This document shows positions 1 to 64,000 of a stretch of 64,000 bases of DNA, in pieces. How positions within the stretch are numbered: the stretch's first letter is position 1; each line of letters opens with the position of its first letter. Source of the DNA: Methyloversatilis universalis EHg5. GTDB taxonomy: Bacteria; Pseudomonadota; Gammaproteobacteria; Burkholderiales; Rhodocyclaceae. The DNA lies in NCBI RefSeq assembly GCF_000378945.1, contig NZ_KB900539.1:1251661-1315660 (forward strand), read 5' to 3'. Below the pieces are notes generated by a model, which was not told the DNA's origin, did not search any database, and saw only the letters and a list, made by a program, of their open reading frames with translations. A program made the translations under genes and the position numbers.

Positions 1-485
1 TTTTCGGCATGGCCAAGAAGAACCTGTCGCTCGGCCTGATGGCCAGTGAAATCAACCGCCACCTGAGCACGACGTTGCCGGTCGGCCGTTTCGTTGCCGC
101 CACCATCGTGCGTATCGAGGGCAGCGAAGGCGAGGTGTGGGTGGGCGGCACGCCGGAAGTGCTGCTGCTGGACCGCAGCGGACTGGTGAACGCCCGCTTC
201 GGGTCGATGAACCTGCCGCTGGGCATCGATGTGGACGACGCCGCCAACGTGCCGCCGCAGCGTTTCGGCTGGACGCCAGGCGACCAGCTGGTGCTGTGCT
301 CAGACGGTCTGCTGGAGGCGCACAATCGTTTGGGCGAAGCTTTCGGCAGCCAGCGGCTGGAGGCGACGCTGCGTGACGCAGCCCCGTCGCGGCGCCACGA
401 TTCGGTGCGTGACGCGCTGACCGTGCATCTGGACGGTGCTCTGGCGCATGACGACGTGTCGCTGATGATGATCGATCTCGAATGA
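1..485 (+). CDS. SpoIIE-type PP2C serine phosphatase domain, C-terminal part (5' end outside window)
   Basis: The reading frame is open to the first base of the window, so only the last ~160 residues are present. The ATG at 9 is probably internal, not the start. The fragment has the late motifs of SpoIIE/RsbU-like PP2C phosphatases: a strand ending in GGTPEVLLLD, then PGDQLVLCSDGLLEA, where the Asp of SDG is a metal ligand, and HDDVSLMMIDL at the C-terminus. Proteins of this kind usually carry a sensory or receiver domain upstream and dephosphorylate an anti-sigma antagonist or act in signalling. The N-terminal half is not visible, so the input cannot be named. It lies 115 bases upstream of the nasT-like gene on the same strand, without a clear terminator between. 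Confidence 0.8.
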   Translation, partial: FGMAKKNLSLGLMASEINRHLSTTLPVGRFVAATIVRIEGSEGEVWVGGTPEVLLLDRSGLVNARFGSMNLPLGIDVDDAANVPPQRFGWTPGDQLVLCSDGLLEAHNRLGEAFGSQRLEATLRDAAPSRRHDSVRDALTVHLDGALAHDDVSLMMIDLE

Positions 486-600
486 ACAGCGCGCCTGGCG
501 CCCGGATCCGCGCGGTCCGGGCGCCGGGTGGGTCGGACAGACAGCATTGGCACGGTGATTGCATCGTACCCGGACCGAAGTCCTCTCCGTCCGTGCCGAT

Positions 601-1182
601 ATGGCTGTCCTCAATGTGCTGGTGGTCGACGAATCACGCAAACGCGCCGCCGAAATCTGCGCCGGGCTCGCCTGCGCCGGTTATCAGGTGGCGGCGGTGC
701 TGTCGAGCGCCTACGACCTGCACATGAAGGTCGAGGAAATCAAGCCGGACGTCATCCTGATCCAGACCGACTCGCCCTCGCGCGACACGCTGGAGAACAT
801 GGCGGCGATGGACCGTGAGATGCCACGTCCGGTGGTGGTGTTCGCCAACGATTCCGACAGCAAGACCATACGCCGCGCGATGAAGGCCGGCGTGTCGGCC
901 TATGTGGTCGATGGGCTGGAACCCAAGCGCATCAAGCCGGTGATCGATGTCGCGCTGGCCCGCTTCGAGGAACACCAGGAACTGCGCCGCTCGCGCGACG
1001 AGGCGCGACAGAAGCTCAATGACCGCATCGCCATCGATCGCGCCAAGGGCATCCTGATGAAGCTGCGCGGCATCGATGAGGACGCCGCCTACCACACGCT
1101 GCGCAAGCTCGCGATGGAGCGTGGCAAGACCATATCCGCGGTGTCCGAAGACTTCATCGCTACCGCACGCCTGCTCGGCTAG
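601..1182 (+). CDS. nasT: NasT-like ANTAR-domain response regulator (RNA-binding antiterminator)
   Basis: This 193-residue protein has an N-terminal receiver-like domain (residues ~3-120) and a C-terminal ANTAR domain (~130-190), where IAIDRAKGILMKLRGID is the diagnostic stretch. ANTAR proteins of the NasT/NasR group bind paired hexaloop RNA hairpins and prevent termination in leaders of nitrate-assimilation operons; a matching leader lies 310 bases downstream. I chose the ATG at 601 because MAVLNVLVVDES matches the usual receiver start; an upstream in-frame ATG at 559 is possible. The usual phosphoacceptor Asp is Gln55 (VILIQTDSP), so phosphorylation is unlikely to control it. Known NasT proteins are held by the nitrate sensor NasS, but no nasS is present in this window. 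The assignment is strong; the target is inferred. Confidence 0.88.
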   Translation: MAVLNVLVVDESRKRAAEICAGLACAGYQVAAVLSSAYDLHMKVEEIKPDVILIQTDSPSRDTLENMAAMDREMPRPVVVFANDSDSKTIRRAMKAGVSAYVVDGLEPKRIKPVIDVALARFEEHQELRRSRDEARQKLNDRIAIDRAKGILMKLRGIDEDAAYHTLRKLAMERGKTISAVSEDFIATARLLG

Positions 1183-1356
1183 TCGCGCCCGCGCTGCTGT
1201 TCGCGCGCCGGCCATTCCCCGTCTGCCTGCCTGCTTGTCCGCATTCCGCGGCGCCGCTCATCGTGACGGCTGCGCGGCCGTGCGCACGCCCGTTCCCCCG
1301 ACAGCATCACGCCGTGATGCCGATCGTTTCGTCATGGTGCGGAGCCCGACGCTTCT

Positions 1357-1373
1357 TGCACCGCACAAGTGCG
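1357..1373 (+). promoter_or_regulatory. NtrC-like enhancer site
   Basis: TGCACC and AGTGCG half sites are separated by five bases, close to the NtrC consensus TGCACC-N5-GGTGCA. The site lies about 115-130 bases upstream of the predicted transcription start of the transporter operon, a typical distance for an NtrC enhancer. It is a single-site match read by eye. Confidence 0.45.
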
Positions 1374-1461
1374 CGCCCTCACGCGCAGGAAACCGGAGTG
1401 GTTTTCCGGGTTTGTTTTCAAGTGCATGAAAGGTAACGTTTTTTCATCTTTTGTCCGACGC

Positions 1462-1477
1462 TGGCACAGGCCCTGCT
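1462..1477 (+). promoter_or_regulatory. Sigma54 (RpoN) promoter of the nitrate transporter operon
   Basis: TGGCAC-N5-CTGCT matches the consensus TGGCAC-N5-TTGCW at all but one conserved base. The GG and GC dinucleotides have the required 12-base spacing (1463 and 1475). The predicted start is near 1488, so the transcript would begin just before the first leader hairpin at 1493. A sigma54 promoter with an upstream NtrC-like site implies nitrogen-limitation control. Confidence 0.72.
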
Positions 1478-1492
1478 ATTGGAGTGACAAGG

Positions 1493-1551
1493 CGTAACAA
1501 CGACGTTGCGGCCAGCGAGGCGGGAAGCCTCCTCAAGGGACAAGGGTGTCC
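1493..1551 (+). promoter_or_regulatory. ANTAR-type two-hairpin RNA leader
   Basis: Hairpin P1: CGTAAC (1493-1498) pairs with GTTGCG (1505-1510, one G-U pair) around the hexaloop AACGAC. Hairpin P2: GGAC (1538-1541) pairs with GTCC (1548-1551) around the hexaloop AAGGGT. Both loops have A at position 1 and G at position 4, the known signature of ANTAR RNA targets. A small extra hairpin (1517-1531) sits in the linker. P2 overlaps the 5' arm of the terminator at 1542-1591, so P2 and terminator folding exclude each other. This predicts antitermination by the NasT-like protein encoded upstream. Confidence 0.75.
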
Positions 1552-1591
1552 ATCCAACCGGCTTCTCTGCCGTGGATGCACACCCTTTTTT
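1542..1591 (+). terminator. Regulated intrinsic terminator (attenuator) in the transporter leader
   Basis: The 5' arm 1542-1555 pairs with 1574-1587 with one C-C mismatch. An inner extension joins 1557-1562 with 1569-1573, and the stem is followed by T1586-T1591. It lies before, not after, a gene and 37 bases upstream of the transporter start codon, so it acts as an attenuator. Its 5' arm contains the second ANTAR hexaloop. Confidence 0.78.
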
Positions 1592-1627
1592 CATTCTGGA
1601 ATCGATCATGAACCTACGGAGAACACA

Positions 1628-2911
1628 ATGGCTGAGCATCCGAAGCAGGCAGACAGCGTCATTGACACCAGTGCAACCCGCCGCAGCTTTCTCAAGCAGG
1701 GCGCCGCACTTGGTGTGGGAGCTTCGCTGATGAGCATGGTGCCCCCCGGCGTACGTTCGGCGGCCTGGGCCGCCGGTTCCGACGCACCCGAGAAGAAGGA
1801 AGTGCGCATCGGCTTCATCCCGCTGACCGACTGTTCCAGCGTGGTGATGGCGGCGGTCGAGAAGTTCGACGAGAAGTACGGCATCAAGATCATTCCGTCG
1901 AAGGAAGCGTCGTGGGCGGCGGTGCGCGACAAGCTGGTGAATGGCGAACTGGACGCCGCGCACGTGCTGTACGGCCTGGTCTATGGCGTGCACATGGGCA
2001 TCGGCGGGCCGAAGAAGGACATGGCCAACCTGATGACGCTGAACAACAACGGCCAGGCCATCACGCTCGCCAACAAGCTGAAGGATCAGGGCGTGACCGA
2101 CGGGGCCAGCCTGCAGAAGCTGATCGCCGCCAAGCCGGGCGAATACACCTTCGCCCAGACCTTCCCGACCGGCACCCACGCCATGTGGCTGTACTACTGG
2201 CTCGCGGCCAACGGCATCAACCCGATGAAGGACGTGAAGGTGATCACCGTGCCGCCGCCGCAGATGGTGGCCAATATGCGCGTCGGCAATATGGACGGCT
2301 ACTGCGTCGGCGAGCCGTGGAACAACCGCGCCATCATCGACAAGATCGGCTTCACCGCGGTCACCACCCAGGACATCTGGGTCGATCACCCGGAAAAGAT
2401 CCTCGGCACCACCGCCGAGTGGGTAAGCAAGTATCCGAACACCGCACGGGCGATGACTTCGGCCATCCTCGAAGCCGGCCGCTGGATCGACGCCTCGCTC
2501 GCCAACCGCCGCAAGACCGCGGAAACCGTCGCCTCCAAGTCCTACGTAAATACCGATATGGACGTCATCCTGGAGCGCATGCTGGGCCGCTACCAGAACG
2601 GCCTCGGCAAGAGCTGGGACGACAAGAACGCGATGAAATTCTTCAACGACGGCGCGGTGAACTTCCCCTACCTGTCCGACGGCATGTGGTTCCTGACCCA
2701 GCACAAACGCTGGGGCCTGCTCAAGGACGATCCGGATTACCTGGCCGTGGCCAAGGCGATCAACCGTACCGACATCTACCGTCAGGCTGCGACCGCTGCC
2801 GGCGTGGCGCTGCCCAAGAGCGACATGCGCAGCCACAAGCTGATCGACGGCGTGGTGTGGGACGGCAAGGATCCGAAGAAGTACGCCGCCGGTTTCAAGA
2901 TCCACGCCTGA
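1628..2911 (+). CDS. nrtA: Nitrate-type ABC transporter substrate-binding protein, Tat-exported
   Basis: The 427-residue protein belongs to the NrtA/CmpA family of nitrate or bicarbonate binding proteins. It starts at the ATG at 1628 after a CGGAGA ribosome site; the frame stays open upstream, but through the leader hairpins. A twin-arginine signal (RRSFLKQG, residues ~19-26) followed by a hydrophobic stretch and an Ala-rich cleavage region indicates Tat export to the periplasm. Family features are VRIGFIPLTD at the mature N-terminus, a central TFPTGTHAMWLYYWLA segment and VGEPWNNRA. The next genes are the permease and ATPase. Nitrate is the likely substrate because the operon has a NasT-type leader and a sigma54 promoter; bicarbonate or another anion is not excluded. 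Confidence 0.85.
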   Translation: MAEHPKQADSVIDTSATRRSFLKQGAALGVGASLMSMVPPGVRSAAWAAGSDAPEKKEVRIGFIPLTDCSSVVMAAVEKFDEKYGIKIIPSKEASWAAVRDKLVNGELDAAHVLYGLVYGVHMGIGGPKKDMANLMTLNNNGQAITLANKLKDQGVTDGASLQKLIAAKPGEYTFAQTFPTGTHAMWLYYWLAANGINPMKDVKVITVPPPQMVANMRVGNMDGYCVGEPWNNRAIIDKIGFTAVTTQDIWVDHPEKILGTTAEWVSKYPNTARAMTSAILEAGRWIDASLANRRKTAETVASKSYVNTDMDVILERMLGRYQNGLGKSWDDKNAMKFFNDGAVNFPYLSDGMWFLTQHKRWGLLKDDPDYLAVAKAINRTDIYRQAATAAGVALPKSDMRSHKLIDGVVWDGKDPKKYAAGFKIHA

Positions 2912-3030
2912 TGCGGACGGTGCGGGCAGCGCCCGCACCGGTCGTCTCTTACTGACCACCCCGGGGCCGCGCGTCGCGGGGCGGGCGAAGGTCGGGTCCA
3001 TGCCCGGCCTTCGCGGGAAAGGAGTTCTCC

Positions 3031-3945
3031 ATGAGTGCAGCAAGCATCAGTTCGGACAAGATCGTGTCCATGCCGTCGTCACCGCCGGTGGCTCAGGTTC
3101 AGGCCGCCAATGAAGCCGGACCGGCCGTTGCGCCCGCCCGCCCCAGCGAGCCGCGCACGCCGCTGTCAGAAATCCTGCTGGCGGTGTTCAAGGCGGTGTT
3201 TCCGCCGGTTGCCGGCATCGCGCTGCTGATCGCGGTGTGGGCGCTGCTGGCCGCCAAGGGCGGCAGCATTCCCGGTCCGCTTGCGGTGTGGGACGCGGCC
3301 AAGGTGCTGTTCGCCGACCCGTTCTACAACAACGGACCCAACGACATGGGCATCGGCTGGAACGTGCTGTCATCGCTGCAGCGCGTCGGTATCGGCTTCG
3401 GCTTCGCGGCGCTGGTGGGCATTCCGCTCGGCTTCATCATCGGCCGCTTCGCCTTCATGAACGCGATGTTCGACCCGGTCATTTCGCTGCTGCGCCCGGT
3501 CAGTCCGCTGGCCTGGCTGCCGATCGGTCTGCTGGTGTTCAAGCAGGCGGACCCGGCGGCGACCTGGACCATCTTCATCTGCTCGATCTGGCCGATGATC
3601 ATCAATACCGCGGTCGGCGTGCAGCGCGTGCCGCAGGACTACATGAACGTGGCCCGCGTGCTCGACCTCGACGAGTGGAAGATCGTCACCAAGATCCTGT
3701 TCCCCTCGGTGCTGCCCTACATGCTCACCGGCATCCGGCTGTCCATCGGCACCGCCTGGCTGGTGATCGTGGCCGCGGAAATGCTGACTGGCGGCGTGGG
3801 CATCGGCTTCTGGGTGTGGGACGAGTGGAACAACCTGAAGGTGGAGCACATCATCATCGCCATCTTCATCATCGGCATCGTCGGCCTGCTGCTCGAACAG
3901 GCGCTGCTGCTGCTGGCCCGCCGCTTCTCGTACGGCAACAGCTGA
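3031..3945 (+). CDS. nrtB: Nitrate-type ABC transporter permease
   Basis: This 304-residue inner-membrane protein is of the NrtB/CmpB/SsuC permease family. A hydrophilic Pro/Ala-rich N-terminus of ~55 residues precedes the first membrane segment (~56-78), and several more hydrophobic helices follow. The cytoplasmic EAA-like loop that contacts the ATPase is visible around RVLDLDEWKIVTKILFPSVL with the conserved downstream Gly. The start at 3031 has an AAGGAG ribosome site. It lies 119 bases after the binding protein and 48 bases before the ATPase on the same strand, so it forms part of one operon controlled by the leader at 1462-1591. Confidence 0.87.
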   Translation: MSAASISSDKIVSMPSSPPVAQVQAANEAGPAVAPARPSEPRTPLSEILLAVFKAVFPPVAGIALLIAVWALLAAKGGSIPGPLAVWDAAKVLFADPFYNNGPNDMGIGWNVLSSLQRVGIGFGFAALVGIPLGFIIGRFAFMNAMFDPVISLLRPVSPLAWLPIGLLVFKQADPAATWTIFICSIWPMIINTAVGVQRVPQDYMNVARVLDLDEWKIVTKILFPSVLPYMLTGIRLSIGTAWLVIVAAEMLTGGVGIGFWVWDEWNNLKVEHIIIAIFIIGIVGLLLEQALLLLARRFSYGNS

Positions 3946-3993
3946 GTCCACCTTCATCACGGGCCGGCCCGGCCGGCCCGACAGGAGATCACC

Positions 3994-4791
3994 ATGAGCA
4001 AGAAGACCATCGTCAAGGTCGAAGACGCCGGCATGAGCTTCGATACCAAGAAGGGCAAGTTCATCGCGCTGCGCAACATCGACCTGAACATTGCCGAAGG
4101 CGAATTCGTCAGCCTGATCGGCCATTCCGGCTGTGGCAAATCCACGCTGCTGAACCTGATCGCCGGCCTCACGCTGCCGACCGCCGGCAGTCTCATCTGT
4201 GACGGTCGGGAAATCGCCGGCCCCGGGCCGGAGCGCGCCGTGGTGTTCCAGAACCACTCGCTGCTGCCCTGGCTCACCTGTTTCGAGAACGTGCTGCTGG
4301 CGGTCGAGCGGGTGTTCGGCAAGAAGGAAGGCAAGGGCAAGCTGAAGGCGCGCGCCGAGGCCGCGCTCGAAATGGTGCACATGAGCCACGCGCTGCAGAA
4401 GTATCCGCACGAAATCTCCGGCGGCATGAAGCAGCGGGTCGGCATCGCCCGCGCCTTCGCGATGGAACCCAAGATACTGCTGATGGACGAGCCCTTCGGC
4501 GCGCTCGACGCACTCACCCGGGCCAGCCTGCAGGACGAGCTGAATGGCGTGATGGAGAAGACCGGCGCCACCGTGGTGATGGTGACTCATGACGTGGATG
4601 AGGCGGTGCTGCTGTCCGACCGCATCGTCATGATGACCAACGGCCCGGCCGCCACCATAGGCGAAATCCTGCCGGTGAATCTCGCCCGTCCGCGCGACCG
4701 TCTGGCGCTGGCGCACGACCGGGACTTCGTCGACTGCCGCGCCGCGCTGCTGGAATTCCTGTACCAGAAGCAGGTGAAAAAGGCGGCCTGA
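3994..4791 (+). CDS. nrtD: Nitrate-type ABC transporter ATPase
   Basis: The 265-residue ATPase has a Walker A motif GHSGCGKST (residues 43-51), a Q-loop in VVFQNHSLLPW, an ABC signature of the SGGMKQR form, Walker B ILLMDEPF and the switch His in VTHDVDEA. It resembles NrtD/CmpD/SsuB proteins that energise nitrate, bicarbonate or sulfonate uptake with an NrtB-like permease. An AGGAG ribosome site precedes the ATG at 3994. There is no NrtC-type fusion of ATPase and binding domain, and no assimilatory nitrate or nitrite reductase gene follows: the operon ends at a strong terminator 34 bases downstream. Confidence 0.88.
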   Translation: MSKKTIVKVEDAGMSFDTKKGKFIALRNIDLNIAEGEFVSLIGHSGCGKSTLLNLIAGLTLPTAGSLICDGREIAGPGPERAVVFQNHSLLPWLTCFENVLLAVERVFGKKEGKGKLKARAEAALEMVHMSHALQKYPHEISGGMKQRVGIARAFAMEPKILLMDEPFGALDALTRASLQDELNGVMEKTGATVVMVTHDVDEAVLLSDRIVMMTNGPAATIGEILPVNLARPRDRLALAHDRDFVDCRAALLEFLYQKQVKKAA

Positions 4792-4824
4792 GCAGGCGTT
4801 CAACGCACCCCAAACGCACCCTGG

Positions 4825-4862
4825 AAAGCAGACGGCCCGGATCGCTCCGGGCCGTCTGCTTT
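4825..4862. terminator. Bidirectional intrinsic terminator
   Basis: A perfect 17-bp stem (4825-4841 with 4846-4862) with a TCGC loop is flanked by A's on the left and T's on the right. It can end both the plus-strand transporter operon and the minus-strand PEP-CTERM gene. Confidence 0.85.
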
Positions 4863-4893
4863 CTGGCTGCCGGCCATGAGGCCGGCACCCGTC

Positions 4894-5727
4894 TTACCGC
4901 TGACCGCGCATGCGGCGGCGAGCCGACAGGCCGATCATGCCCAGACCGGCCAGCATCATGGCGTAGGTTTCGGGCTCCGGCACCGGAGCCAGCGCCAGCA
5001 CGTCGAGGCGGCCGCCTGCGGCATTGCTCACCGCCGGCTCCCACCAGTTGCCGTTGTTGCCGGTGGCGATGCCACCGCCGGTGGAGCGGATGCGGATCCA
5101 CGCGTAGGCATCCGGCAGTGCGCCATTGGTGTTCTTGACCGGGTTGGCCAGGAAGGATGCAACCGAGAAGCCGTTGTAACCGCTTTCGCCATTCAGGAAG
5201 TCGATCGTCGAGGTGGTGCCATTCACGAAGGCGCCAGCCACGTAGTTGATTTCCTGTTCGAAGGCCGGATCGCCGGTCACCGCACCCCAGCCGTTGGTCG
5301 CACCGTTCTCCGCGAATTCGATCGGGCCGCCGCCACGCGCGGTGTTCACGTTCAGACCGCTGACATAGCGCCAGTTCACGCCGTTGGTAGCCGACGACAG
5401 TTCGGACTCACCGGGACCGGCGATGCTGGTACCGGGGAAGTTCAGTTCGTAGGACGAAATGAAGATGGAACCGGTGCCGGACGAGAACTGGTTCAGGCCG
5501 TTCAGCGTCAGCGTCGAACGCACACCGGTCTCGCCGTCGCCCAGGTTGAGGTCCGACAGGTCGGTCAGCGTCAGCGTGCCGACCGTGACGGCGCTGCCGC
5601 CGGAGGCCGATGCGAAGCTGCCCAGCAGGTTCGTGGCCATGTAGTCGAAGGTCAGGGTGACCGAGGCCGCATGCGCGGTGCCGAAGGACAGGCTGGCCAG
5701 TACGGCGGCGATGAGCGTTTTTTTCAT
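4894..5727 (-). CDS. PEP-CTERM sorted exported protein
   Basis: This 277-residue protein starts with a Sec signal peptide (MKKTLIAAVLASLSFGTAHA) and ends with a PEP-CTERM signal: VPEPETYAMM, a hydrophobic helix and a basic RRRMRGQR tail. Such tails are recognised by exosortase/EpsH systems in exopolysaccharide-producing Gram-negatives and removed during export. The central domain is rich in Ser, Thr, Asn and Gly with no cysteine pattern or known catalytic motif, so its function is unknown. It lacks the conserved blocks shared by the three related PEP-CTERM proteins in this window. It is 71 bases downstream of the next PEP-CTERM gene on the same strand and may be cotranscribed with it. Confidence 0.8.
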   Translation of the reverse strand: MKKTLIAAVLASLSFGTAHAASVTLTFDYMATNLLGSFASASGGSAVTVGTLTLTDLSDLNLGDGETGVRSTLTLNGLNQFSSGTGSIFISSYELNFPGTSIAGPGESELSSATNGVNWRYVSGLNVNTARGGGPIEFAENGATNGWGAVTGDPAFEQEINYVAGAFVNGTTSTIDFLNGESGYNGFSVASFLANPVKNTNGALPDAYAWIRIRSTGGGIATGNNGNWWEPAVSNAAGGRLDVLALAPVPEPETYAMMLAGLGMIGLSARRRMRGQR

Positions 5728-5798
5728 TGTGATGACTCCTCTGATCGTTTTGAGTGTGCGGGCCTGAGGGGGAGGCGGGCCCGCGCGCCGGGAAGGTT

Positions 5799-6680
5799 TC
5801 AGCCGCGCTGTGCGCGACGGCGTGCGGCCAGGCCGATCAGGCCGAGCCCGGCCAGCATCAGCGCATAGGTTTCAGGTTCGGGCACCGGTGGGGTCGGCAC
5901 GAAACCGCCGATGAAGCCGCCGGCCGGCGACTGACCTTCTTCACCGGCCTGGAAGTAACCGATCGCCTTGTTGCCCAGCGTGTAGGCGGTGGCATTGGTC
6001 TTGACCAGGAACAGGCCGCTCCAGGGGTTCTCCTCGGATACGCTGAAGTCGCCGCGCTGCCGCACGGCGTCCGGGTCATAAGGCAGGCCCAGATTCGAGG
6101 TGGACGTCGACGATGTCGCGCCGGCCTGATACTGGCGCAGATCGCTGTCGGTCAGGAAGGTCCAGGCGGCCGCGGTCGAGTAGCCGGTAAAGCCGTACCG
6201 GTAGAGGAAATTCACCTCCTGATTGTTATCGACCAGGTTCAGGTAGCGGGTGCCGAACACCAGCGCGTTGTCACGGCTGTCGCGATAGACGAAGTCGTAG
6301 ATGGTCGCCTGCGGTTCGTCAGGCAGCAGCGGCACGCCGGTGGTGACACGCCAGTCCAGCAGCGTCAGCGTTCCGATTCCGGTGGTGATGCCGCCGCTGA
6401 CTGCCTTGTAGGCAATCTTCTCGGCGATCACATTACCCGAGCCCCTCAGCTCCGGATCTGCACTCCACTCGCGGTCATCGTCATATCCGGCAAGGTATTT
6501 CTTTGACTCGATGTCAAGATGGAGGCGATCCGCTGCGGGGTTGGTGGCGCCGTTGATCAGGCCGCCATTGCCCGGGGTGAGCGTGCTCAGGTTGGTCGGC
6601 AGCGAGAAGAAATCGCCTGCCTGCGCGCTGCCGGTGATCGCCATCAGGGCCAGCGACGCGGCGATGACAGTCTTTTTCAT
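5799..6680 (-). CDS. PEP-CTERM protein, paralogue A of a three-member family
   Basis: The start at 6680 (MKKTVIAAS) has a strong GGAGG ribosome site; the frame is open further upstream, but without a signal peptide there. The 293-residue product has a signal peptide ending SAQA, then GDFFSLP, and a C-terminal VPEPETYALM PEP-CTERM tail with RRRAQRG. Internal blocks YDFVYRDSRDN, LVFGTR, LYRYGF, EENPWSGLFLVKT and AIGYFQAGEEG recur in the products at 25767-26783 and, more divergently, at 26821-27594. It is exported and probably surface-sorted; biochemical function is unknown. A 19-bp palindrome lies 76 bases upstream of the start and resembles one before the TonB receptor at 23098. Confidence 0.8.
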   Translation of the reverse strand: MKKTVIAASLALMAITGSAQAGDFFSLPTNLSTLTPGNGGLINGATNPAADRLHLDIESKKYLAGYDDDREWSADPELRGSGNVIAEKIAYKAVSGGITTGIGTLTLLDWRVTTGVPLLPDEPQATIYDFVYRDSRDNALVFGTRYLNLVDNNQEVNFLYRYGFTGYSTAAAWTFLTDSDLRQYQAGATSSTSTSNLGLPYDPDAVRQRGDFSVSEENPWSGLFLVKTNATAYTLGNKAIGYFQAGEEGQSPAGGFIGGFVPTPPVPEPETYALMLAGLGLIGLAARRRAQRG

Positions 6681-6755
6681 GAGACCTCCGTGTATTTGAT
6701 GGGTGAAGCAATCGGGTGAGGGACAATCCATGCGGCGCTGCATGCCCTGCATGGA

Positions 6756-6774
6756 TGTAGGAAAAATTCCTACA
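6756..6774. promoter_or_regulatory. 19-bp perfect palindrome, putative operator (GTAGGA-N5-TCCTAC type)
   Basis: TGTAGGAA and TTCCTACA flank AAA in perfect dyad symmetry. It abuts another 8-bp inverted repeat (ATCCATGC at 6726-6733 and GCATGGAT at 6749-6756). The core GTAGGA-N5-TCCTAC is also found at 23071-23087 before the TonB receptor. It precedes the minus-strand PEP-CTERM gene. Confidence 0.55.
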
Positions 6775-6780
6775 CCCACC

Positions 6781-7325
6781 CTGCCGAATGCCCGACAGAT
6801 TTGACCCGGAAGGCCGGTGCGGAAACAGGGATGTTTTCCCGATTTTCAGGGGTCGGAGCTCGGCCACACGCCGTTCTGCGCGGACGGTCGACTGTCGGAA
6901 ACTTCCGTGGCGTTGCAACATCGGCAGCCGCATGCGGGCGACGGACCACAGGGGGCGTATTCCTTCGTGGTGCGCGGGCGGGTGCGCGCGTGCGTCGGCG
7001 AACGCGCGCAGCACGAGTGCGGGGAGGCGTAGGTGTGACGATTCGCTACGGGACGGTTTCCCGCAGGTGTTGACAGCCACTGCCGGTGCAGACGGAGGAT
7101 GACATCCGCGTGGTGATCGGGTAGCCGGCCTCGCGCGGCGGACTGACCGCGATCGCGCGGCCGGCTCTTTCATGCGCTCGGTTGCCTGGGCGACACACTG
7201 CGGAGGACACATCCGGCCTTACGCAGACGCAGTCCTCAAACGATGCCCTGTTGGCCGAAGGCGGCCGCTCCTGTCGCAGCCGCGCCGCTCGCGAGAACTG
7301 TCCTCGGCCGGATAGCGTCGAGTGC
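6781..7325. other. Long intergenic stretch without a supported gene
   Basis: Both flanking genes are transcribed leftward on the minus strand. Open frames here lack ribosome sites and family features. A long inverted repeat is visible: AGCCGGCC (7123-7130) with GGCCGGCT (7159-7166), with further CG-rich pairing inside and CTTT after it, so a structured RNA or transcript end is possible. I see no other supported element. Confidence 0.5.
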
Positions 7326-7332
7326 GAAAATG

Positions 7333-7356
7333 CCTGCCGACGCAGAAGTCGGCAGG
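7333..7356 (-). terminator. Intrinsic terminator of the cytochrome c operon
   Basis: A 9-bp stem, CCTGCCGAC with GTCGGCAGG, has a 6-base loop and is followed on the minus strand by CATTTTC. It lies ~85 bases after the stop of the triheme cytochrome gene. Confidence 0.6.
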
Positions 7357-7439
7357 CTGAGGCAGAAGAGCGACGCGCAAAGCGGCGTAGCCGCCCTTCT
7401 GTTGCCTGTCAGCGCCCGGCTGGCCCGGGCCTTAACGGC

Positions 7440-8708
7440 TCAGCGCAGGTTGCCGCGCAGCCGCTGCACGTCGACCGAACTGACCGGCGACGCGCTATTG
7501 CCCCAGCTGCCGCGGATGTGCGACACCACCATCGCGATGTCGTCATCGCTCAACGAGGCGGCGAACGGCGGCATGCCGTAGGGGCGCGGATTGCCGCGGG
7601 TGGCCGGCGCGTAGCCGCCGCCCAGCACGGTGCGGATGGCATTGGCCGGCGGGTCCATCGAAACCGCGCGGTTGCCGGCCAGAGCCGGCCACACGCCGGG
7701 CCGGCCTTCGCCGCGCTCGCCGTGGCAGTCGGCGCACTGGTCGGCGTACAGCTGCGCGCCGCGTTCGCGCCGCAGTTCGTCCTGCACGCCGGCGAAGTCG
7801 CTCTTCACCGGCCGGGTCTGCGGCAGCGCTTTCAGATAGACCGCCATCGCGTCCAGGTCGGCGGCCGACAGATGCTGGGTGCTGCCGAACACCACCTCGG
7901 CCATCGGGCCGGCAGCGGTCGCGTGCGGCGTCACGCCGTCACGCAGCAGCGCCACCACTTCGGCCTGTGGCCAGTCGGCGACCGATGCTTCATGCGGCGA
8001 GGCGAGCGACGGCGCGTACCAGTTCTGGCCCGGCATCAGGCCGCCGGCCAGCGCGTCCGGGTCGGTGCTGGCGCCCAGCGCATTGCGCGGCGCGTGGCAG
8101 GCGCTGCAGTGGCCCAGACCCTGCACCAGATAGGCGCCGCGGTTCCATTCGGCGGGCTTGCCGGCATCCGGCTGGAACACACCCGGCTTGAAATACAGCG
8201 TGCGCCAGGCCAGCAGCGCCGCCTGGGTGTCGTAGGGGAAGCGCAGCGCGTGCGTCCGGTTCGGCTGGTCGACCGCAGGCAGGGTCTGCAGCCAGGCGAA
8301 CAGTGCGTCGGCGTCGGCACGGGTGACGCGGGTGTAGTTCGTGTAGGGGAAAGCCGGGTAGAGCAGCCGGCCGTCGCGGCCGCGACCGTCGTGCAGCGCG
8401 TTCCAGAAATCGTCCGCCGACCACTGGCCGAGGCCGGTTTTCGCGTCGGACGTGAGATTGCTGGTGTAGAGGGTGCCGAAAGGCGTGTCCATCGCGCGGC
8501 CACCGGCGCCGGGTGTGCCGCCGGGCGCGGTGTGGCAGGCGAGGCAGTTGCCGGCCCGCGCCAGATATTCACCGCGCGCGACCAGGGCGGTCGGTTCATC
8601 CGTGGACGGCGAGGCGGGTGAGGTATCCGACGCCGGCTTCAGTGCGACATACACAGCGGTCGTGGCCAGCGCGGTGACGACGAGAACAGACAGGGCGAGA
8701 CGTTTCAT
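7440..8708 (-). CDS. Triheme cytochrome c, alcohol/aldehyde dehydrogenase electron-transfer subunit type
   Basis: The 422-residue protein has an N-terminal membrane anchor/signal (residues 1-22) and three CXXCH heme sites: CLACH (55-59), CSACH (201-205) and CADCH (325-329). Three-domain cytochromes of this size are the electron-accepting subunit of membrane alcohol, gluconate or aldehyde dehydrogenases (AdhB-like), passing electrons to quinone or oxidase. No dehydrogenase subunit is encoded beside it, so its partner is unknown. Its start overlaps the stop of the upstream c4-type cytochrome gene (ATGA), which implies translational coupling. The heme assignment is direct; the physiological role is inferred. 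Confidence 0.82.
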   Translation of the reverse strand: MKRLALSVLVVTALATTAVYVALKPASDTSPASPSTDEPTALVARGEYLARAGNCLACHTAPGGTPGAGGRAMDTPFGTLYTSNLTSDAKTGLGQWSADDFWNALHDGRGRDGRLLYPAFPYTNYTRVTRADADALFAWLQTLPAVDQPNRTHALRFPYDTQAALLAWRTLYFKPGVFQPDAGKPAEWNRGAYLVQGLGHCSACHAPRNALGASTDPDALAGGLMPGQNWYAPSLASPHEASVADWPQAEVVALLRDGVTPHATAAGPMAEVVFGSTQHLSAADLDAMAVYLKALPQTRPVKSDFAGVQDELRRERGAQLYADQCADCHGERGEGRPGVWPALAGNRAVSMDPPANAIRTVLGGGYAPATRGNPRPYGMPPFAASLSDDDIAMVVSHIRGSWGNSASPVSSVDVQRLRGNLR

Positions 8709-9424
8709 CGCGCGGCCTCCGTCACGCCACCGCAGCGTATCGGCAGCGGCTTTTCCAGCGCGGCGGCAGGCTTGCCGCCCAGGCTGACCGGTTGTGACGA
8801 CAGCCAGTGGGCCACCGACTGGATGTCTTCAGCGTTCAGCTTCCGCGCTACTTCAGCCATGCAGTCCGGTGCATGTGCATGGCGTATGCCGCTCTTCCAG
8901 CCGGCAAGCTGGGCGGCCAGATAGTCGTGCGGCAGGCCGAGCAGGCCGGGCAGGGCCGGCGCGACGCCGGTCAGTGCGCTGCCGTGGCAGCTGGCACAGG
9001 CCGGAATGTCGCGCGCCGGGTCGCCGTCGCGTACCAGCCGTTCGCCGTGCGCCAGCACCGCGGGCTTCTGCGTGCTGCGGGCAGGCGGCGGGTAGGGCAG
9101 GTCGAGCGCGGAGAAATGACGGGCGATTTCCTGCAGGTAATCGTCGGTCAGCGTCTGCAGCAGCCCGCTCATCAGCGGGTACTGGCGGCGGCCGTCGCGG
9201 AAGTTCACCAGCTGGTTGTACAGATAGCCGGCCGGCTTGCCGGCGATGCGCGGGTAGTAGCCGTCGGCCGCTGCGCGGCCTTCCGCGCCATGGCAGCCGG
9301 TACAGGCTTTCACCCGCAGATCGATGTCCGGGTGTTCGCCGGGGGCGGCGAAGGCGGTGGCGGCCGACAGCGCGAACAGACCGAACAGCGCGCGGGTGGT
9401 TAATGCGATGGAGATGCGGTTCAT
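8705..9424 (-). CDS. Diheme cytochrome c4-like protein
   Basis: I chose the ATG at 9424 (MNRISIAL) because it begins a clear Sec signal peptide ending FA-A at about residue 27; the long upstream frame has no such feature. The 239-residue product has two CXXCH sites, CTGCH (41-45) and CASCH (143-147), each heading a class I cytochrome domain, with PRIAGKPAGYLYNQL between them, a typical c4/c-class stretch. It is periplasmic and probably passes electrons to or from the triheme cytochrome encoded next. The stop overlaps the next start by four bases. Confidence 0.82.
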   Translation of the reverse strand: MNRISIALTTRALFGLFALSAATAFAAPGEHPDIDLRVKACTGCHGAEGRAAADGYYPRIAGKPAGYLYNQLVNFRDGRRQYPLMSGLLQTLTDDYLQEIARHFSALDLPYPPPARSTQKPAVLAHGERLVRDGDPARDIPACASCHGSALTGVAPALPGLLGLPHDYLAAQLAGWKSGIRHAHAPDCMAEVARKLNAEDIQSVAHWLSSQPVSLGGKPAAALEKPLPIRCGGVTEAAR

Positions 9425-9524
9425 GGCGAAGCGGGCAGCGTGAAGTCCGGCTGCATGATAAGCGCTGCCCGAGCCGGGGCGCCCGGACCGCCGGGTTATG
9501 AGCCGATGAGGCGCGCCACAGCGG

Positions 9525-10013
9525 TTACAGGCTGCGTATCTTGCGGAGCAGCGCGGTGGTCGACCGTTCGTGCTCGAAGGCGATGGATTCGACCCGCCCG
9601 CCGCGCGCCAGCACCTCGGTCGCGCCGACGATGCGCTCCACCGGCCAGTCACCACCCTTGACCAGCACGTCCGGCGTGCAGGCGTTGATGAGGTCGAGCG
9701 GCGTGTCGGCGTCGAACCAGGTGACCAGACTGACCGATTCCAGCGCGGCGATCACCGCGGCGCGGTCTTCCAGCGCATTGACCGGCCGGTCGTCGCCCTT
9801 GCCCTGGCGGTGCACCGACGCGTCGGTGTTCAGCGCGACGATGAGCGCGCCGCCCAGCGCCCGCGCCTGCGCGAGGCAGGTTACGTGGCCGCGATGCACG
9901 ATGTCGAAACAGCCGTTGGTGAACACCACCGGGCCGGGCAGCGCCGCGCGACGCGCCACGATTTCATCCGGCGGGCAGATCTTGGCTTCGAAAGCCGGCA
10001 GGCCGCCGCGCAT
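9525..10013 (-). CDS. rfaE2: D-glycero-beta-D-manno-heptose 1-phosphate adenylyltransferase (RfaE2-type)
   Basis: The 162-residue single-domain enzyme carries the nucleotidyltransferase signature FTNGCFDIVHRGHV, in which HRGH is the HxGH ATP-binding motif, and KGGDWPVERIVGA near the C-terminus. It transfers AMP from ATP to heptose 1-phosphate on the way to ADP-heptose for the lipopolysaccharide inner core. Only the C-terminal half of the E. coli HldE fusion is present, so the kinase must be encoded elsewhere. The ATG at 10013 overlaps the stop of the upstream ferritin-like gene by one base (TGATG), so the two are cotranslated. Confidence 0.88.
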   Translation of the reverse strand: MRGGLPAFEAKICPPDEIVARRAALPGPVVFTNGCFDIVHRGHVTCLAQARALGGALIVALNTDASVHRQGKGDDRPVNALEDRAAVIAALESVSLVTWFDADTPLDLINACTPDVLVKGGDWPVERIVGATEVLARGGRVESIAFEHERSTTALLRKIRSL

Positions 10014-10843
10014 CAGGCGGCGCCGGCGTACTGCTTGCGGAAGCGGTTCAGGTCGCCCACGGTCTTGAAGCTTTCGCCGAACAGCGAGCTCAGATTGCGC
10101 AGGATGCCGCCGATCACGCGGGCCTCGCAGTCCTTGTCGAAGCGGATCTGTTCGTCCAGCCAGCGCTCCAGCCATTCGGGGTCGGGCAGGCGCGACTGCA
10201 CCGTGTCGCGCGGAAAATGCGCCTTGCTCACGTGCAGATTGGTCGGATGCATCGGTTTGCCGGCACGGCCGCTGGCGGCCATCAGCATGCCGATCTTCGA
10301 GAACGCGGCGCGTGCGGCGTCGCCGGCCTGGTCGATCGCCCGCTTCATGTACTTCAGATAGGCGCCGCCGTGGCGGGCCTCGTCGCGCGACAGCAGATCG
10401 TAGATGTGCTTGATCACCGGTTCGGTATGCCAGTCGGACGCACGGCGGTACCACTGGGTCAGGCGCACCTCGCCGCAGAAGTGCAGCATCAGCGTTTCCA
10501 GCGCCGGCGCCGGGTCGAACTCGAAGCGCACCTCGTGCAGCTCGGCTTCGGTCGGCGCCAGGTCGGGGCGGAAGCGACGCAGGTATTCGATCAGCACCAG
10601 CGAGTGCTTCTGTTCCTCGTAGAACCAGATCGACATGAAGGCCGAGAAGTCGGAGTCGTCACGGTTGTCGCGCAGGAACATTTCGGTGGCCGGCAGCGCC
10701 GACCATTCGGTGATGGCGTTCATCTTCACCGTCATCGCCTGTTCGTCGGACAGCAGCGATGCGTCGAAACTGTCCCATGGCACGTCCTTGGCCATGTCCC
10801 AGCGTGCCGACTCCAGGGATTTGAACAGTTCGGGATAGAGCAT
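10013..10843 (-). CDS. Ferritin-like di-iron family protein
   Basis: The start at 10843 (MLYPELFKS) has an AAGGAG ribosome site; a longer frame exists, but its N-terminus does not resemble a protein. The 276-residue, mainly helical protein has EEQKH and DEARH motifs, the ExxH-type ligands of a carboxylate-bridged di-iron centre as in ferritin-like or acyl-ACP desaturase-like proteins. It lacks a signal peptide and is probably cytoplasmic. The substrate is unknown. Coupling to the heptose adenylyltransferase hints at an envelope or lipid A related oxygenation or desaturation, but that is only inference from position. Confidence 0.65.
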   Translation of the reverse strand: MLYPELFKSLESARWDMAKDVPWDSFDASLLSDEQAMTVKMNAITEWSALPATEMFLRDNRDDSDFSAFMSIWFYEEQKHSLVLIEYLRRFRPDLAPTEAELHEVRFEFDPAPALETLMLHFCGEVRLTQWYRRASDWHTEPVIKHIYDLLSRDEARHGGAYLKYMKRAIDQAGDAARAAFSKIGMLMAASGRAGKPMHPTNLHVSKAHFPRDTVQSRLPDPEWLERWLDEQIRFDKDCEARVIGGILRNLSSLFGESFKTVGDLNRFRKQYAGAA

Positions 10844-10979
10844 GAAGCGGCTCCTTGAGAAAAAAACATTGTACGCGAGCGAAAGACAGGCCGATGACAG
10901 CGCGCCGGTCGGCCCCGGAGCACTCATTCAAGCATGCGGCTGTGTCAGTTGATCGACGGAAAAGCGGCTTTGTGCCGGC

Positions 10980-11885
10980 TCAGTGGCGGCTGCGCCAGTC
11001 GGACACGGTGTCCGGCAGTTCGCCGATGTCTCGCATCAGCCGTATGCCCGGCTCTTCGCGCAAGCGCGCCGGTGCGCCGGCGCCGCCCACCCACAGCTCG
11101 ATGGAGGGCGGCAGCGTGGCGCGCAGCGTGCGCAGCCCGTCCAGTGCCTGACGGGCCGGAAAGGCGGCGCTGAAGGACAGCGCCACCACGTCGGCGGATG
11201 CGGTCTGCGCAGCCCGCACGATGTCGGTCACCGGCATGCGCGGACCGAGCGAGCAGCAGTGCGCGCCTTCGGCGGACAGCATGACTTCGGCCATCAGCAG
11301 GCCGAGTCCGTGTTCTTCTTCCGGCAAGGTGGTCAGCAGCACCCGCGGCGGCCTGCCCGGGCGCGGATAGCTGGCCAGGGCGCCGCGCAGGAAGGTCTGC
11401 AGCTGCTCGGTGTAGAAATGTTCGTCCGGCACGCCCAGTTCGCCGCGCAGCCAGGCTTCGCCGATGTCCACGTTCAGTGGCGCGATCAGGTCGGTGATCA
11501 GGCCTTTCAGCCCCTTTTCCAGCAGTGCGGCCTGGAAGCCGCGGCGCAGCGCCTCGACATCGTGCGCGCGCAGCGCGGCGACCAGCTCTCCGGACAGCAG
11601 CGTCGGGGCCCGGCGCGTGCGGTCGGCGGCGATCAGTGCGTCAAGTTCGTCGGCCGGCAGCGCCAGCAGCTTGCCTGGCCGCCAGCCCTGATCCATCAGC
11701 CGGCAGATCAGGCGCAGTCGATCGACCTGGTCACGCGGATAGAGCCGCTCGCCGGCCTCATCGCGTATCGGCGCGGGAAAGCCATAGCGCCTTTCCCACA
11801 CCCTCAGCGTGTCTTTCAGCAGACCGGTTTCGCGTTCCACGGCACCGATGGTCGACAGCGCCGGGCTCGAAGCAGTGGTATTCAT
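10980..11885 (-). CDS. litR: MerR-family regulator with B12-binding domain (LitR/CarH light sensor type)
   Basis: The 301-residue protein has an N-terminal MerR winged helix (STIGAVERETGL through the WERRYGFP recognition region, residues ~11-80), a helical bundle, and a C-terminal cobalamin-binding domain. The CarH photoreceptor hallmarks are present: Wx9EH (W145, E155, H156) and the lower-ligand ExHxxG (E190, H192, G195). Proteins of this type bind adenosylcobalamin in the dark as repressing oligomers and release DNA in light. It is divergent from a nine-gene operon whose lipid-modifying genes are classical LitR or ChrR/sigmaE targets. Two identical-arm palindromes lie in the intergenic region. 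The B12 role is strongly suggested but unproven here. Confidence 0.85.
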   Translation of the reverse strand: MNTTASSPALSTIGAVERETGLLKDTLRVWERRYGFPAPIRDEAGERLYPRDQVDRLRLICRLMDQGWRPGKLLALPADELDALIAADRTRRAPTLLSGELVAALRAHDVEALRRGFQAALLEKGLKGLITDLIAPLNVDIGEAWLRGELGVPDEHFYTEQLQTFLRGALASYPRPGRPPRVLLTTLPEEEHGLGLLMAEVMLSAEGAHCCSLGPRMPVTDIVRAAQTASADVVALSFSAAFPARQALDGLRTLRATLPPSIELWVGGAGAPARLREEPGIRLMRDIGELPDTVSDWRSRH

Positions 11886-11900
11886 TTTGTCCTGGACAAA
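11886..11900. promoter_or_regulatory. LitR-type operator 1
   Basis: TTTGTCC-T-GGACAAA is a perfect 15-bp palindrome directly at the regulator start codon (11885) and just upstream of the -35 box at 11904. Its arms are identical to those of operator 2, 63 bp away centre to centre. Confidence 0.65.
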
Positions 11901-11903
11901 TCG

Positions 11904-11932
11904 TTGACACGATCGCGCATGAGTCCTAGATT
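11904..11932 (+). promoter_or_regulatory. Sigma70 promoter of the LitR-controlled operon
   Basis: TTGACA (11904-11909), a 17-base spacer and TAGATT (11927-11932) form a near-consensus promoter between the two palindromes. The predicted start near 11940 places operator 2 just downstream of it, a repression layout. Confidence 0.7.
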
Positions 11933-11948
11933 ACGACTTGAGTCCTGT

Positions 11949-11963
11949 TTTGTCCAGGACAAA
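11949..11963. promoter_or_regulatory. LitR-type operator 2
   Basis: TTTGTCC-A-GGACAAA is a perfect palindrome with arms identical to operator 1. It lies between the predicted transcription start and the first gene of the operon, close to its ribosome site. Confidence 0.65.
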
Positions 11964-11976
11964 AAGGGAGGCAATC

Positions 11977-12249
11977 ATGAGAAAACACTGTGCCCGTTCC
12001 GTCCTCGGCCTGCTGGCTTGCGTGCTGGCCCCGGCCCTCCATGCGGTCATGCCTTCGGACGCCGAGCCCGCCGACCGGCAGCGCGCCGGTGCGCCGGGCG
12101 TGGATGCGCGCCCTGGCGACACGCGTGTCGGCGGCAATGACGAACTGATCCGTCTGCACCGCGCAGCCACCGGCATCAGCCCGCCGTCCGCCCCGGCCGG
12201 TGTGGAACCTGCGGCACTTTGCTGCGAGGTGAGCCGTGCGACGCGCTGA
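11977..12249 (+). CDS. Small exported protein, first gene of the LitR-type operon
   Basis: This 90-residue frame has an AGGGAGG ribosome site and an apparent Sec signal peptide (MRKHCARSVLGLLACVLAPA and following LHA). The mature part is short, polar and Pro/Arg/Ala-rich with two adjacent cysteines near the end (ALCCEV). I recognise no family. It overlaps the start of the glutathione peroxidase gene by 14 bases, so it could be a real small periplasmic protein or mainly a translated leader coupling ribosomes to the next gene. It lies directly behind operator 2. Confidence 0.55.
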   Translation: MRKHCARSVLGLLACVLAPALHAVMPSDAEPADRQRAGAPGVDARPGDTRVGGNDELIRLHRAATGISPPSAPAGVEPAALCCEVSRATR

Positions 12250-12793
12250 TCTTTTCCTGCTGACCGCCCTGGTGACGCTGATGACCTCTCTGACTGCCCA
12301 CGCGGCCGGCAACTGCCCGACGCTGCTGGACCGCAGCCTTCCCGGCCTGCTCGACGGCAAGCCCCGATCGCTGTGCGAATTCTCCGGCCGCGTGCTGCTG
12401 GTGGTGAATACCGCAAGCCGGTGCGGCTACACGAAACAGTACGCGGCGCTGGAAAAACTGCAGGAAACCTACGGCGCGCGCGGCCTGACCGTGCTCGGCT
12501 TTCCGTCCAACGATTTCGGCAACCAGGAGCCGGGCAGCAATAAGGACATCGCCGAGTTCTGCAGCATGACCTATGGCGTCAAGTTCCCGATGTTCGCCAA
12601 GACCGCCGTCCGGAGCGAGCCACGCGAGCCCTTCTACAGCGACCTGATCAAGGCGACCGGCTCGGCACCTGCCTGGAATTTTCACAAATACCTGATCGGC
12701 CGGGATGGCCGCAGCGTGTCGGCCTTCCCCAGCAATGTCGCGCCTGACTCGGACGTGCTGGTGCGCGAGATCGAGGCGGCGCTCGCGAAATAG
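12236..12793 (+). CDS. Exported glutathione peroxidase family protein
   Basis: The 185-residue protein starts at GTG 12236 after a GAGGTGA ribosome site and has a signal peptide ending AHAAG. The thioredoxin-fold peroxidase motifs are NTASRCGYT with the peroxidatic Cys, LGFPSNDFGNQEPG with the active-site Gln, and WNFHKYLI with the Trp/Asn. It reduces hydroperoxides with thioredoxin or glutathione. The signal peptide suggests a periplasmic site of action, where it could detoxify lipid peroxides. Its position in an operon of lipid-modifying genes under a putative B12 light sensor fits a photooxidative stress response. Confidence 0.83.
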   Translation: MRRADLFLLTALVTLMTSLTAHAAGNCPTLLDRSLPGLLDGKPRSLCEFSGRVLLVVNTASRCGYTKQYAALEKLQETYGARGLTVLGFPSNDFGNQEPGSNKDIAEFCSMTYGVKFPMFAKTAVRSEPREPFYSDLIKATGSAPAWNFHKYLIGRDGRSVSAFPSNVAPDSDVLVREIEAALAK

Positions 12794-12853
12794 GGCGGTC
12801 CGCTGCATCCGGATACGCCGTTTCCGGGTAGTGACCGACATCGGAGGTAGAAA

Positions 12854-14137
12854 ATGAAGATTGCCGTCGTCGGCGCCGGAATATCCGGGTTGTCCGCAGC
12901 CTGGCTGCTGTCACGAAGCCACGAAGTGACACTCTATGAGCAGGAGGGCCGTCTCGGCGGTCATTCGAACACGCTGGACGTAACGCTCGATGGCGTGAGC
13001 CATCCGGTCGATACCGGCTTCATCGTGTTCAACCGGGCCACCTATCCGCATCTGTGCGGACTGTTCGCCCAGCTGGGTGTACCGATTGCCGACAGCGAAA
13101 TGTCTTTCGCGGTCAGCCTTAGGCAGCCGGATCTCGAATGGGCCGGCTCCAGCCTCGCCACCGTGTTCGCGCAACCGTCCAATCTGGCGCGTCCGCGCTT
13201 CTGGGGCATGCTGCAGGACATCCTGCGCTTCAATTCCGAAGTCACGCAGAAGGCGGTGGACGGCACGGCAGAGCACATTTCGCTGGGCGATTTCCTGCAG
13301 CGCCACCGCTACGGCGACGCGTTCCGTGACTGGTATCTGCTGCCCATGGCGGCCGCCATCTGGTCCTGTCCGACCCGCACCATGCTGGCCTACCCGCTGG
13401 CCACCTTTGCCCGTTTCTGCCACAACCATGGTCTGCTGCGGGTGAATGACCGGCCGCAGTGGCTGACTGTGCGCGGCGGTTCACGCGAGTACGTGAAGCG
13501 CATCGCCTCGCAGCTGGGTGACGTGCGGCGCGCCACCGCGGTCAAGGCGCTGCACCGCGTGTCCGACGGCGTGCTGGTCGACGCCGGCGGCCTGCGCGAG
13601 CGCTACGACCAGGTGGTGCTCGCCTGTCATTCCGACCAGGCGCTGCAGCTGCTCGGCGATCAGGCCAGCGCGGCCGAACGCCGGCTGCTGGGCGCCATCG
13701 GCTATCAGACCAATCTGGCGGTGCTGCATACCGATACCGCGCTGCTGCCGCGCAACCGACGGGTGTGGTCGTCGTGGAACTACATGGCGGGCGAGGGGGC
13801 GCCGGACGACCGGCCGGTCAGCGTGTCCTACCTGATGAACCGGCTGCAGCCGCTGCCCTTCCAGCAGCCGGTGGTGGTGTCGCTGAATCCCTTCGTCGAG
13901 CCGGATCCGGCCAAGGTGATCACCCGCATCGAATATGCGCATCCGGTGTTCGATGGCCCGGCCATCGACGCCCAGCAGCGACTGCCGGAAATCCAGGGCC
14001 GCGACCGGCTGTGGTTCTGCGGTGCCTGGACTGGCTACGGTTTCCACGAGGACGGTCTGTCGTCGGCGGTGCGGGTTGCGCGTCACCTCGGTGCCGACAT
14101 TCCGTGGCTGCGCAGCAGCGAGGCGGTGAGCGCGTGA
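12854..14137 (+). CDS. FAD-dependent amine-oxidase-like oxidoreductase (COG2907 type)
   Basis: The 427-residue protein begins with a dinucleotide-binding motif VVGAGISGLSAAW (residues ~4-16) and GGHSNT, followed by features of the NAD/FAD-binding COG2907 family such as MAAAIWSCP and, near the end, FCGAWTGYGFHEDGL, the FAD-contacting C-terminal motif. A GGAGG ribosome site precedes the ATG. The family is consistently encoded with DUF1365 and cyclopropane-fatty-acid synthase-like genes, as here, and is thought to act on membrane fatty acids; in related bacteria such genes are linked to methylated or furan fatty acids. The exact reaction is not established. Confidence 0.82.
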   Translation: MKIAVVGAGISGLSAAWLLSRSHEVTLYEQEGRLGGHSNTLDVTLDGVSHPVDTGFIVFNRATYPHLCGLFAQLGVPIADSEMSFAVSLRQPDLEWAGSSLATVFAQPSNLARPRFWGMLQDILRFNSEVTQKAVDGTAEHISLGDFLQRHRYGDAFRDWYLLPMAAAIWSCPTRTMLAYPLATFARFCHNHGLLRVNDRPQWLTVRGGSREYVKRIASQLGDVRRATAVKALHRVSDGVLVDAGGLRERYDQVVLACHSDQALQLLGDQASAAERRLLGAIGYQTNLAVLHTDTALLPRNRRVWSSWNYMAGEGAPDDRPVSVSYLMNRLQPLPFQQPVVVSLNPFVEPDPAKVITRIEYAHPVFDGPAIDAQQRLPEIQGRDRLWFCGAWTGYGFHEDGLSSAVRVARHLGADIPWLRSSEAVSA

Positions 14138-14901
14138 GCGAGCCGGCGGTCAGCCTGTGCCGCGGCGCGGTGATGCACGCGCGTGCCACGCCGGTGCGCA
14201 CGCGTTTCGCCTACCGGCTGTTCTTCCTGCGCATCGCGCTGAGCCGGCTTGAGCAGCAGCCGGTGCCCATGCTGGCGCTGAACCGCTGGGCGCCGCTGTC
14301 CTTTCACTACCGCGACCACGGCGCCCGCGACGGATCGCATCCGCTGCAGTGGATACGTGCGCTGCTGGCGCGTGAAGGCCTCGGCTGTGCCGATGGAGAA
14401 GTGGTGTTGCAGACCATGCCGCGGCTGTTCGGCTACGTGTTCAACCCGGTCAGCTTCTGGTTCTGCCACGACCGCGCCGGCGCGCTGCGCGCGGTTCTGT
14501 GCGAGGTGAACAACACCTTCGGCGAACGTCACGACTATCTGGTCGCGCATCCGGACGGCAGGCCGATCACCGGCGGCGAGTGGATGCAGACCCGCAAGGT
14601 GTTTCACGTATCGCCCTTCTTTCCGGTCAGCGGTCACTACCGCTTCCGTTTCGACCGCCGCGGCGATCTGCACGCGGTGGCCATCGATTACCACGACGAC
14701 GGCGGTCGCCGCCTGCGCACCCGGCTGTCCGGCCGGGCTGCGGCGATGAGCCGTGCCGCTGCGCTGCGCGCGTTGTGCGCCCACCCGCTGATGACGCTGG
14801 CGGTGATGGCGCGCATCCACGTCCAGGCCTTCCACCTCTGGCGCGCCCGCGTGCCTTTCTTCCGCAAACCGCAACCTCCGGTACAGGAACTGACCCGATG
14901 A
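14134..14901 (+). CDS. DUF1365 family protein
   Basis: The 255-residue protein starts at GTG 14134, overlapping the stop of the preceding gene (GTGA). It carries the DUF1365 pattern: FAYRLFFLRI near the N-terminus, FGYVFNPVSFWFCHD, the EVNNTFGERHDYL segment and KVFHVSPFFPV. No catalytic function is assigned to the family. It is nearly always found between the COG2907 oxidoreductase and the cyclopropane-fatty-acid synthase, so it probably acts in the same lipid modification. Its stop overlaps the next start (ATGA). Confidence 0.85.
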   Translation: MSEPAVSLCRGAVMHARATPVRTRFAYRLFFLRIALSRLEQQPVPMLALNRWAPLSFHYRDHGARDGSHPLQWIRALLAREGLGCADGEVVLQTMPRLFGYVFNPVSFWFCHDRAGALRAVLCEVNNTFGERHDYLVAHPDGRPITGGEWMQTRKVFHVSPFFPVSGHYRFRFDRRGDLHAVAIDYHDDGGRRLRTRLSGRAAAMSRAAALRALCAHPLMTLAVMARIHVQAFHLWRARVPFFRKPQPPVQELTR

Positions 14902-16112
14902 ATCAGCCCGACGCATTGATCGCCCTCGAACGCCGCAGCGTGCTGCCGTCCGCCGTCCGCCATGTGTGCCGGCTGCTGGAACGCATCGAGCACGGCTGGC
15001 TGCTGATGACGCTGCCCAATGGCGAAATGCTGTCCTTCGGTCACCAGGGTGAACCGGTCGAGATGCGGGTGAAGGACTGGAGCGTGTTCGAGCGGGTGAT
15101 TGCGCGCGGCGACATCGGTCTGGGCGAAGCCTGGTTCGAGGGGCTGTGGGACTGCGACCAGCTGACGCGGGTGCTCACGCTGTTCGCGATGAACCGCGAG
15201 GCGCTCGAAAGCGCGGTGCACGGCAACCTGCTGTCGCTGGCGCTGGCCCGTCTGCGCCATCTGGCGCGCGCCAACACCCGCTCGGGCAGCCGTCGCAACA
15301 TCATGGCCCACTATGACCTGGGCAACGATTTCTACGCGCTGTGGCTGGACCGCACGATGACTTACTCCAGCGCGCTGTTCGACGGCAATCCGCAGCGGGA
15401 TCTGGCGGCCGCCCAGCACGCCAAGTACGAACGCATCGCCCGCGTGCTGCGGCTGCAGCGCGAACAGCCGGTGATCGAGATCGGTTGCGGCTGGGGCGGC
15501 TTCGCCGAAGTGGCGGCGCGCGATTTCGGGGCGCAGGTGCATGGCGTCACGCTGTCGCCGGCCCAGCTCGAGTGGGCCCAGGCGCGTGCGCAGCGCGGCG
15601 GCTTTGCCGACCGCGCGACCTTCGAACTGCGCGACTACCGTGACCTGCGCGGCCAGGTCGATCGCATCGTGTCGATCGAAATGCTGGAAGCCGTGGGCGA
15701 GCGCTGGTGGCCCACCTATTTCCGCAAGCTGGGCGGACTGCTCAGGGTGGGTGGCGAGGCAGTGGTCCAGACCATCAGCATCGCGGACGAACTGTTCCCG
15801 CGCTACCGGCGTGGCACCGATTTCATCCAGCAGTACGTGTTCCCGGGCGGCATGCTGCCGTCGCCTTCGGTGTTCACCCGGCAGGCGGAAAAGGCGGGTC
15901 TGAAGGTGCAGCAGAATTTCCGCTTCGGTCTGGATTACGCGCTGACGCTCGCGCGCTGGCGCGACAGCGTCACCGAGCACTCGGACGCGCTGCGCGCGCT
16001 GGGTTTCGACCCCCGCTTCCAGCGGCTGTGGCACTTCTATCTGGCGTACTGCGAAGCAGGCTTCCGTGCCGGCTCGATCGACGTGCACCAGTTCCATCTG
16101 GTCAAGCCGTGA
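14898..16112 (+). CDS. cfa: Cyclopropane-fatty-acid synthase family methyltransferase
   Basis: The 404-residue SAM-dependent enzyme has the SAM motif IEIGCGWGG (residues 193-201), preceded by AHYDLGNDFYALWLD, the substrate-binding signature of CFA synthases, and later DFIQQYVFPGGMLPS. It adds a methylene or methyl carbon from SAM to unsaturated acyl chains of membrane phospholipids. In operons of this composition the enzyme may act as a fatty-acid methyltransferase rather than a true cyclopropane synthase. It is translationally coupled on both sides: ATGA with DUF1365 and TGATG with the chalcone-isomerase-like gene. Confidence 0.88.
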   Translation: MNQPDALIALERRSVLPSAVRHVCRLLERIEHGWLLMTLPNGEMLSFGHQGEPVEMRVKDWSVFERVIARGDIGLGEAWFEGLWDCDQLTRVLTLFAMNREALESAVHGNLLSLALARLRHLARANTRSGSRRNIMAHYDLGNDFYALWLDRTMTYSSALFDGNPQRDLAAAQHAKYERIARVLRLQREQPVIEIGCGWGGFAEVAARDFGAQVHGVTLSPAQLEWAQARAQRGGFADRATFELRDYRDLRGQVDRIVSIEMLEAVGERWWPTYFRKLGGLLRVGGEAVVQTISIADELFPRYRRGTDFIQQYVFPGGMLPSPSVFTRQAEKAGLKVQQNFRFGLDYALTLARWRDSVTEHSDALRALGFDPRFQRLWHFYLAYCEAGFRAGSIDVHQFHLVKP

Positions 16113-16636
16113 TGCGACGACTGCTCTGGCTGCTTTGTCTGGTGACGGCGACTGTCTGCGCCCAGCCGCCGGCCGGCGTTGCGGAGCTACTGGACGACCC
16201 GAAGCCGCTGGGCAGCGGCGAAATGCGCTGGTTCGGCCTCAAGCTGTATGACGCCACGCTGTGGGCCAGCGGCGGGCAGTACCGCGCAGAAGGGGGCTTT
16301 GCGCTGAGCCTGCGCTATGCGCGCGACTTCGATGGCGTGCGGCTGGCGCGTGCCAGCATCGATGAGATACGCCGCCTGGGTGAGCGCGATGAGGGCAAGC
16401 TCGCGCGCTGGCAGTCGGTGCTCGAAAGCGTGTTCCCGAACGTGAAGGCCGGCGAAGTGATCACCGGGGTGAAGCGAGCCGACGGCAGCGCGCGTTTCTT
16501 CCATCAGGGCAAGGGCCTGCCGGCGGTCGAGGAGAGGGCGCTGTCCGACGCCTTCTTCGCGATCTGGCTGGACCCGCGCACGCGCGAGCCGGCGTTGCGC
16601 GAACGTCTGCTGGCCGAGGCCGGCGGCGGCCGGTGA
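16112..16636 (+). CDS. Exported chalcone isomerase-like protein
   Basis: The 174-residue protein has a signal peptide (MRRLLWLLCLVTATVCAQ) and a chalcone-isomerase-like fold pattern: GEMRWFGLKLYDATLWA, a central SLRYARDF strand, GVKRADGSARFFHQGK and FFAIWLDPRT. Bacterial members of this group lack proven isomerase activity and probably bind fatty-acid-like ligands. It starts at ATG 16112 within the stop of the cfa gene. Its presence is typical of the LitR or ChrR-controlled lipid cluster. Confidence 0.75.
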   Translation: MRRLLWLLCLVTATVCAQPPAGVAELLDDPKPLGSGEMRWFGLKLYDATLWASGGQYRAEGGFALSLRYARDFDGVRLARASIDEIRRLGERDEGKLARWQSVLESVFPNVKAGEVITGVKRADGSARFFHQGKGLPAVEERALSDAFFAIWLDPRTREPALRERLLAEAGGGR

Positions 16637-17901
16637 AGACCGGCGAAATCGCCGCCTATGGACTGCTCGGCGCGCCGCTTGCGGCCGCTGCGCTGCCGGT
16701 CTATCTGCATATCCCCAAGCTGTACGCGGAACATTACGGGCTGTCGCTCGCGCTGCTGGGCGGTCTGCTGTTCGCGGCGCGGCTGCTCGACGCGCTGGCC
16801 GATCCGCTGATCGGCGCCTTCAGCGACCGCGCGCGCGGCCGCCGCGTGCTGGTGCTGGCAGGCCTGCTGCCGCTGGCCATCGGCCTGCCGGCCCTGGTGC
16901 GGCCCGCGGCCGGCATCGACCCGGTGCTCTGGCTGACCGGCGCGCTGCTGCTGGTCTATGCCGGCTACAGCCTGGCCACCATCAACTACGGGGCCTGGGG
17001 CGCCGAACTGTCGGCGACACCGGCACTGGGTACCCGGCTGGTCGCGTCGCGCGAGGGCTGGGCGCTGGTTGGCGTGGTCGCCGCCTCGGTCGCGCCCGGT
17101 CTGCTGGCCGATCAGGCGCCCGCCGGGCTGTGGCGGGCCACGCTGTACTGGCTGCCCTGGCTTGTGCTGGCGGCGGCGCTCACGCTCACCCGGGTGCCGG
17201 ATACGCGCGCGGCGGCGGTGCAGCCACCGCTGCGCGACACCGCCCGCGAGCTCGCCGCGCACGCGCGCTTCCGCCGGCTGCTGGCGGTGTTCGCGCTCAA
17301 CGGCATTGCCGCGGCCATACCCGGCACGCTGGTGCTGTTCTTCATTGCCGACGTGCTGGTCGAGCCGGCGCGCGAGGGCCTGTTTCTGGCGCTCTATTTC
17401 ATGGCCGGCATCGCCGCACTGCCGATGTGGACCTGGCTGGCCGACCGCTTCGGCCGCGCCCGCTGCTGGGCGCTGTCCATGCTGCTCGCGATCGCGGCCT
17501 TCGGCGGCGCGTGGACGCTGGAGGCCGGTGATGCGCCGCTGTTCATGGCCATCTGCATCGGCTCCGGTATCGCGCTGGGCGCCGATCTGGCGTTGCCGCC
17601 GGCGCTGCTGGCCGGGCTGATCGCCGATCGGCGCGAAGCGCTGCCGGCCGGTGGCGCCTTCGGCGTCTGGACCCTGGTCACCAAACTGAATCTGGCGCTG
17701 GCCGCCGGGCTGGCGCTGCCGGCACTGGCCCTGCTCGGCTACCGCCCGGGTGTTCAGGACGAGGCCGGGCGAGCGGCGCTGACCGCGGTCTATGCGCTGC
17801 TGCCGCTCGGCCTGAAGGCGGCGGCGCTGTGCCTGCTGTGGCCGGCCATGCGCTGGCTTGAAGCGGGCGACCTGTATCGAAGCGAAGGAGTGAAGGCATG
17901 A
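16633..17901 (+). CDS. MFS transporter, GPH/MelB-like
   Basis: The 422-residue membrane protein shows about 12 hydrophobic segments and the MelB-like cytoplasmic loop DPLIGAFSDRARGRR (residues ~56-70). It begins at GTG 16633, overlapping the previous stop by four bases. GPH members are cation-coupled sugar symporters, but the proteins in this gene neighbourhood have no known substrate, and lipid, lysophospholipid or pigment transport is conceivable. It is coupled to the downstream DUF3833 lipoprotein gene by another four-base overlap. Confidence 0.78.
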   Translation: MKTGEIAAYGLLGAPLAAAALPVYLHIPKLYAEHYGLSLALLGGLLFAARLLDALADPLIGAFSDRARGRRVLVLAGLLPLAIGLPALVRPAAGIDPVLWLTGALLLVYAGYSLATINYGAWGAELSATPALGTRLVASREGWALVGVVAASVAPGLLADQAPAGLWRATLYWLPWLVLAAALTLTRVPDTRAAAVQPPLRDTARELAAHARFRRLLAVFALNGIAAAIPGTLVLFFIADVLVEPAREGLFLALYFMAGIAALPMWTWLADRFGRARCWALSMLLAIAAFGGAWTLEAGDAPLFMAICIGSGIALGADLALPPALLAGLIADRREALPAGGAFGVWTLVTKLNLALAAGLALPALALLGYRPGVQDEAGRAALTAVYALLPLGLKAAALCLLWPAMRWLEAGDLYRSEGVKA

Positions 17902-18428
17902 GAAAGACGATATGTGCGCTGCTGGCCGCACTGGGGCTGGCCGGCTGTGGCGGTGTTCCGGTCGAACGCTACGCGGCGCAGACCCCGGTGCTGGATCTGA
18001 AGCAGTACTTCAACGGGCCGGTGCTCGGGCACGGCATGTTCCAGGACCGCGGCGGCGAGGTGATCAAGCGTTTCGTGGTGCGAATCGACGCCCGCTGGCA
18101 GGGGGACACCGGCACGCTGGACGAACAGTTCGAATGGAGTGACGGCACCCGGAGCCGCCGGGTGTGGACGCTGAAGCACCTCGGTGACGGCCGCTACAGC
18201 GGGCGGGCGGACGACGTGGTGGGCGAGGCGCAGGGCGAGGCACGCGGCAATGCGCTGCGCTGGCGCTATGTGCTGGCCCTGCCGGTCGGCGACAAGGTCT
18301 ACAACGTCGATTTCGACGACTGGATGTATCTGATCGACGACAGGGTGATGCTCAACCGCTCGGCCATGAGCAAGTTCGGCGTGCATCTGGGTGAGGTGAC
18401 GCTGTCCTTCACTCGCGGTACGCCCTGA
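17898..18428 (+). CDS. DUF3833 family lipoprotein
   Basis: The 176-residue protein has a short lipoprotein signal with lipobox LAGC (Cys18). It then shows DUF3833 features: LDLKQYFNGPVLGHGMFQDR, DEQFEWSDGTR and the lipocalin-like C-terminal strands VYNVDFDDWMYLIDD. It is predicted to be a membrane-anchored lipid-binding protein. The family has no established activity but is a regular member of this oxidative-stress lipid cluster. Its ATG overlaps the MFS stop, and its stop overlaps the SDR start. Confidence 0.82.
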   Translation: MRKTICALLAALGLAGCGGVPVERYAAQTPVLDLKQYFNGPVLGHGMFQDRGGEVIKRFVVRIDARWQGDTGTLDEQFEWSDGTRSRRVWTLKHLGDGRYSGRADDVVGEAQGEARGNALRWRYVLALPVGDKVYNVDFDDWMYLIDDRVMLNRSAMSKFGVHLGEVTLSFTRGTP

Positions 18429-19249
18429 TGTTCGGGCCGCTGAATCCGCCGCTGGCCGACTGGGCCGGCAAGCGGGTCTGGGTGATCGGTGCATCCACCG
18501 GCATCGGTGCCGCGCTGGCGCGCAGGCTGATACGCGCAGGCGCCCGGGTGGCGCTGTCGGCACGCGACGCCGGCCGGCTCGCCGAAGTGGCCGGTCTGTC
18601 GCCGCAGGTGTGCCTGTGTCCGCTCGATGTGGCCGGTCTGTCGCCGCAGGTGTGCCTGTGTCCGCTCGATGTGGCCGAACCCGGTGCGCTGCAGCGTGTG
18701 GCGACGGACATCGCGGCCCGCTGGGGCGGCGTGGATGCGGTGTTCTTCGTCGCGGCCCGCTACCGTGCGGTGCGCGCCTGGGAACTGGAGACAGACGATA
18801 TCGATGCGACCCTGCGCACCAATGTGGCGGCGGTGATGCAGGGCTGCGCCGCGGTGCTGCCGGCCATGCTGGAGCGGGGCAGCGGTGCGCTGGTCATCGT
18901 GTCCAGCGTGGCCGGCTATCGCGGGCTGCCGAAGGCGCTGGTCTATGGCGCCAGCAAGGCGGCCCTGATCAATTTCGCCGAGGCGCTGTATCTGGACCTG
19001 CACCCGCGCGGTCTGGGCGTGCATCTGGTGTGCCCGGGCTTTGTCGAGACACCGCTGACCGCGAACAATGACTTTCACATGCCGGCACTGATCAGCCCGG
19101 ACGCGGCGGCCGGCCACATTCTGTCCGGTCTGCGGCGCGGCGATTTCCACATCCATTTCCCGAAGCGCTTCACCCGCTGGCTGCTGCTTCTGCGCCTGCT
19201 GCCGGGTCGGCTGTACTTCGCCGCAGTCAGGAAGGTGACGGGTCTTTGA
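18428..19249 (+). CDS. Short-chain dehydrogenase/reductase with internal 14-residue duplication
   Basis: The 273-residue SDR has the NAD(P)-binding GASTGIGAAL motif near residue 21 and the catalytic YGASK near residues 173-177, preceded by IVSSVAG. It is the last gene of the LitR-type operon and probably reduces or oxidises a lipid-related carbonyl. A perfect 42-bp tandem duplication gives two consecutive copies of VAGLSPQVCLCPLD at residues 54-67 and 68-81, in the region before the conserved DVAEPGAL strand end. Family members have only one copy of the corresponding segment, so the extra loop may disturb or modify cofactor binding. The frame is intact. Confidence 0.85.
   Translation: MFGPLNPPLADWAGKRVWVIGASTGIGAALARRLIRAGARVALSARDAGRLAEVAGLSPQVCLCPLDVAGLSPQVCLCPLDVAEPGALQRVATDIAARWGGVDAVFFVAARYRAVRAWELETDDIDATLRTNVAAVMQGCAAVLPAMLERGSGALVIVSSVAGYRGLPKALVYGASKAALINFAEALYLDLHPRGLGVHLVCPGFVETPLTANNDFHMPALISPDAAAGHILSGLRRGDFHIHFPKRFTRWLLLLRLLPGRLYFAAVRKVTGL
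18587..18670 (+). repeat. Perfect 42-bp tandem duplication inside the SDR gene
   Basis: Copies at 18587-18628 and 18629-18670 are identical base for base, and the next seven bases (GTGGCCG) repeat the start again. The length is a multiple of three, so the frame is kept. Absence of any substitution between copies points to a recent event or an assembly artefact. Confidence 0.95.
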
Positions 19250-19258
19250 GCGTGCGTG

Positions 19259-20746
19259 CTATCGCGTCAGACGCCGGGCGGCGATCACCACCGCGCTGAG
19301 CGATACCGCGATGCCGGCGAAGGCGGCCAGCCACATCAGGCTCCAGCGCAGTGCCGGGCGGGCCGAAAGCGCCGGAATCTCGAACGCATGCGGCGCGTTG
19401 AACAGCCAGCGGCGCAGCCGTGCGTCGCGGTCCATGGTGCCGAGCAGGCGGCCGTCCAGGGCGTCGATATGGACCCAGGTTTCGGCCGGATCTTCCATCT
19501 GCACCCGCCACACCGGCAGTTCCTTCGGATCGCGTCGGCCGTACCACCAGGCGTCTTCCGCGGTGAGCCGCTCGATCGCATTGATGCGCGCGTCCGGCAG
19601 CAGCGCACGCGCCACGGTTTCAGCGTGCTGTTCGGTCACGTCCGGGTGATCGAAACCAGGCAGGTCGAGCGCACGGCGGTAGCCTTCGCCATTGGTCAGC
19701 GTCATCCGCGCATGGCCATCCACCCAGTAAAGCTGGATGTCCTTCCAGCCGGTTTCGGACAGCAGTGCATCGAGCGTCGCGCGCTGCTGCGGCCACGGGA
19801 ATTCCGGCGCCACGCTGCCGGTGTAGCGGGCCATCGCCGCCTTGCCCGGCGGCGTGTTGCGCAGCCAGTCGCCGGGCGACATCGACAGCCAGCCGCTCAC
19901 CATCCAGGCCAGTACGAACAGGCCGCCGCCGAGTCCGGCCATGTGGTGCAGCTTCATCCAGCCGATGAAGGGGCTGAACGGCGACTGCCGGCGCAGACGC
20001 TGCAGGCCGAGCACCAGACCGCTCAGCGCGGACAGGCAGCAGATGCCGGACACCCACAGCAGGGTCTGACGCCACAGATCCGACTTCTCGCGCAGCGGCG
20101 TGAAGTAGAACCAGTGCGGCACCGCGCCCAGCCAGTTCCACAACCGCTCGCGCCGGCTGGTGTCGCGCACCACTTCACCGCTGCGTGCCGAAATGTACAG
20201 CTCGGTGCCGGCGGCATCGTCCAGCGCGATGCGGTGGAAGGGGCGCTGGCGGTCCAGCGTGGCGAGCACGGTCCACTGGTCGCGCTCCACGGTGCCGGTC
20301 CAGCGGGTGTGCAGTGCGCCAGCGAAGGCTCGGGCGATCGCTTCGGCGCGTGCCACGTCCACCGCGTCGATGCGGGTGCCGGTCTGCGCGCTCACGGTGT
20401 GCCGGCTGCCGTCGGCCAGCACCATGCGCCATACCGGCTCGCGACTGCCGTCTTCGCGCACCAGCGATTCCAGCCACAGCTTGCGCGGAAAATTGTGCGC
20501 ACCGGCGGCGCGCAGTGCGGCGTCCGGCGTCACCCGCAGCAGGCTGCCGTCGAGCGGCGCCAGTCCGCGCAGGCGCTCGGCGTCGGTCAGCGACGGGAAG
20601 CCGACCACGCTCATGACCAGGCCGGACAGGAACCACATCAGGAACAGCAGACAGCCGGCGATGCCCAGCCAGCGGTGCCCTGCGCGCAGGGTCTGGAACA
20701 GCCGCGCGAGCACGGTCTGGCGGGTGAGTGTGAAGGGCGGGAACAT
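19259..20746 (-). CDS. PepSY-domain membrane protein (PiuB/iron-uptake associated type)
   Basis: The start at 20746 overlaps the stop of the upstream gene (TGATG); a longer frame exists but would run through that gene. The 495-residue protein has the PepSY_TM layout: a first membrane helix at ~28-50 (WLGIAGCLLFLMWFLSGLVM), periplasmic PepSY-like repeats, helices around LLWVSGICCLSALSGLVLGL and GGGLFVLAWMVSGWLSM, and a C-terminal helix. Such proteins often accompany TonB receptors and act in siderophore or metal reduction at the inner membrane. Here the partner is a polytopic protein of unknown function. Confidence 0.75.
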   Translation of the reverse strand: MFPPFTLTRQTVLARLFQTLRAGHRWLGIAGCLLFLMWFLSGLVMSVVGFPSLTDAERLRGLAPLDGSLLRVTPDAALRAAGAHNFPRKLWLESLVREDGSREPVWRMVLADGSRHTVSAQTGTRIDAVDVARAEAIARAFAGALHTRWTGTVERDQWTVLATLDRQRPFHRIALDDAAGTELYISARSGEVVRDTSRRERLWNWLGAVPHWFYFTPLREKSDLWRQTLLWVSGICCLSALSGLVLGLQRLRRQSPFSPFIGWMKLHHMAGLGGGLFVLAWMVSGWLSMSPGDWLRNTPPGKAAMARYTGSVAPEFPWPQQRATLDALLSETGWKDIQLYWVDGHARMTLTNGEGYRRALDLPGFDHPDVTEQHAETVARALLPDARINAIERLTAEDAWWYGRRDPKELPVWRVQMEDPAETWVHIDALDGRLLGTMDRDARLRRWLFNAPHAFEIPALSARPALRWSLMWLAAFAGIAVSLSAVVIAARRLTR

Positions 20747-21390
20747 CACGCGGGCACCGCGCGCCGGCGCGGCCGCAGCGCAGTCAGCCAGTCCAGCATG
20801 CAGTAGAAGGCGCCGGCGGCCAGCGGCGGATTGGCAGACACCAGCGCCAGGCCGGGCACTTCGCTGCGCCAGGTCCAGGCGCCGAGCGCGGTGCCGTACA
20901 GCTCCATGCACAGCGCCAGTACGAACATGGTGGAGTACAGCCGCGGCGACGGGCCGTAGCGCAGCGCCAGCAGGTAGAGCGCGAACAGCGGCAGATTGGC
21001 GGTGTCGCCACCCACCGCGAGGCCGGCCAGCACCAGACCGGCAGCCAGCGGCGGCACCGCGTCGATGGCGCGATGTGGCAGCCGGTCGGCCAGCCATACA
21101 CCCAGCGCGTACAGCAGCACATGGCCCGGCGGCACGAACAGCGGCAGATTGCCCAGCCGGTAGTCGTACAGGCCCCACAGCAGCGACAGCACGATTTCGC
21201 CGAAGGTGGCCCAGGCCAGGCACACGGTCCATTGCATGCGCTGGTCCGCGTGGCCTGACCACCACATGAAGCCGAACAGCAGCCAGGTCCACAGCGCGAC
21301 CGCCGGCTGCGCCCAGGCCAGACCGCAGGCGTCCAGCCACAGGCCGCCGGCGATGGTCAGTGCGGTGGCGAGGGCGAGCGGGGCGTTCAT
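20746..21390 (-). CDS. Polytopic inner-membrane protein of unknown function
   Basis: The 214-residue protein is almost entirely hydrophobic, with about seven membrane segments separated by short loops (for example [19 protein letters not shown] and [16 protein letters not shown]). I do not recognise the family. It is translationally coupled to the PepSY protein encoded downstream (TGATG), so the two probably function together in the inner membrane. It is divergent from aroC, with ~90 bases between starts that must hold both promoters. Confidence 0.7.
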
Positions 21391-21478
21391 GGGGGCGGGG
21401 CGCAGTCAGGCGGGGCGGCGGAAGGCCGCAGGGGCCTGCATGGTAAACTCACGGGCTCGAAAAATCGCGGGTTTTCCC

Positions 21479-22651
21479 ATGTCCGGCAATACTCTGGGCA
21501 CGCTGTTCCGTGTCACGTCCTTCGGTGAATCGCATGGCCCGGCCATCGGCTGCGTGGTCGATGGCTGCCCGCCCGGGCTGAAGCTCGACGCGGCCGACAT
21601 CCAGGCCGAACTGGACCGCCGCAAGCCGGGTACCTCGCGCCACGTGACCCAGCGTCGCGAACCGGACGAGGTGGAAATCCTGTCCGGCGTGTTCGAAGGC
21701 GTCACCACCGGTACGCCGATCGGCCTGCTCATCCGCAACCAGGACCAGCGCTCGAAGGACTACGGCAACATCGCCGAAACCTTCCGCCCGGGCCATGCCG
21801 ACTACGCCTACTGGCAGAAGTACGGCATCCGCGACCACCGCGGCGGCGGTCGTTCGTCCGCACGCGAAACCGCGGTGCGGGTGGCGGCCGGCGCGATCGC
21901 GCGCAAGTGGCTGCGCGAGCGCTACGGCATCGACATCCACGGCTGGATGAGCCAGCTCGGCCCGATCCGCATCGAGTACCGCGACCGCGACGCGATCGCG
22001 AACAACCCCTTCTTCGCGCCGGACGTCAGCGTGCTGCCGGAACTCGAACTGTTCATGGACAAGCTGCGCAAGTCCGGCGATTCCTGCGGCGCGCGCATCG
22101 ACGTGGTCGCCAGCGGCGTGCCGGTGGGCTGGGGCGAGCCGGTGTACGACCGGCTCGACGCCGACATCGCCTACGCGATGATGGGCATCAATGCGGTCAA
22201 GGGCGTCGAGGTCGGCGCCGGCTTCGCCAGCGTCGAACAGCGCGGCACCGAACATTCGGACGAAATGTCGCCGGAAGGCTTCCTGTCGAACAACGCCGGC
22301 GGCGTGCTGGGCGGCATTTCGACCGGCCAGGACCTGCGCGTGTCCATCGCCATCAAGCCCACGTCCAGCATCCGGCTGGACCGGCATTCGATCGACAAGG
22401 CCGGCAATCCGGTCATCGTGAACACCCACGGCCGGCACGACCCCTGCGTCGGCATCCGCGCGACACCGGTGGCCGAAGCCATGCTGGCCCTGGTGCTGAT
22501 CGACCACGCGCTGCGCCACCGTGCGCAGTGCGGCGACGTCGAGGTGGCCACGCCGCGCATCCCGGCGCAGGCGCCGGCAGAGGTGGTGGAGCGGCTGCGC
22601 GCCGCCCGCGACGCCGAACAGGCCGACGCGCAGGCCGACGAACAGGACTGA
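21479..22651 (+). CDS. aroC: Chorismate synthase
   Basis: The 390-residue enzyme converts 5-enolpyruvylshikimate 3-phosphate to chorismate with reduced FMN, the last common step to aromatic amino acids. Signatures are [18 protein letters not shown] near the N-terminus, [20 protein letters not shown], and [16 protein letters not shown] near the end. The ATG at 21479 gives the usual [11 protein letters not shown] start; the longer upstream frame lacks conservation. The C-terminus carries a ~20-residue acidic Ala/Asp/Gln-rich extension. No other aromatic gene is adjacent. Confidence 0.96.
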
Positions 22652-23070
22652 GTCGCTGCGACGGGCGGTTGCGGCCAGCGGCCGTACCGCCTGCCTGTCG
22701 CGAGCCCGCTCTGCTTCCGTTCCTTTTCTTCCTTTCCCCCAGCTTTCCCCTCCACCTGACGGCCGCTGATGTCTGCCGTCCCGGGCCCGGCTGACCCGTT
22801 TGCGCCTGCTCGCGCGGCCTGCCTGAAAGATATTCGTCACCCTGTGCGGGGCTTGGCCGGAACCGGGCGGAAGCGCTCGGCCGGTACGCGATACGGCGCG
22901 TGCTCGCCATCCGGTTCATGCATGCAGGATGGGGTGGCCGGCAGTCGATGCGCGCGGAATGTGCGTACAGGACGGGAAATTTTCCCTGCGTGAATTTATC
23001 GGGAGGATTTCCCTGTGTCCGCTGGCCCTGTGCCCAGTACAACTCGCGGAAACAAACTGCCCGTGGTCGT
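22652..23070. other. Intergenic region between aroC and the TonB receptor
   Basis: No supported gene is visible. Near the receptor end there is a GGGAAA-T-TTTCCC palindrome (around 22976-22988) and a similar GGGAGGATTTCCC about 20 bases further on. These may be regulatory or promoter elements of the receptor gene. The putative operator at 23071 follows. Confidence 0.4.
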
Positions 23071-23087
23071 GTAGGAATCTGTCCTAC
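23071..23087. promoter_or_regulatory. Putative operator GTAGGA-N5-TCCTAC before the TonB receptor
   Basis: An interrupted palindrome with 6-bp arms and a 5-base spacer ends 10 bases before the receptor start codon, where a bound protein would also block the ribosome site. The same core and spacing occurs at 6757-6773 upstream of a PEP-CTERM gene paralogous to the one following this receptor. Confidence 0.5.
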
Positions 23088-23097
23088 CCGGAATCCG

Positions 23098-25710
23098 ATG
23101 AAGAGGCTCGACAAGCGAGGAGGGGCGGCGTGCTTCGTGCCCGCCCTGGTGCTGCTCTGCGGCGGCGCCAATGCACAGGAAAAGACCGAGGTGCGCCTGG
23201 AGGAAGTCAACATCCGGGCGCCGCGCATCGTCACGCCTCTGCCAGGCGTGAGCATGGAGCGCGAGCAGACGACGGTGAACGTTCAGAGCGCGACCGACGC
23301 CGATCTGCGCAACCAGCAGTCGATCAACATCGCCGACTACCTCAACACGCAGGGCCAGTCGATCACCGTCAACGACTACGCCGGCAACCCTTTCCAGCAG
23401 GACATCAGTTTCCGCGGCTTCTCCGCCTCGCCGCTGGTGGGTACGCCACAGGGCCTGTCGGTGTATCTCGACGGCGTGCGGGTAAACGAGCCCTTCGGCG
23501 AAGTGGTGAACTGGGATCTGATTCCGACGCTGGCGATTTCCCGCACCGATCTCATCCCGGGTTCCAATCCGCTGTTCGGTCTGAATACGCTGGGCGGCGC
23601 GCTGTCGCTGCAGACCAAATCCGGCTTCACGTCGGAGCGCTTCGAAGCCACCCGTACCCAGGGTTCGTGGGGGCGCAGCCAGAACCAGCTGGCGGTCGGC
23701 GGCAACAACGGCACGCTGGCCGGCTTCGTTGCCTTGAGCGAATTCCGGGAGGATGGCTGGCGCAACAATTCGCCCAGTCAGGTGAACCAGTATTTCGGCC
23801 GCATCGACGCGCGCATCGGTGCCAGCGAATGGACCGCCTCGCTGCTCAAGGTGGACAACAGGCTGACCGGCAATGGCCTTGTGCCCTACGAGGAATGGCA
23901 GGCCCGCCCTCAGTCGGTGTTTACCTCGCCGGACACCACGGACAATGATCTCACCCACGTCAATCTGCGCGCCCGTTTCGACGTCAGCGACCGGGACAGC
24001 GTGTCGGTGGGCGTGTATCAGCGCAAGCTCACCCAGCGCTCGGTGGGTGGCGACTTCTGGGACGATTTTGACCGTCTGTCCTACGGCCGGCTGGACGACT
24101 GCCCGCTGAGCCATTTTCCCTTCGTGTCCGCCAACGGCGCCTACGATCCGAACGGTCCGACCTCGCCCGGCTGCCCGGGCTTCGCGCCGAACGGCCTGTT
24201 CAACATCGGCGGCACTTCGCAGGAAGCGATCGGTACCACGGTGCAGTGGGTGCATGTCGGTGACGAACACCAGCTGGTGTTCGGCGGCACCTTCGACCGC
24301 AACGACCTCAGCTACGGTCAGGGCCAGATGCTGGGCTTCATCGATGCCGACCGGAATGTGTACACCGATCCGGCCAAGGCGGCGGATCTCGGCCTGTCGG
24401 CGCTGGACACGGTGATCCAGCGCAACTTCCTGACCGGCAGCAACGAATCGCTCGCCTTCTTCGCGACCGATACCTGGACCGTGCGCGACAACCTGTTCGT
24501 GAACTACGGCCTGCGCTGGAGCCGTACCCACGTGCGCAATCAGCTGGTGTCGGACAAGCCGATTCCGCTCTACCAGTTCACACCGGCCTTTCTCAACAGC
24601 CGTCAGCAGCGTTGCGGCACGCTGGCCGATGCGGCGGCGCGCTTCCTGTGCTCCGAAGGCGATTACACCTACTACAGCACCAACCCGTCCTTCGGCGTGT
24701 CCTGGCTGCCGGAACCGGCGCTCAACCTGTACCTGAACGTGAGCCAGGGTGCGCGTACGCCGTCGGTGATCGAACTGGGCTGTGCGCGCGACAAGGAACT
24801 GGAGAACGCGAACAACGGCAAGAGCATCGGCTGTTCGGTGCCGACCGCGCTGACCAGCGATCCCTATCTGCCACAGGTGCGTTCGCTGAGTACCGAACTG
24901 GGCGTGCGCGGTTCAGCCTATGACGGAAAGCTGGAATTCAACGCCACCATGTTCGAAACCCAGCTCGAGGACGACATCCTGTTCGTGTCGCTGGGCCGCA
25001 AGAACCGCGGCGTGTTCGACACCTTCAAGCACACCTCCCGCCGCGGCTTTGAACTGGGCCTGAATGCCAAGGTCGGGGCGCACACCTTCCGCATCGCCTA
25101 CACCCGGCTGGACGCCAAATTCGGCTCCTACGCCAAGGTGGTGAACCAGTCCAACAGCAGTTCGAACAGCACCGCCGGCCAGCTGAACGAATTCACGATC
25201 GAACCGGGCGACCGCATACCCGGCATACCGCGCGATGTGCTGCGCATGGGCTGGGCCTTCGACGTGAACGACAGGATGAATGTCGGCATCAACATGATTG
25301 CCCACGCCGGGTCGTTCTCGCGCGGCAACGAGAACAACGAGCACCAGGCGGGTGGTGACGACAATTTCGGCGAGTCCTTCGGCGGCGGTGCCAACGGCCT
25401 CGGGCGTGCCTACATCGGCAGGGGCCGTACCTCCGGCTACGCCATCTTCAACTTCGTCGGCCGCTATCGCATCACCCGCGACCTGACGCTCTTCGCACGC
25501 GTCGACAACATTTTCGACAAGCAGTACCTGACCGCCAGCGAACTCGAACTGAACCCTTTCGTCGCCGGCGGCTTCGGTGGCCGCGATGCGTCCGGCTTCA
25601 ACTACAACTCGTTCGCATGGACCCACTCCCAGTTCGTCGGCCCCGGCTCGCCGCGCGCTGGCTGGTTCGGGCTGACCTACGCCTTCGACACGGTCGCGTC
25701 CGTGCAGTGA
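23098..25710 (+). CDS. TonB-dependent outer-membrane receptor
   Basis: The 870-residue protein starts at ATG 23098 (MKRLDKRGG) with a signal peptide ending ANAQ; the upstream open frame has no conserved features. The plug domain (~25-175) contains the segments LNTQGQSITVNDYAG, SVYLDGVRVNEPFGEVVNWDLIP and NPLFGLNTLGGALS. The rest is a 22-strand-type barrel ending with a C-terminal aromatic-rich strand. It imports a large ligand across the outer membrane using TonB. The ligand is unknown: no siderophore, B12 or sugar genes adjoin it. Two PEP-CTERM genes follow directly (57 bases), suggesting one operon. Confidence 0.88.
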   Translation: MKRLDKRGGAACFVPALVLLCGGANAQEKTEVRLEEVNIRAPRIVTPLPGVSMEREQTTVNVQSATDADLRNQQSINIADYLNTQGQSITVNDYAGNPFQQDISFRGFSASPLVGTPQGLSVYLDGVRVNEPFGEVVNWDLIPTLAISRTDLIPGSNPLFGLNTLGGALSLQTKSGFTSERFEATRTQGSWGRSQNQLAVGGNNGTLAGFVALSEFREDGWRNNSPSQVNQYFGRIDARIGASEWTASLLKVDNRLTGNGLVPYEEWQARPQSVFTSPDTTDNDLTHVNLRARFDVSDRDSVSVGVYQRKLTQRSVGGDFWDDFDRLSYGRLDDCPLSHFPFVSANGAYDPNGPTSPGCPGFAPNGLFNIGGTSQEAIGTTVQWVHVGDEHQLVFGGTFDRNDLSYGQGQMLGFIDADRNVYTDPAKAADLGLSALDTVIQRNFLTGSNESLAFFATDTWTVRDNLFVNYGLRWSRTHVRNQLVSDKPIPLYQFTPAFLNSRQQRCGTLADAAARFLCSEGDYTYYSTNPSFGVSWLPEPALNLYLNVSQGARTPSVIELGCARDKELENANNGKSIGCSVPTALTSDPYLPQVRSLSTELGVRGSAYDGKLEFNATMFETQLEDDILFVSLGRKNRGVFDTFKHTSRRGFELGLNAKVGAHTFRIAYTRLDAKFGSYAKVVNQSNSSSNSTAGQLNEFTIEPGDRIPGIPRDVLRMGWAFDVNDRMNVGINMIAHAGSFSRGNENNEHQAGGDDNFGESFGGGANGLGRAYIGRGRTSGYAIFNFVGRYRITRDLTLFARVDNIFDKQYLTASELELNPFVAGGFGGRDASGFNYNSFAWTHSQFVGPGSPRAGWFGLTYAFDTVASVQ

Positions 25711-25766
25711 ACGCCTTCTTCGATCCCATTCAAGCCGCACGAGTGCAGTCCACCCGAGGAGAGTCC

Positions 25767-26783
25767 ATGATGAAACTCAGATACCGTAGCCTGGCCGTGC
25801 TGTTCGCGGCCACGGCCCTGCCAGCCCACGCCGGCGACTTCACCAGCCTGCTGTACGGCACCGGCCCTGGCGCCGACCTGAAGTGGGGAACCGCCGATGA
25901 CACCAACGCGGTCGGCGCCGGTCCGGATCGCGTCCTCGGCACGGCGGACGACACGACGGCCAAGGTGTCCGGCGCGGGTAATGTGCAGGGCGACAAGCTT
26001 TACCTGAAGGTACCGGATGCACGGGCCGCTACGGCGACGACACCCGCCTACAAGCCCATCCTTTACAGCAGCGAGAACGGCAAGATACCGCTGGCTATCG
26101 ATTACTTCGCAACCGAATGGCGCACCCAGGCCGGGGTGCCTGCGCGCGGCACGCACACCGCACAGGGCACGCTCACGCTGGTGGATTCACACGTCACGTT
26201 CGGCGCCTCTCTCGGAGGCGTTGCCATCGGCGATGTCTACGATTTCGTGTTCCGTGACTCGCGCGACAACACGCTGGTGTTCGGTACCCGGGTCGAACTG
26301 GGGCAGAAACCGACCTACGATCAGGACGCGGAACTGAACTACCTCTACCGCTACGGTTTCGTCGAAGGCAGCACCGTGTTCAAGACCGATATTGCCTGGA
26401 CCTTCCTCGGCAACACCGATCTGCGGCTGTACAACGCGGCCCGCGCTGACCTGCGCAGCCTGATCGGCACGCCGACGCTGAACCTGAACGCAGTGAGCTT
26501 CCAGTCCGACATCAATCTGTCGGAAGGCAACCCGTTCAGCGGTCTGTACCTGATCAAGACCGATGCCACCGCCTACAAGACCATGGCCGGCGCGATCGGC
26601 TATTTCCAGGCCGGCGAGGAAGGGCAGGCACTGCTCTACAACACGATCGCCGGCTTTGCACCGACCGTACCGCCGCCGGTCGTGGTGCCCAATCTGCCAG
26701 TGCCGGAACCGTCTGAATACGCACTGTTCCTCGCCGGTCTGGGGTTGATCGGCGTGGCCGCGCGCCGTCGCCTGCGTGCCTGA
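25767..26783 (+). CDS. PEP-CTERM protein, paralogue B, with GTADD repeats
   Basis: The 338-residue protein starts at ATG 25767 after CGAGGAGA (ATG 25770 is an alternative), has a signal peptide ending AHAG and begins GDFTSLL like paralogue A. An N-terminal insertion holds two repeats, LKWGTADDT and RVLGTADDT, separated by a PNAxG-like stretch; such Asp-rich loops resemble calcium-binding repeats. The family blocks YDFVFRDSRDN, LVFGTR, LYRYGF, GNPFSGLYLIKT and AIGYFQAGEEG follow. The tail is VPEPSEYALFL, a hydrophobic helix and RRRLRA. It is exported and sorted; function unknown. It lies between the TonB receptor and paralogue C. Confidence 0.8.
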   Translation: MMKLRYRSLAVLFAATALPAHAGDFTSLLYGTGPGADLKWGTADDTNAVGAGPDRVLGTADDTTAKVSGAGNVQGDKLYLKVPDARAATATTPAYKPILYSSENGKIPLAIDYFATEWRTQAGVPARGTHTAQGTLTLVDSHVTFGASLGGVAIGDVYDFVFRDSRDNTLVFGTRVELGQKPTYDQDAELNYLYRYGFVEGSTVFKTDIAWTFLGNTDLRLYNAARADLRSLIGTPTLNLNAVSFQSDINLSEGNPFSGLYLIKTDATAYKTMAGAIGYFQAGEEGQALLYNTIAGFAPTVPPPVVVPNLPVPEPSEYALFLAGLGLIGVAARRRLRA

Positions 26784-26820
26784 ATCCACAGCCTTCCCTG
26801 CATACACACCAGAGGTCAGC

Positions 26821-27594
26821 ATGAAACTCAAAGCACTTGCCTTCTCGCTGCTGCTGGGCCTGTCGGCCCAGTCCGCATACGCCTTCGTCTCCCTGCCGGA
26901 GACCGGCCCGCTGCGCATCACCGGCAGCAACAATCCGGCGGCTGATCCGCTCTTCCTGGGCTTTGACTGGAATCCGGCGGACAACGGCTACACCCGTGTC
27001 GCCCGCCGCATCAGTTCGGTCATCTATGACGGCACCGACATCGGCACCTTCTACGATTTCGTCTATCGCTACACCGATGGCACGCTGGCGTTCGCGTCGC
27101 GTTTCGAACTGGACGTGGGCGAAATCGACACCGGCGCCTTCGCCTACGAAACCGAAATCAACGACATCCTGCGTCGCGGCTATGCCGGCTACGACGTGTC
27201 GGTTGGCTGGTACGACTCGGGTACCGACAGCGACATGCGCCTGCAGAGCGTGGCGCACTCGAATGGCGTGCGCACCCGCCCGACCAATCCGGTCGATGTG
27301 TTCGACGACAACGTGGTGGATTTCCGTACCGACGTTTCGGTCGAGGAAGAGAACCCGACGACGGCCTGGTACGTGCTGAAAACCAACGCGACCGAATTCA
27401 CCTATCTGGTCGATGCGGTCACCATCCGGCAGGCGCCGAGCCTCGATGGCGTTTCGCCGCCGCTGCGTGTCGCCACCTTCGAAGGTTTTGCACCGGTCAC
27501 CGCGCCGGTGCCGGAACCTGAAACCTATGCGCTGCTGCTGGCCGGTCTGGGCATGGTGGGTCTGGCGGCCCGCCGTCGCAAGCAGCCCAACTGA
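26821..27594 (+). CDS. PEP-CTERM protein, paralogue C
   Basis: The 257-residue protein starts at ATG 26821 after an AGAGG ribosome site, with a signal peptide (MKLKALAFSLLLGLSAQSAY) and a PEP-CTERM tail VPEPETYALLL followed by RRRKQPN. It is a divergent and shorter member of the family: NPAADPLFLGF resembles NPAADRLHLDI of paralogue A, then YDFVYRYTDG, LAFASRFEL, LRRGYAGY and EENPTTAWYVLKTNATEF align with the shared blocks, but the GYFQAGEEG block is lost. It is the last gene before a strong terminator. Confidence 0.78.
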   Translation: MKLKALAFSLLLGLSAQSAYAFVSLPETGPLRITGSNNPAADPLFLGFDWNPADNGYTRVARRISSVIYDGTDIGTFYDFVYRYTDGTLAFASRFELDVGEIDTGAFAYETEINDILRRGYAGYDVSVGWYDSGTDSDMRLQSVAHSNGVRTRPTNPVDVFDDNVVDFRTDVSVEEENPTTAWYVLKTNATEFTYLVDAVTIRQAPSLDGVSPPLRVATFEGFAPVTAPVPEPETYALLLAGLGMVGLAARRRKQPN

Positions 27595-27631
27595 GCATCA
27601 CGCTCGTCCCGGGCAACCGGGCGTTTCGTTC

Positions 27632-27660
27632 GAGCCGGGCCTGTGCCCGGCTCTTTTTTT
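27632..27660 (+). terminator. Intrinsic terminator of the TonB receptor/PEP-CTERM operon
   Basis: GAGCCGGGC (27632-27640) pairs with GCCCGGCTC (27645-27653) around a CTGT loop and is followed by seven T's. Confidence 0.9.
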
Positions 27661-28754
27661 CAGCTGAACAGTCGGGACACCTCGCGCGGTGCGCAGCGCA
27701 GGTACTGCGGCGCCACCTTCACCTGCGCGCCCAGACGCGCAGCCGCGTGCCAGGGCCAGCGCGGGTCGTACAGCATGGCGCGGGCGACGCCGATCAGATC
27801 GGCCTGACCGGCGGCCAGGATCGATTCCGCCTGTTCGGCTTCGGTGATCAGGCCGACCGCGATCGTGGGCAGGCCCACCGCCGCGCGGATGCGTTCGGCG
27901 AAACCCACCTGATAGCCGGGCACGGCCGGAATCTGCTGCGCGGTCGACACGCCGCCGCTCGACACGTGGATGAAATCCGCGCCGCGCGCCTTCAGTGCCT
28001 GCGCCAGCACCACGCTCTGTTCGACATCCCAGCCGCCGTCCACCCAGTCGCTGGCGGAAATGCGCATGCCCACCGGCCGTTCGTGCGGGAAGGCTTCGCG
28101 CACCGCGTCGAACACTTCGAGCGGGAAGCGCATCCGGTTTTCCAGCGTGCCGCCGTAGGCGTCGGTCCGCACATTCGGCAGTGGCGACAGGAACTGGTGC
28201 AGCAGATAGCCGTGCGCGCCGTGCACCTCGATTGCATCGATGCCCAGCCGCGCCGCGCGACGGGCGGCTTCGGCGAAGGCGGTGCGCACCCGGCGCAGGC
28301 CGTCGGCGTCGAGTGCCTGCGGCGGATGCTCGTGCGCAGCGTGCGGAACCGGCGAGGGCGCCACGGTCTGCCAGCCGCCTGCGGACGGCGCGATCTGCGC
28401 GCCGCCTTCCCACGGTCGGGCGACCGAGGCCTTGCGACCGGCGTGTGCGAGCTGGATCGCGATCGGCATGTCCGAATGCGCGCGGGTGGCGGTCAGCACG
28501 CGGCGCAGTGCGGCCTCGTTGTCGTCGTTCCACAGACCGAGGTCGGCGGCGGAAATGCGGCCTTCCGGCTCGACCGCGGTCGCTTCGATCACGAACAGGC
28601 CGGCGCCCGACAGCGCCATCTGGCCGATATGCATCAGATGCCAGTCGGTGGCGTTGCCGTCGAGGGCCGAGTACTGGCACATCGGCGCGATGACGATGCG
28701 GTTGGGCAGCCGCAGGCGGCCGAGTTCGCAGGGCTGGAAGAGCAGGCTGGACAT
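27660..28754 (-). CDS. Old Yellow Enzyme family NADH:flavin oxidoreductase (YqjM class)
   Basis: The 364-residue FMN enzyme has the YqjM-type N-terminal APMCQYSA with Cys26, QLAHAGRKAS, HGAHGYLLHQFLSP with the His pair near the flavin, and NRMRFPLEV and VGLITEAEQAE in the barrel. Enzymes of this class reduce activated C=C bonds of enals, enones or quinones with NADPH and often detoxify electrophiles. It is monocistronic, convergent with the preceding operon, and ~100 bases from the next gene. Confidence 0.9.
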   Translation of the reverse strand: MSSLLFQPCELGRLRLPNRIVIAPMCQYSALDGNATDWHLMHIGQMALSGAGLFVIEATAVEPEGRISAADLGLWNDDNEAALRRVLTATRAHSDMPIAIQLAHAGRKASVARPWEGGAQIAPSAGGWQTVAPSPVPHAAHEHPPQALDADGLRRVRTAFAEAARRAARLGIDAIEVHGAHGYLLHQFLSPLPNVRTDAYGGTLENRMRFPLEVFDAVREAFPHERPVGMRISASDWVDGGWDVEQSVVLAQALKARGADFIHVSSGGVSTAQQIPAVPGYQVGFAERIRAAVGLPTIAVGLITEAEQAESILAAGQADLIGVARAMLYDPRWPWHAAARLGAQVKVAPQYLRCAPREVSRLFS

Positions 28755-28856
28755 GGGGCGTCTTTCACTGAGCGGTGATCGGGCAGCACGAGGCGTGCGC
28801 CGGGAATTTACCCTGATCGCCGCCGTGCCACGAAGTTCGCGCCACCGATGACTGCC

Positions 28857-29330
28857 TTACAGACCCAGTTCAGTCAGCCCGGGGTGGTCGTCCGGCCGCC
28901 GGCCCTGCGGCCAGCGGAACAGGCGCTCCGACTCGCTGATCGCCAGGTCGTTGATGCTGGCGTGGCGGTGGGCCATCAGGCCGTTGTCGTCGAATTCCCA
29001 GTTCTCGTTGCCGTAGGCGCGGAACCACTGGCCGGCGTCGTTGTGCCACTCGTAGGCGAAGCGCACCGCGATGCGGTTGCCGGCGGTGCACCACAGCTCC
29101 TTGATCAGCCGGTACTCGTGCTCCTTCGACCACTTGCGGGTCAGGAAGTCGACGATCTCCGCGCGGCCGGTCACGAATTCCGAGCGGTTGCGCCAGCGGC
29201 TGTCGGCGGTATAGGCCAGCGATACCCGCTGCGGGTCGCGGCTGTTCCAGCCGTCTTCGGCGGTGCGCACTTTCTGGGCGGCGGTGTCTGCGGTGAAAGG
29301 CGGCAGAGGCGGGCGGGGTGCGTCGGTCAT
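28857..29330 (-). CDS. DUF1348 (NTF2-like fold) protein
   Basis: The 157-residue cytoplasmic protein has the DUF1348 pattern: [43 protein letters not shown] and [18 protein letters not shown]. The family adopts a SnoaL/NTF2-like cone fold and has no proven reaction. It is divergent from a TetR gene with two operator-like palindromes in the short region between, so it is very likely the main target of that repressor. Such pairs are often induced by electrophiles or aromatic compounds. Confidence 0.85.
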
Positions 29331-29357
29331 GGCGGTGCTCCGGTGGTGACAGAAAAG

Positions 29358-29398
29358 AGACAGGTCTGTCTACATGCTTGAACAAGACAGATCTGTCT
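29358..29398. promoter_or_regulatory. Twin TetR-type operators
   Basis: Two palindromes AGACAG-N2-CTGTCT lie at 29358-29371 and 29385-29398, 27 bp apart centre to centre, between the divergent DUF1348 and tetR genes. This fits autorepression and control of the DUF1348 gene. Confidence 0.65.
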
Positions 29399-29412
29399 GT
29401 CAACATGCATTC

Positions 29413-30003
29413 ATGTTCACAACCCTCGACGATCTCGCCGGTCCCGGTCCGTTGCCCGATCAGGACGCGCGCACCCGTGTGCTCGAATGCGCCTACCGGC
29501 TGTTCTATCGGCACGGCCTGCGCGCCACCGGCATCGACCGCATCATTGCCGAGTCCGGCGTGGCCAAGGCCTCTTTCTACCGCCACTTTCCGACCAAGCT
29601 GGCGCTGGTCGATGCCTATCTCGATCTGCGCCACGCGCGCTGGATGGGCTGGCTGGAAAGCCGGCTGTCGGCGACGCCGGATGCGCGGGCCTGGCTGGCC
29701 GCGCTGCCGGACGCGCTGGACGACTGGTTTCGCGCGCCCGGCTTCCGCGGCTGCGCTTTCATCAACGGGCATGCCGAAGCCGGCACCGACGCACCGGCGA
29801 TGACGGTCATCCACAAGCGGGAACTGGCGGTACGCATCGAGCGCGCCTGCCACGAGGCCGGATGCGTGCGGCCGGACGAGGTCGCGGCCGACCTGCTGCT
29901 GGCGATCGAAGGCGCCATCGTGCGTGCCCAGATGGAAGGTGCTGACGCGGCACGCGCGCCGCTTCTGCGGGCGTTTGCGCGGGTGCTGGCGGAGATGGCC
30001 TGA
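29413..30003 (+). CDS. TetR family transcriptional repressor
   Basis: The 196-residue protein has a TetR helix-turn-helix at residues ~20-65 (GLRATGIDRIIAESGVAKAS and FYRHFPTK) and a variable C-terminal ligand domain ending in VLAEMA. I chose the ATG at 29413; the in-frame ATG at 29374 lies between the two operators and would put them in the coding region. It probably represses itself and the divergent DUF1348 gene. The ligand is unknown, although FRGCAFINGHAEA is common in TetR proteins linked to oxidoreductases. Confidence 0.85.
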   Translation: MFTTLDDLAGPGPLPDQDARTRVLECAYRLFYRHGLRATGIDRIIAESGVAKASFYRHFPTKLALVDAYLDLRHARWMGWLESRLSATPDARAWLAALPDALDDWFRAPGFRGCAFINGHAEAGTDAPAMTVIHKRELAVRIERACHEAGCVRPDEVAADLLLAIEGAIVRAQMEGADAARAPLLRAFARVLAEMA

Positions 30004-30023
30004 CCAGCACCCTCCGCGCGCGC

Positions 30024-30806
30024 CTACGGCGTGTGTGCGCTTGTTCCGGTGCGCCACCACGCCTGCATCGCCCGCCCGGTCGGTTCGGCGGTTTCGCCAA
30101 CCGGGTTCAGCGGCCATTGCCAGCGCGGGCCGGCGGTCCAGCCTCCGGTCGTGAGGCGCGCCGGCAGGCCCGGCAGCAGCACCTCGTCCGGCGCGCCCGG
30201 CCGGGTCTGCGCGTATTCGATGATGAGGCAGGCATGCCGCACGCGGCCGAGGGCGTCGACGTGGGCCTGCTGTATCGCCGCACCATAGCGTTCGACGTCG
30301 GCTTCACTGTCGCCGCGCTTCAGCCGCGCCGTGCACGGCAGCAGCGGCAACTGCGACAGCAGGTTCACCGAAGCGCACCAGGCGTCGGCCGGCATCGCGG
30401 GCGCGGCCTGCAGCGGGTCACATGAAAGGTCATTGAGCACGCCGCTCACATCCTGCGCCACGCAGTGCACCCGGCCCGGGTGGCGGGCGGCGGCGGCACG
30501 GGCTGCCGGGCCGAAGCACACGTCGACCAGATCGACCGTATCGAACAGTTCGAGCATTGCCTGCAGCGGCACATCCTGAAGCAGGCCGGCGCCCATGATC
30601 CAGGCGCGCCGCGGTGCGTGCGGCGACGCGATGGCAAGGCGGGCGGAGGCGAGCAGGGCGGTGCGCGTCTGTTCGATATGCCCGGCCCAGTGCGTGCGCA
30701 GGCGACGGTGCCGCACCGCGAGCGCCGCCGCTTCGCGGCGCAGTCCCAGACGCTGTGCCGCGGGCAGGCAGTCCAGCCGCGTCCAGGCGAACAGTTCCTC
30801 GATCAC
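30024..30806 (-). CDS. Putative Rossmann-fold/methyltransferase-like protein of unknown function
   Basis: The 260-residue protein starts at GTG 30806, overlapping the stop of mtfA (GTGA); longer upstream frames run inside mtfA. A nucleotide or SAM-binding-like segment AWIMGAGLLQDVPL is followed by VDLVDVCFGP, which resembles the beta1 and beta2 elements of class I methyltransferases. CASVNLLSQLPL comes later and IIEYAQTRPG follows it. I cannot assign a substrate. Coupling to mtfA suggests a shared operon, but the functional link is not known. Confidence 0.6.
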   Translation of the reverse strand: MIEELFAWTRLDCLPAAQRLGLRREAAALAVRHRRLRTHWAGHIEQTRTALLASARLAIASPHAPRRAWIMGAGLLQDVPLQAMLELFDTVDLVDVCFGPAARAAAARHPGRVHCVAQDVSGVLNDLSCDPLQAAPAMPADAWCASVNLLSQLPLLPCTARLKRGDSEADVERYGAAIQQAHVDALGRVRHACLIIEYAQTRPGAPDEVLLPGLPARLTTGGWTAGPRWQWPLNPVGETAEPTGRAMQAWWRTGTSAHTP

Positions 30807-31588
30807 GGCGCGGTCGGTGGAAACAGCGCGCGGGCGCGCGGCGCCAGATCCAGCCGGTAGAACTGCGCGAGCTGGTCGTACAGATCCGGCCAGGTCTGCT
30901 GGATCAGATCCGGAATTTCGAAGAAGCACTCGGACATGACCGCGAAAAACTCGGCCGGGCTTTCCGCTGCGTACGGATCGATGCCGGTGTCGACCCCGGC
31001 GTCCACATCGGCGCAGAAGCGTTCGTAGGCCGTCGACCACACGCGTGCCCAGCGCTGCACGCTCATGCCCGCGTGCAGCGGCGGCAGGCCGTCCGCTTCG
31101 CCATTGCGCATGTCCAGCTTGTGCGCGAATTCGTGGATCACCACATTGATGCCGTCGGCCGCCAGCGATTCCGGCTGCCACGACAGCAGCACCGGGCCGC
31201 CTTCCCAGGCCTCGCCCACCAGCGTGTCCTCGTACTCATGCACCACGCCGGCGTCGTCGGTCACCCGCCGTGGCACGATGAAGTCGCCCGGATAGACCAC
31301 CACGCCCACCCAGTCGTCGTACCAGTCCAGACCCAGCCGCAGCACCGGCAGACAGGCCTGCAGCGCAATCTCCAGCAGCATGTCGTCGCTCAGCGCGGTG
31401 TCGTGTGCGCCGTGGAATTCCTTGGTCGCGACGAAGCGGCGCGCCAGTTCGCGCAGCGCTGGGCGGTCATCCGCGTCGAGGAAATCGAGAAAGGGCAGCC
31501 GGGCTTCGATGCGCGCCCACTGGGCGGCCGGTACTTCGGGCAGGTCGGGTTCGGACGGCGCGAACGCGCGCCGCAGCCAGTGCAGCAT
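30803..31588 (-). CDS. mtfA: MtfA-type zinc metallopeptidase (Mlc titration factor family)
   Basis: The 261-residue protein has the zinc site HEFAH (H152, E153, H156) with a downstream acidic ligand region AAESPAEFFAVMSECFFE, typical of MtfA/DUF980. In E. coli MtfA binds the glucose-PTS repressor Mlc and has aminopeptidase activity. No PTS genes are near, so its target here may differ. It is cytoplasmic, translationally coupled to the downstream gene, and divergent from the small exported-protein gene at 31670. Confidence 0.9.
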   Translation of the reverse strand: MLHWLRRAFAPSEPDLPEVPAAQWARIEARLPFLDFLDADDRPALRELARRFVATKEFHGAHDTALSDDMLLEIALQACLPVLRLGLDWYDDWVGVVVYPGDFIVPRRVTDDAGVVHEYEDTLVGEAWEGGPVLLSWQPESLAADGINVVIHEFAHKLDMRNGEADGLPPLHAGMSVQRWARVWSTAYERFCADVDAGVDTGIDPYAAESPAEFFAVMSECFFEIPDLIQQTWPDLYDQLAQFYRLDLAPRARALFPPTAP

Positions 31589-31605
31589 GCGGTGACAATC
31601 CTTGC

Positions 31606-31634
31606 TTGATCGGGGGCGGGGGAGCGCCTATCGT
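31606..31634 (+). promoter_or_regulatory. Sigma70-like promoter of the small exported-protein gene
   Basis: TTGATC (31606-31611), 17 bases and TATCGT (31629-31634) match the consensus moderately well. The predicted leader is only ~30 bases and is largely the extended ribosome site. Confidence 0.5.
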
Positions 31635-31651
31635 AAAGGCTCTTCAACCAC

Positions 31652-31666
31652 GAAAGGAGGTGATCC
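31652..31666 (+). promoter_or_regulatory. Extended ribosome binding site complementary to the whole 16S rRNA tail
   Basis: GAAAGGAGGTGATCC is fully complementary over 15 bases to the usual proteobacterial 16S rRNA 3' end (GGATCACCTCCTTTC), far beyond the normal 4-7. The ATG at 31670 follows with normal spacing after GGAGG. Confidence 0.8.
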
Positions 31667-31669
31667 GTG

Positions 31670-31798
31670 ATGAAACGTCTCGCGATCCTGCTGGGGCTGG
31701 CGATGTTTGCGTCGTCTGCCGCCGTTTTTGCCTGCCCGGGCGACAAGCACGGTGACGCCAAACCCCAGAGCTCCCAGCCGGAAAAACCGAAGACCTGA
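31670..31798 (+). CDS. 42-residue small exported protein
   Basis: This small gene has its own promoter-like sequence, an exceptional Shine-Dalgarno sequence and an intrinsic terminator, so it is a complete transcription unit. The product has a signal peptide (MKRLAILLGLAMFASSAAVF, cleavage after about residue 21) and a mature tail of ~21 residues, ACPGDKHGDAKPQ onward, rich in Lys, Pro and Ser, with a single Cys22. VFAC could also be a weak lipobox. GTG 31667 is an in-frame alternative start. Function is unknown; the initiation signals suggest a very abundant secreted peptide. Confidence 0.75.
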   Translation: MKRLAILLGLAMFASSAAVFACPGDKHGDAKPQSSQPEKPKT

Positions 31799-31845
31799 TT
31801 CAGACCTGATTCAAACGTCCAACTGTCGTGAGACAGGTGGGCGCA

Positions 31846-31874
31846 GGGCGATCGCGCAAGCGGTCGCCCTTTTT
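31846..31874 (+). terminator. Intrinsic terminator after the small exported-protein gene
   Basis: A 10-bp stem (31846-31855 with 31860-31869, one G-T pair) with a GCAA loop is followed by five T's. Confidence 0.88.
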
Positions 31875-31902
31875 GTTTGCGCTCAGCGGAGGAAGGCCGG
31901 GT

Positions 31903-32922
31903 TCAGACGCCGGACAGCGAACGCTTGAGCGTGGCCGAGGGCAGTTCGCCGAACAGTTCGCGGTAGTCATGCGAGAAGTGGCCCAGATGCCAGAAGCCCC
32001 AGTGCATGGCGACGTCGTGCACGCTGCGCGACGGATCGCTGCCGTACTGCAGCGCGCGCCGTACCGCGTTCAGGCGCACCCGCTTCAGGTAGTCCTTGGG
32101 CGCCATGCCGAGCACCGTGTTGAAGTGGTTCTGCAGCGTGCGACGGGTGACATGCAGCCGCTCGCACAGGTCATCGACCCCGTCCATCGCCGATTCCGGC
32201 TGCAGCGCGAAGCGGCGTGCCTGCATCACCACGTCAAAGCGGCGCTGTTCGAGCGCGGTGCGGGCTGGCGGCTCGGGGCTGTCGCCCAGACTGTCGAGCA
32301 GCAGATCGACCAGATCGGCGCACAGATCGCCCGAGGGCGTGGTCGCGCCGGCCGGATCGAGCAGGCCTTCGATCAGGAAACACAGTTCGCTGTGCCGCGC
32401 CGTGCTGATCGCGCGGCTGGCGACCGAGCCATGGGTGATCAGGTGTTCCAGCCGGTGGCCGTGCTGGCCCTTCAGGCGGGCGGCCAGCCAGTCCTCGTCG
32501 GCCACGATGCCGTAGATGCCGAAGGCGCGCGGCGTGCGCAGCGTGAAGCCGCTGCTGGCACGCGCCATCATCAGATGCACCCCATCGCTGTGCGGCCGGC
32601 CGCAGAAACGCACTTCACCGGTGCGTGACAGATCGGGCAGGCCCATCCATACCGAGCCGGCCCAGGGGCCGCACTGCTGACTGGTTTCCTGCTCGGTGTA
32701 TTCGTGAAACACCTGCAGCTGCGGGCCTTCTTCGGCCAGCATTTCCCGGATGCAGCCGGTGAATACACCGCCCGACAACTGCTCGTATTCCTGATGCCAG
32801 CGCGAAATATTGTCCGCATGCTCGGCCACGTCGTGGCTGCGGCTGATACGGATGCCGTCACCCGGCACGCTTCTGTCGGCGTGTTCCGGATTCCGTGCTG
32901 GCGCGAAGTCGTTCTGTCCCAT
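31903..32922 (-). CDS. eutR: AraC-family regulator of ethanolamine utilisation (EutR-like)
   Basis: The 339-residue protein starts at ATG 32922 after AGGAGGAG. Its C-terminal AraC domain (~240-335) contains LHVTRRTLQNHFNTVLGM, LKRVRLNAVRRAL and AMHWGFWHLGHFSHDY, which closely follow E. coli EutR. The N-terminal WHQEYEQLSGGVFTG and VFHEYTEQETSQ also match EutR. In enterobacteria EutR activates the eut genes when ethanolamine and adenosylcobalamin are both present. It is divergent from the permease-eutB-eutC genes, with a repeated 19-bp element between. Confidence 0.88.
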   Translation of the reverse strand: MGQNDFAPARNPEHADRSVPGDGIRISRSHDVAEHADNISRWHQEYEQLSGGVFTGCIREMLAEEGPQLQVFHEYTEQETSQQCGPWAGSVWMGLPDLSRTGEVRFCGRPHSDGVHLMMARASSGFTLRTPRAFGIYGIVADEDWLAARLKGQHGHRLEHLITHGSVASRAISTARHSELCFLIEGLLDPAGATTPSGDLCADLVDLLLDSLGDSPEPPARTALEQRRFDVVMQARRFALQPESAMDGVDDLCERLHVTRRTLQNHFNTVLGMAPKDYLKRVRLNAVRRALQYGSDPSRSVHDVAMHWGFWHLGHFSHDYRELFGELPSATLKRSLSGV

Positions 32923-33011
32923 TTGAGCTTCTCCTCCTGTCGCTCGCGCGAACAGGAATGTACCGTTGTTACGGGGATTTAGCATCAGGCGTGCCAGACG
33001 GCGGACACATG

Positions 33012-33063
33012 TTTTCCGATTCCGGATAGTGCGCCGCACACGACTTTTCCGATTCCGGATAGT
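33012..33063. repeat. Two exact 19-bp direct repeats, putative EutR binding sites
   Basis: The element TTTTCCGATTCCGGATAGT occurs at 33012-33030 and again at 33045-33063, a 33-bp period (about three helical turns), between eutR and the ethanolamine permease gene. Direct repeats on one helix face are typical AraC-family activator sites. Confidence 0.7.
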
Positions 33064-33135
33064 CTGGATTCCATCCCCGGTGCTCGAATGGAAAAAGGTT
33101 CCGCGTGGGGCGGAACGGATCCGGGAGAAAAAAAC

Positions 33136-34536
33136 ATGTCGTCAACACTGAATGCGGGGCAGGGTGGTCCGCAGTCGCTGAAAAAGGTGCTGGGCCCGCT
33201 GCAGCTGTGGGGCATTGCGGTCGGCCTGGTCATTTCGGGCGAGTACTTCGGCTGGAGCTATGGCTGGAACACCGCCGGCACGCTGGGCTTTCTGGCGGCG
33301 ACCGTGCTGGTGGCCGCGATGTACGCGACCTTCATCTTCAGCTTTACCGAACTGTCGACCGCGATTCCGCATGCCGGCGGCCCGTTCGCCTACGCGCGCC
33401 GAGCCTTCGGGCCGTTCGGCGGCTTCGTCGCCGGCTTCGCCACGCTGGTCGAGTTCGTATTCGCGCCACCGGCCATTTCACTGGCCATCGGCGCCTATCT
33501 GAACGTGCAGTTCCCCAGTGTCGATCCGAAAATGATCGCGCTCGGCGCCTATGTGGTGTTCATCGCGCTGAACTGGGTGGGCGTGAGCATCGCGGCGACC
33601 TTTGAACTGTTCGTGACCCTGCTGGCCATCTTCGAACTGCTGCTGTTCATGGGCATCGTGGCCCCCGGCTGGAGCTTCGACAATTTCATCGCCCACGGCT
33701 GGGCCGGCGAGAACGAATTCTCCGGCGCCGCGCTGGCCGGCATCTTCGCCTCCATCCCGTTCGCGATCTGGTTCTTCCTGGCGATCGAAGGCGCAGCCAT
33801 GGCAGCCGAAGAGGCACGGGACCCGAAGCGCACCATTCCGGTCGCCTACATTGCCGGCATCCTGACCCTGCTCACGCTCGCTTTCGGCGTCATGCTGTTC
33901 GCTGGTGGCGTCGGCGACTGGCGTCAGCTGGCCAACATCAACGACCCGCTGCCGCAGGCGATGAAGGCGGTGGTCGGCGACAACAGCGGCTGGCTGCACA
34001 TGCTGGTTTGGATCGGTCTGTTCGGTCTGATTGCCTCCTTCCACGGCATCATCATGGGCTACTCGCGCCAGATCTTCGCGCTGGCCCGCGCCGGCTACCT
34101 GCCTGCCTACTTCGCCGCGCTCAGCCCGCGTTTCCAGACGCCGCACCGCGCGCTGGTGGCCGGTGGCGTGATCGGCGTGGCCGCCATCTTCAGCGATTCC
34201 TGGATCAGTTTCGGCGGTCAGACGCTGACCGCGAACATCGTGACCATGTCGGTGTTCGGCGCCATCGTCATGTACATCATGTCCATGGCTTCGCTGTTCA
34301 AGCTGCGCGCCGCCGAGCCGAATCTGGAACGTCCGTACCGTGCGCCGTTCTATCCGGTGTTCCCGGCGATTGCGCTGGCGCTCGGCGTGTTCTGCCTGGG
34401 GGCGATGGTGTGGTTCAACACCCTGCTGGCCGGCGTGTTCCTGGGCCTGTTCGCACTGGCTGCCGCCTACTTCTTCATGACCGGCCAGCAGCGTGCCGAT
34501 GCGCCGGAAGACGCGATGCTGGCAGGCAGCCGCTGA
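33136..34536 (+). CDS. eat: Ethanolamine permease (APC family)
   Basis: The 466-residue protein has about 12 membrane segments and APC-family features: GIAVGLVISGEYFGWSYGW near the N-terminus, ELSTAIPHAGGPFAYARRA, and IEGAAMAAEEARDPKRTIP. I chose the ATG at 33136 after a GGGAG site; an upstream ATG at 33088 adds 16 unconserved residues. It resembles the ethanolamine permeases encoded beside eutBC in organisms that lack the enterobacterial microcompartment. It lies 10 bases before eutB. Confidence 0.87.
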   Translation: MSSTLNAGQGGPQSLKKVLGPLQLWGIAVGLVISGEYFGWSYGWNTAGTLGFLAATVLVAAMYATFIFSFTELSTAIPHAGGPFAYARRAFGPFGGFVAGFATLVEFVFAPPAISLAIGAYLNVQFPSVDPKMIALGAYVVFIALNWVGVSIAATFELFVTLLAIFELLLFMGIVAPGWSFDNFIAHGWAGENEFSGAALAGIFASIPFAIWFFLAIEGAAMAAEEARDPKRTIPVAYIAGILTLLTLAFGVMLFAGGVGDWRQLANINDPLPQAMKAVVGDNSGWLHMLVWIGLFGLIASFHGIIMGYSRQIFALARAGYLPAYFAALSPRFQTPHRALVAGGVIGVAAIFSDSWISFGGQTLTANIVTMSVFGAIVMYIMSMASLFKLRAAEPNLERPYRAPFYPVFPAIALALGVFCLGAMVWFNTLLAGVFLGLFALAAAYFFMTGQQRADAPEDAMLAGSR

Positions 34537-34546
34537 GGAGAACGAC

Positions 34547-35953
34547 ATGGCGTATCGCGTCATGGTGGGGGGTGAAACCTTCACCTTCCCCGACCTGAAA
34601 ACGGTGATGGCCTGCGCCAGCCCGGCCCGCTCCGGCGACGTGCTGGCCGGCGTGGCGGCCGGTTCGGCGCTGCGCCGGGTGGCGGCGCGGCACGCGCTGG
34701 CCGACATCCCGCTCGCCACCTTTCTGAACGAGGTACTGGTGCCGTACGAGGAGGACGAAATCACCCGCCTCATCATCGACAGCCATGACCGCGCCGCCTT
34801 CGCGACCATCGCCCACCTGACGGTGGGCGGTTTTCGCGAATGGCTGCTGGACGACGCGGCCGACGCCGACGCGCTGAGCGCGGTGTCGCCGGGCCTGACG
34901 CCGGAAATGGTGGCCGCGGTGAGCAAGCTCATGCGCAACCAGGACCTGATCGCGGTGGCGCGCAAGTGCCGCGTGGTGACGCAGTTCCGCAACACCATCG
35001 GCCTGCCCGGCCACCTGGCGGTGCGGCTGCAGCCCAACCACCCGACCGACGACCTGCGTGGCGTGGCCGCCTCGACGCTGGACGGCCTGCTGTGCGGGGC
35101 CGGCGACGCGGTGATCGGCATCAACCCGGCCTCCGACAGTCTGCCGGCCATCCACAACCTGCTGTCCATGCTGGACGAGCTGATCGAGCGCTTCGACATT
35201 CCGACCCAGAGCTGCGTGCTGACCCACGTGACAAATACGGTGAAGCTGATCGAGCAGGGCGCGCCGGTGGATCTGGTGTTCCAGTCGGTCGGCGGCACCG
35301 AGAAAACCAACTCGTCCTTCGGCGTCAGTCTCGCGGTGCTGGACGAGGCGTATGAGGCGGCGCTGTCACTCGGTCGCGGCACGCTCGGTGACAACGTCAT
35401 GTACTTCGAAACCGGGCAGGGCAGCGCGCTGTCTGCCAACGCGCATTTCGGCGTCGATCAGCAGACCTGCGAGGCGCGCGCCTACGCGGTGGCACGCCGC
35501 TACAAGCCGCTGCTGATCAACACCGTGGTCGGTTTCATCGGCCCGGAGTATCTGTACGACGGCAAGCAGATCATCCGCGCCGGGCTGGAGGACCACTTCT
35601 GCGGCAAACTGCTCGGCCTGCCGCTGGGCTGTGACGTCTGCTACACCAATCACGCCGAAGCCGACCAGGACGACATGGACACGCTGCTGGTGCTGCTCGG
35701 GGCGGCCGGCATTCCGTTCGTCATCGGCGTGCCCGGGGCGGACGACATCATGCTGAATTACCAGAGCACCTCCTTCCACGACGCGCTGTTCCTGCGCCGC
35801 ACGCTGGGCCTGAAGCGCGCGCCCGAATTCGAGCGCTGGCTGCAGTCCATCGGCCTGACCGACCCGACCGGCGAACTGCTGCGCGGCAGCGGCCGCGCAC
35901 TGGTCGATGGCTTCTCGTCGCTGGCCGCGCTGCCGACACCGCGTGCGGCCTGA
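34547..35953 (+). CDS. eutB: Ethanolamine ammonia-lyase large subunit
   Basis: The 468-residue catalytic subunit binds ethanolamine in a TIM barrel and, with EutC and adenosylcobalamin, gives acetaldehyde and ammonia. Typical segments are YRVMVGGETFTFPDLK, LMRNQDLIAVARKC, FRNTIGLPGHLAVRLQPNHP, FETGQGSALSANAHFGVDQQ, GCDVCYTNHAEADQDDM and the ending region YQSTSFHDALFLR. A GAGGAG site precedes the ATG at 34547. Unusually, the small subunit gene is not next: a porin gene lies in between. Confidence 0.95.
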   Translation: MAYRVMVGGETFTFPDLKTVMACASPARSGDVLAGVAAGSALRRVAARHALADIPLATFLNEVLVPYEEDEITRLIIDSHDRAAFATIAHLTVGGFREWLLDDAADADALSAVSPGLTPEMVAAVSKLMRNQDLIAVARKCRVVTQFRNTIGLPGHLAVRLQPNHPTDDLRGVAASTLDGLLCGAGDAVIGINPASDSLPAIHNLLSMLDELIERFDIPTQSCVLTHVTNTVKLIEQGAPVDLVFQSVGGTEKTNSSFGVSLAVLDEAYEAALSLGRGTLGDNVMYFETGQGSALSANAHFGVDQQTCEARAYAVARRYKPLLINTVVGFIGPEYLYDGKQIIRAGLEDHFCGKLLGLPLGCDVCYTNHAEADQDDMDTLLVLLGAAGIPFVIGVPGADDIMLNYQSTSFHDALFLRRTLGLKRAPEFERWLQSIGLTDPTGELLRGSGRALVDGFSSLAALPTPRAA

Positions 35954-35988
35954 ACAAACCGAATCCCTTCATGAAAACAGGAGTCACG

Positions 35989-36834
35989 ATGAACACACGC
36001 ATCCGCACCCTCGTTGCCGCCTGCGCGGCCCTCTGCCTGCTGCCGGCCGCCCACGCCGCCGATCCGGCGCCAGCTTCCGACTGGACCGTGCCGATGAGCG
36101 TCACGCTGGTCAGCGACTACATTTTCCGCGGTCAGTCCCAGACCTGGGGCGGCCCGGCGCTGCAGGTGAGCATCGAGGCAGCGCACAGCTCCGGCTTCTA
36201 CGCCGGCTTCTTCGCCTCCAATGTGTCTGACCACTGGCTGCCGGGCGCGGCAGTCGAAACCGACCTCTACGGCGGCTACCGCACCAAGGTGGCCGACACC
36301 TTCGGCGTCGATGTCGGCGCGGTCTACTACATGTACCCGGGTGCCAACTGGAGCGATTCGCCCTTCACCGGCTTCAACGCCCGCAACCGCCTGGACACCG
36401 CCGAAGCCTATGTCGCGGTGAGCTGGGAATGGCTCACCTTCAAGACCGGCCGCACGCTGAACGAGTACTTCGGCTGGAGCACCAACAATTCGCCGGTCAA
36501 TGGCGGCTTCTTCGGTGACCTGAACGCCGGCGTGACCGGCAACACCCGCGGTTCGCACTACTTCGAACTGAACGCCGCCTACGACGTGGCCGAAGGCTGG
36601 AACGTGAGCGGCCAGATCGGTCGCCAGATCGTGCGTCATTCGACCGGGCTGGACATCAGCTACTACAAGGTGGGCGTTACCCGCACGCTGCCCGACGGCT
36701 GGTCGGCCGGCCTGTTCTATTCGGCGTCCAGCGAGCCGAACGCGTACAAGGACTTCGTCAGCCTGGACAATGGCCGCTCGACCTCCGATATCGCGAAGGA
36801 CAAGCTGTTCGTGAGCGTGACCAAGGCGTTCTGA
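35989..36834 (+). CDS. TorF-family putative porin (gcw_chp type)
   Basis: The 281-residue outer-membrane beta-barrel protein has a signal peptide ending AHA-A and the family start of VSDYIFRGQSQTWGGPA, then alternating strands such as FYAGFFASNVSD and YGGYRTKVADTFGVDVG, ending in an aromatic residue (TKAF). I chose the ATG at 35989 after AGGAG; an in-frame ATG at 35971 would place the ribosome site inside the gene. In other proteobacteria this family sits next to amtB/glnK or other nitrogen genes. Between eutB and eutC it may admit ethanolamine through the outer membrane. Confidence 0.82.
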   Translation: MNTRIRTLVAACAALCLLPAAHAADPAPASDWTVPMSVTLVSDYIFRGQSQTWGGPALQVSIEAAHSSGFYAGFFASNVSDHWLPGAAVETDLYGGYRTKVADTFGVDVGAVYYMYPGANWSDSPFTGFNARNRLDTAEAYVAVSWEWLTFKTGRTLNEYFGWSTNNSPVNGGFFGDLNAGVTGNTRGSHYFELNAAYDVAEGWNVSGQIGRQIVRHSTGLDISYYKVGVTRTLPDGWSAGLFYSASSEPNAYKDFVSLDNGRSTSDIAKDKLFVSVTKAF

Positions 36835-36895
36835 TGGGCGGGCGTTGCCGGTGCGTGAGCGCCGGCAACGCCCTCGTGAAGCGAAGAGAGTTCCG

Positions 36896-37699
36896 ATGGC
36901 TGATGATGACAAGCAGTCCGCCCTGAGCGACAACGGTGACGCCTGGGCGCTGTGGAAAACCTGGACTTCGGCGCGCATCGGTCTCGGCCGTGTGGGCACC
37001 GCGGTGCCCACCGCCGAAACCCTGGGCTTCGGACTGGCGCACGCGCTGGCACGCGACGCCATCCACACGCCGCTGGACGTGGCCGCACTGGCGGCCGAAC
37101 TGAATGCGCAGGGCTGGCCGGCGCTGCCGGCGAAAAGCCGCGCACCTGACCGTGAAATCTATCTGCGCCGACCCGATCTCGGTCGCCGGCTCGACGCCGA
37201 CGACCGGGTGCGGCTGGACGGCATGCGCGGCGAGGGCTGCGATCTGGCGATCGTGATCGGCGACGGCCTGTCGTCGGCGGCGGTGGCGCGTCACGCGGTG
37301 CCGCTGCTGGGCGCGCTGTATCCGCTGCTGCCGGAGGACTGGTGCATCGCGCCGGTAGTGATCGCTACCCAGGCCCGGGTGGCCCTGGCGGACGAAGTGG
37401 GCGAGGCGCTGGGTGCGCGCATGGTGGCCATGCTGATTGGCGAACGCCCGGGTCTCAGTTCGCCGGACAGCCTGGGCATCTATCTCACCTGGGCGCCGCG
37501 CGTGGGCCGCTCGGACGCCGAACGCAACTGCATTTCGAATGTGCGGCCCGAGGGCCAGCCCTATGGCGCGGCGGCCTATCGCCTGAACTGGCTGATGCAG
37601 CAGGCCGGCGTGCTGCGACTGACCGGCGTTGGCCTGAAGGACGAGAGCGACGCTACCCTGCCGCTGGTGGCCCCCGACGGCACACCGCGACTGGCGTGA
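36896..37699 (+). CDS. eutC: Ethanolamine ammonia-lyase small subunit
   Basis: The 267-residue subunit completes the B12-dependent lyase with EutB. Recognisable parts are TSARIGLGRVGTAVPTAETLGFGLAHALARDAI (only partly quoted as separate motifs: ARIGLGR, LGFGLAHA), YLRRPDLGRRL, VIGDGLSSAAV, MLIGERPGLSSPDSLG and ERNCISNVRPEG. The ATG at 36896 follows a GAAGAGAG site. It ends the eut operon before a strong terminator. There is no eutA, eutE or microcompartment shell gene, so the products probably enter general metabolism and ethanolamine may serve mainly as a nitrogen source. Confidence 0.94.
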   Translation: MADDDKQSALSDNGDAWALWKTWTSARIGLGRVGTAVPTAETLGFGLAHALARDAIHTPLDVAALAAELNAQGWPALPAKSRAPDREIYLRRPDLGRRLDADDRVRLDGMRGEGCDLAIVIGDGLSSAAVARHAVPLLGALYPLLPEDWCIAPVVIATQARVALADEVGEALGARMVAMLIGERPGLSSPDSLGIYLTWAPRVGRSDAERNCISNVRPEGQPYGAAAYRLNWLMQQAGVLRLTGVGLKDESDATLPLVAPDGTPRLA

Positions 37700-37706
37700 G
37701 TGCCCT

Positions 37707-37752
37707 GGCCTGGGACAGCAGGGCGCAAGTGCCTGCTGTCCCAGGCCTTTTT
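37707..37752 (+). terminator. Intrinsic terminator of the eut operon
   Basis: A 16-bp perfect stem (37707-37722 with 37732-37747) and five T's follow eutC directly. Confidence 0.9.
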
Positions 37753-37760
37753 CGTGAAGC

Positions 37761-37791
37761 GGAAATAAAAAGGGCGACCCCGAGGTCGCCC
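37761..37791 (-). terminator. Intrinsic terminator of the fliF-fliN operon
   Basis: GGGCGACC pairs with GGTCGCCC around CCGA. On the minus strand it is followed by TTTTTATTT, 40 bases after the fliN stop. Confidence 0.85.
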
Positions 37792-37830
37792 GAAGCCTGA
37801 TCCTTGTCGAGGATCAGGAGGAGGTGTGCA

Positions 37831-38271
37831 TCAGCGCTTGAGCTTCTTCATGCGCTCGGCCGGGGTGATGATGTCGGTCAGGCGGATGCCGAACTTGTCG
37901 TTCACCACCACCACTTCGCCCTGTGCGATCAGGGTGCCGTTCACCAGCACGTCCATCGGCTCGCCGGCCATGCCATCCAGCTCCACCACCGAGCCGTGTC
38001 CCAGCTGCAGCAGGTTGCGGATGGAAATCTTGGTGCGGCCCAGTTCAACGGTGAGCTGGACCGGAATGTCCAGAATCATTTCAAAGTCGCGCAGGCCTTC
38101 GTCCGGCTTGTGCGCGCTTTCCCCGAACTGGGGGAATATGTTGGCCGGTTGCGCGGCGGGAGCCCCGCCGGAATCCAGTGCGGCCAGCGCTTCTTCAGCG
38201 GTGGTCTGTTCCGCCATCGCGGCGGCCCAGTCGTCCTCGCTGACCTGTTCTTCTGCAGCGGCTTCGCTCAT
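37831..38271 (-). CDS. fliN: Flagellar motor switch protein FliN
   Basis: The 146-residue protein has the FliN/SpoA C-terminal domain (~65-140): ILDIPVQLTVELGRTKISIRNLL is its core start and VLVNGTLIAQGEVVVVNDKFGIR its end. The N-terminal half is acidic and Ala-rich, a normal extension. It forms the lower C-ring with FliM and FliH-bound export components. The gene overlaps fliM by four bases and is the last of the minus-strand flagellar operon. Confidence 0.95.
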   Translation of the reverse strand: MSEAAAEEQVSEDDWAAAMAEQTTAEEALAALDSGGAPAAQPANIFPQFGESAHKPDEGLRDFEMILDIPVQLTVELGRTKISIRNLLQLGHGSVVELDGMAGEPMDVLVNGTLIAQGEVVVVNDKFGIRLTDIITPAERMKKLKR

Positions 38272-39293
38272 GGCTCTTCCTCACCTGTGTTCTTGCTGCG
38301 CGCGCCCAGCGCGTGCTCGATCAGTTCGTCCTCACCGGCCATGAAGCGCTCGATCTTCAGTGCGTAATGGCCGTTCTGTATGCCGTACTTGCACTCCAGA
38401 ACATCGATGCCATCGACTTCGGCTTTGACCGTTTCTGGAATGGTTATCGGAATGATGTCGCCGACCTTTAGGCTGTTCAGACCGCCCAGCGTGAGCGATC
38501 CGTCACCCAGGTGCACCACCAGTTCCACCGCTGCGTCCTGCACCTGGCGGGTGAGCAGACGTATCCAGCGGTTGTCCGAACTGACGCTGTCGCTCTGCAT
38601 CGACGAATTCAGCGTGTCGCGCATCGGCTCGACCATGGAATAGGGCAGGCAGATGTGCATTTCCGCCGATACGCCGCCCAGTTCTACGGTGAAGGTGGCG
38701 GCCACCACGATTTCCGACGGGGTGGCGATGTTGGCGAACTGGGAGTTCATTTCCGAGCGCACGTACTCGAACTTGATGGCGTGCACCGGCTCCCACGAGC
38801 GCTCGTATTCGGCGAAGAACACCTCCAGCAGCCCGTGGATGATGCGCTGTTCGGTCAGCGTGAAATCGCGGCCTTCGACCCGGGTGTGGAAGCGGCCGTC
38901 GCCGCCGAACATGTTGTCGATGACCAGGAACACCAGGTTGGGATCGAACACCACCAGCCCGGTGCCGCGCAGCGGCTTGACCTGAACCAGGTTCAGATTG
39001 GTCGGCACCACCAGATTGCGGATGAATTCCGAGTACTTCTGCACGCGGATCGGCCCGAGCGAAATTTCCGCGCTGCGCTGCATGAAATTGAACAGGCCGA
39101 TGCGCAGGTAACGGGCGAAGCGCTCGTGGATCAGTTCCAGCGTGGGCATGCGCCCGCGGACGATTCTTTCCTGGGTACCGAGGTTGTACGGACGTATGCC
39201 GCCCGTGTCCTCTTCCTGGGTCGCCTCTTCGGTTTCGCCGGTGACGCCCTTGAGCAGGGCATCCACCTCTTCCTGGGAAAGAAAGTCGGACAT
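38268..39293 (-). CDS. fliM: Flagellar motor switch protein FliM
   Basis: The 341-residue protein has the N-terminal CheY-P binding peptide DFLSQEEVDALLKGVTGE (residues 3-20), the middle CheC-like domain with TLELIHERFARYLRIGLFNF and LVVPTNLNLVQ, and a C-terminal SpoA domain ending in KIERFM. It joins FliG and FliN in the rotor and receives phospho-CheY. It is preceded by fliL with a 43-base gap. Confidence 0.96.
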   Translation of the reverse strand: MSDFLSQEEVDALLKGVTGETEEATQEEDTGGIRPYNLGTQERIVRGRMPTLELIHERFARYLRIGLFNFMQRSAEISLGPIRVQKYSEFIRNLVVPTNLNLVQVKPLRGTGLVVFDPNLVFLVIDNMFGGDGRFHTRVEGRDFTLTEQRIIHGLLEVFFAEYERSWEPVHAIKFEYVRSEMNSQFANIATPSEIVVAATFTVELGGVSAEMHICLPYSMVEPMRDTLNSSMQSDSVSSDNRWIRLLTRQVQDAAVELVVHLGDGSLTLGGLNSLKVGDIIPITIPETVKAEVDGIDVLECKYGIQNGHYALKIERFMAGEDELIEHALGARSKNTGEEEP

Positions 39294-39336
39294 GTTCGAC
39301 CTCGTCTGTTCCTGATCCGTTACGCCTGTCGGTGCA

Positions 39337-39945
39337 TCACTGCACGATGAATGAGGTGAACAGCACGGATTCGATCGGACCTATCGGCTCCTGCGGTTCG
39401 CCCTTCTTGCCCTTGGGTACCTCGCCGACGATGGCGTTGACCGCGTTCTTGATTTCGTCCGCCAGCTGTTCTCGTCCGTCCGGCGTAGCCAGTTCTGACG
39501 CTTTCTTGCCCGACAGCAGCAGCAGCACCTTGTGGCGGATTTCCGGCATGTAGGCTTTCAGGTGGTCGGCCGCGTGCTGTTCATCGACACGCAGCGTCGC
39601 CTTCACCTGCAGATACTGATCGGTCGCGCTTTCCGCCTGCAGATTGACCGTGAAAGGGTCGAGTTCGACGAACACCGGCGGCAGGCCCTTGGCTTCGGCT
39701 TCCTTCTTCTTCTTCAGCTTGGCCTTCTTGGCTTCCTTGGCGGCAGCTTCATGGTCCTCTTCGGCCACCACCTCGTCGCCGCCGTCCTCGCCTTCGTCAG
39801 CATGCTTGTTGCCCATCAGGAAGAAGGCGGCCGCGCCACCGACGATCACCACCACCAGTACGGCGATGATGATGATGAGCATCTTGTTGCCCTTCTTGGG
39901 GGCCTCTGCTCCGGCTTCTTCTGGGGTTGCGGCGGCTTTGGCCAT
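39337..39945 (-). CDS. fliL: Flagellar basal body-associated protein FliL
   Basis: The 202-residue protein has one membrane helix (residues ~23-43, MLIIIIAVLVVVIVGGAAAF), then a long charged linker rich in Glu, Ala and Lys (~48-88), and a periplasmic FliL domain with FVELDPFTVNLQ and the C-terminal VLFTSFIVQ. It lies near the stator and supports torque. The charged linker (EAKKAKLKKKKEAEAK) is longer than in E. coli. An AGGAG site precedes the ATG. Confidence 0.93.
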   Translation of the reverse strand: MAKAAATPEEAGAEAPKKGNKMLIIIIAVLVVVIVGGAAAFFLMGNKHADEGEDGGDEVVAEEDHEAAAKEAKKAKLKKKKEAEAKGLPPVFVELDPFTVNLQAESATDQYLQVKATLRVDEQHAADHLKAYMPEIRHKVLLLLSGKKASELATPDGREQLADEIKNAVNAIVGEVPKGKKGEPQEPIGPIESVLFTSFIVQ

Positions 39946-40074
39946 ATCGTCTGCTCCTGTCTGGATCGGAATTGTCGGCGGGCACTGATGCCTTTCAATG
40001 TCCGAATAACGGCCGAATGTTCCGTTTTTTTAGCGCTGGTGCCGTTTTCTGCCTCAACAGGTGCAATCAGACCT

Positions 40075-41091
40075 TCAGGCGAACAGGTCGACCAGGCCGA
40101 CGCCGCGCCGTGCTGCAGGTGCAACCGCAATGTCGCCACCGCCGTCACGCCCGCGCTGGCTGCGTGAATCGCTGCCACCGCCGTCGCGCGACGGCTGGTC
40201 GCTGCTCACATTGGCTTCGCCCAGCGAAATGCCTCCCTGGGCGAGCATTTCGCGCAGTCGCGGCATGGCCTGTTCGAGTGCCTCGCGTACCTGCGGGCTG
40301 GCTGATACGAACTGTGCGGTGCTGAGGTCTGTGCCGATTTCGAGCTTGATTTCGATGCGACCGAGATGCGGCGGGGTGAGCACCAGTTCCGCCTTGCTCG
40401 TGCCCTGTTCGGCCAGCCAGGTGATCTGGTGACCGACGTCCTCTGCCCAGCCCGGGTGGGTGATTGGCGTGGCCACGGCCAGTTCGGCCTTCGGCGCCTG
40501 TGCCGCTGCCATGTGAGCGCGAAAATCGGCGTGCTGGGCCTGCTGCAGCGTGCCCGCGGTGCTGTCGGCAAAGCTGTCCTTCAACAGTTCGTTGGCCCGC
40601 TCCAGTTCCGGCACCGGCTTGCCGGCGGCATCGGCTGCACTGCCGACTTCGGCGGCAATCCCTGCCGCTTGCCGCGACAGGGTGGCAAGATCATCGCCCT
40701 TCGACTTGCCGCCGCCTTCCGTGGCTGACGCAAGGGCGTCTTCAGCATCGGCCGCGGGCTGCTGGATGCCCTTCATGGCCTCGGCCTGCTGCAGCGCCGG
40801 CGCCAGCATCAGCGCGGCGGCAATGGCTTCGGCGCCTGCCGGCAAGTCTTCGCTGGTGATCAGGGTCTGCACGTCTTCGTCCGGCTTCATGGCGTCGGCC
40901 ATCAGGTCGGCCAGCAGTTCGGGCGGCAATTCCTTGCCCTGGGCGGCCTGCAGATTACCTTTGAGCAGATTGGCGAAGCTGGCGGCGTCTTCCGCGCCCA
41001 TTTCGCCGGTGATGGCGCGCGCTTCGCTGATCGGGCCGGAACCGGCCAGGGGCGTGGCGCTGGTGGGGATTTTCAGTGCGATTTCAGGCAT
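40075..41091 (-). CDS. fliK: Flagellar hook-length control protein FliK
   Basis: The 338-residue protein has an Ala/Glu-rich variable N-terminal region and the conserved C-terminal Flg_hook domain (~225-300) with AELVLTPPHLGRIEIKLEI and VREALEQAMPRLREMLAQGGI. It measures hook length and switches FlhB substrate specificity. It sits in the expected place between fliJ and fliL. A second gene with a FliK-like C-terminus lies at 53587-54822. Confidence 0.9.
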   Translation of the reverse strand: MPEIALKIPTSATPLAGSGPISEARAITGEMGAEDAASFANLLKGNLQAAQGKELPPELLADLMADAMKPDEDVQTLITSEDLPAGAEAIAAALMLAPALQQAEAMKGIQQPAADAEDALASATEGGGKSKGDDLATLSRQAAGIAAEVGSAADAAGKPVPELERANELLKDSFADSTAGTLQQAQHADFRAHMAAAQAPKAELAVATPITHPGWAEDVGHQITWLAEQGTSKAELVLTPPHLGRIEIKLEIGTDLSTAQFVSASPQVREALEQAMPRLREMLAQGGISLGEANVSSDQPSRDGGGSDSRSQRGRDGGGDIAVAPAARRGVGLVDLFA

Positions 41092-41150
41092 GTTGAAGTC
41101 TCCTGTGACGGAGGCTTCACAGCACTAACTGTGCCAGCCCTGCGTGCCGC

Positions 41151-41588
41151 TCAGTCCTGATTGACCTGACGGCCTGAGCGGTCGTCGGCGACCCGTTGTT
41201 CCGCCTTGGCCTGCTTGCGTTGCACCGTGACCTGATGCCGGTCAGACAAGGTTTCAAACGCCTTGACCCGGGTACGGGTGTCCAGCCACTCGCGCTGGCC
41301 GGCCTGGGCGCGGTCGCGGGAATGATCGACCTGGCGCTGCTGATGCACGATGGCATCGTCGATGCGGGCGAGGAAGGCGCGGTAGTTCGACCACTGGTTG
41401 GGGGTGAGGCCGGCGCGCGCAGCCGCCATGAACTGCCCCTGATACTCGGCACGGTACTGCTCGAGCATCTGGAGCTTCTGGGTCTGATCCTTCTCGCTGG
41501 CCATCAGCGCGGCGAGGGCCTTGGCGGCCTCGTCCATGCGCGTGATGCTCAGGTCGAGTATGGATTGGAGTCGGAATGGTTCAGCCAT
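41151..41588 (-). CDS. fliJ: Flagellar export chaperone FliJ
   Basis: The 145-residue protein is predicted to be one long helical hairpin, highly charged, starting FRLQSILDLSITRMDEAAKAL and with QQRQVDHSRDRAQAGQRE in the middle. It couples the FliI ATPase to the FlhA export gate. Identity rests partly on its position directly after fliI and before fliK. Confidence 0.85.
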   Translation of the reverse strand: MAEPFRLQSILDLSITRMDEAAKALAALMASEKDQTQKLQMLEQYRAEYQGQFMAAARAGLTPNQWSNYRAFLARIDDAIVHQQRQVDHSRDRAQAGQREWLDTRTRVKAFETLSDRHQVTVQRKQAKAEQRVADDRSGRQVNQD

Positions 41589-41683
41589 GGTCCGGCAGAT
41601 TCTATCCGCACGCCGGGATCAGGCGTGATCTGCGTCAAGCATTTTCAAGCCGCCACGGTTTTTTGCAATCCGTGAGGGCGGCC

Positions 41684-43156
41684 TCATGGCGTCAGTCCGA
41701 AGATCTGGTGCAGCTTGAGCACCGCGTCCTCGTAGCCTTCGCGTTCGTCCATGCGCTGCTGCAGGAAAGCCTCCAGCGTCGGGAACATCTGCACTGCCTG
41801 ATCCAGCTGGGGATCTGAACCGGGCGCGTAGGCGCCGACCGCGATCAGGTCGCGTGCCCGCTGGTAGCGCGACCAGTAGCCCTTGAAACGACGGACCAGA
41901 TCGAAATGGCTGGGCTTGACCAGACCGTGCATCGCGCGCGACACCGACTGTTCGATGTCGATCGCCGGATAGTGGCCGGAATCTGCCAGCTGCCGGGTGA
42001 GCACGAAGTGGCCGTCGAGAATGGCACGGGCCGAGTCGGCGATCGGATCCTGCTGGTCGTCGCCTTCGGCCAGCACGGTGTAGAAGGCAGTGATCGAGCC
42101 ACCACCTTCCGGGCCGTTGCCGGCGCGCTCGACCAGCTGAGGCAGTCGCGCGAACACGCTCGGCGGGTAGCCACGGGTGACCGGTGGTTCGCCGATGGCC
42201 AGCGCGATTTCGCGCTGTGCCATCGCGTAGCGGGTGAGTGAATCCATGATGAGCAGCACGTGGCGGCCCTGATCGCGGAACCATTCAGCTACGGTGGTGG
42301 CGTAGGCCGCGCCCTGCAGCCGCATCAGCGGACTGGTGTCTGCCGGTGCAGCCACGACGACAGAACGCTGCAGGCCGGCGGCGCCGAGAATCTGCTCGAT
42401 GAATTCCTTCACTTCGCGGCCCCGTTCGCCGATCAGGCCCACCACCACGACTTCGGCCGACGTGAAGCGCGCCATCATGCCGAGCAGCACCGATTTGCCG
42501 ACGCCGGAGCCGGCGAACAGGCCGATGCGCTGGCCGCGGCCAACCGTGAGCAGCGAGTTGATGGCGCGTATGCCGGTGTCCATGGTGCGCTTGATCGGTT
42601 CGCGCAGCAGCGGGTTGACCGCGCGGCTGGCCACCGAGCGCGAATGACGGGTGACGATGGGGCCCATGCCGTCGAGCGGACGGCCGGCACCATCGACCAC
42701 GCGACCGAGCAGCGCGTCACCCACCGGCAGGTGCTTGGCACGGTCGGACGCGCGCCGGCGCGGTTCCAGCCGCTCGGTGGGCGTCGGGCGTTGCGGTGCG
42801 GTTTCGAGCGGAATGACCTGGGCGCCCGGAGCGAGGCCAACCACGTCGTCGGTCGGCATCATGAACAGCTTTTCGCCGTTGAAGCCGACCACTTCGGCTT
42901 CGCAGCTGTTGCCACCGGGCACCATGATGCGGCAGCCTGAACCGAGCGGCAGCTTGAGGCCGGCAGCTTCCATCACCAGACCGTTGATGCGGGTCAGGCG
43001 ACCGGCATGCTGGTAGGGGCTGACCCGGCCGGCCAGCGTGCCGCAATCGGACAGGAAGCCAGCCCACTTGCTGACATGCGGATTGGCTGGCTGCGCGTTT
43101 TCGCCGACGCCTGAGCTGTCGACGGCGGGTGCTTCGTCGGTCGCGCCGTCAGTCAT
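41684..43156 (-). CDS. fliI: Flagellum-specific ATPase FliI
   Basis: The 490-residue ATPase is related to F1-beta. It has Walker [28 protein letters not shown], the Walker B strand [17 protein letters not shown] and [10 protein letters not shown] chose the ATG at 43156 ([10 protein letters not shown]), overlapping the fliH end by eight bases; the longer frame only translates fliH sequence in another frame. An N-terminal extension of ~35 residues precedes the usual start. It energises flagellar export with FliH and FliJ. Confidence 0.95.
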
Positions 43157-43844
43157 GTTCCATCCACTCGGCACCATCGACCAGCGATTCGACGATGCGC
43201 CCCCAGCGTGTCGGCACCGTGGCGTCGATCTGGCTGCCACCGGATTCCACCTTGCAGCCGCCGCGCGCGATCGCCACGTCTTCGAAGATGCGGTGGCCGG
43301 CATGGGTGAGCTGATCACCGATATGGCTGCGCACCACCGAGGCGTCTTCCGGGTTCAGGTAGATGGCAGTGTGCTGGTGCGGCAACTGGTTGATCGCTTC
43401 GCGCACCACCGCGATCACCGTTTCCGGCTTCACCCGTATGGTCTGGCGCACCACGTTGCGGGCGATCTCCACGCTCAGGTTGAGCACTTCGCGTGCAATC
43501 GAGGTATCGAGCGTGGCCAGCGCCTCTTCCAGCTGTTCGATCACGCTGTGCAGGCGCATCGCCTCCATGCGCACGCGGGCCGTACCTTCCTCGTAGCCGG
43601 CGGCATAGCCTTCGCGGTGAGCGTCCTGCTGCAGTTTTTCGAGATCTTCCGCGGTGGGCAGACGGAAGACGGGGGCGTCTTCCTCGCTGACCTCTGCGCT
43701 GTCGGCCGGCAGCTGCGCGACCGCTTGCGTATCGACCTCCGGCGGCAGGTCGGGCTCGACCGACTGTACCGGCAGGGCGGAAGGCGCTTCCTGCGGTGCA
43801 TCGAACACCGGCAGCTGCCAGGCAGAAAAGGGTTGTCCTGTCAT
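43149..43844 (-). CDS. fliH: Flagellar assembly protein FliH
   Basis: The 231-residue protein has a Pro/acidic-rich N-terminus, a Gly-repeat-like stretch [15 protein letters not shown] (residues ~76-90; GxxxG helix packing typical of FliH) and a C-terminal V-type ATPase E-subunit-like domain. It binds and regulates FliI and docks it on FliN. Its last codons overlap fliI. Confidence 0.92.
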
Positions 43845-43876
43845 CGTGGTTCAGCCGAATGCGGCGACAGGGCCGA

Positions 43877-44869
43877 TTACAGCATTTCCTCGCCGCCTTT
43901 GCCGCCCATCACGATCTGGCCTTCTTCGGCGAGTCGGCGGGCGATCTTCAGGATTTCCTTCTGTTCGGCCTCGACCTCGGACAGTTTGACCGGACCGCGG
44001 CCTTCCAGATCCTCGCGCAGCGATTCGGCGGCACGCGACGACATGTTCTTGAAAATCTTCTCGCGCAGTTCCGGCGAGGCGCCCTTGAGCGACAGCACCA
44101 ACTGGTCGCCGCTGACTTCGCGCAGCAGGGTCTGGATGCCGCGGTCGTCGATGTCGAGCAGGTTCTCGAACACGAACATTTCGTCGACGATCTTCTGCGC
44201 CAGATCGGCGTCGTATTCCTTGACCGCGTCGAGAATGGCCGATTCGTTGGCGCTGCCGACGAAGCCGAGAATTTCCGCGGTGGCCTTGATGCCGCCCAGC
44301 GTGGTCTTCTTCATCTTGGCCGAGCCGGACAGCACGCGCGACATGGCGTCGTTCAGCTCCTTCAGCGCCACCGGCTGCACACCGTCCAGCGTCGCGATCC
44401 GCAGTACCACGTCGTTGCGCAGCCGCTCGACGAACAGCTTGAGCACTTCGGCCGCCTGATCGAATTCCAGATGGGTCAGGATGGTGGCGATGATCTGCGG
44501 GTGTTCGTTCTTGATCAGATTGGCGATGGTGGCCGGATCCAGCCATTTAAGGCCTTCGATGCCGGCGGTGTCGGAGTCGTTCAGGATGCGCGACAGCAGA
44601 TGGCCCGCGCGTTCTTCGCCCAGCGCCTTGGTCAGCATGTTGCGGATCAGCGTTTCGTCGGCCGACAGGCGGCTGCCAGCCGACGTCGCTTCGTCGAACA
44701 GATCGAGTACCGCCTGCACCTTCTCGCGCGGCACATTCTTCAGACTGGCCATTGCGGTACCGATCTTCTGCACTTCGCGCGGACCCAGATGCTTGAGCAC
44801 CTCGGCGGCGGCATCTTCACCGAGCGTCACCAGCAGCAGCGCGCTGCGTTCGATTCCTTCTTCATTCAT
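43877..44869 (-). CDS. fliG: Flagellar motor switch protein FliG
   Basis: The 330-residue rotor protein has SALLLVTLGEDAAAEVLKHL at the N-terminus, NEHPQIIATILTHL, the middle EHPQ motif, and the C-terminal torque helix region FVFENLLDIDDRGIQTLLREV with the charged residues that meet MotA. The gene overlaps fliF by eight bases. Confidence 0.96.
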   Translation of the reverse strand: MNEEGIERSALLLVTLGEDAAAEVLKHLGPREVQKIGTAMASLKNVPREKVQAVLDLFDEATSAGSRLSADETLIRNMLTKALGEERAGHLLSRILNDSDTAGIEGLKWLDPATIANLIKNEHPQIIATILTHLEFDQAAEVLKLFVERLRNDVVLRIATLDGVQPVALKELNDAMSRVLSGSAKMKKTTLGGIKATAEILGFVGSANESAILDAVKEYDADLAQKIVDEMFVFENLLDIDDRGIQTLLREVSGDQLVLSLKGASPELREKIFKNMSSRAAESLREDLEGRGPVKLSEVEAEQKEILKIARRLAEEGQIVMGGKGGEEML

Positions 44870-46601
44870 CGCCGCTCACCCAGTGCTTGATCACCTCGGC
44901 CACCGCCTTCGGATCGTTCTTCGCGTAGTCGCGCGCCGCACCCAGCTTGGTTTCGAAATCCAGCTGGGCGCGCGCTTCCGGCGACATTTCGATCTGGGCC
45001 GCCTCGCCGCCCTGCAAGGAGCCGACCGGCTGGCCGTTTTCGTCCAGCGTCACATCGCGCACTTCCGGTTCATCTTCCTCGGTGTCATTCGGTGCGGTCA
45101 GGCTGCGTACCAGCGGACGCAGCACGCCCAGCAGCAGATAGGCGGCGACGCCGGCGACCAGCAGATATTTGATGAGCTCACGGGCGAAGCCCATGGTTTC
45201 CGGATCTTTCCAGATCGGCGTATCCAGTTCCGGTTCAGCCACCGCAGTGAAGGGGGCTGAGGCGACGTTCAGCGTGTCACCGCGCGCTTCGTTGAAGCCC
45301 ATCGCTTCGCGCGCCAACGCGGTGATGCGCTGGATTTCCTCTTCCTTGAGCGGCACCGGCACCGCCTTGCCGTCCTTGTCGGTCTCGACCTTCTGATTCA
45401 CCAGCACCGCCACCGACAGCCGCTTGATCTGGCCGACCGACTGCTTCACGTGCTGGACGGTCTTGTCCAGTTCGTAATTGGTGGTCGAATCCTTGCGGCT
45501 GTTGATCGGGATGGCCGCGTTGGTGGCGGCCTGAGCGCCTTGCGCCCCTGCGGCCGGGGCGGGCGTGCCCGGGGCCGGCGGCGTGGTGATCGGCGCAGTG
45601 GCCGGTGCCGGCGGCTGATTGGTCAGCGCGCCCGGCACGCCGCCTGCGTTCGGCTGATTGCTTACCGACTCGCTCAGCTGCTGGCTGCGGATGGCCGTCT
45701 GCGGCAGCGGATTCGGCTTGTAGGTTTCGGCGGTCTGTTCGGCCTGGTTGAAATCGATGTCGGCGGCGGTCTGAACCCGGTAGTTGCCGCGACCGACCAG
45801 CGGTTCCAGGATGCCTTCGATGCGCCGTATCGTGGCCGCTTCGATCTCGCTCACATACTTGAGCTGGGTCGGGTTCAGCGACGCGTTGTCCTTGGCGTCG
45901 CGATTGTTCGACAGCAGGTTGCCGTTCTGGTCCAGCACCGACACCGCGGTCGGCTGCAGCTGCGGCACGCTGGAGGCCACCAGATGCACGATGCCGCCCA
46001 CCTGTTCCGGTGACAGCGTACGGCCGCCCAGCAGGCTTACCACCACCGAAGCCGACGGCTTCTGGTCGTCGCGCAGGAAGGCGCTCTGCTTCGGAATGGC
46101 CAGATGAACCCGGGCGCCATCGACTGCGGCCAGCGTGCCGATGGTGCGTGCCAGTTCACCCTCCAGCGCGCGCTGATAGGTCACCTGTTCGGAAAACTGG
46201 GACTGGCCGAGCTTCTGGCTTTCCATCAGTTCGAAGCCGACCGATCCGCCCCGCGGCAGGCCCTGGGCGGCGAGCTTGAGACGGGTGTCGTGCACGTGCT
46301 GGGCCGGCACCAGGATGGCGTGGCCACCTTCGGAATATTTGTACGGAACGTTGGCCTGCTGCAGCGCCGCGACGATGGCGCCGCCGTCCTTGTCGTTGAT
46401 GTTGGAGAACAGCACCTCGTAATCAGGCACCCGGCTCCAGAGCAGCAGACCGACCAGCAGCGCGATCGCCATCGCCAGACTACCGGCCAGCGCCATTTTC
46501 TTCTGCATCGGCATCGCGGCCAGACGCTGCTGCGCCAGCGCGAGCGGCGTCGAGGGCAGGGCGGTCTGTGCGGCGTTCGGATCGAGTACGGCGTCGGCCA
46601 T
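44862..46601 (-). CDS. fliF: Flagellar MS-ring protein FliF
   Basis: The 579-residue protein has two membrane helices (~38-58 and ~480-500), the YscJ/FliF ring-building motif YEVLFSNINDKDGGAIVAAL, and a long Pro/Ala-rich periplasmic insert (~340-395). The C-terminal FliG-binding tail ends in EVIKHWVSGDE. I chose the ATG at 46601 with a GAGA-type site; the open frame upstream runs into the intergenic region of the divergent sensor kinase. It is the first gene of the fliFGHIJKLMN operon. Confidence 0.95.
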   Translation of the reverse strand: MADAVLDPNAAQTALPSTPLALAQQRLAAMPMQKKMALAGSLAMAIALLVGLLLWSRVPDYEVLFSNINDKDGGAIVAALQQANVPYKYSEGGHAILVPAQHVHDTRLKLAAQGLPRGGSVGFELMESQKLGQSQFSEQVTYQRALEGELARTIGTLAAVDGARVHLAIPKQSAFLRDDQKPSASVVVSLLGGRTLSPEQVGGIVHLVASSVPQLQPTAVSVLDQNGNLLSNNRDAKDNASLNPTQLKYVSEIEAATIRRIEGILEPLVGRGNYRVQTAADIDFNQAEQTAETYKPNPLPQTAIRSQQLSESVSNQPNAGGVPGALTNQPPAPATAPITTPPAPGTPAPAAGAQGAQAATNAAIPINSRKDSTTNYELDKTVQHVKQSVGQIKRLSVAVLVNQKVETDKDGKAVPVPLKEEEIQRITALAREAMGFNEARGDTLNVASAPFTAVAEPELDTPIWKDPETMGFARELIKYLLVAGVAAYLLLGVLRPLVRSLTAPNDTEEDEPEVRDVTLDENGQPVGSLQGGEAAQIEMSPEARAQLDFETKLGAARDYAKNDPKAVAEVIKHWVSGDE

Positions 46602-46804
46602 GGTTCGTCTCTTGCGGTTGCTCGCCGGGCGGTGCCATCCAGTGGGCACAACAGGCACTTCTGCGAGGATGGCACGGATTTTCGGACTGTCCCGCGCGCG
46701 GCGGTCTGTGGATAAGGCGGGTTTTTGGCCGGCTGATTCCGGCCAAGAGGCGGTGCTGTGCTTGCTACGCTGCAACGGTCGATCAATCCCCCTGCATCGT
46801 GCGC

Positions 46805-48009
46805 ATGTCCGAACCGCCCGTCAGCCCGGCAGAACCCGCCCGCATCGCCCCGGAAGAGGCTGCGCGGCTGGCGGAAGCTTTCCGCCTGTTCAACGCGGCA
46901 TCGGCCGAACTGACCGAGGCCTACGGCACGCTGGAAAAGCAGGTGGCCAGCCTGACCGAAGAACTGGCGCAGGCCAATGGCGAATTGCGCCGCCAGTACG
47001 AGGAGAAGGCCCGCCTCACCGATCGTCTCAGCACGCTGCTGAACCGGCTGCCGGCCGGCGTGGTGGTGGTTGATGGCGCAGGCATGATCGAAGAAGCCAA
47101 TCCGGCTGCGCTCGACATGGTCGGTGCCCGACCCGGCGCCGAATGGAGCGCCAGTGCGGCACGGCTGGCGCCGGCCGATGCGCCGGCCGAATGGGACTGT
47201 ACCGGCGAGAACGGTCAGCCGCGCCGGTTGTCGATGAGTGAAGCGGCGCTGGCAGGCGGCCATGCCCGCATCGTGCTGCTGCACGACATGACCCGCCAGC
47301 ACGCGCTGAAGATTGCCGCTGCGCGCAACGAACGCCTGGCCGCCATGGGCGAAATGGCCGCCTCGCTGGCGCATCAGCTGCGCACGCCGCTGGCGGCCGC
47401 CACGCTCTATGTCGGCACGCTGATTTCGCGCGAAATGGCGCCGGCCGATGTCAGATCGATTTCGTCGCGCGCCCAGGACCGGCTGCGCCACCTTGAGCGG
47501 CTGATCCGCGACACCCTCATGTTTGCGCGTGGTGAAGTGCTGGGGCGGGAAGCGATCGATGTTGTGGCGCTGCTTGATGAACTGCAGCACACGGTGGAGC
47601 CGGTGGCGCGTCAGGCCGGGGTGACGCTGACGGTGGTTCCGCCGTTGGCCGGCACCGTGTCCGGCGACCGCAAGGCGGTGGCCAGCGCGCTGGTGAGCCT
47701 GCTGGAAAACGCGGTACAGGCCTGCGCTGGCGGCGGAGAAGTCGGCCTGTCGGTGGATTTCGCCGGCAATGACGTCAGTTTCGTGGTGCGTGACAACGGT
47801 CGCGGCATCCCGCGCGAGATACAGGAAAGATTGTTCGAGCCCTTCTTCACCACGCGGGAAGAGGGGACCGGGCTTGGGCTGGCGATCGCACGCGGCGTGG
47901 CCCGCGTGCACGGCGGCGACATCGAATGCGAGTCCGCGCCCGGCGCGGGCAGCCGTTTCACCCTGCGCCTGCCTGTGCAGACGCAGGAAGTAGTGCTGGA
48001 GAACGGGCA

Positions 48010-48013
<4 letters not shown>
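46805..48013 (+). CDS. fleS: FleS/FlrB-type flagellar sensor histidine kinase
   Basis: The 402-residue soluble kinase has a coiled-coil N-terminus (~35-78), a PAS domain (~80-165), a HisKA domain with the phosphorylated His190 in LAHQLRTPLAAAT and an HATPase domain with NAVQACAGGG, DNGRGIP and GTGLGLAIARGV. It lacks membrane segments. In Vibrio and Pseudomonas this kinase phosphorylates the sigma54 activator FlrC/FleR to turn on class III flagellar genes. It overlaps its partner by ATGA and is divergent from fliF. GTG 46799 is an alternative start. Confidence 0.87.
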
Positions 48014-49416
<1,403 letters not shown>

Positions 49417-49436
49417 AGAGCAGCGCGCCTGACGTC

Positions 49437-49452
49437 TGGCCCGGATATTGCA
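49437..49452 (+). promoter_or_regulatory. Sigma54 promoter of fliE
   Basis: TGGCCC-N5-TTGCA has the correct 12-base GG-to-GC spacing and a perfect -12 half; the -24 half differs by one base. It lies ~90 bases upstream of fliE and just after the gene of the sigma54 activator. Confidence 0.65.
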
Positions 49453-49544
49453 AGGAATCTGCTGAACAGGGGACAAAAGCCCGAAATGCCCCACAGGGTC
49501 GTCCGCGACCGGCATTTTTTGCCGGCGGACACAGGAGAACGTGC

Positions 49545-49868
49545 ATGAACACCAGCCTGAACCAGATGATTACCGAACTGCGCTCGACCGCGCAGGTCGC
49601 TGCCAGCAAACCGGTCGGCAAGGTTGACGCGGCGTCCGGTGGCGCCGACTTCGGCGAAGCGCTGAAAAACGCGATCGAACAGGTGAATGCGGCGCAGCAG
49701 GAAGCGCAGAAAATGTCCGAAGGCTTCATCACCGGCAGCAATACCGAAGCCAACCTTCAGGACGTGATGATCGCGTCGCAGAAAGCCAGCCTGTCCTTCC
49801 AGCAGATGGTGCAGGTGCGCAACAAGCTGGTGAATGCCTATCAGGACATCATGAACATGGGCGTCTGA
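49545..49868 (+). CDS. fliE: Flagellar hook-basal body protein FliE
   Basis: The 107-residue rod/MS-ring junction protein has the family pattern FGEALKNAIEQVNAAQQEAQ, an NLQDVMIASQKASLSFQQMVQVRNK region (conserved VMIA and VQVRNKLV) and the C-terminal AYQDIMNMGV. An AGGAG site precedes the ATG. Here fliE is monocistronic after fleSR and separate from fliF, with its own sigma54 promoter and terminator. Confidence 0.94.
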   Translation: MNTSLNQMITELRSTAQVAASKPVGKVDAASGGADFGEALKNAIEQVNAAQQEAQKMSEGFITGSNTEANLQDVMIASQKASLSFQQMVQVRNKLVNAYQDIMNMGV

Positions 49869-49890
49869 CGGAAGCCGCGTCAGACGACAG

Positions 49891-49917
49891 AAACCGGCCT
49901 TCGGGCCGGTTTTTTTT
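49891..49917 (+). terminator. Intrinsic terminator of fliE
   Basis: AAACCGGCC pairs with GGCCGGTTT around a TTCG tetraloop; eight T's follow. Confidence 0.92.
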
Positions 49918-49972
49918 CGTCCCGGTTTTCGTCTGCTCAGGCGTTCTACACTGCGCTGCAGGAGGCACGGAA

Positions 49973-51328
49973 ATGAAAATACGATTTCTTGGCGCAGCGG
50001 CGACCGTCACCGGCTCGCGCTATCTGCTCACCCACGGTGCCCATCGGCTGCTGGTCGATTGCGGCCTGTTCCAGGGCGTGAAGAACATCCGCAGCCGCAA
50101 CTGGAAACCCTTTCCGGTTGCGCCGCGCGACATTTCCGCGGTGGTGCTGACCCACGCTCACCTGGACCACTCAGGCTTTCTGCCGCGACTGATGCGCGAA
50201 GGCTTTCACGGCCCGGTATGGGCCACTACGGCCACCCGCGAACTGGCGGACATCCTGCTGGCAGACAGTGCTCATCTGCAGGAGGAAGACGCGCGCCACG
50301 CCAACCGTTACGGCTACAGCAAGCACCATCCGGCCGAGCCGCTCTACACCGCCGAGGATGCGCGGCAGGTGATGAAGCAGTTCCGCGCCACAGGTTTCGG
50401 CGAGCCGGTGAGCGTCGGTCCGTTCCGGATCACCTTCCAGCGCGCTGGCCATATCCTGGGTGCAGCCAGTGTGCGGGTGGAGTGCGCCGGGCGCAGCATC
50501 ACTTTCAGTGGCGATGTGGGTCGTCCGGATGATCCGGTCATGCTGCCGCCGGAGCGGCTGGCGCCGACCGACTGGCTGGTGCTGGAATCGACCTATGGCG
50601 ATCGCCTGCATCCGGAGCACGATCCCTATGCCGCGCTGGCCGACATCGTGAACCGTACTGCGGCACGCGGCGGCACCGTGCTGCTGCCTTCGTTCGCGGT
50701 CGGCCGTACTCAGGCGCTGATGTATCTGCTGTCACGGCTGATGGACGAACAGCGCATCCGGACGATGCCGGTGTTTCTCGACAGCCCGATGGCGATTGAC
50801 GTGACCGGCGTGTTCCGCCATTTCCAGGGCGAGCATCGACTCGGTCCGGACGCCTGTGAGCGCTTGCAGGCCATGGTGACCTATACCCGTTCGCCGGAGG
50901 AATCCGAGGCGCTGTCGGCCAACCGCTTTCCGAAAATCATCCTTGCCGGTGCCGGCATGCTCAATGGCGGGCGCATCCTGCACCACCTGCTGGCTTTCGG
51001 TGCCGACCCGCGCAATACCGTGGTGATTGCCGGTTACCAGGCCGAAGGCACGCGCGGCGACGCGCTGCTCAAGGGCGCACGCAGCTTGCGCATCTTTGGC
51101 CGTGATGCCCCGATAGGCTGCGAGGTGGCACAGATCGACGGCCTGTCTGCCCACGCTGACTATCGCGAGCTGCTGGACTGGCTCAAACCGGTCAATCCGT
51201 CGCCCGAGCGCGTGTTCGTCACCCACGGCGAACCGGTCGCCGCCGACAGCCTGCGGCAGAAGCTTGAGCGCGAGCTTGGCTGGCGGGCAGTGGTGCCGGA
51301 GCAGGACGATGAGTTTGAACTTGACTGA
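49973..51328 (+). CDS. Metallo-beta-lactamase/beta-CASP family RNase-like protein
   Basis: The 451-residue protein has the MBL motif THAHLDH (H61, H63, D65, H66), HILGAASVRVE, FSGDVGR, then a beta-CASP domain with PSFAVGRTQAL, SPMAIDVT and the C-terminal RMK-like IDGLSAHADY and VFVTHGEP. This is the YSH1/RNase J-like group annotated as RNA-metabolising exonucleases or endonucleases. It is cytoplasmic, with an AGGAGG site before the ATG. It is monocistronic, between flagellar blocks, with no evident functional link to them. Confidence 0.88.
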   Translation: MKIRFLGAAATVTGSRYLLTHGAHRLLVDCGLFQGVKNIRSRNWKPFPVAPRDISAVVLTHAHLDHSGFLPRLMREGFHGPVWATTATRELADILLADSAHLQEEDARHANRYGYSKHHPAEPLYTAEDARQVMKQFRATGFGEPVSVGPFRITFQRAGHILGAASVRVECAGRSITFSGDVGRPDDPVMLPPERLAPTDWLVLESTYGDRLHPEHDPYAALADIVNRTAARGGTVLLPSFAVGRTQALMYLLSRLMDEQRIRTMPVFLDSPMAIDVTGVFRHFQGEHRLGPDACERLQAMVTYTRSPEESEALSANRFPKIILAGAGMLNGGRILHHLLAFGADPRNTVVIAGYQAEGTRGDALLKGARSLRIFGRDAPIGCEVAQIDGLSAHADYRELLDWLKPVNPSPERVFVTHGEPVAADSLRQKLERELGWRAVVPEQDDEFELD

Positions 51329-51370
51329 ACCTGCGGGCCGGGAGGCACGGACATTCGCCTGCCGCTGAAC

Positions 51371-51401
51371 GAAAAATGGGCGCCGCAGGAGCGCGGCGCC
51401 C
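51371..51401 (-). terminator. Intrinsic terminator of the DUF4394 PEP-CTERM gene
   Basis: GGGCGCCGC pairs with GCGGCGCCC. On the minus strand it is followed by ATTTTTC, 46 bases after the stop codon. Confidence 0.8.
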
Positions 51402-51446
51402 GAAACACGGCCCGGGGGAGCAGGCCGCGAACGGAAGCGGATGCGG

Positions 51447-52334
51447 TCAGCTGCGTGCCATGCGGCGGCGTGCAAAGGCTCCGATCAGGCCGAGCCCGGC
51501 CAGCAGCAGTGCATGGGTTTCGGGCTCCGGCACCGGTGCCATGAAAGGTGCCGAGGTCAGGCCGCGCAGGTTGGCGTTCAAGGCGCCGGACAGCGTGGCC
51601 GCGCCGGTCGCGAGGTTGATCATGTAGAGGCCGCTGTCGCCGTTGTCCAGCGTCAGCGCGGCCCAGCCGCGGCCCATGGCGTCGATCTCGAAGCCGTTGG
51701 CGCCGATCACGTCCGCACCCAGGCCCAGCGAACCCACCGTGCTCAGCGTAGGGGCGTTGAAGGCCGACGGCGCGAACAGCAGGCTGTCGGTTGCGGTGTT
51801 GATGTAGTACAGCGCGGTCGAGGCCGGTGCCATCGTCGGCTTCGAAGCGTCCGAGTTGGTGTAGGCGACCGCGGTGATGCCGCTCTGCACGGTACCGGCC
51901 AGATTGCCGACAGCGCCGGTGTTTGCGTTGATGGCGTAGTTGTTGCCGGCCTGGCTTACGAAGCGCAGCGACGCGGCGCCATTGATGTCGGCCACCGGAT
52001 TGAAGTCGATGCCGTAGGCAATGCCGGTGTTGATGATGGCGTTGTTCAGCGTGGCGACGAAGCTGGCGGCGCCGGTGGTGGCATCCACGGTGTACAGCCG
52101 ATTCAGGCTGGACACGCCATAGACCATGTTATTGCTCGGCCGCAGATCGATGCCGAGGATGCGCTCGCCGGCGGTCAGGCCGGAAATGGCGGTGAAGCTG
52201 GCGGCAGCCGGGTTGGCGCCGCTGATCAGGCCGATCTGGTTGCCCGTGGTGAGACCGATGAAATCGGCGGCGTGTACGGAGTGGGTGGCGAAGCCGAGCG
52301 TGGCGACGAGCGCCGTGAGTAGGCGTGCGGACAT
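51447..52334 (-). CDS. DUF4394 PEP-CTERM protein
   Basis: The 295-residue exported protein has a signal peptide ending VHA-A and a DUF4394-like repeat region (propeller-type repeats such as RILGIDLRPSNNMVYGVSS and GIAYGIDFNPVADINGAASLRF given as separate segments: RILGIDLRP, IDFNPVADI, LRFVSQAG). The PEP-CTERM tail is VPEPETHALLL, helix and RRRMARS. It is probably sorted to the cell surface or extracellular matrix by exosortase. It is unrelated in sequence to the three-paralogue family and stands alone between an RNase-like gene and the PilZ gene. Confidence 0.83.
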   Translation of the reverse strand: MSARLLTALVATLGFATHSVHAADFIGLTTGNQIGLISGANPAAASFTAISGLTAGERILGIDLRPSNNMVYGVSSLNRLYTVDATTGAASFVATLNNAIINTGIAYGIDFNPVADINGAASLRFVSQAGNNYAINANTGAVGNLAGTVQSGITAVAYTNSDASKPTMAPASTALYYINTATDSLLFAPSAFNAPTLSTVGSLGLGADVIGANGFEIDAMGRGWAALTLDNGDSGLYMINLATGAATLSGALNANLRGLTSAPFMAPVPEPETHALLLAGLGLIGAFARRRMARS

Positions 52335-52473
52335 GTCTGACCTTTCCTGTGCGGGGCGGTTGAAGAGGGACGCGTCACCATCGGTGAGTTGTCCTCCGCT
52401 CTACACGGGAAGGCCGGAAACGGATGCAGCTGTCACGAAAGCTTCATCGGCCGGCCTTGTCCAGGGGCCGTGT

Positions 52474-53229
52474 TCAGCCGCCCTGGCGGGCGTTGCGGTC
52501 GCGTTCCATGCGCAGTATGTAGCGCTGGATCAGCGCATCGGCCGCCGCCGGCAGGCCGATGAACTGGCAGCCGGCGCGCAGTTCGGTACCACCGCGTTCG
52601 GTCACCCGGAACATGTTGCGCACCTGCAGCGTGGCGGTGACGGTGCCGAGTTCGGGCAGCGTGATCTGACAGTTGTCGATCACGCTGTCCACCTTCACAT
52701 CCAGCCCGCTCGGCGGCACGATGACCGCCAGACCGCCGCCGGAAATATCGACCACGGCGGCATCGACCATGCGCCCATCGCTGTCGGGCGACGGCAGCAG
52801 GCAGCGCAGCGGCGGGTTTGGCGGCAGGATGAGGCGGTAGTAGTCGCGGCGCTGCAGCCTCAGCATGCGGCCGGGGAAGGGCAGTTCCAGCGCGGGATGG
52901 CCTTCGTGGTCGATCACCGTGCAGCGCTCCACCATGAACTGGATCTTCACCTTTTCCAGCGAGGTGAGCGCCACCAGCGGCGAGGCCGAAGCGGCCTGCT
53001 CCAGCTGGGCGGGGTCGCGCGGCGCATCCAGCACCACGGTGCCACGGCTGTCATCGACCGCAAGTACCGCGGTCAGGAAGGGCGATGGCGCGCGGCCGGC
53101 GTACACGGACAGATTGACGCGTCTGTCCTTCATCGCGCGCAGATAGAAGGCGATATCGGTCTGGCCGTCCAGCACGTAGCGTGCGAAATCGTCGGCCTCG
53201 AGCAGATCGAAGCGGATGGCGTCGGTCAT
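52474..53229 (-). CDS. ycgR: YcgR-type PilZ flagellar brake protein
   Basis: The 251-residue protein has an N-terminal YcgR domain (FLTAVLAVDDSRGTVVLDAP) and a C-terminal PilZ domain with the c-di-GMP motif RLQRRDYYR and DISGGG (the RxxxR and [D/N]xSxxG elements). On binding c-di-GMP it slows the flagellar motor by contacting the rotor or stator. It is the last gene of the fliC-side flagellar group, 52 bases after the fhlB-like gene, and a diguanylate cyclase is encoded nearby at 59096. Confidence 0.88.
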   Translation of the reverse strand: MTDAIRFDLLEADDFARYVLDGQTDIAFYLRAMKDRRVNLSVYAGRAPSPFLTAVLAVDDSRGTVVLDAPRDPAQLEQAASASPLVALTSLEKVKIQFMVERCTVIDHEGHPALELPFPGRMLRLQRRDYYRLILPPNPPLRCLLPSPDSDGRMVDAAVVDISGGGLAVIVPPSGLDVKVDSVIDNCQITLPELGTVTATLQVRNMFRVTERGGTELRAGCQFIGLPAAADALIQRYILRMERDRNARQGG

Positions 53230-53281
53230 TCAGGCAGTCCTGTCACGGGAAGGCGGAGGCGATGAGCCTCCGCACGGAAAA

Positions 53282-53590
53282 TCATGTCTGGGCAGGCGGG
53301 AGTTTAACGGGTGGCGCGGGCAGGCCGGACATTCCGTTCTCGATCCGGTAGATCCAGGCCAGCAGTTCGGCGACCGCGACATACAGTTCGGGTGGAATGC
53401 GCTGATCCAGATCCAGTCCCATCAGCAGTGACACCATTTCGCGCGACTCATGCACGAACACGCCGGCTTCGCGTGCGCGACGGATGATTTCGTCCGCCAC
53501 CATGCCGCGGCCTTTGGCGACCACGCGCGGCGCGGCGTCGCCCGCGCCATAGGCGAGCGCGACCGCCTGGGCGCGGGGCGAGGTGTTCAT
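53282..53590 (-). CDS. FlhB C-terminal domain-like protein (FhlB)
   Basis: The 102-residue protein resembles the cytoplasmic domain of the export switch FlhB: VALAYGAGDAAPRVVAKGRG, ADEIIRRAREAGVFVHES and IPPELYVAVAELLAWIY. It lacks the membrane helices and the self-cleaving NPTH motif, as in the FhlB family. FhlB can stand in for the FlhB C-terminus in substrate switching. Its start overlaps the stop of the FliK-like gene by four bases, matching its proposed role with hook-length control. Confidence 0.85.
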   Translation of the reverse strand: MNTSPRAQAVALAYGAGDAAPRVVAKGRGMVADEIIRRAREAGVFVHESREMVSLLMGLDLDQRIPPELYVAVAELLAWIYRIENGMSGLPAPPVKLPPAQT

Positions 53591-54822
53591 GCGGCTGCTC
53601 CGGCGTCATCATCGGCGGCCGGTGCGTCGCTGAAACTGACGGTGCCCAGACGCAAACCGGCGTCGGTCATGCGCTGCTGCAGATCGAGCAGTCCCGCGCC
53701 CATGCGCAGGCGTGCGTCGTCGTCAGCGGCGATGCCCAGGGTGAGCGCGTGTTCCCGGTTCCACAGCGTCAGCGAAGTTTCGATTTCACCCAGGCCGGGC
53801 AGCACCATGCGCACGCGCGTGGTCCAGGGGACTTCGGGAGCGCCTTCGTCCGCCGAGCCATCGCCACTGCCGCTGCGTTCGGGTTGCGGGTCGTCGATCT
53901 CCAGTCGCATCGGCTGGCCGGGCCAGGCCAGTCCGTCCCACGCGAGCGTCGGCTGGGACAGTCCGAGCAGCTGGTTCTGCACCAGCGGCCGCAGTTCGGC
54001 CGGCGGGCCGTCGTCGGTGCGGATCGTGTCGTCCCGTGCCCGTGTGCTGGTCTCGCTGCGTACGGCCAAGGTTTCGTTGCCTTCGCTGTCCGTGGCGGCG
54101 GCCGGCAAGTCGTCGGCAGTCGTCGCGGGCAGGGCTGTTGGTGCGGGAGGCGTGCCGGCGCTGCGATCGGCTGTTGCCGGCTGCGGAAGACCCGGGTCGA
54201 AGGCGCGCTGAGGTTCGGCTGCGCTCGATTCGATCGGCCGCTGGCCGGCCACCCACTGCGCCTGATGTGATTCGTAGAACAGCCCGCTGTCGCCGATCGC
54301 CTGTGCCAGTCGGCCAGCGATCTGCGGCGTGGCATTGCCGGTCGGCACACCAGTGCTCGGATCCAGCATGCGTGCCGGGTCCAGCATGGGCTGACCGTTC
54401 GCCAGCCTGGGGGGCTGTGGCGGCGGATCGTCGAGCAGGCTGGCGATGGTGCGGCCCGGGATACTCAGGCGCACCGGGTCGGCATCATCGTTCGGGGGCG
54501 TCGCATTGGCTGGCGCAGGCTGGGTATCGCCATCGAGTGTGGCGATCAGCGTCTGTGCTGAACGTTCGACATGGGTCAGGGTGACGGTGCTGCCTGGAGG
54601 CAGCGGCGCACCTTCCGGCAGCTTGACGGTGACCGCCTGACCGCCGATGTCAGCGCGTATCAGGCCGTCTCTGAGCGTCTGGAGGATGCGGGCGGTGTAG
54701 CGTTCGCCCGGCTGGAAGTCCGGAAGCTGGTCCGCGATTGCCGCAATCGACCCGGTGGTCTGGACTGCGTCGCGGGTCAGCGCCGCCAGACGCTGTGCGA
54801 GCCCTGGCAGCAGGTTGTTCAT
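53587..54822 (-). CDS. Second FliK-like hook-length control protein
   Basis: The 411-residue protein has an N-terminal segment with QPGERYTARILQTLRDGLI, a long Pro/Asp/Ala-rich middle region, and a C-terminal Flg_hook-like domain with TRVRMVLPGLGEIETSLTLW (residues ~340-400). This differs from the canonical FliK at 40075, and such proteins are commonly found next to FhlB. It probably acts with FhlB in export switching or has a regulatory role. Coupled by overlap to fhlB and seven bases after fliT. Confidence 0.78.
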   Translation of the reverse strand: MNNLLPGLAQRLAALTRDAVQTTGSIAAIADQLPDFQPGERYTARILQTLRDGLIRADIGGQAVTVKLPEGAPLPPGSTVTLTHVERSAQTLIATLDGDTQPAPANATPPNDDADPVRLSIPGRTIASLLDDPPPQPPRLANGQPMLDPARMLDPSTGVPTGNATPQIAGRLAQAIGDSGLFYESHQAQWVAGQRPIESSAAEPQRAFDPGLPQPATADRSAGTPPAPTALPATTADDLPAAATDSEGNETLAVRSETSTRARDDTIRTDDGPPAELRPLVQNQLLGLSQPTLAWDGLAWPGQPMRLEIDDPQPERSGSGDGSADEGAPEVPWTTRVRMVLPGLGEIETSLTLWNREHALTLGIAADDDARLRMGAGLLDLQQRMTDAGLRLGTVSFSDAPAADDDAGAAA

Positions 54823-54829
54823 GCCGCGT

Positions 54830-55129
54830 TCAGCTGTTCTCCGCCGTTCCCGCGGGCAGCCGGCCGAGGTAGCTCTTCACGTGCTGCACCCAGGGTTCGA
54901 CGTGACGACGCACTTCGGCATCGTCAGCGAGTATCTGTTTCATCAGGTCGAACTTGCGGGCACGTTCCGCCGGCGATGACGACGGTTCGTCGTTGGCGGC
55001 AAGGCTGTTGCGCATGGCCGCCACGGTCTGTTCGAGCGTGACCAGACGATCCCAGTCGTTGGCCCGGGCAGCCTCGACCATGTCGCTGGCGATCTGACGC
55101 ATGTTTTCGAGCAGTATCAGTGAGTTCAT
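54830..55129 (-). CDS. fliT: Flagellar protein FliT
   Basis: The 99-residue helical protein has the family pattern LILLENMRQIASDMVEAARAND, WDRLVTLEQTV and a C-terminal segment with QILADDAEVRRHVEPWV. It is the export chaperone of the cap protein FliD. Identification rests on its size, helices and position after fliS. Confidence 0.8.
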   Translation of the reverse strand: MNSLILLENMRQIASDMVEAARANDWDRLVTLEQTVAAMRNSLAANDEPSSSPAERARKFDLMKQILADDAEVRRHVEPWVQHVKSYLGRLPAGTAENS

Positions 55130-55268
55130 GTGTCCGAACCGTCTTGTCGTGAGGGGTGCCGGAGGCAGAACCGCCGGGCATCCGAACCTGCCGCTAGCCT
55201 ACAGGTGCCACCTGCTTTCGAGGCGTGCATGTGGCCGATTTTTACCGTGCTATTTCAACCGATTCCGG

Positions 55269-55682
55269 TCAGAGCGGCGCGCCTTGCGCCAATTTTTGCC
55301 GGATTTCCTCCCAGGCGCTCCGCAGTTCGCCGAGCAGGGCGCTTACTTCGGTCAGCGTTGCGCGATCATTCTGCGAGTTGGCATGCAGCAGCCGGGCGCA
55401 CATGTACTCGTAAAGCGAGTACATGCGCTGCGACAGTTCGCCGCCGGCTTCCATGTCCAGGCTGACCTTCAGCCCGTTGCCGATGATGTCGATCGCGCGT
55501 GAAATGGACTGGCCCTTGCCGGATACATCGCCGATTTCGATCTGGTGACTGGCGGTTGCGATGGCCATCAGGGCACCGTCGTACAGCATCAGGATGAGCT
55601 GATGCGGATCGGCGCTGGCAACCCGGGCTTCGACGCCAGCCTGGTTGTAGGCCATGCGCGGATTGGAAAGAGAGGCAAACAT
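55269..55682 (-). CDS. fliS: Flagellin export chaperone FliS
   Basis: The 137-residue protein has the characteristic AYNQAGVEARVASADPHQLI, LMLYDGALMAI and LYEYMCARLLHANSQND segments. It binds the flagellin C-terminus and prevents premature polymerisation. It follows fliD by 52 bases and precedes fliT on the minus strand. Confidence 0.95.
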   Translation of the reverse strand: MFASLSNPRMAYNQAGVEARVASADPHQLILMLYDGALMAIATASHQIEIGDVSGKGQSISRAIDIIGNGLKVSLDMEAGGELSQRMYSLYEYMCARLLHANSQNDRATLTEVSALLGELRSAWEEIRQKLAQGAPL

Positions 55683-55734
55683 GATGTTCAGGATTCCCGG
55701 TTGAGTGGGTGGAACTGCAACGCCTTAAGCCCGC

Positions 55735-57144
55735 TTACGAACTGGAAAGGCTGGCCAGTTGTTTGGTGAGATAGTCGCTGGTCTGGTTCATTGAACTCAT
55801 CAGCGAGTCCAGCGCACTGAACTGACGGCGATAGCGCGCTTCGATCAGATCCATGCGAACGTTCAGACGCTCTTCCTGAACCTTCATCGCCTTCTTGGCA
55901 TCGTCCATGCCGGACAGGCGGTTACCGATCAGGCCCTCGTCGTCGATGGCAGCCGAGATCATCGAACCGATCTTTGAGGCGAGTCCGGTCACGCCGGTAC
56001 TTCCGACGAACAGTGCCTTGGCCTTGCCGTTGTCGAGCGCAGTAGCCAGCTTGTCCGAATCGACCTTCAGCGAGCCGTCCTTCTGCACCGACACCCCGAT
56101 ACTGGCAAGCGACACGCCGGGCGCGATCTCACCGGTCACCACCGAAGCCAGTCGGCTGCGCAGGCTGAGCACGGTACTTTCGCCGCTCAGTGCCGCACCT
56201 TTCTCGGTGGTTGAGTTGTAGGCGGTCTGGTTCTTGATGGTCAGGATGGCGTCGTTGTAGCTCTTGACCAGCTTGTCGACCGCTGCCTTGGCGCCGCTCG
56301 AGTCGTTGCTGACGGTAAGCGTGGTCGGGCTGCCGACATTCGTGTTCTTGAGCGACAGCGTCACGCCTTCGATCGTGTTGGTCAGCGTGTTGGTGCTGGA
56401 TACCACATCGATGCCATTCACCTTGAGCAGCGCGTCGGCCGCCGTCACCTTTTCGCTCATGTTCGAGCTGCCGCCGGTCGACGCGTCGTAGATCAACCGC
56501 GACAGGCCGGCGGCGTCGGTGTTGTCGCCATCACTGTCGTTGGCGGTGATGCGCACCGCATTCGCGGTTCCACCGTCCTTCGAGTTGATCACGAGGCGGG
56601 TGCCGGTGCCGTCGTTCAGCAGCGATGCGGTCACGCCTGCATTGGCGGCATTGATCGCGTCACGCACGTCACCCAGCGAGGTGGCGGTATTCGGAATCGT
56701 GACGGTGACCGGTGTCTTGTCCGGATTGACCGTGAAGGCGCCGCCGCTGTAGCTGCCGAGTTCGATGGTGAGTGAGCCGCTGCCAACGGTGGCGGCTGAG
56801 CCGCCGGAGAACGCGGCAGACGCGGTGACCTGGGCGCGCGCGAGACTGCTGACTTCGATCGAATAGTTCCCGGGCGTGGCGGTGGTCGAGGCGGCAACTG
56901 TTGCCACATTGCCGTCGGCAATCGTTGCCTTCCTGGCGGCAAAAACGTCTGCCTTGCTCAGCCCCTCCGCGGCGGTCTGCAGCGTGGAGAAGGCGCTCTT
57001 GAGCATGCCGTAGCTGGAAATCTTGGCGTCGATCGCCGACTGCTTGGCAGCCAGCAGCGTCAGCGGACGCTTTTCCACCGTCATCAGCTGCGTGACGATG
57101 GTGTTGATGTCCAGATTGGTACCGAATGCCAGCGACGATGCCAT
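55735..57144 (-). CDS. fliD: Flagellar cap protein FliD
   Basis: The 469-residue filament cap protein has an N-terminal segment DINTIVTQLMTVEKRPLTLL, a variable surface-exposed middle rich in Ser, Thr, Ala and Gly, and the conserved C-terminus with MKVQEERLNVRMDLIEARYRRQFSALD (parts: RMDLIEARYRRQF, ALDSLMSSMNQTSDYL). It caps the filament tip and folds incoming flagellin. It lies ten bases after flaG. Confidence 0.94.
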   Translation of the reverse strand: MASSLAFGTNLDINTIVTQLMTVEKRPLTLLAAKQSAIDAKISSYGMLKSAFSTLQTAAEGLSKADVFAARKATIADGNVATVAASTTATPGNYSIEVSSLARAQVTASAAFSGGSAATVGSGSLTIELGSYSGGAFTVNPDKTPVTVTIPNTATSLGDVRDAINAANAGVTASLLNDGTGTRLVINSKDGGTANAVRITANDSDGDNTDAAGLSRLIYDASTGGSSNMSEKVTAADALLKVNGIDVVSSTNTLTNTIEGVTLSLKNTNVGSPTTLTVSNDSSGAKAAVDKLVKSYNDAILTIKNQTAYNSTTEKGAALSGESTVLSLRSRLASVVTGEIAPGVSLASIGVSVQKDGSLKVDSDKLATALDNGKAKALFVGSTGVTGLASKIGSMISAAIDDEGLIGNRLSGMDDAKKAMKVQEERLNVRMDLIEARYRRQFSALDSLMSSMNQTSDYLTKQLASLSSS

Positions 57145-57154
57145 GGCGGTCTCC

Positions 57155-57502
57155 TCAGGCCTTGCGCTCGATCAGGCCGCCGTGGCTCTTGCCGAGCGCG
57201 CGGGCGATCGCAACCAGTTCTTCCGAGGGAATCTGCCGCAGCACTTCCTTGGTACTCGTATCGATCAATTTCACGATGGTCTTTCCGGTGTCCTTGTCGA
57301 TCGAGAATTGCAAATTCTGTGCCACCGGTTCGATCCGCTTGCGGATTTCATCGACGGTCTGCTCGATCTGTTCGCTGGTAAGCGCCTGGGCAGCGGTGAC
57401 GTCGACCTGCGTGGACGAATCCCCCATGGACTTCACCCCGTTCGTCGCCTGGACGGACGGGGTGAATTGGGCCGGGGTCATCGAGATCGGCGTGATAGCC
57501 AT
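57155..57502 (-). CDS. flaG: FlaG family flagellar protein
   Basis: The 115-residue protein has the FlaG domain in the C-terminal half (~55-105): LQFSIDKDTGKTIVKLIDTS and VLRQIPSEELVAIARAL. The N-terminus is unstructured. FlaG influences filament length. It lies between fliC and fliD, its usual position. Confidence 0.92.
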   Translation of the reverse strand: MAITPISMTPAQFTPSVQATNGVKSMGDSSTQVDVTAAQALTSEQIEQTVDEIRKRIEPVAQNLQFSIDKDTGKTIVKLIDTSTKEVLRQIPSEELVAIARALGKSHGGLIERKA

Positions 57503-57568
57503 GATGGTCTCCCTTACATCAGGAGCGGGGTACGGTTACCCGTACCCCGCCCGGTTTGGCGGGCTTGC

Positions 57569-58762
57569 TTAGCCGCGGAGCAGGCTCAGCACATTCTGCG
57601 GCAGCGAGTTGGCCTGCGCCAGCATCGCGGTACCGGCCTGCTGCAGGATCTGGGCGCGGGTCAGGTTCGCGGTTTCAGCCGCGAAGTCCGCGTCGGTGAT
57701 CCGGCTCTTCGAGGACGTGATGTTCTCGGCCTGGGTCTGCAGGTTGGCAACGGTGTAGTCCAGACGGTTTTGCTGGGCACCCAGTGCGGCGCGCTGTTCC
57801 GAAACGTAGGTCAGCGCGTCTTCCACTGAAGTCAGCAGCGACTGGGAGTTCGCGGCGGTGGTGGCGCCGGAGAAAGTCGTGATGTCCGCATTCAGCGCAA
57901 CCATGCGAGCATCAGCGGACGTTGCACCGATACGGGTGTCACCGAAGGTCAGCGTCAGGCGGTTGTCGGCCTGGTCATCGGCACCCACCTGGATTTCTGC
58001 GCCGGTGGCAGCGGTGGTGATGATGGTGCCGGCGTCGAGGTCGGCCGCGATGTTCGCGCCGGTTTCTGCTGCCGAGGTGCGGATGGTCAGCTTCACGCCC
58101 AGTTCGTTGTAGTTCAGCTCGTACGAACCACCCGCAGCCACGTTCAGCGCGGTGATGTCGATCATCTGCGAATTCACGCCGTCGGACAGCGTCAGTTCGC
58201 CGGTGTTGGCGTCAGCGAAGGTGAAGGTCGTGCCGGCGGCTGCACCGGAGATATCCACCTTGGTCACGGCGGCGACACCGCCGGTGGCCAGGTTGAAGCC
58301 GGCCTGGATGGTCGAGGTCGTGTCCAGTGCCTTGCCGAACGAACCGTTCAGCAGTTGCTGACCGTTGAACTTGGTACGGGTCGAAATGTTGTTGATTTCG
58401 TCGCGCAGCTGGGTCATTTCATCGGCGATGAAGGAGCGCTCGGCATCGGCCAGCGTCGAGTTCGAACCCTGGGTGGCCAGTTCCTTCATGCGGATGAGCA
58501 TGTCCTGGATCTGCGACATGCCGCCTTCAGCGGTCTGGATCATCGAGATGCCGTCGCTTGCGTTGCGGGCCGCCTGGTTCAGACCCTTGACCTGGGCGGT
58601 CATGCGCTGCGAGATCGCGAGACCGGCGGCGTCATCGCGGGCGCTGTTGATGCGCAGGCCGGACGACAGACGCTGCAGCGAGGTCGTGAGCGAGTTCTGC
58701 GAGGAATTGAGGTTGCGCTGAGCGGTGAGCGAGGCAACGTTGGTGTTGATGATTTGCGGCAT
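57569..58762 (-). CDS. fliC: Flagellin
   Basis: The 397-residue flagellin has the conserved N-terminal D0/D1 domain, beginning MPQIINTNVASLTAQRNL and containing RLSSGLRINSARDDAAGLAI, and the C-terminal D0/D1 with ADFAAETANLTRAQILQQAG and ending LPQNVLSLLRG. The middle (~165-300) is short and variable. I chose the ATG at 58762 after AGGAGAAAGAAA. It is the only flagellin in the window. A sigma28 promoter lies ~80 bases upstream. Confidence 0.97.
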   Translation of the reverse strand: MPQIINTNVASLTAQRNLNSSQNSLTTSLQRLSSGLRINSARDDAAGLAISQRMTAQVKGLNQAARNASDGISMIQTAEGGMSQIQDMLIRMKELATQGSNSTLADAERSFIADEMTQLRDEINNISTRTKFNGQQLLNGSFGKALDTTSTIQAGFNLATGGVAAVTKVDISGAAAGTTFTFADANTGELTLSDGVNSQMIDITALNVAAGGSYELNYNELGVKLTIRTSAAETGANIAADLDAGTIITTAATGAEIQVGADDQADNRLTLTFGDTRIGATSADARMVALNADITTFSGATTAANSQSLLTSVEDALTYVSEQRAALGAQQNRLDYTVANLQTQAENITSSKSRITDADFAAETANLTRAQILQQAGTAMLAQANSLPQNVLSLLRG

Positions 58763-58840
58763 TTTCTTTCTCCTGTCACGAAGTGGTCTTGTTACGGCGT
58801 TGCCGGGTTTGTCCCGGCGTGTGTGTCGCCGATGAGTCAA

Positions 58841-58867
58841 GTAACGGAGAGGGCAGACAAAACTTTA
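58841..58867 (-). promoter_or_regulatory. Sigma28 (FliA) promoter of fliC
   Basis: On the minus strand TAAAGTTT (58867-58860) is followed after 11 bases by TCCGTTAC (58848-58841). The -35 is perfect and the -10 matches GCCGATAA at five of eight bases. The rest of the 333-base gap to the diguanylate cyclase gene holds a second TAAAGTTT at 58960-58967, exactly 100 bases away, without a matching -10, and nothing else I can support. Confidence 0.6.
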
Positions 58868-59095
58868 GACCTTTGTCTGGATGAAAGCCTTTGTGCTCGC
58901 GGTTTTCAGGCGCATGCCGCGGAAATGGCCGGCCGGTGCGGCTGTGCCGCAGCCTCTGAAAACTTTAGGGCGCTTGCGCCGCGCCCCTTCTGCTGCATGG
59001 CAGACGTGAAATCCGCCCGGAAACCCGCGCCGGTGCTGGGCTTCAACTGTTACCAAATGTGAGCGGAATGCCGACCGGAAGGCCGGAGGCGACAG

Positions 59096-60850
<1,755 letters not shown>

Positions 60851-60965
60851 GGAAGGCAGGGTTTAACGGTCTGTAACGAAGGACAACAACGGCAGCGGTC
60901 CGACGGTCTTTAGGGGTGTCGCATGTGAAAAGATTCACGGCGGATGGCGCGTGCGATCCTGGCGC

Positions 60966-61616
60966 TCAGTCGACCAGCCCGTGCTTGAGTCCGTAGTGGG
61001 TCAGTTCGGCGTTGTTCTTCATGCGCATCTTCTCCAGCAGCCGGGCGCGATAGACGCTCACCGTCTTGACGCTCAGGTTCAGTTCCTCGCCGATCTGGGT
61101 CAGCGTCTTGCCTGAGGCGATCATGACCAGGGTCTGGTATTCGCGGTCGGACAGCTTTTCGTGCGGTGGCCGTTCGCTGTCGTCGGTGATCGCATTGGCC
61201 AGTTCCATCGCCAGCGACGGCGACACGTATTTCTTGCCGCTGGCCACCTGGCGGATGGCGGTCACCAGCTGGTCGGGCGCGCTCTGCTTGGTCAGATAAC
61301 CCGCCGCACCGGCCTTCAGCGCCCGGATCGCATACTGTTCTTCCGGATGCATGGACAGCACCAGCACCGGCAGCTTCGGATATTCCTTGCGCACCAGCTT
61401 CAGCGTGTCGATGCCGTTGCGGTCGGGCATCGACACATCCATCAGCACCAGATCAAAACTCGCATTGCCGTTGCCGTCACGCAGCTTGTGCATCGCCTCG
61501 ACCCCGTTTTCGGCTTCGCCGGTCACCACCAGATCGGGGCTGTCGGACAGGATCTGCCGCAGACCCGAGCGCACGATGGCGTGGTCGTCTGCGATCAGGA
61601 TGCGAATGCTGCTCAT
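60966..61616 (-). CDS. NarL/UvrY-type response regulator with LuxR helix-turn-helix
   Basis: The 216-residue regulator has a receiver domain with Asp60 (LVLMDVSMPD) and Lys109-type switch region GAAGYLTKQS, then a LuxR-type DNA-binding domain (~150-210) with LSDREYQTLVMIASGKTLTQIGEEL given in parts: LSDREYQTL, TQIGEELNLSVKTVSVYR. It is phosphorylated by the kinase encoded just upstream, whose stop overlaps its start by four bases. The regulon is unknown. Confidence 0.92.
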   Translation of the reverse strand: MSSIRILIADDHAIVRSGLRQILSDSPDLVVTGEAENGVEAMHKLRDGNGNASFDLVLMDVSMPDRNGIDTLKLVRKEYPKLPVLVLSMHPEEQYAIRALKAGAAGYLTKQSAPDQLVTAIRQVASGKKYVSPSLAMELANAITDDSERPPHEKLSDREYQTLVMIASGKTLTQIGEELNLSVKTVSVYRARLLEKMRMKNNAELTHYGLKHGLVD

Positions 61617-63133
61617 CGTGCGAACTCCAGTACGGTGCGGCGGCAGGCCGGTACGCGCAGCAGCAGCCGGGTGCCGCCGCCCTCGCGACCGCTGGCCTCG
61701 AAGCGGCCGTTCAGGTGGGCGACCCGCTCGCGGATGCCGCGCAGGCCGAATGATTTGGGCTTGTTCAGGTCGGCCGTCGACAGGCCGCGGCCGTCGTCGG
61801 CAATTTCAAGCACGATGTCGTCGTCTTCCTGGGTCATGCGTACCTCGACCCTGTGCGCCTGCGCATGCTTGGACACATTGGTGAGCGCTTCCTGGAACAC
61901 GCGGAACAGCGCGATCGACGTTTCTTCGTCCGCCTCGATATCGTGGTCCACGCACAGCAGCTCGCACTGCAGGCCGGTGCGGGCAGCGAAGTCTTCAGCG
62001 TGGCTTTCCACCGCCGGCGCCAGGCCGAATTCCTTCAGGATGCCCGGACGCAGTTCGCGCGCGATGCGGCCCACCGTCAGAATCGCGTCATCGACCAGTT
62101 TGCCCATGCTGTCCGAACGCTTGCGGATGGCCTCCGGGTCGGCGGTGGTCTTGCTCGCCAGCAGCGACACCTCGAACTTCAGCGCCACCAGCAGGCCGCC
62201 CAGCTCGTCGTGAATGTCGCGCGCGATGCGCTCACGTTCCTCTTCCTTCGCCATCTGCAGGTGGGACGACAGTTCGGCCAGCTGGCCACGCGACTGGCGC
62301 AGTTCGCGCTCGGTCAGCTTGCTCTGCGTGATGTTGGAAACGATGCCTTCCCAGATCGGCACGCCGGATGCCAGCAGCCGTGGCGACGAACGCAGGTTCA
62401 CCCATTTCACGTCGCCGTCCGGCAGGCGGATGCGGCCTTCCCAGTTCACCGTCGACTGCGACTGGGCGGACTGTTTCATCGCCCGGTTCAGTTCCGGCAT
62501 GTCCTCCGGCACCACCATTTCAAGAAAGCGGCTGGGTTGCGCGATCAGATCGGTCGGCTTCAGGCCGAGCAGTGCCAGACAGCCGTCACTGACGAACAGG
62601 AAGCGCCAGCCGCCGTCGTCGTGCCGCAGCAGCTGGAACACCATGCCCGGAATGTTGGCGGCCAGCGCCCGGAAGCGCGCCTCGCTGTCGCGTACCGCGT
62701 CGAGTGCGCTGTGCCGTTCGGCGCGGTTGCGTGCCTCGCGCATCTCGCGTTCGACCGCCGGCACCAGCCGGTCCAGATTGCCCTTGCTCAGATAGTCGTG
62801 AGCGCCGGCGCGCATCGCCGACACTGCGATGTCCTCTTCGATCACGCCGGATACGATGATGAAGGGCAGATCCAGGCCGAGTGCCTGCAGGATGCCCAGC
62901 GCGGCCATGGCCGAAAACTGCGGCATGTTGTGGTCGGACAGTACGGCGTCCCAGGTGCGCGCAGCCAGCGCTTCGCGCAGGCCGGCTTCGTCCTCGACCC
63001 GGGTCGAACGCACCGTGTAGCCGGCCTGGCGGAAGCGGTGCAGCAGCAGCAGTGCGTCGTCCTCCGAATCCTCGATCAGGAGAACGTTGAGCGTGCGCTG
63101 AGCCGTCTGGGTAGGCATGGTCGGATCGGGCAT
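61613..63133 (-). CDS. Cytoplasmic receiver-PAS-HisKA_3 sensor kinase
   Basis: The 506-residue protein starts with a receiver domain (Asp67 in VLSDHNMP, residues ~15-130), then a PAS domain (~150-270), a HisKA_3 dimerisation domain with His308 (ARDIHDELGG) and an HATPase domain with ALTNVSKHAQA, DDGRGL and SFGLRGIRERV. It has no membrane helices or signal peptide, so its cue is cytoplasmic or comes through phosphorelay from another kinase to its receiver. It forms a pair with the NarL-type regulator. Confidence 0.9.
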   Translation of the reverse strand: MPDPTMPTQTAQRTLNVLLIEDSEDDALLLLHRFRQAGYTVRSTRVEDEAGLREALAARTWDAVLSDHNMPQFSAMAALGILQALGLDLPFIIVSGVIEEDIAVSAMRAGAHDYLSKGNLDRLVPAVEREMREARNRAERHSALDAVRDSEARFRALAANIPGMVFQLLRHDDGGWRFLFVSDGCLALLGLKPTDLIAQPSRFLEMVVPEDMPELNRAMKQSAQSQSTVNWEGRIRLPDGDVKWVNLRSSPRLLASGVPIWEGIVSNITQSKLTERELRQSRGQLAELSSHLQMAKEEERERIARDIHDELGGLLVALKFEVSLLASKTTADPEAIRKRSDSMGKLVDDAILTVGRIARELRPGILKEFGLAPAVESHAEDFAARTGLQCELLCVDHDIEADEETSIALFRVFQEALTNVSKHAQAHRVEVRMTQEDDDIVLEIADDGRGLSTADLNKPKSFGLRGIRERVAHLNGRFEASGREGGGTRLLLRVPACRRTVLEFAR

Positions 63134-63240
63134 CGGCTGGGCCTTCGTCCGCGGCGACTTCGGTCGCCGCGCTGACGCGCGAAGGCATCGTTATGGGTGA
63201 CCGTGAGTTTAATCCATGCGGATTGAGCTGCGACAGGCGA

Positions 63241-63246
63241 TATAAT
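63241..63246 (+). promoter_or_regulatory. -10 box of the tRNA-Thr promoter
   Basis: A perfect TATAAT lies 11 bases before the tRNA. A good -35 is not visible at the normal distance: TTGAGC at 63223 is only 12 bases away. Confidence 0.5.
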
Positions 63247-63256
63247 CATGGCCGCC

Positions 63257-63332
63257 GCCGCTTTAGCTCAGTTGGTAGAGCAACCGCCTTGTAAGCGGTA
63301 GGTCGTCAGTTCGATTCCGACAAGCGGCACCA
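63257..63332 (+). tRNA. tRNA-Thr (anticodon TGT)
   Basis: A 76-base cloverleaf has the acceptor stem GCCGCTT/AAGCGGC, the D-loop GCTCAGTTGGTAGAGC, and the anticodon stem ACCGC/GCGGT with loop CTTGTAA, giving anticodon TGT (63290-63292). The T-arm has GTTCGATTC and CCA is encoded. It reads ACA codons. Confidence 0.97.
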
Positions 63333-63349
63333 GATTTATCAAGCAGATA

Positions 63350-63383
63350 GGCCAGTTCGCGAGGACTGGCCTTTTGCTTTTCT
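63350..63383 (+). terminator. Intrinsic terminator after tRNA-Thr
   Basis: GGCCAGT (63350-63356) pairs with ACTGGCC (63365-63371) and is followed by TTTTGCTTTT. Confidence 0.8.
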
Positions 63384-63742
63384 GCATTCGTGCAGCCCTG
63401 ATGCGGCCGGTTTCGGCCGGTTTCGGCCAATCGGCGGGATGGCCGTCTGTCGCAGCAGTGCCGTTTTCCGCCTGCATTGTCACCCGCCGGTCCAGGCGGT
63501 CAGCCGTGCCGGGTCTCCCCGTCGGTGGGCCGTACATCCCCTGCCGGAAGACCGCAGCTCGGCGCCGCTGGTACGGAATCTCCGCTTCGCCGTGCTGCAG
63601 CCCGACCCAAGCCAGGCTTCGCCAGCCTGAAAATCCGGCTCGAAGATGCCCCGGGCCGGCCGCGCGGCGTGTCTCTCATGACGGTGGCGGCAGCGCAGAC
63701 CATCGGCATTCGGTCATCCCTGACCGCGTCTGACAGGAAAGT
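63384..63742. other. Intergenic region without a supported gene
   Basis: Short frames here have no ribosome site or family features. I see only a run of CGGTTTCGGC repeats at 63407-63428 (GCCGGTTTCGGCCGGTTTCG) and nothing further before the palindrome at 63743. Confidence 0.4.
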
Positions 63743-63757
63743 GACAGCCTGGCTGTC
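63743..63757. promoter_or_regulatory. Palindrome before the terminal gene
   Basis: GACAGCC-T-GGCTGTC is a perfect 15-bp dyad 16 bases before the ATG at 63773. It may be an operator of the last gene; no known consensus is matched. Confidence 0.35.
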
Positions 63758-63772
63758 TAGACTGTGCAGACC

Positions 63773-64000
63773 ATGTCCCATTCCGCACACCTCCTGCGTT
63801 CCCGCTGCCAGCATCGTGGCCTGCGACTCAGATTGTTGCTGCTTGCCTGCGCGCTCGGCCTGCTGCATCCGGCCCGCGACGCGCTGGCACAGACGGCGCC
63901 GCCCGAAAGCGCGCTCACGCTGCAGGCTGCCGAGACGCGGCTGCGTGAAGCCAGCCGAGACCTGCAGCGTGCGCGCCGTGACGTTGAACGTGCGCAGGCC
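63773..64000 (+). CDS. Exported coiled-coil protein, N-terminal part (3' end outside window)
   Basis: Only the first 76 codons are present. The product has a long basic N-terminus and a signal peptide core (LRLRLLLLACALGLL, cleavage near ALA-Q at residue ~39). It then turns into a helical heptad-like stretch (LQAAETRLREASRDLQRARR). The layout resembles periplasmic coiled-coil proteins such as EnvC-like amidase activators or efflux adaptors, but the fragment is too short to decide. No good ribosome site is seen before the ATG. Confidence 0.55.
   Translation, partial: MSHSAHLLRSRCQHRGLRLRLLLLACALGLLHPARDALAQTAPPESALTLQAAETRLREASRDLQRARRDVERAQA

Follow-up and report, generated by a model that had tools for sequence, protein, structure and literature searches.

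What might exosortase-type export tails serve when the proteins that bear them are encoded directly behind a TonB-dependent receptor? This question is raised by a 64,000-nucleotide stretch of the Methyloversatilis universalis EHg5 genome (hereafter the window; Table 1), in which the initial annotation had noticed three PEP-CTERM proteins with common sequence blocks, distributed over two distant loci, and had proposed that they belong to an exported surface system coupled to ligand uptake. PEP-CTERM families are known mainly through a link to exopolysaccharide, and a family locked to a receptor offers a concrete case in which sorting may serve uptake. Here we present evidence from sequence profiles and gene-neighborhoods suggesting that these undescribed, export-marked proteins, which occur in methanol users and their relatives, assist the adjoining receptor in acquiring a nutrient that may be a rare-earth metal.

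Table 1. Features of the receptor operon and the minus-strand operon (positions counted from the first letter of the window)
Feature	Position	Strand	Remarks
Second type of PEP-CTERM protein	4894..5727	-	71 bp downstream of member 3
Family member 3, PEP-CTERM protein	5799..6680	-	293 aa
Palindrome GTAGGA-N5-TCCTAC, proposed operator	6757..6773		76 bp upstream of member 3 ATG
Palindrome GTAGGA-N5-TCCTAC, proposed operator	23071..23087		ends 10 bp before receptor ATG
TonB-dependent receptor	23098..25710	+	870 aa; Pfam plug and barrel
Family member 1, PEP-CTERM protein	25767..26783	+	338 aa
Family member 2, PEP-CTERM protein	26821..27594	+	257 aa
Terminator-like hairpin	27632..27653	+	3' of receptor operon; 9 pairs, 7 T

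A family of PEP-CTERM proteins

The three proteins constitute a genuine family, as their shared blocks had indicated. Each scores above the cut-off with PF07589, which here covers the C-terminal PEP motif, a hydrophobic stretch and a basic end, and their signal peptide ends, read directly from the sequence, are AQA-GDF (member 1), AHA-GDF (member 2) and AYA-FVS (member 3), with no lipobox cysteine at any of the three. Member 1 additionally has an extra N-terminal stretch with two GTADD repeats. Upon removal of the tails, none of the 35 family cores searched is described by any Pfam or NCBIfam model and no well-characterised domain is matched, in keeping with the earlier claim that no described family contains these blocks. 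The FxDxF model NF038126 is passed by member 3 alone, and that narrowly and with the tail included (51.8 bits against a cut-off of 50; residues 153-289), members 1 and 2 falling below it with 34.4 and 44.7 bits, and it matches none of the 35 tail-less cores. The mature part of the family protein yields a confident predicted model, for whose fold neither the PDB nor a viral library gives a match at E <=0.001. An alignment of 35 members revealed that the invariant polar residues are aspartate, glutamate, asparagine, arginine and glutamine, with neither histidine nor cysteine in the columns kept in at least 28 of them. As far as we have seen, the family and its pairing with a TonB receptor are described nowhere in the literature searched, most subscription papers and bioRxiv lying outside that search.

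The second type of PEP-CTERM protein in the minus-strand operon has no core similarity to the three-member family in the core comparison, and its homologues adjoin family genes at five other loci (L017, L020, L024, L027 and L029). In one of these, from a close relative (L017), the receptor, two family genes and the homologue stand in a single row, in place of the two distant loci of the window.

Pairing with a single receptor clade

The reading frame of the receptor opens at 22900; we set its start at the ATG that gives a signal peptide. A structure model of it was poor (mean pLDDT 58.4) and was left out of the analysis. The coupling of family genes to the receptor, seen as one operon in the window, lasts across genomes: receptor orthologues are encoded directly upstream of family genes in all 22 loci with enough upstream sequence (25 loci in total), and in a draw of 399 genomes a family gene lies within 655 bp of the receptor in 12 of the 12 with a receptor match above 700 bits, some genomes being common to both sets. 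The pairs occur in tandem, divergent and inverted orders, and two further genomes each contain one divergent and one tandem locus (L010, L011, L013 and L014). Thus, the co-occurrence that the initial annotation had put forward as a check is indeed found elsewhere. In an earlier class-wide draw of 369 genomes, a three-row profile, weaker than the later one, recovered the family from 3, including its own. The terminator-like hairpin behind the operon is to be read against the 4 such sites found in the region versus 3.6 expected from shuffles.

With respect to exosortases, the operon is followed in Methylobacillus arboreus by genes for a CAAX-type protease, EpsL, a sugar transferase, EpsD, EpsE, EpsF, EpsG, exosortase B and EpsI, all assigned above NCBIfam cut-offs (exosortase B: 415.6 bits; cut-off 275). 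The earlier proposal of an exported surface system tied to uptake is hence partly supported, namely by the family itself, the receptor coupling and this exosortase B linkage, while the surface location, the contact with the receptor and the ligand stay at the level of a proposal.

Nesting within PQQ alcohol dehydrogenase genomes

Both components are nested within the 95 of the 399 genomes that encode a PQQ alcohol dehydrogenase. This holds for 16 of 16 family genomes (Fisher p 4e-11) and for 59 of 59 receptor genomes, which span 29 genera (Fisher p 9e-46), kinship being ignored in both values. None of the 304 genomes lacking the dehydrogenase gave a family match at the thresholds applied; conversely, 79 of the 95 genomes with it are devoid of the family. 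Likewise, the enzyme scores above the cut-off in 17 of the 19 genomes searched for the 25 named records versus 60 of 369 class-wide, the two exceptions having no match (G387) or none above the cut-off (G383). This restriction narrows the ligand.

Among 47 genomes with weaker receptor matches, at least 15 encode a PQQ dehydrogenase no more than 12 kb from the receptor, these linked enzymes belonging to other receptors and not to the family's own. When examined in 14 of the 15, they included one with the motif WD[YF]DG, which we take to be the lanthanide-type signature, in 11 genomes, the other three not being typeable. Near such an enzyme in L109, a PqqU relative adjoins a receptor of the wider clade. 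A WDFSG enzyme is also present at three linked loci and is the nearer one in L105. We also typed 57 of 78 dehydrogenase sequences at large, recovering lanthanide-type enzymes in 17 of 18 typed (25 examined) from genomes without the receptor and 35 of 39 typed (53 examined) from genomes with it; as one sequence (L190) comes from a receptor-less genome (G778), the corrected counts are 18 of 19 and 34 of 38. This equal share implies that the typing does not favor a lanthanide over PQQ or another cofactor.

A palindrome common to the receptor operon and flhDC

The 17-bp palindrome has three exact sites in the genome, situated before the receptor operon, the minus-strand operon and flhDC. Exact copies recur 27-35 bp ahead of the receptor start in L034, L037 and L038, as do copies with a single mismatch in L017, L032, L033, L035 and L036, and the palindrome precedes flhDC also in 5 of the 8 relatives searched; no copy was detected ahead of the receptor in Methylophilus, Methylobacillus, L019, L030 and L031. 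Of three further sites, one adjoins a gene for a ShlB/FhaC-type transporter (L072) and another a LuxR-type response regulator (L076). A protein ending in VPEP near the latter site gave no match with the Pfam model for PEP-CTERM and was not counted as a protein of this type. We infer that the palindrome is an operator; its half-sites presumably resemble those of BvgA and RcsB, and the regulator acting through it would be of the NarL/FixJ kind. In strain RH AL1, flagellar genes, TonB-ABC uptake genes and motility were all reduced by lanthanides (PMC10848612), and the occurrence of one palindrome before both flhDC and the receptor operon is in line with such a response. Methylophaga is described as having c-di-GMP riboswitches before PqqA, TonB receptor and PEP-CTERM genes (PMC12530212); none was found in the six sources searched (the window, L018, L019, L020, L023 and L030), in which two tRNAs were the only RNA elements to reach Rfam thresholds.

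Possible functions of the receptor and its partners

We tentatively favor the view, possible if short of probable, that the family proteins, sorted by an exosortase, act as partners of a receptor whose cargo is a cofactor for PQQ dehydrogenases, with a lanthanide as the best candidate. The three proteins would be exported by Sec, their tails would be recognised by an exosortase, and their mature, predicted all-beta domains would probably end up on the outer membrane or beyond it, where they would retain a ligand or offer it to the adjoining receptor. The receptor would then import this ligand, perhaps a lanthanide ion or lanthanide chelate, into the periplasm, the site of PQQ alcohol dehydrogenase action. 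The invariant aspartate, glutamate, asparagine, arginine and glutamine, along with the lack of conserved histidine and cysteine, suit a hard cation. In the lineage of the window a NarL/FixJ-kind regulator may switch this module together with flagellar motility via the common palindrome. The fullest form of the proposal, namely surface lanthanide capture by exosortase-sorted beta-domain proteins with a carboxylate site and a dedicated TonB receptor, switched with motility when rare earths are scarce, is rather unlikely; were it true, lanmodulin and LanPepSY would have an equivalent at the outer surface, and nutrient uptake would become a function for exosortase sorting.

The main rival, which we regard as somewhat unlikely, is that the PEP-CTERM proteins are structural (adhesins or components of a biofilm or polysaccharide matrix) and tied to the motile-sessile switch, the receptor being merely co-regulated and importing something unrelated. 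The palindrome before flhDC and its further sites beside the ShlB/FhaC-type transporter and response regulator genes are consistent with this, as are the polysaccharide cluster behind the Methylobacillus arboreus operon and the reported general tie of PEP-CTERM proteins to exopolysaccharide (PMC1569441). However, the gene order has been rearranged without breaking the pairing with one receptor clade, and general matrix proteins should be less restricted than a family that, at the thresholds used, was found solely in genomes with the dehydrogenase. A ferric siderophore or other metal complex (iron, copper or calcium) as the cargo, the dehydrogenase link being one of lineage only, is unlikely too. 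Iron complexes are the most common cargo of characterised TonB receptors, the barrel end weakly matches copper, heme and siderophore receptors, and the presence of the family in few clades means that the above statistics are not independent; yet the receptor nesting extends over its many genera, and related receptors are repeatedly close to a dehydrogenase.

Scavenging of PQQ itself by the receptor and its partners was suggested by the plug and by pqqC neighbors, and is improbable following a test of signature residues. The nearest solved structures by profile, mainly via the plug, are those of E. coli PqqU (YncD; 6v81 and 9c4o), pqqC lies about 1.6 kb downstream in 4 of 6 Methyloversatilis loci, both components are confined to PQQ-enzyme genomes, and each of the 21 family-linked receptors in the alignment retains the arginine of PqqU position 536. 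Nevertheless, the window receptor is only about 21 % identical to PqqU and reaches 87.7 bits with the PqqU equivalog (cut-off 1200). The PqqU signature consists of an aromatic residue at 99, R304 and R365 (PMC12124388). In the window receptor V, L and D align with these positions; the 21 receptors retain the aromatic residue and R304 in no case and R365 in two, the columns being uncertain at ~20 % identity. Moreover, the same genome encodes another PqqU relative (C1:2232418; 557.7 bits, below the 1200-bit cut-off) with F99, R304 and R365 present, and the pqqC link is confined to one genus; PQQ is probably synthesised by any cell that has pqqC. Unlike the family-linked receptors, E. coli pqqU lacks a PEP-CTERM partner.

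Comparison with known systems

A close parallel is ZepA, described as a PEP-CTERM exoprotein for zinc supply in Anabaena and others, with TonB transporter genes nearby, which its authors propose to pass metal on to a receptor in the outer membrane (PMC10957091). By that description, both have a Sec signal, a PEP-CTERM tail, a confidently predicted mature part, and a neighborhood with TonB transporters and further PEP-CTERM genes. However, ZepA has conserved putative zinc-binding residues including histidine, and pairing with a single receptor clade is near strict in our family; without conserved histidine or cysteine in the latter, ZepA-like zinc scavenging is not favored. LutH and LanA, TonB receptors for lanthanides, are alike by description only, as methylotroph receptors with the cargo proposed here, and the parts of PMC12482762 available mention no PEP-CTERM partner for them.

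The operon is a candidate for outer-membrane lanthanide gathering in the Methylophilus and Methyloversatilis groups. SusD and TbpB are surface lipoprotein partners of TonB receptors, and the family resembles them in that a surface protein, here a predicted one, is encoded beside its receptor; in contrast to these lipoproteins, it combines signal peptides free of a lipobox cysteine with tails of the exosortase type.

Genomic context of the family and its receptor

A single scan of genome contigs recovered 25 loci coding for the family, 17 of which bear methylotroph names (Methylobacillus 2, Methylophilus 5, Methylophilaceae 2, Methyloversatilis 6 and Methylococcaceae 2), the remaining eight being named at phylum, class or order rank only. 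Setting aside L022, L029 and L039, in which the upstream sequence on the contig is too short, a homologue of the window receptor is the next gene upstream on the same strand in all 22 loci, several of which share one genus and are hence not independent; the gap is 32 to 633 bp, depending on the start codons chosen, and in L040 and L041 the contig, or a single frame, holds only part of the receptor. Wherever the sequence sufficed, this unnamed family lies near one receptor clade. Each locus has one to three copies of the family gene, and homologues of the second PEP-CTERM type adjoin them in L017, L020, L024, L027 and L029. L017, from a close relative, displays a single row of receptor, member 1, member 3 and second-type homologue, an order suggesting that the two family loci of the window may derive from one ancestral locus that was split. 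In four of the six Methyloversatilis loci (L032, L033, L035, L036) the opposite strand carries pqqC about 1.6 kb beyond the 3' side of the family genes.

In a tree of 36 receptors, all 21 full-length family-linked receptors form one group (support 89/84), which together with L110 of genome G403 constitutes a clade of 22 (95/100), separate from PqqU and two of its relatives, with a long-branch warning. PqqU, the TonB receptor for PQQ, provides the nearest solved structures to the window receptor by profile, yet its recognition signature, as given in PMC12124388, is mostly absent from the 21 family-linked receptors (aromatic 99 in 0/21, R304 in 0/21, R365 in 2/21), while R536 is kept in 21/21, the columns being uncertain at about 20 % identity. 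The window's own genome codes for a separate PqqU relative that keeps all three signature residues. It also encodes a receptor paralogue adjoining a HisKA_3 histidine kinase and a LuxR-type response regulator (L053).

Coordinates of features discussed in the text (C1, own-genome contig)
Feature	Locus or window coordinates	C1 position
Second PEP-CTERM type	window 4894-5727 (-)	
Additional stretch of member 1	window 25850-25980	
DUF4394-family PEP-CTERM protein	window 51447-52334 (-)	
Receptor paralogue	L053:10077-12329	
Receptor paralogue, kinase and regulator	L053:10077-14171	about 928.6-932.7 kb
Third palindrome copy, upstream of flhDC	L064:506-1517	3014270
PqqU relative		2232418-2234502
Dehydrogenase, PqqU relative and wider-clade receptor (G739)	L109:1668-11187	

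Predicted structure

Structure prediction for the mature core of member 3, as suggested by the initial annotation, gave a confident all-beta model from 35 sequences (pLDDT 96.2, pTM 0.93), with zero helices of four or more residues. Foldseek recovered nothing in PDB at E <=0.001 (best E 0.04, TM 0.15), so the modelled fold would be either new or beyond the reach of this method. The family invariants are F3, D30, D108, E134, N136, R140, W152, D190, E195 and Q223; no histidine or cysteine is conserved among the members.

Association with PQQ dehydrogenases

Among 369 genomes drawn from the class, three matched a three-row family profile, the window's own being one; the other two each have one receptor-divergent locus (L010, L011) and one tandem locus (L013, L014). 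With a 35-row profile, 16 out of 399 genomes drawn from the order matched at E 1e-6 (G501 and G576 weakly). The receptor profile matched 59 of the same 399 at E 1e-100 and was present in 15 of the 16 family genomes, the exception being the 64 % complete G778. In all 12 genomes with a receptor above 700 bits, a family gene lies no more than 655 bp away according to the listed coordinates, G698 having the order family, family, receptor; at least some of these genomes also contribute to the 25 loci (e.g. G412 contains L018). The PQQ alcohol dehydrogenase model TIGR03075 exceeds its cut-off in 95 of the 399 genomes, and these 95 include 16/16 family genomes (Fisher p 4e-11) and 59/59 receptor genomes (p 9e-46), kinship being ignored in both tests. 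Of the 19 genomes that represent the 25 named records in a separate search, 17 exceed the cut-off, compared with 60/369 in the class draw, and 18 have some match. The one lacking any match, a 2.1-Mb assembly, is the sole exception to the family's occurrence inside PQQ-dehydrogenase genomes.

Among the 47 genomes with weaker receptor matches, at least 15 have the receptor no farther than 12 kb from a PQQ dehydrogenase. Linked enzymes were checked in 14 of these genomes: 11 have one with WD[YF]DG, whose D marks lanthanide-type PQQ dehydrogenases, and three were untypeable; L101, L104 and L105 additionally have a WDFSG enzyme, which in L105 is closer to the receptor. Since this D is equally common among typed enzymes of receptor-less (18/19, counting L190 of G778) and receptor genomes (34/38), the motif does not discriminate between them. 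L109 brings together a receptor of the wider clade, a PqqU relative and a PQQ dehydrogenase of the lanthanide type, an arrangement that would suit parallel import of PQQ and another cofactor.

A shared palindrome and an exosortase cluster

The palindrome GTAGGA-N5-TCCTAC has three exact copies in the own genome (backwards control: one). One lies upstream of member 3, one upstream of the receptor and one about 126 bp ahead of flhD, FlhD and FlhC being confirmed by Pfam match. Eight relatives yielded 11 sites in six genomes versus four control sites. Three of the 11 precede the receptor, five precede flhDC (in five relatives) and three lie elsewhere, the last near a ShlB/FhaC-type two-partner secretion transporter gene (L072) or a LuxR-type regulator (L076, with L077 similar). 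L017, L032, L033, L035 and L036 have a one-mismatch version 27-29 bp upstream of the receptor start, and L020 has one further upstream; none was found within 260 bp before the receptor in Methylophilus, Methylobacillus, L019, L030 or L031. The palindrome is common to the module and flhDC in one lineage. Its half-site is reminiscent of NarL/FixJ-type sites, among them the BvgA and RcsB sites. The LuxR-type regulator in L053 might be the reader of the palindrome.

The clearest physical link between module and exosortase is in Methylobacillus arboreus, where the module is followed by genes for a PEP-CTERM-linked CAAX protease, EpsL, a glucose phosphotransferase, EpsD, EpsE, EpsF, EpsG, exosortase B and EpsI, all exceeding their model cut-offs.

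Potential role and cargo

These contexts suggest that the family proteins would act outside the outer membrane together with the receptor, whose cargo would serve PQQ enzymes. As candidate cargo we favor a lanthanide over PQQ, for two reasons: PqqU relatives are encoded separately and can adjoin a wider-clade receptor, as in L109, and several of the family invariants are carboxylates. A PEP-CTERM exoprotein tested in metal supply, ZepA, offers a precedent (PMC10957091), and in another methylotroph lanthanides reduced motility and TonB-ABC uptake genes (PMC10848612). A role of the family in adhesion or the matrix is nevertheless a serious rival to lanthanide supply, as the palindrome and the polysaccharide cluster suit it equally well.

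Three further observations concern individual proteins and loci. The DUF4394-family PEP-CTERM protein of the window has a core without similarity to the family. Member 1 contains an additional stretch, with two GTADD repeats, that resembles calcium-binding repeats; L017 and L038 have similar stretches. In the Methylophilus-type loci L023-L028, the 200 bp before the receptor contain, instead of the palindrome, repeated GGTTNATTGCAGCC-like and GGCTGTAAA elements spotted by eye, making a different regulator possible there.
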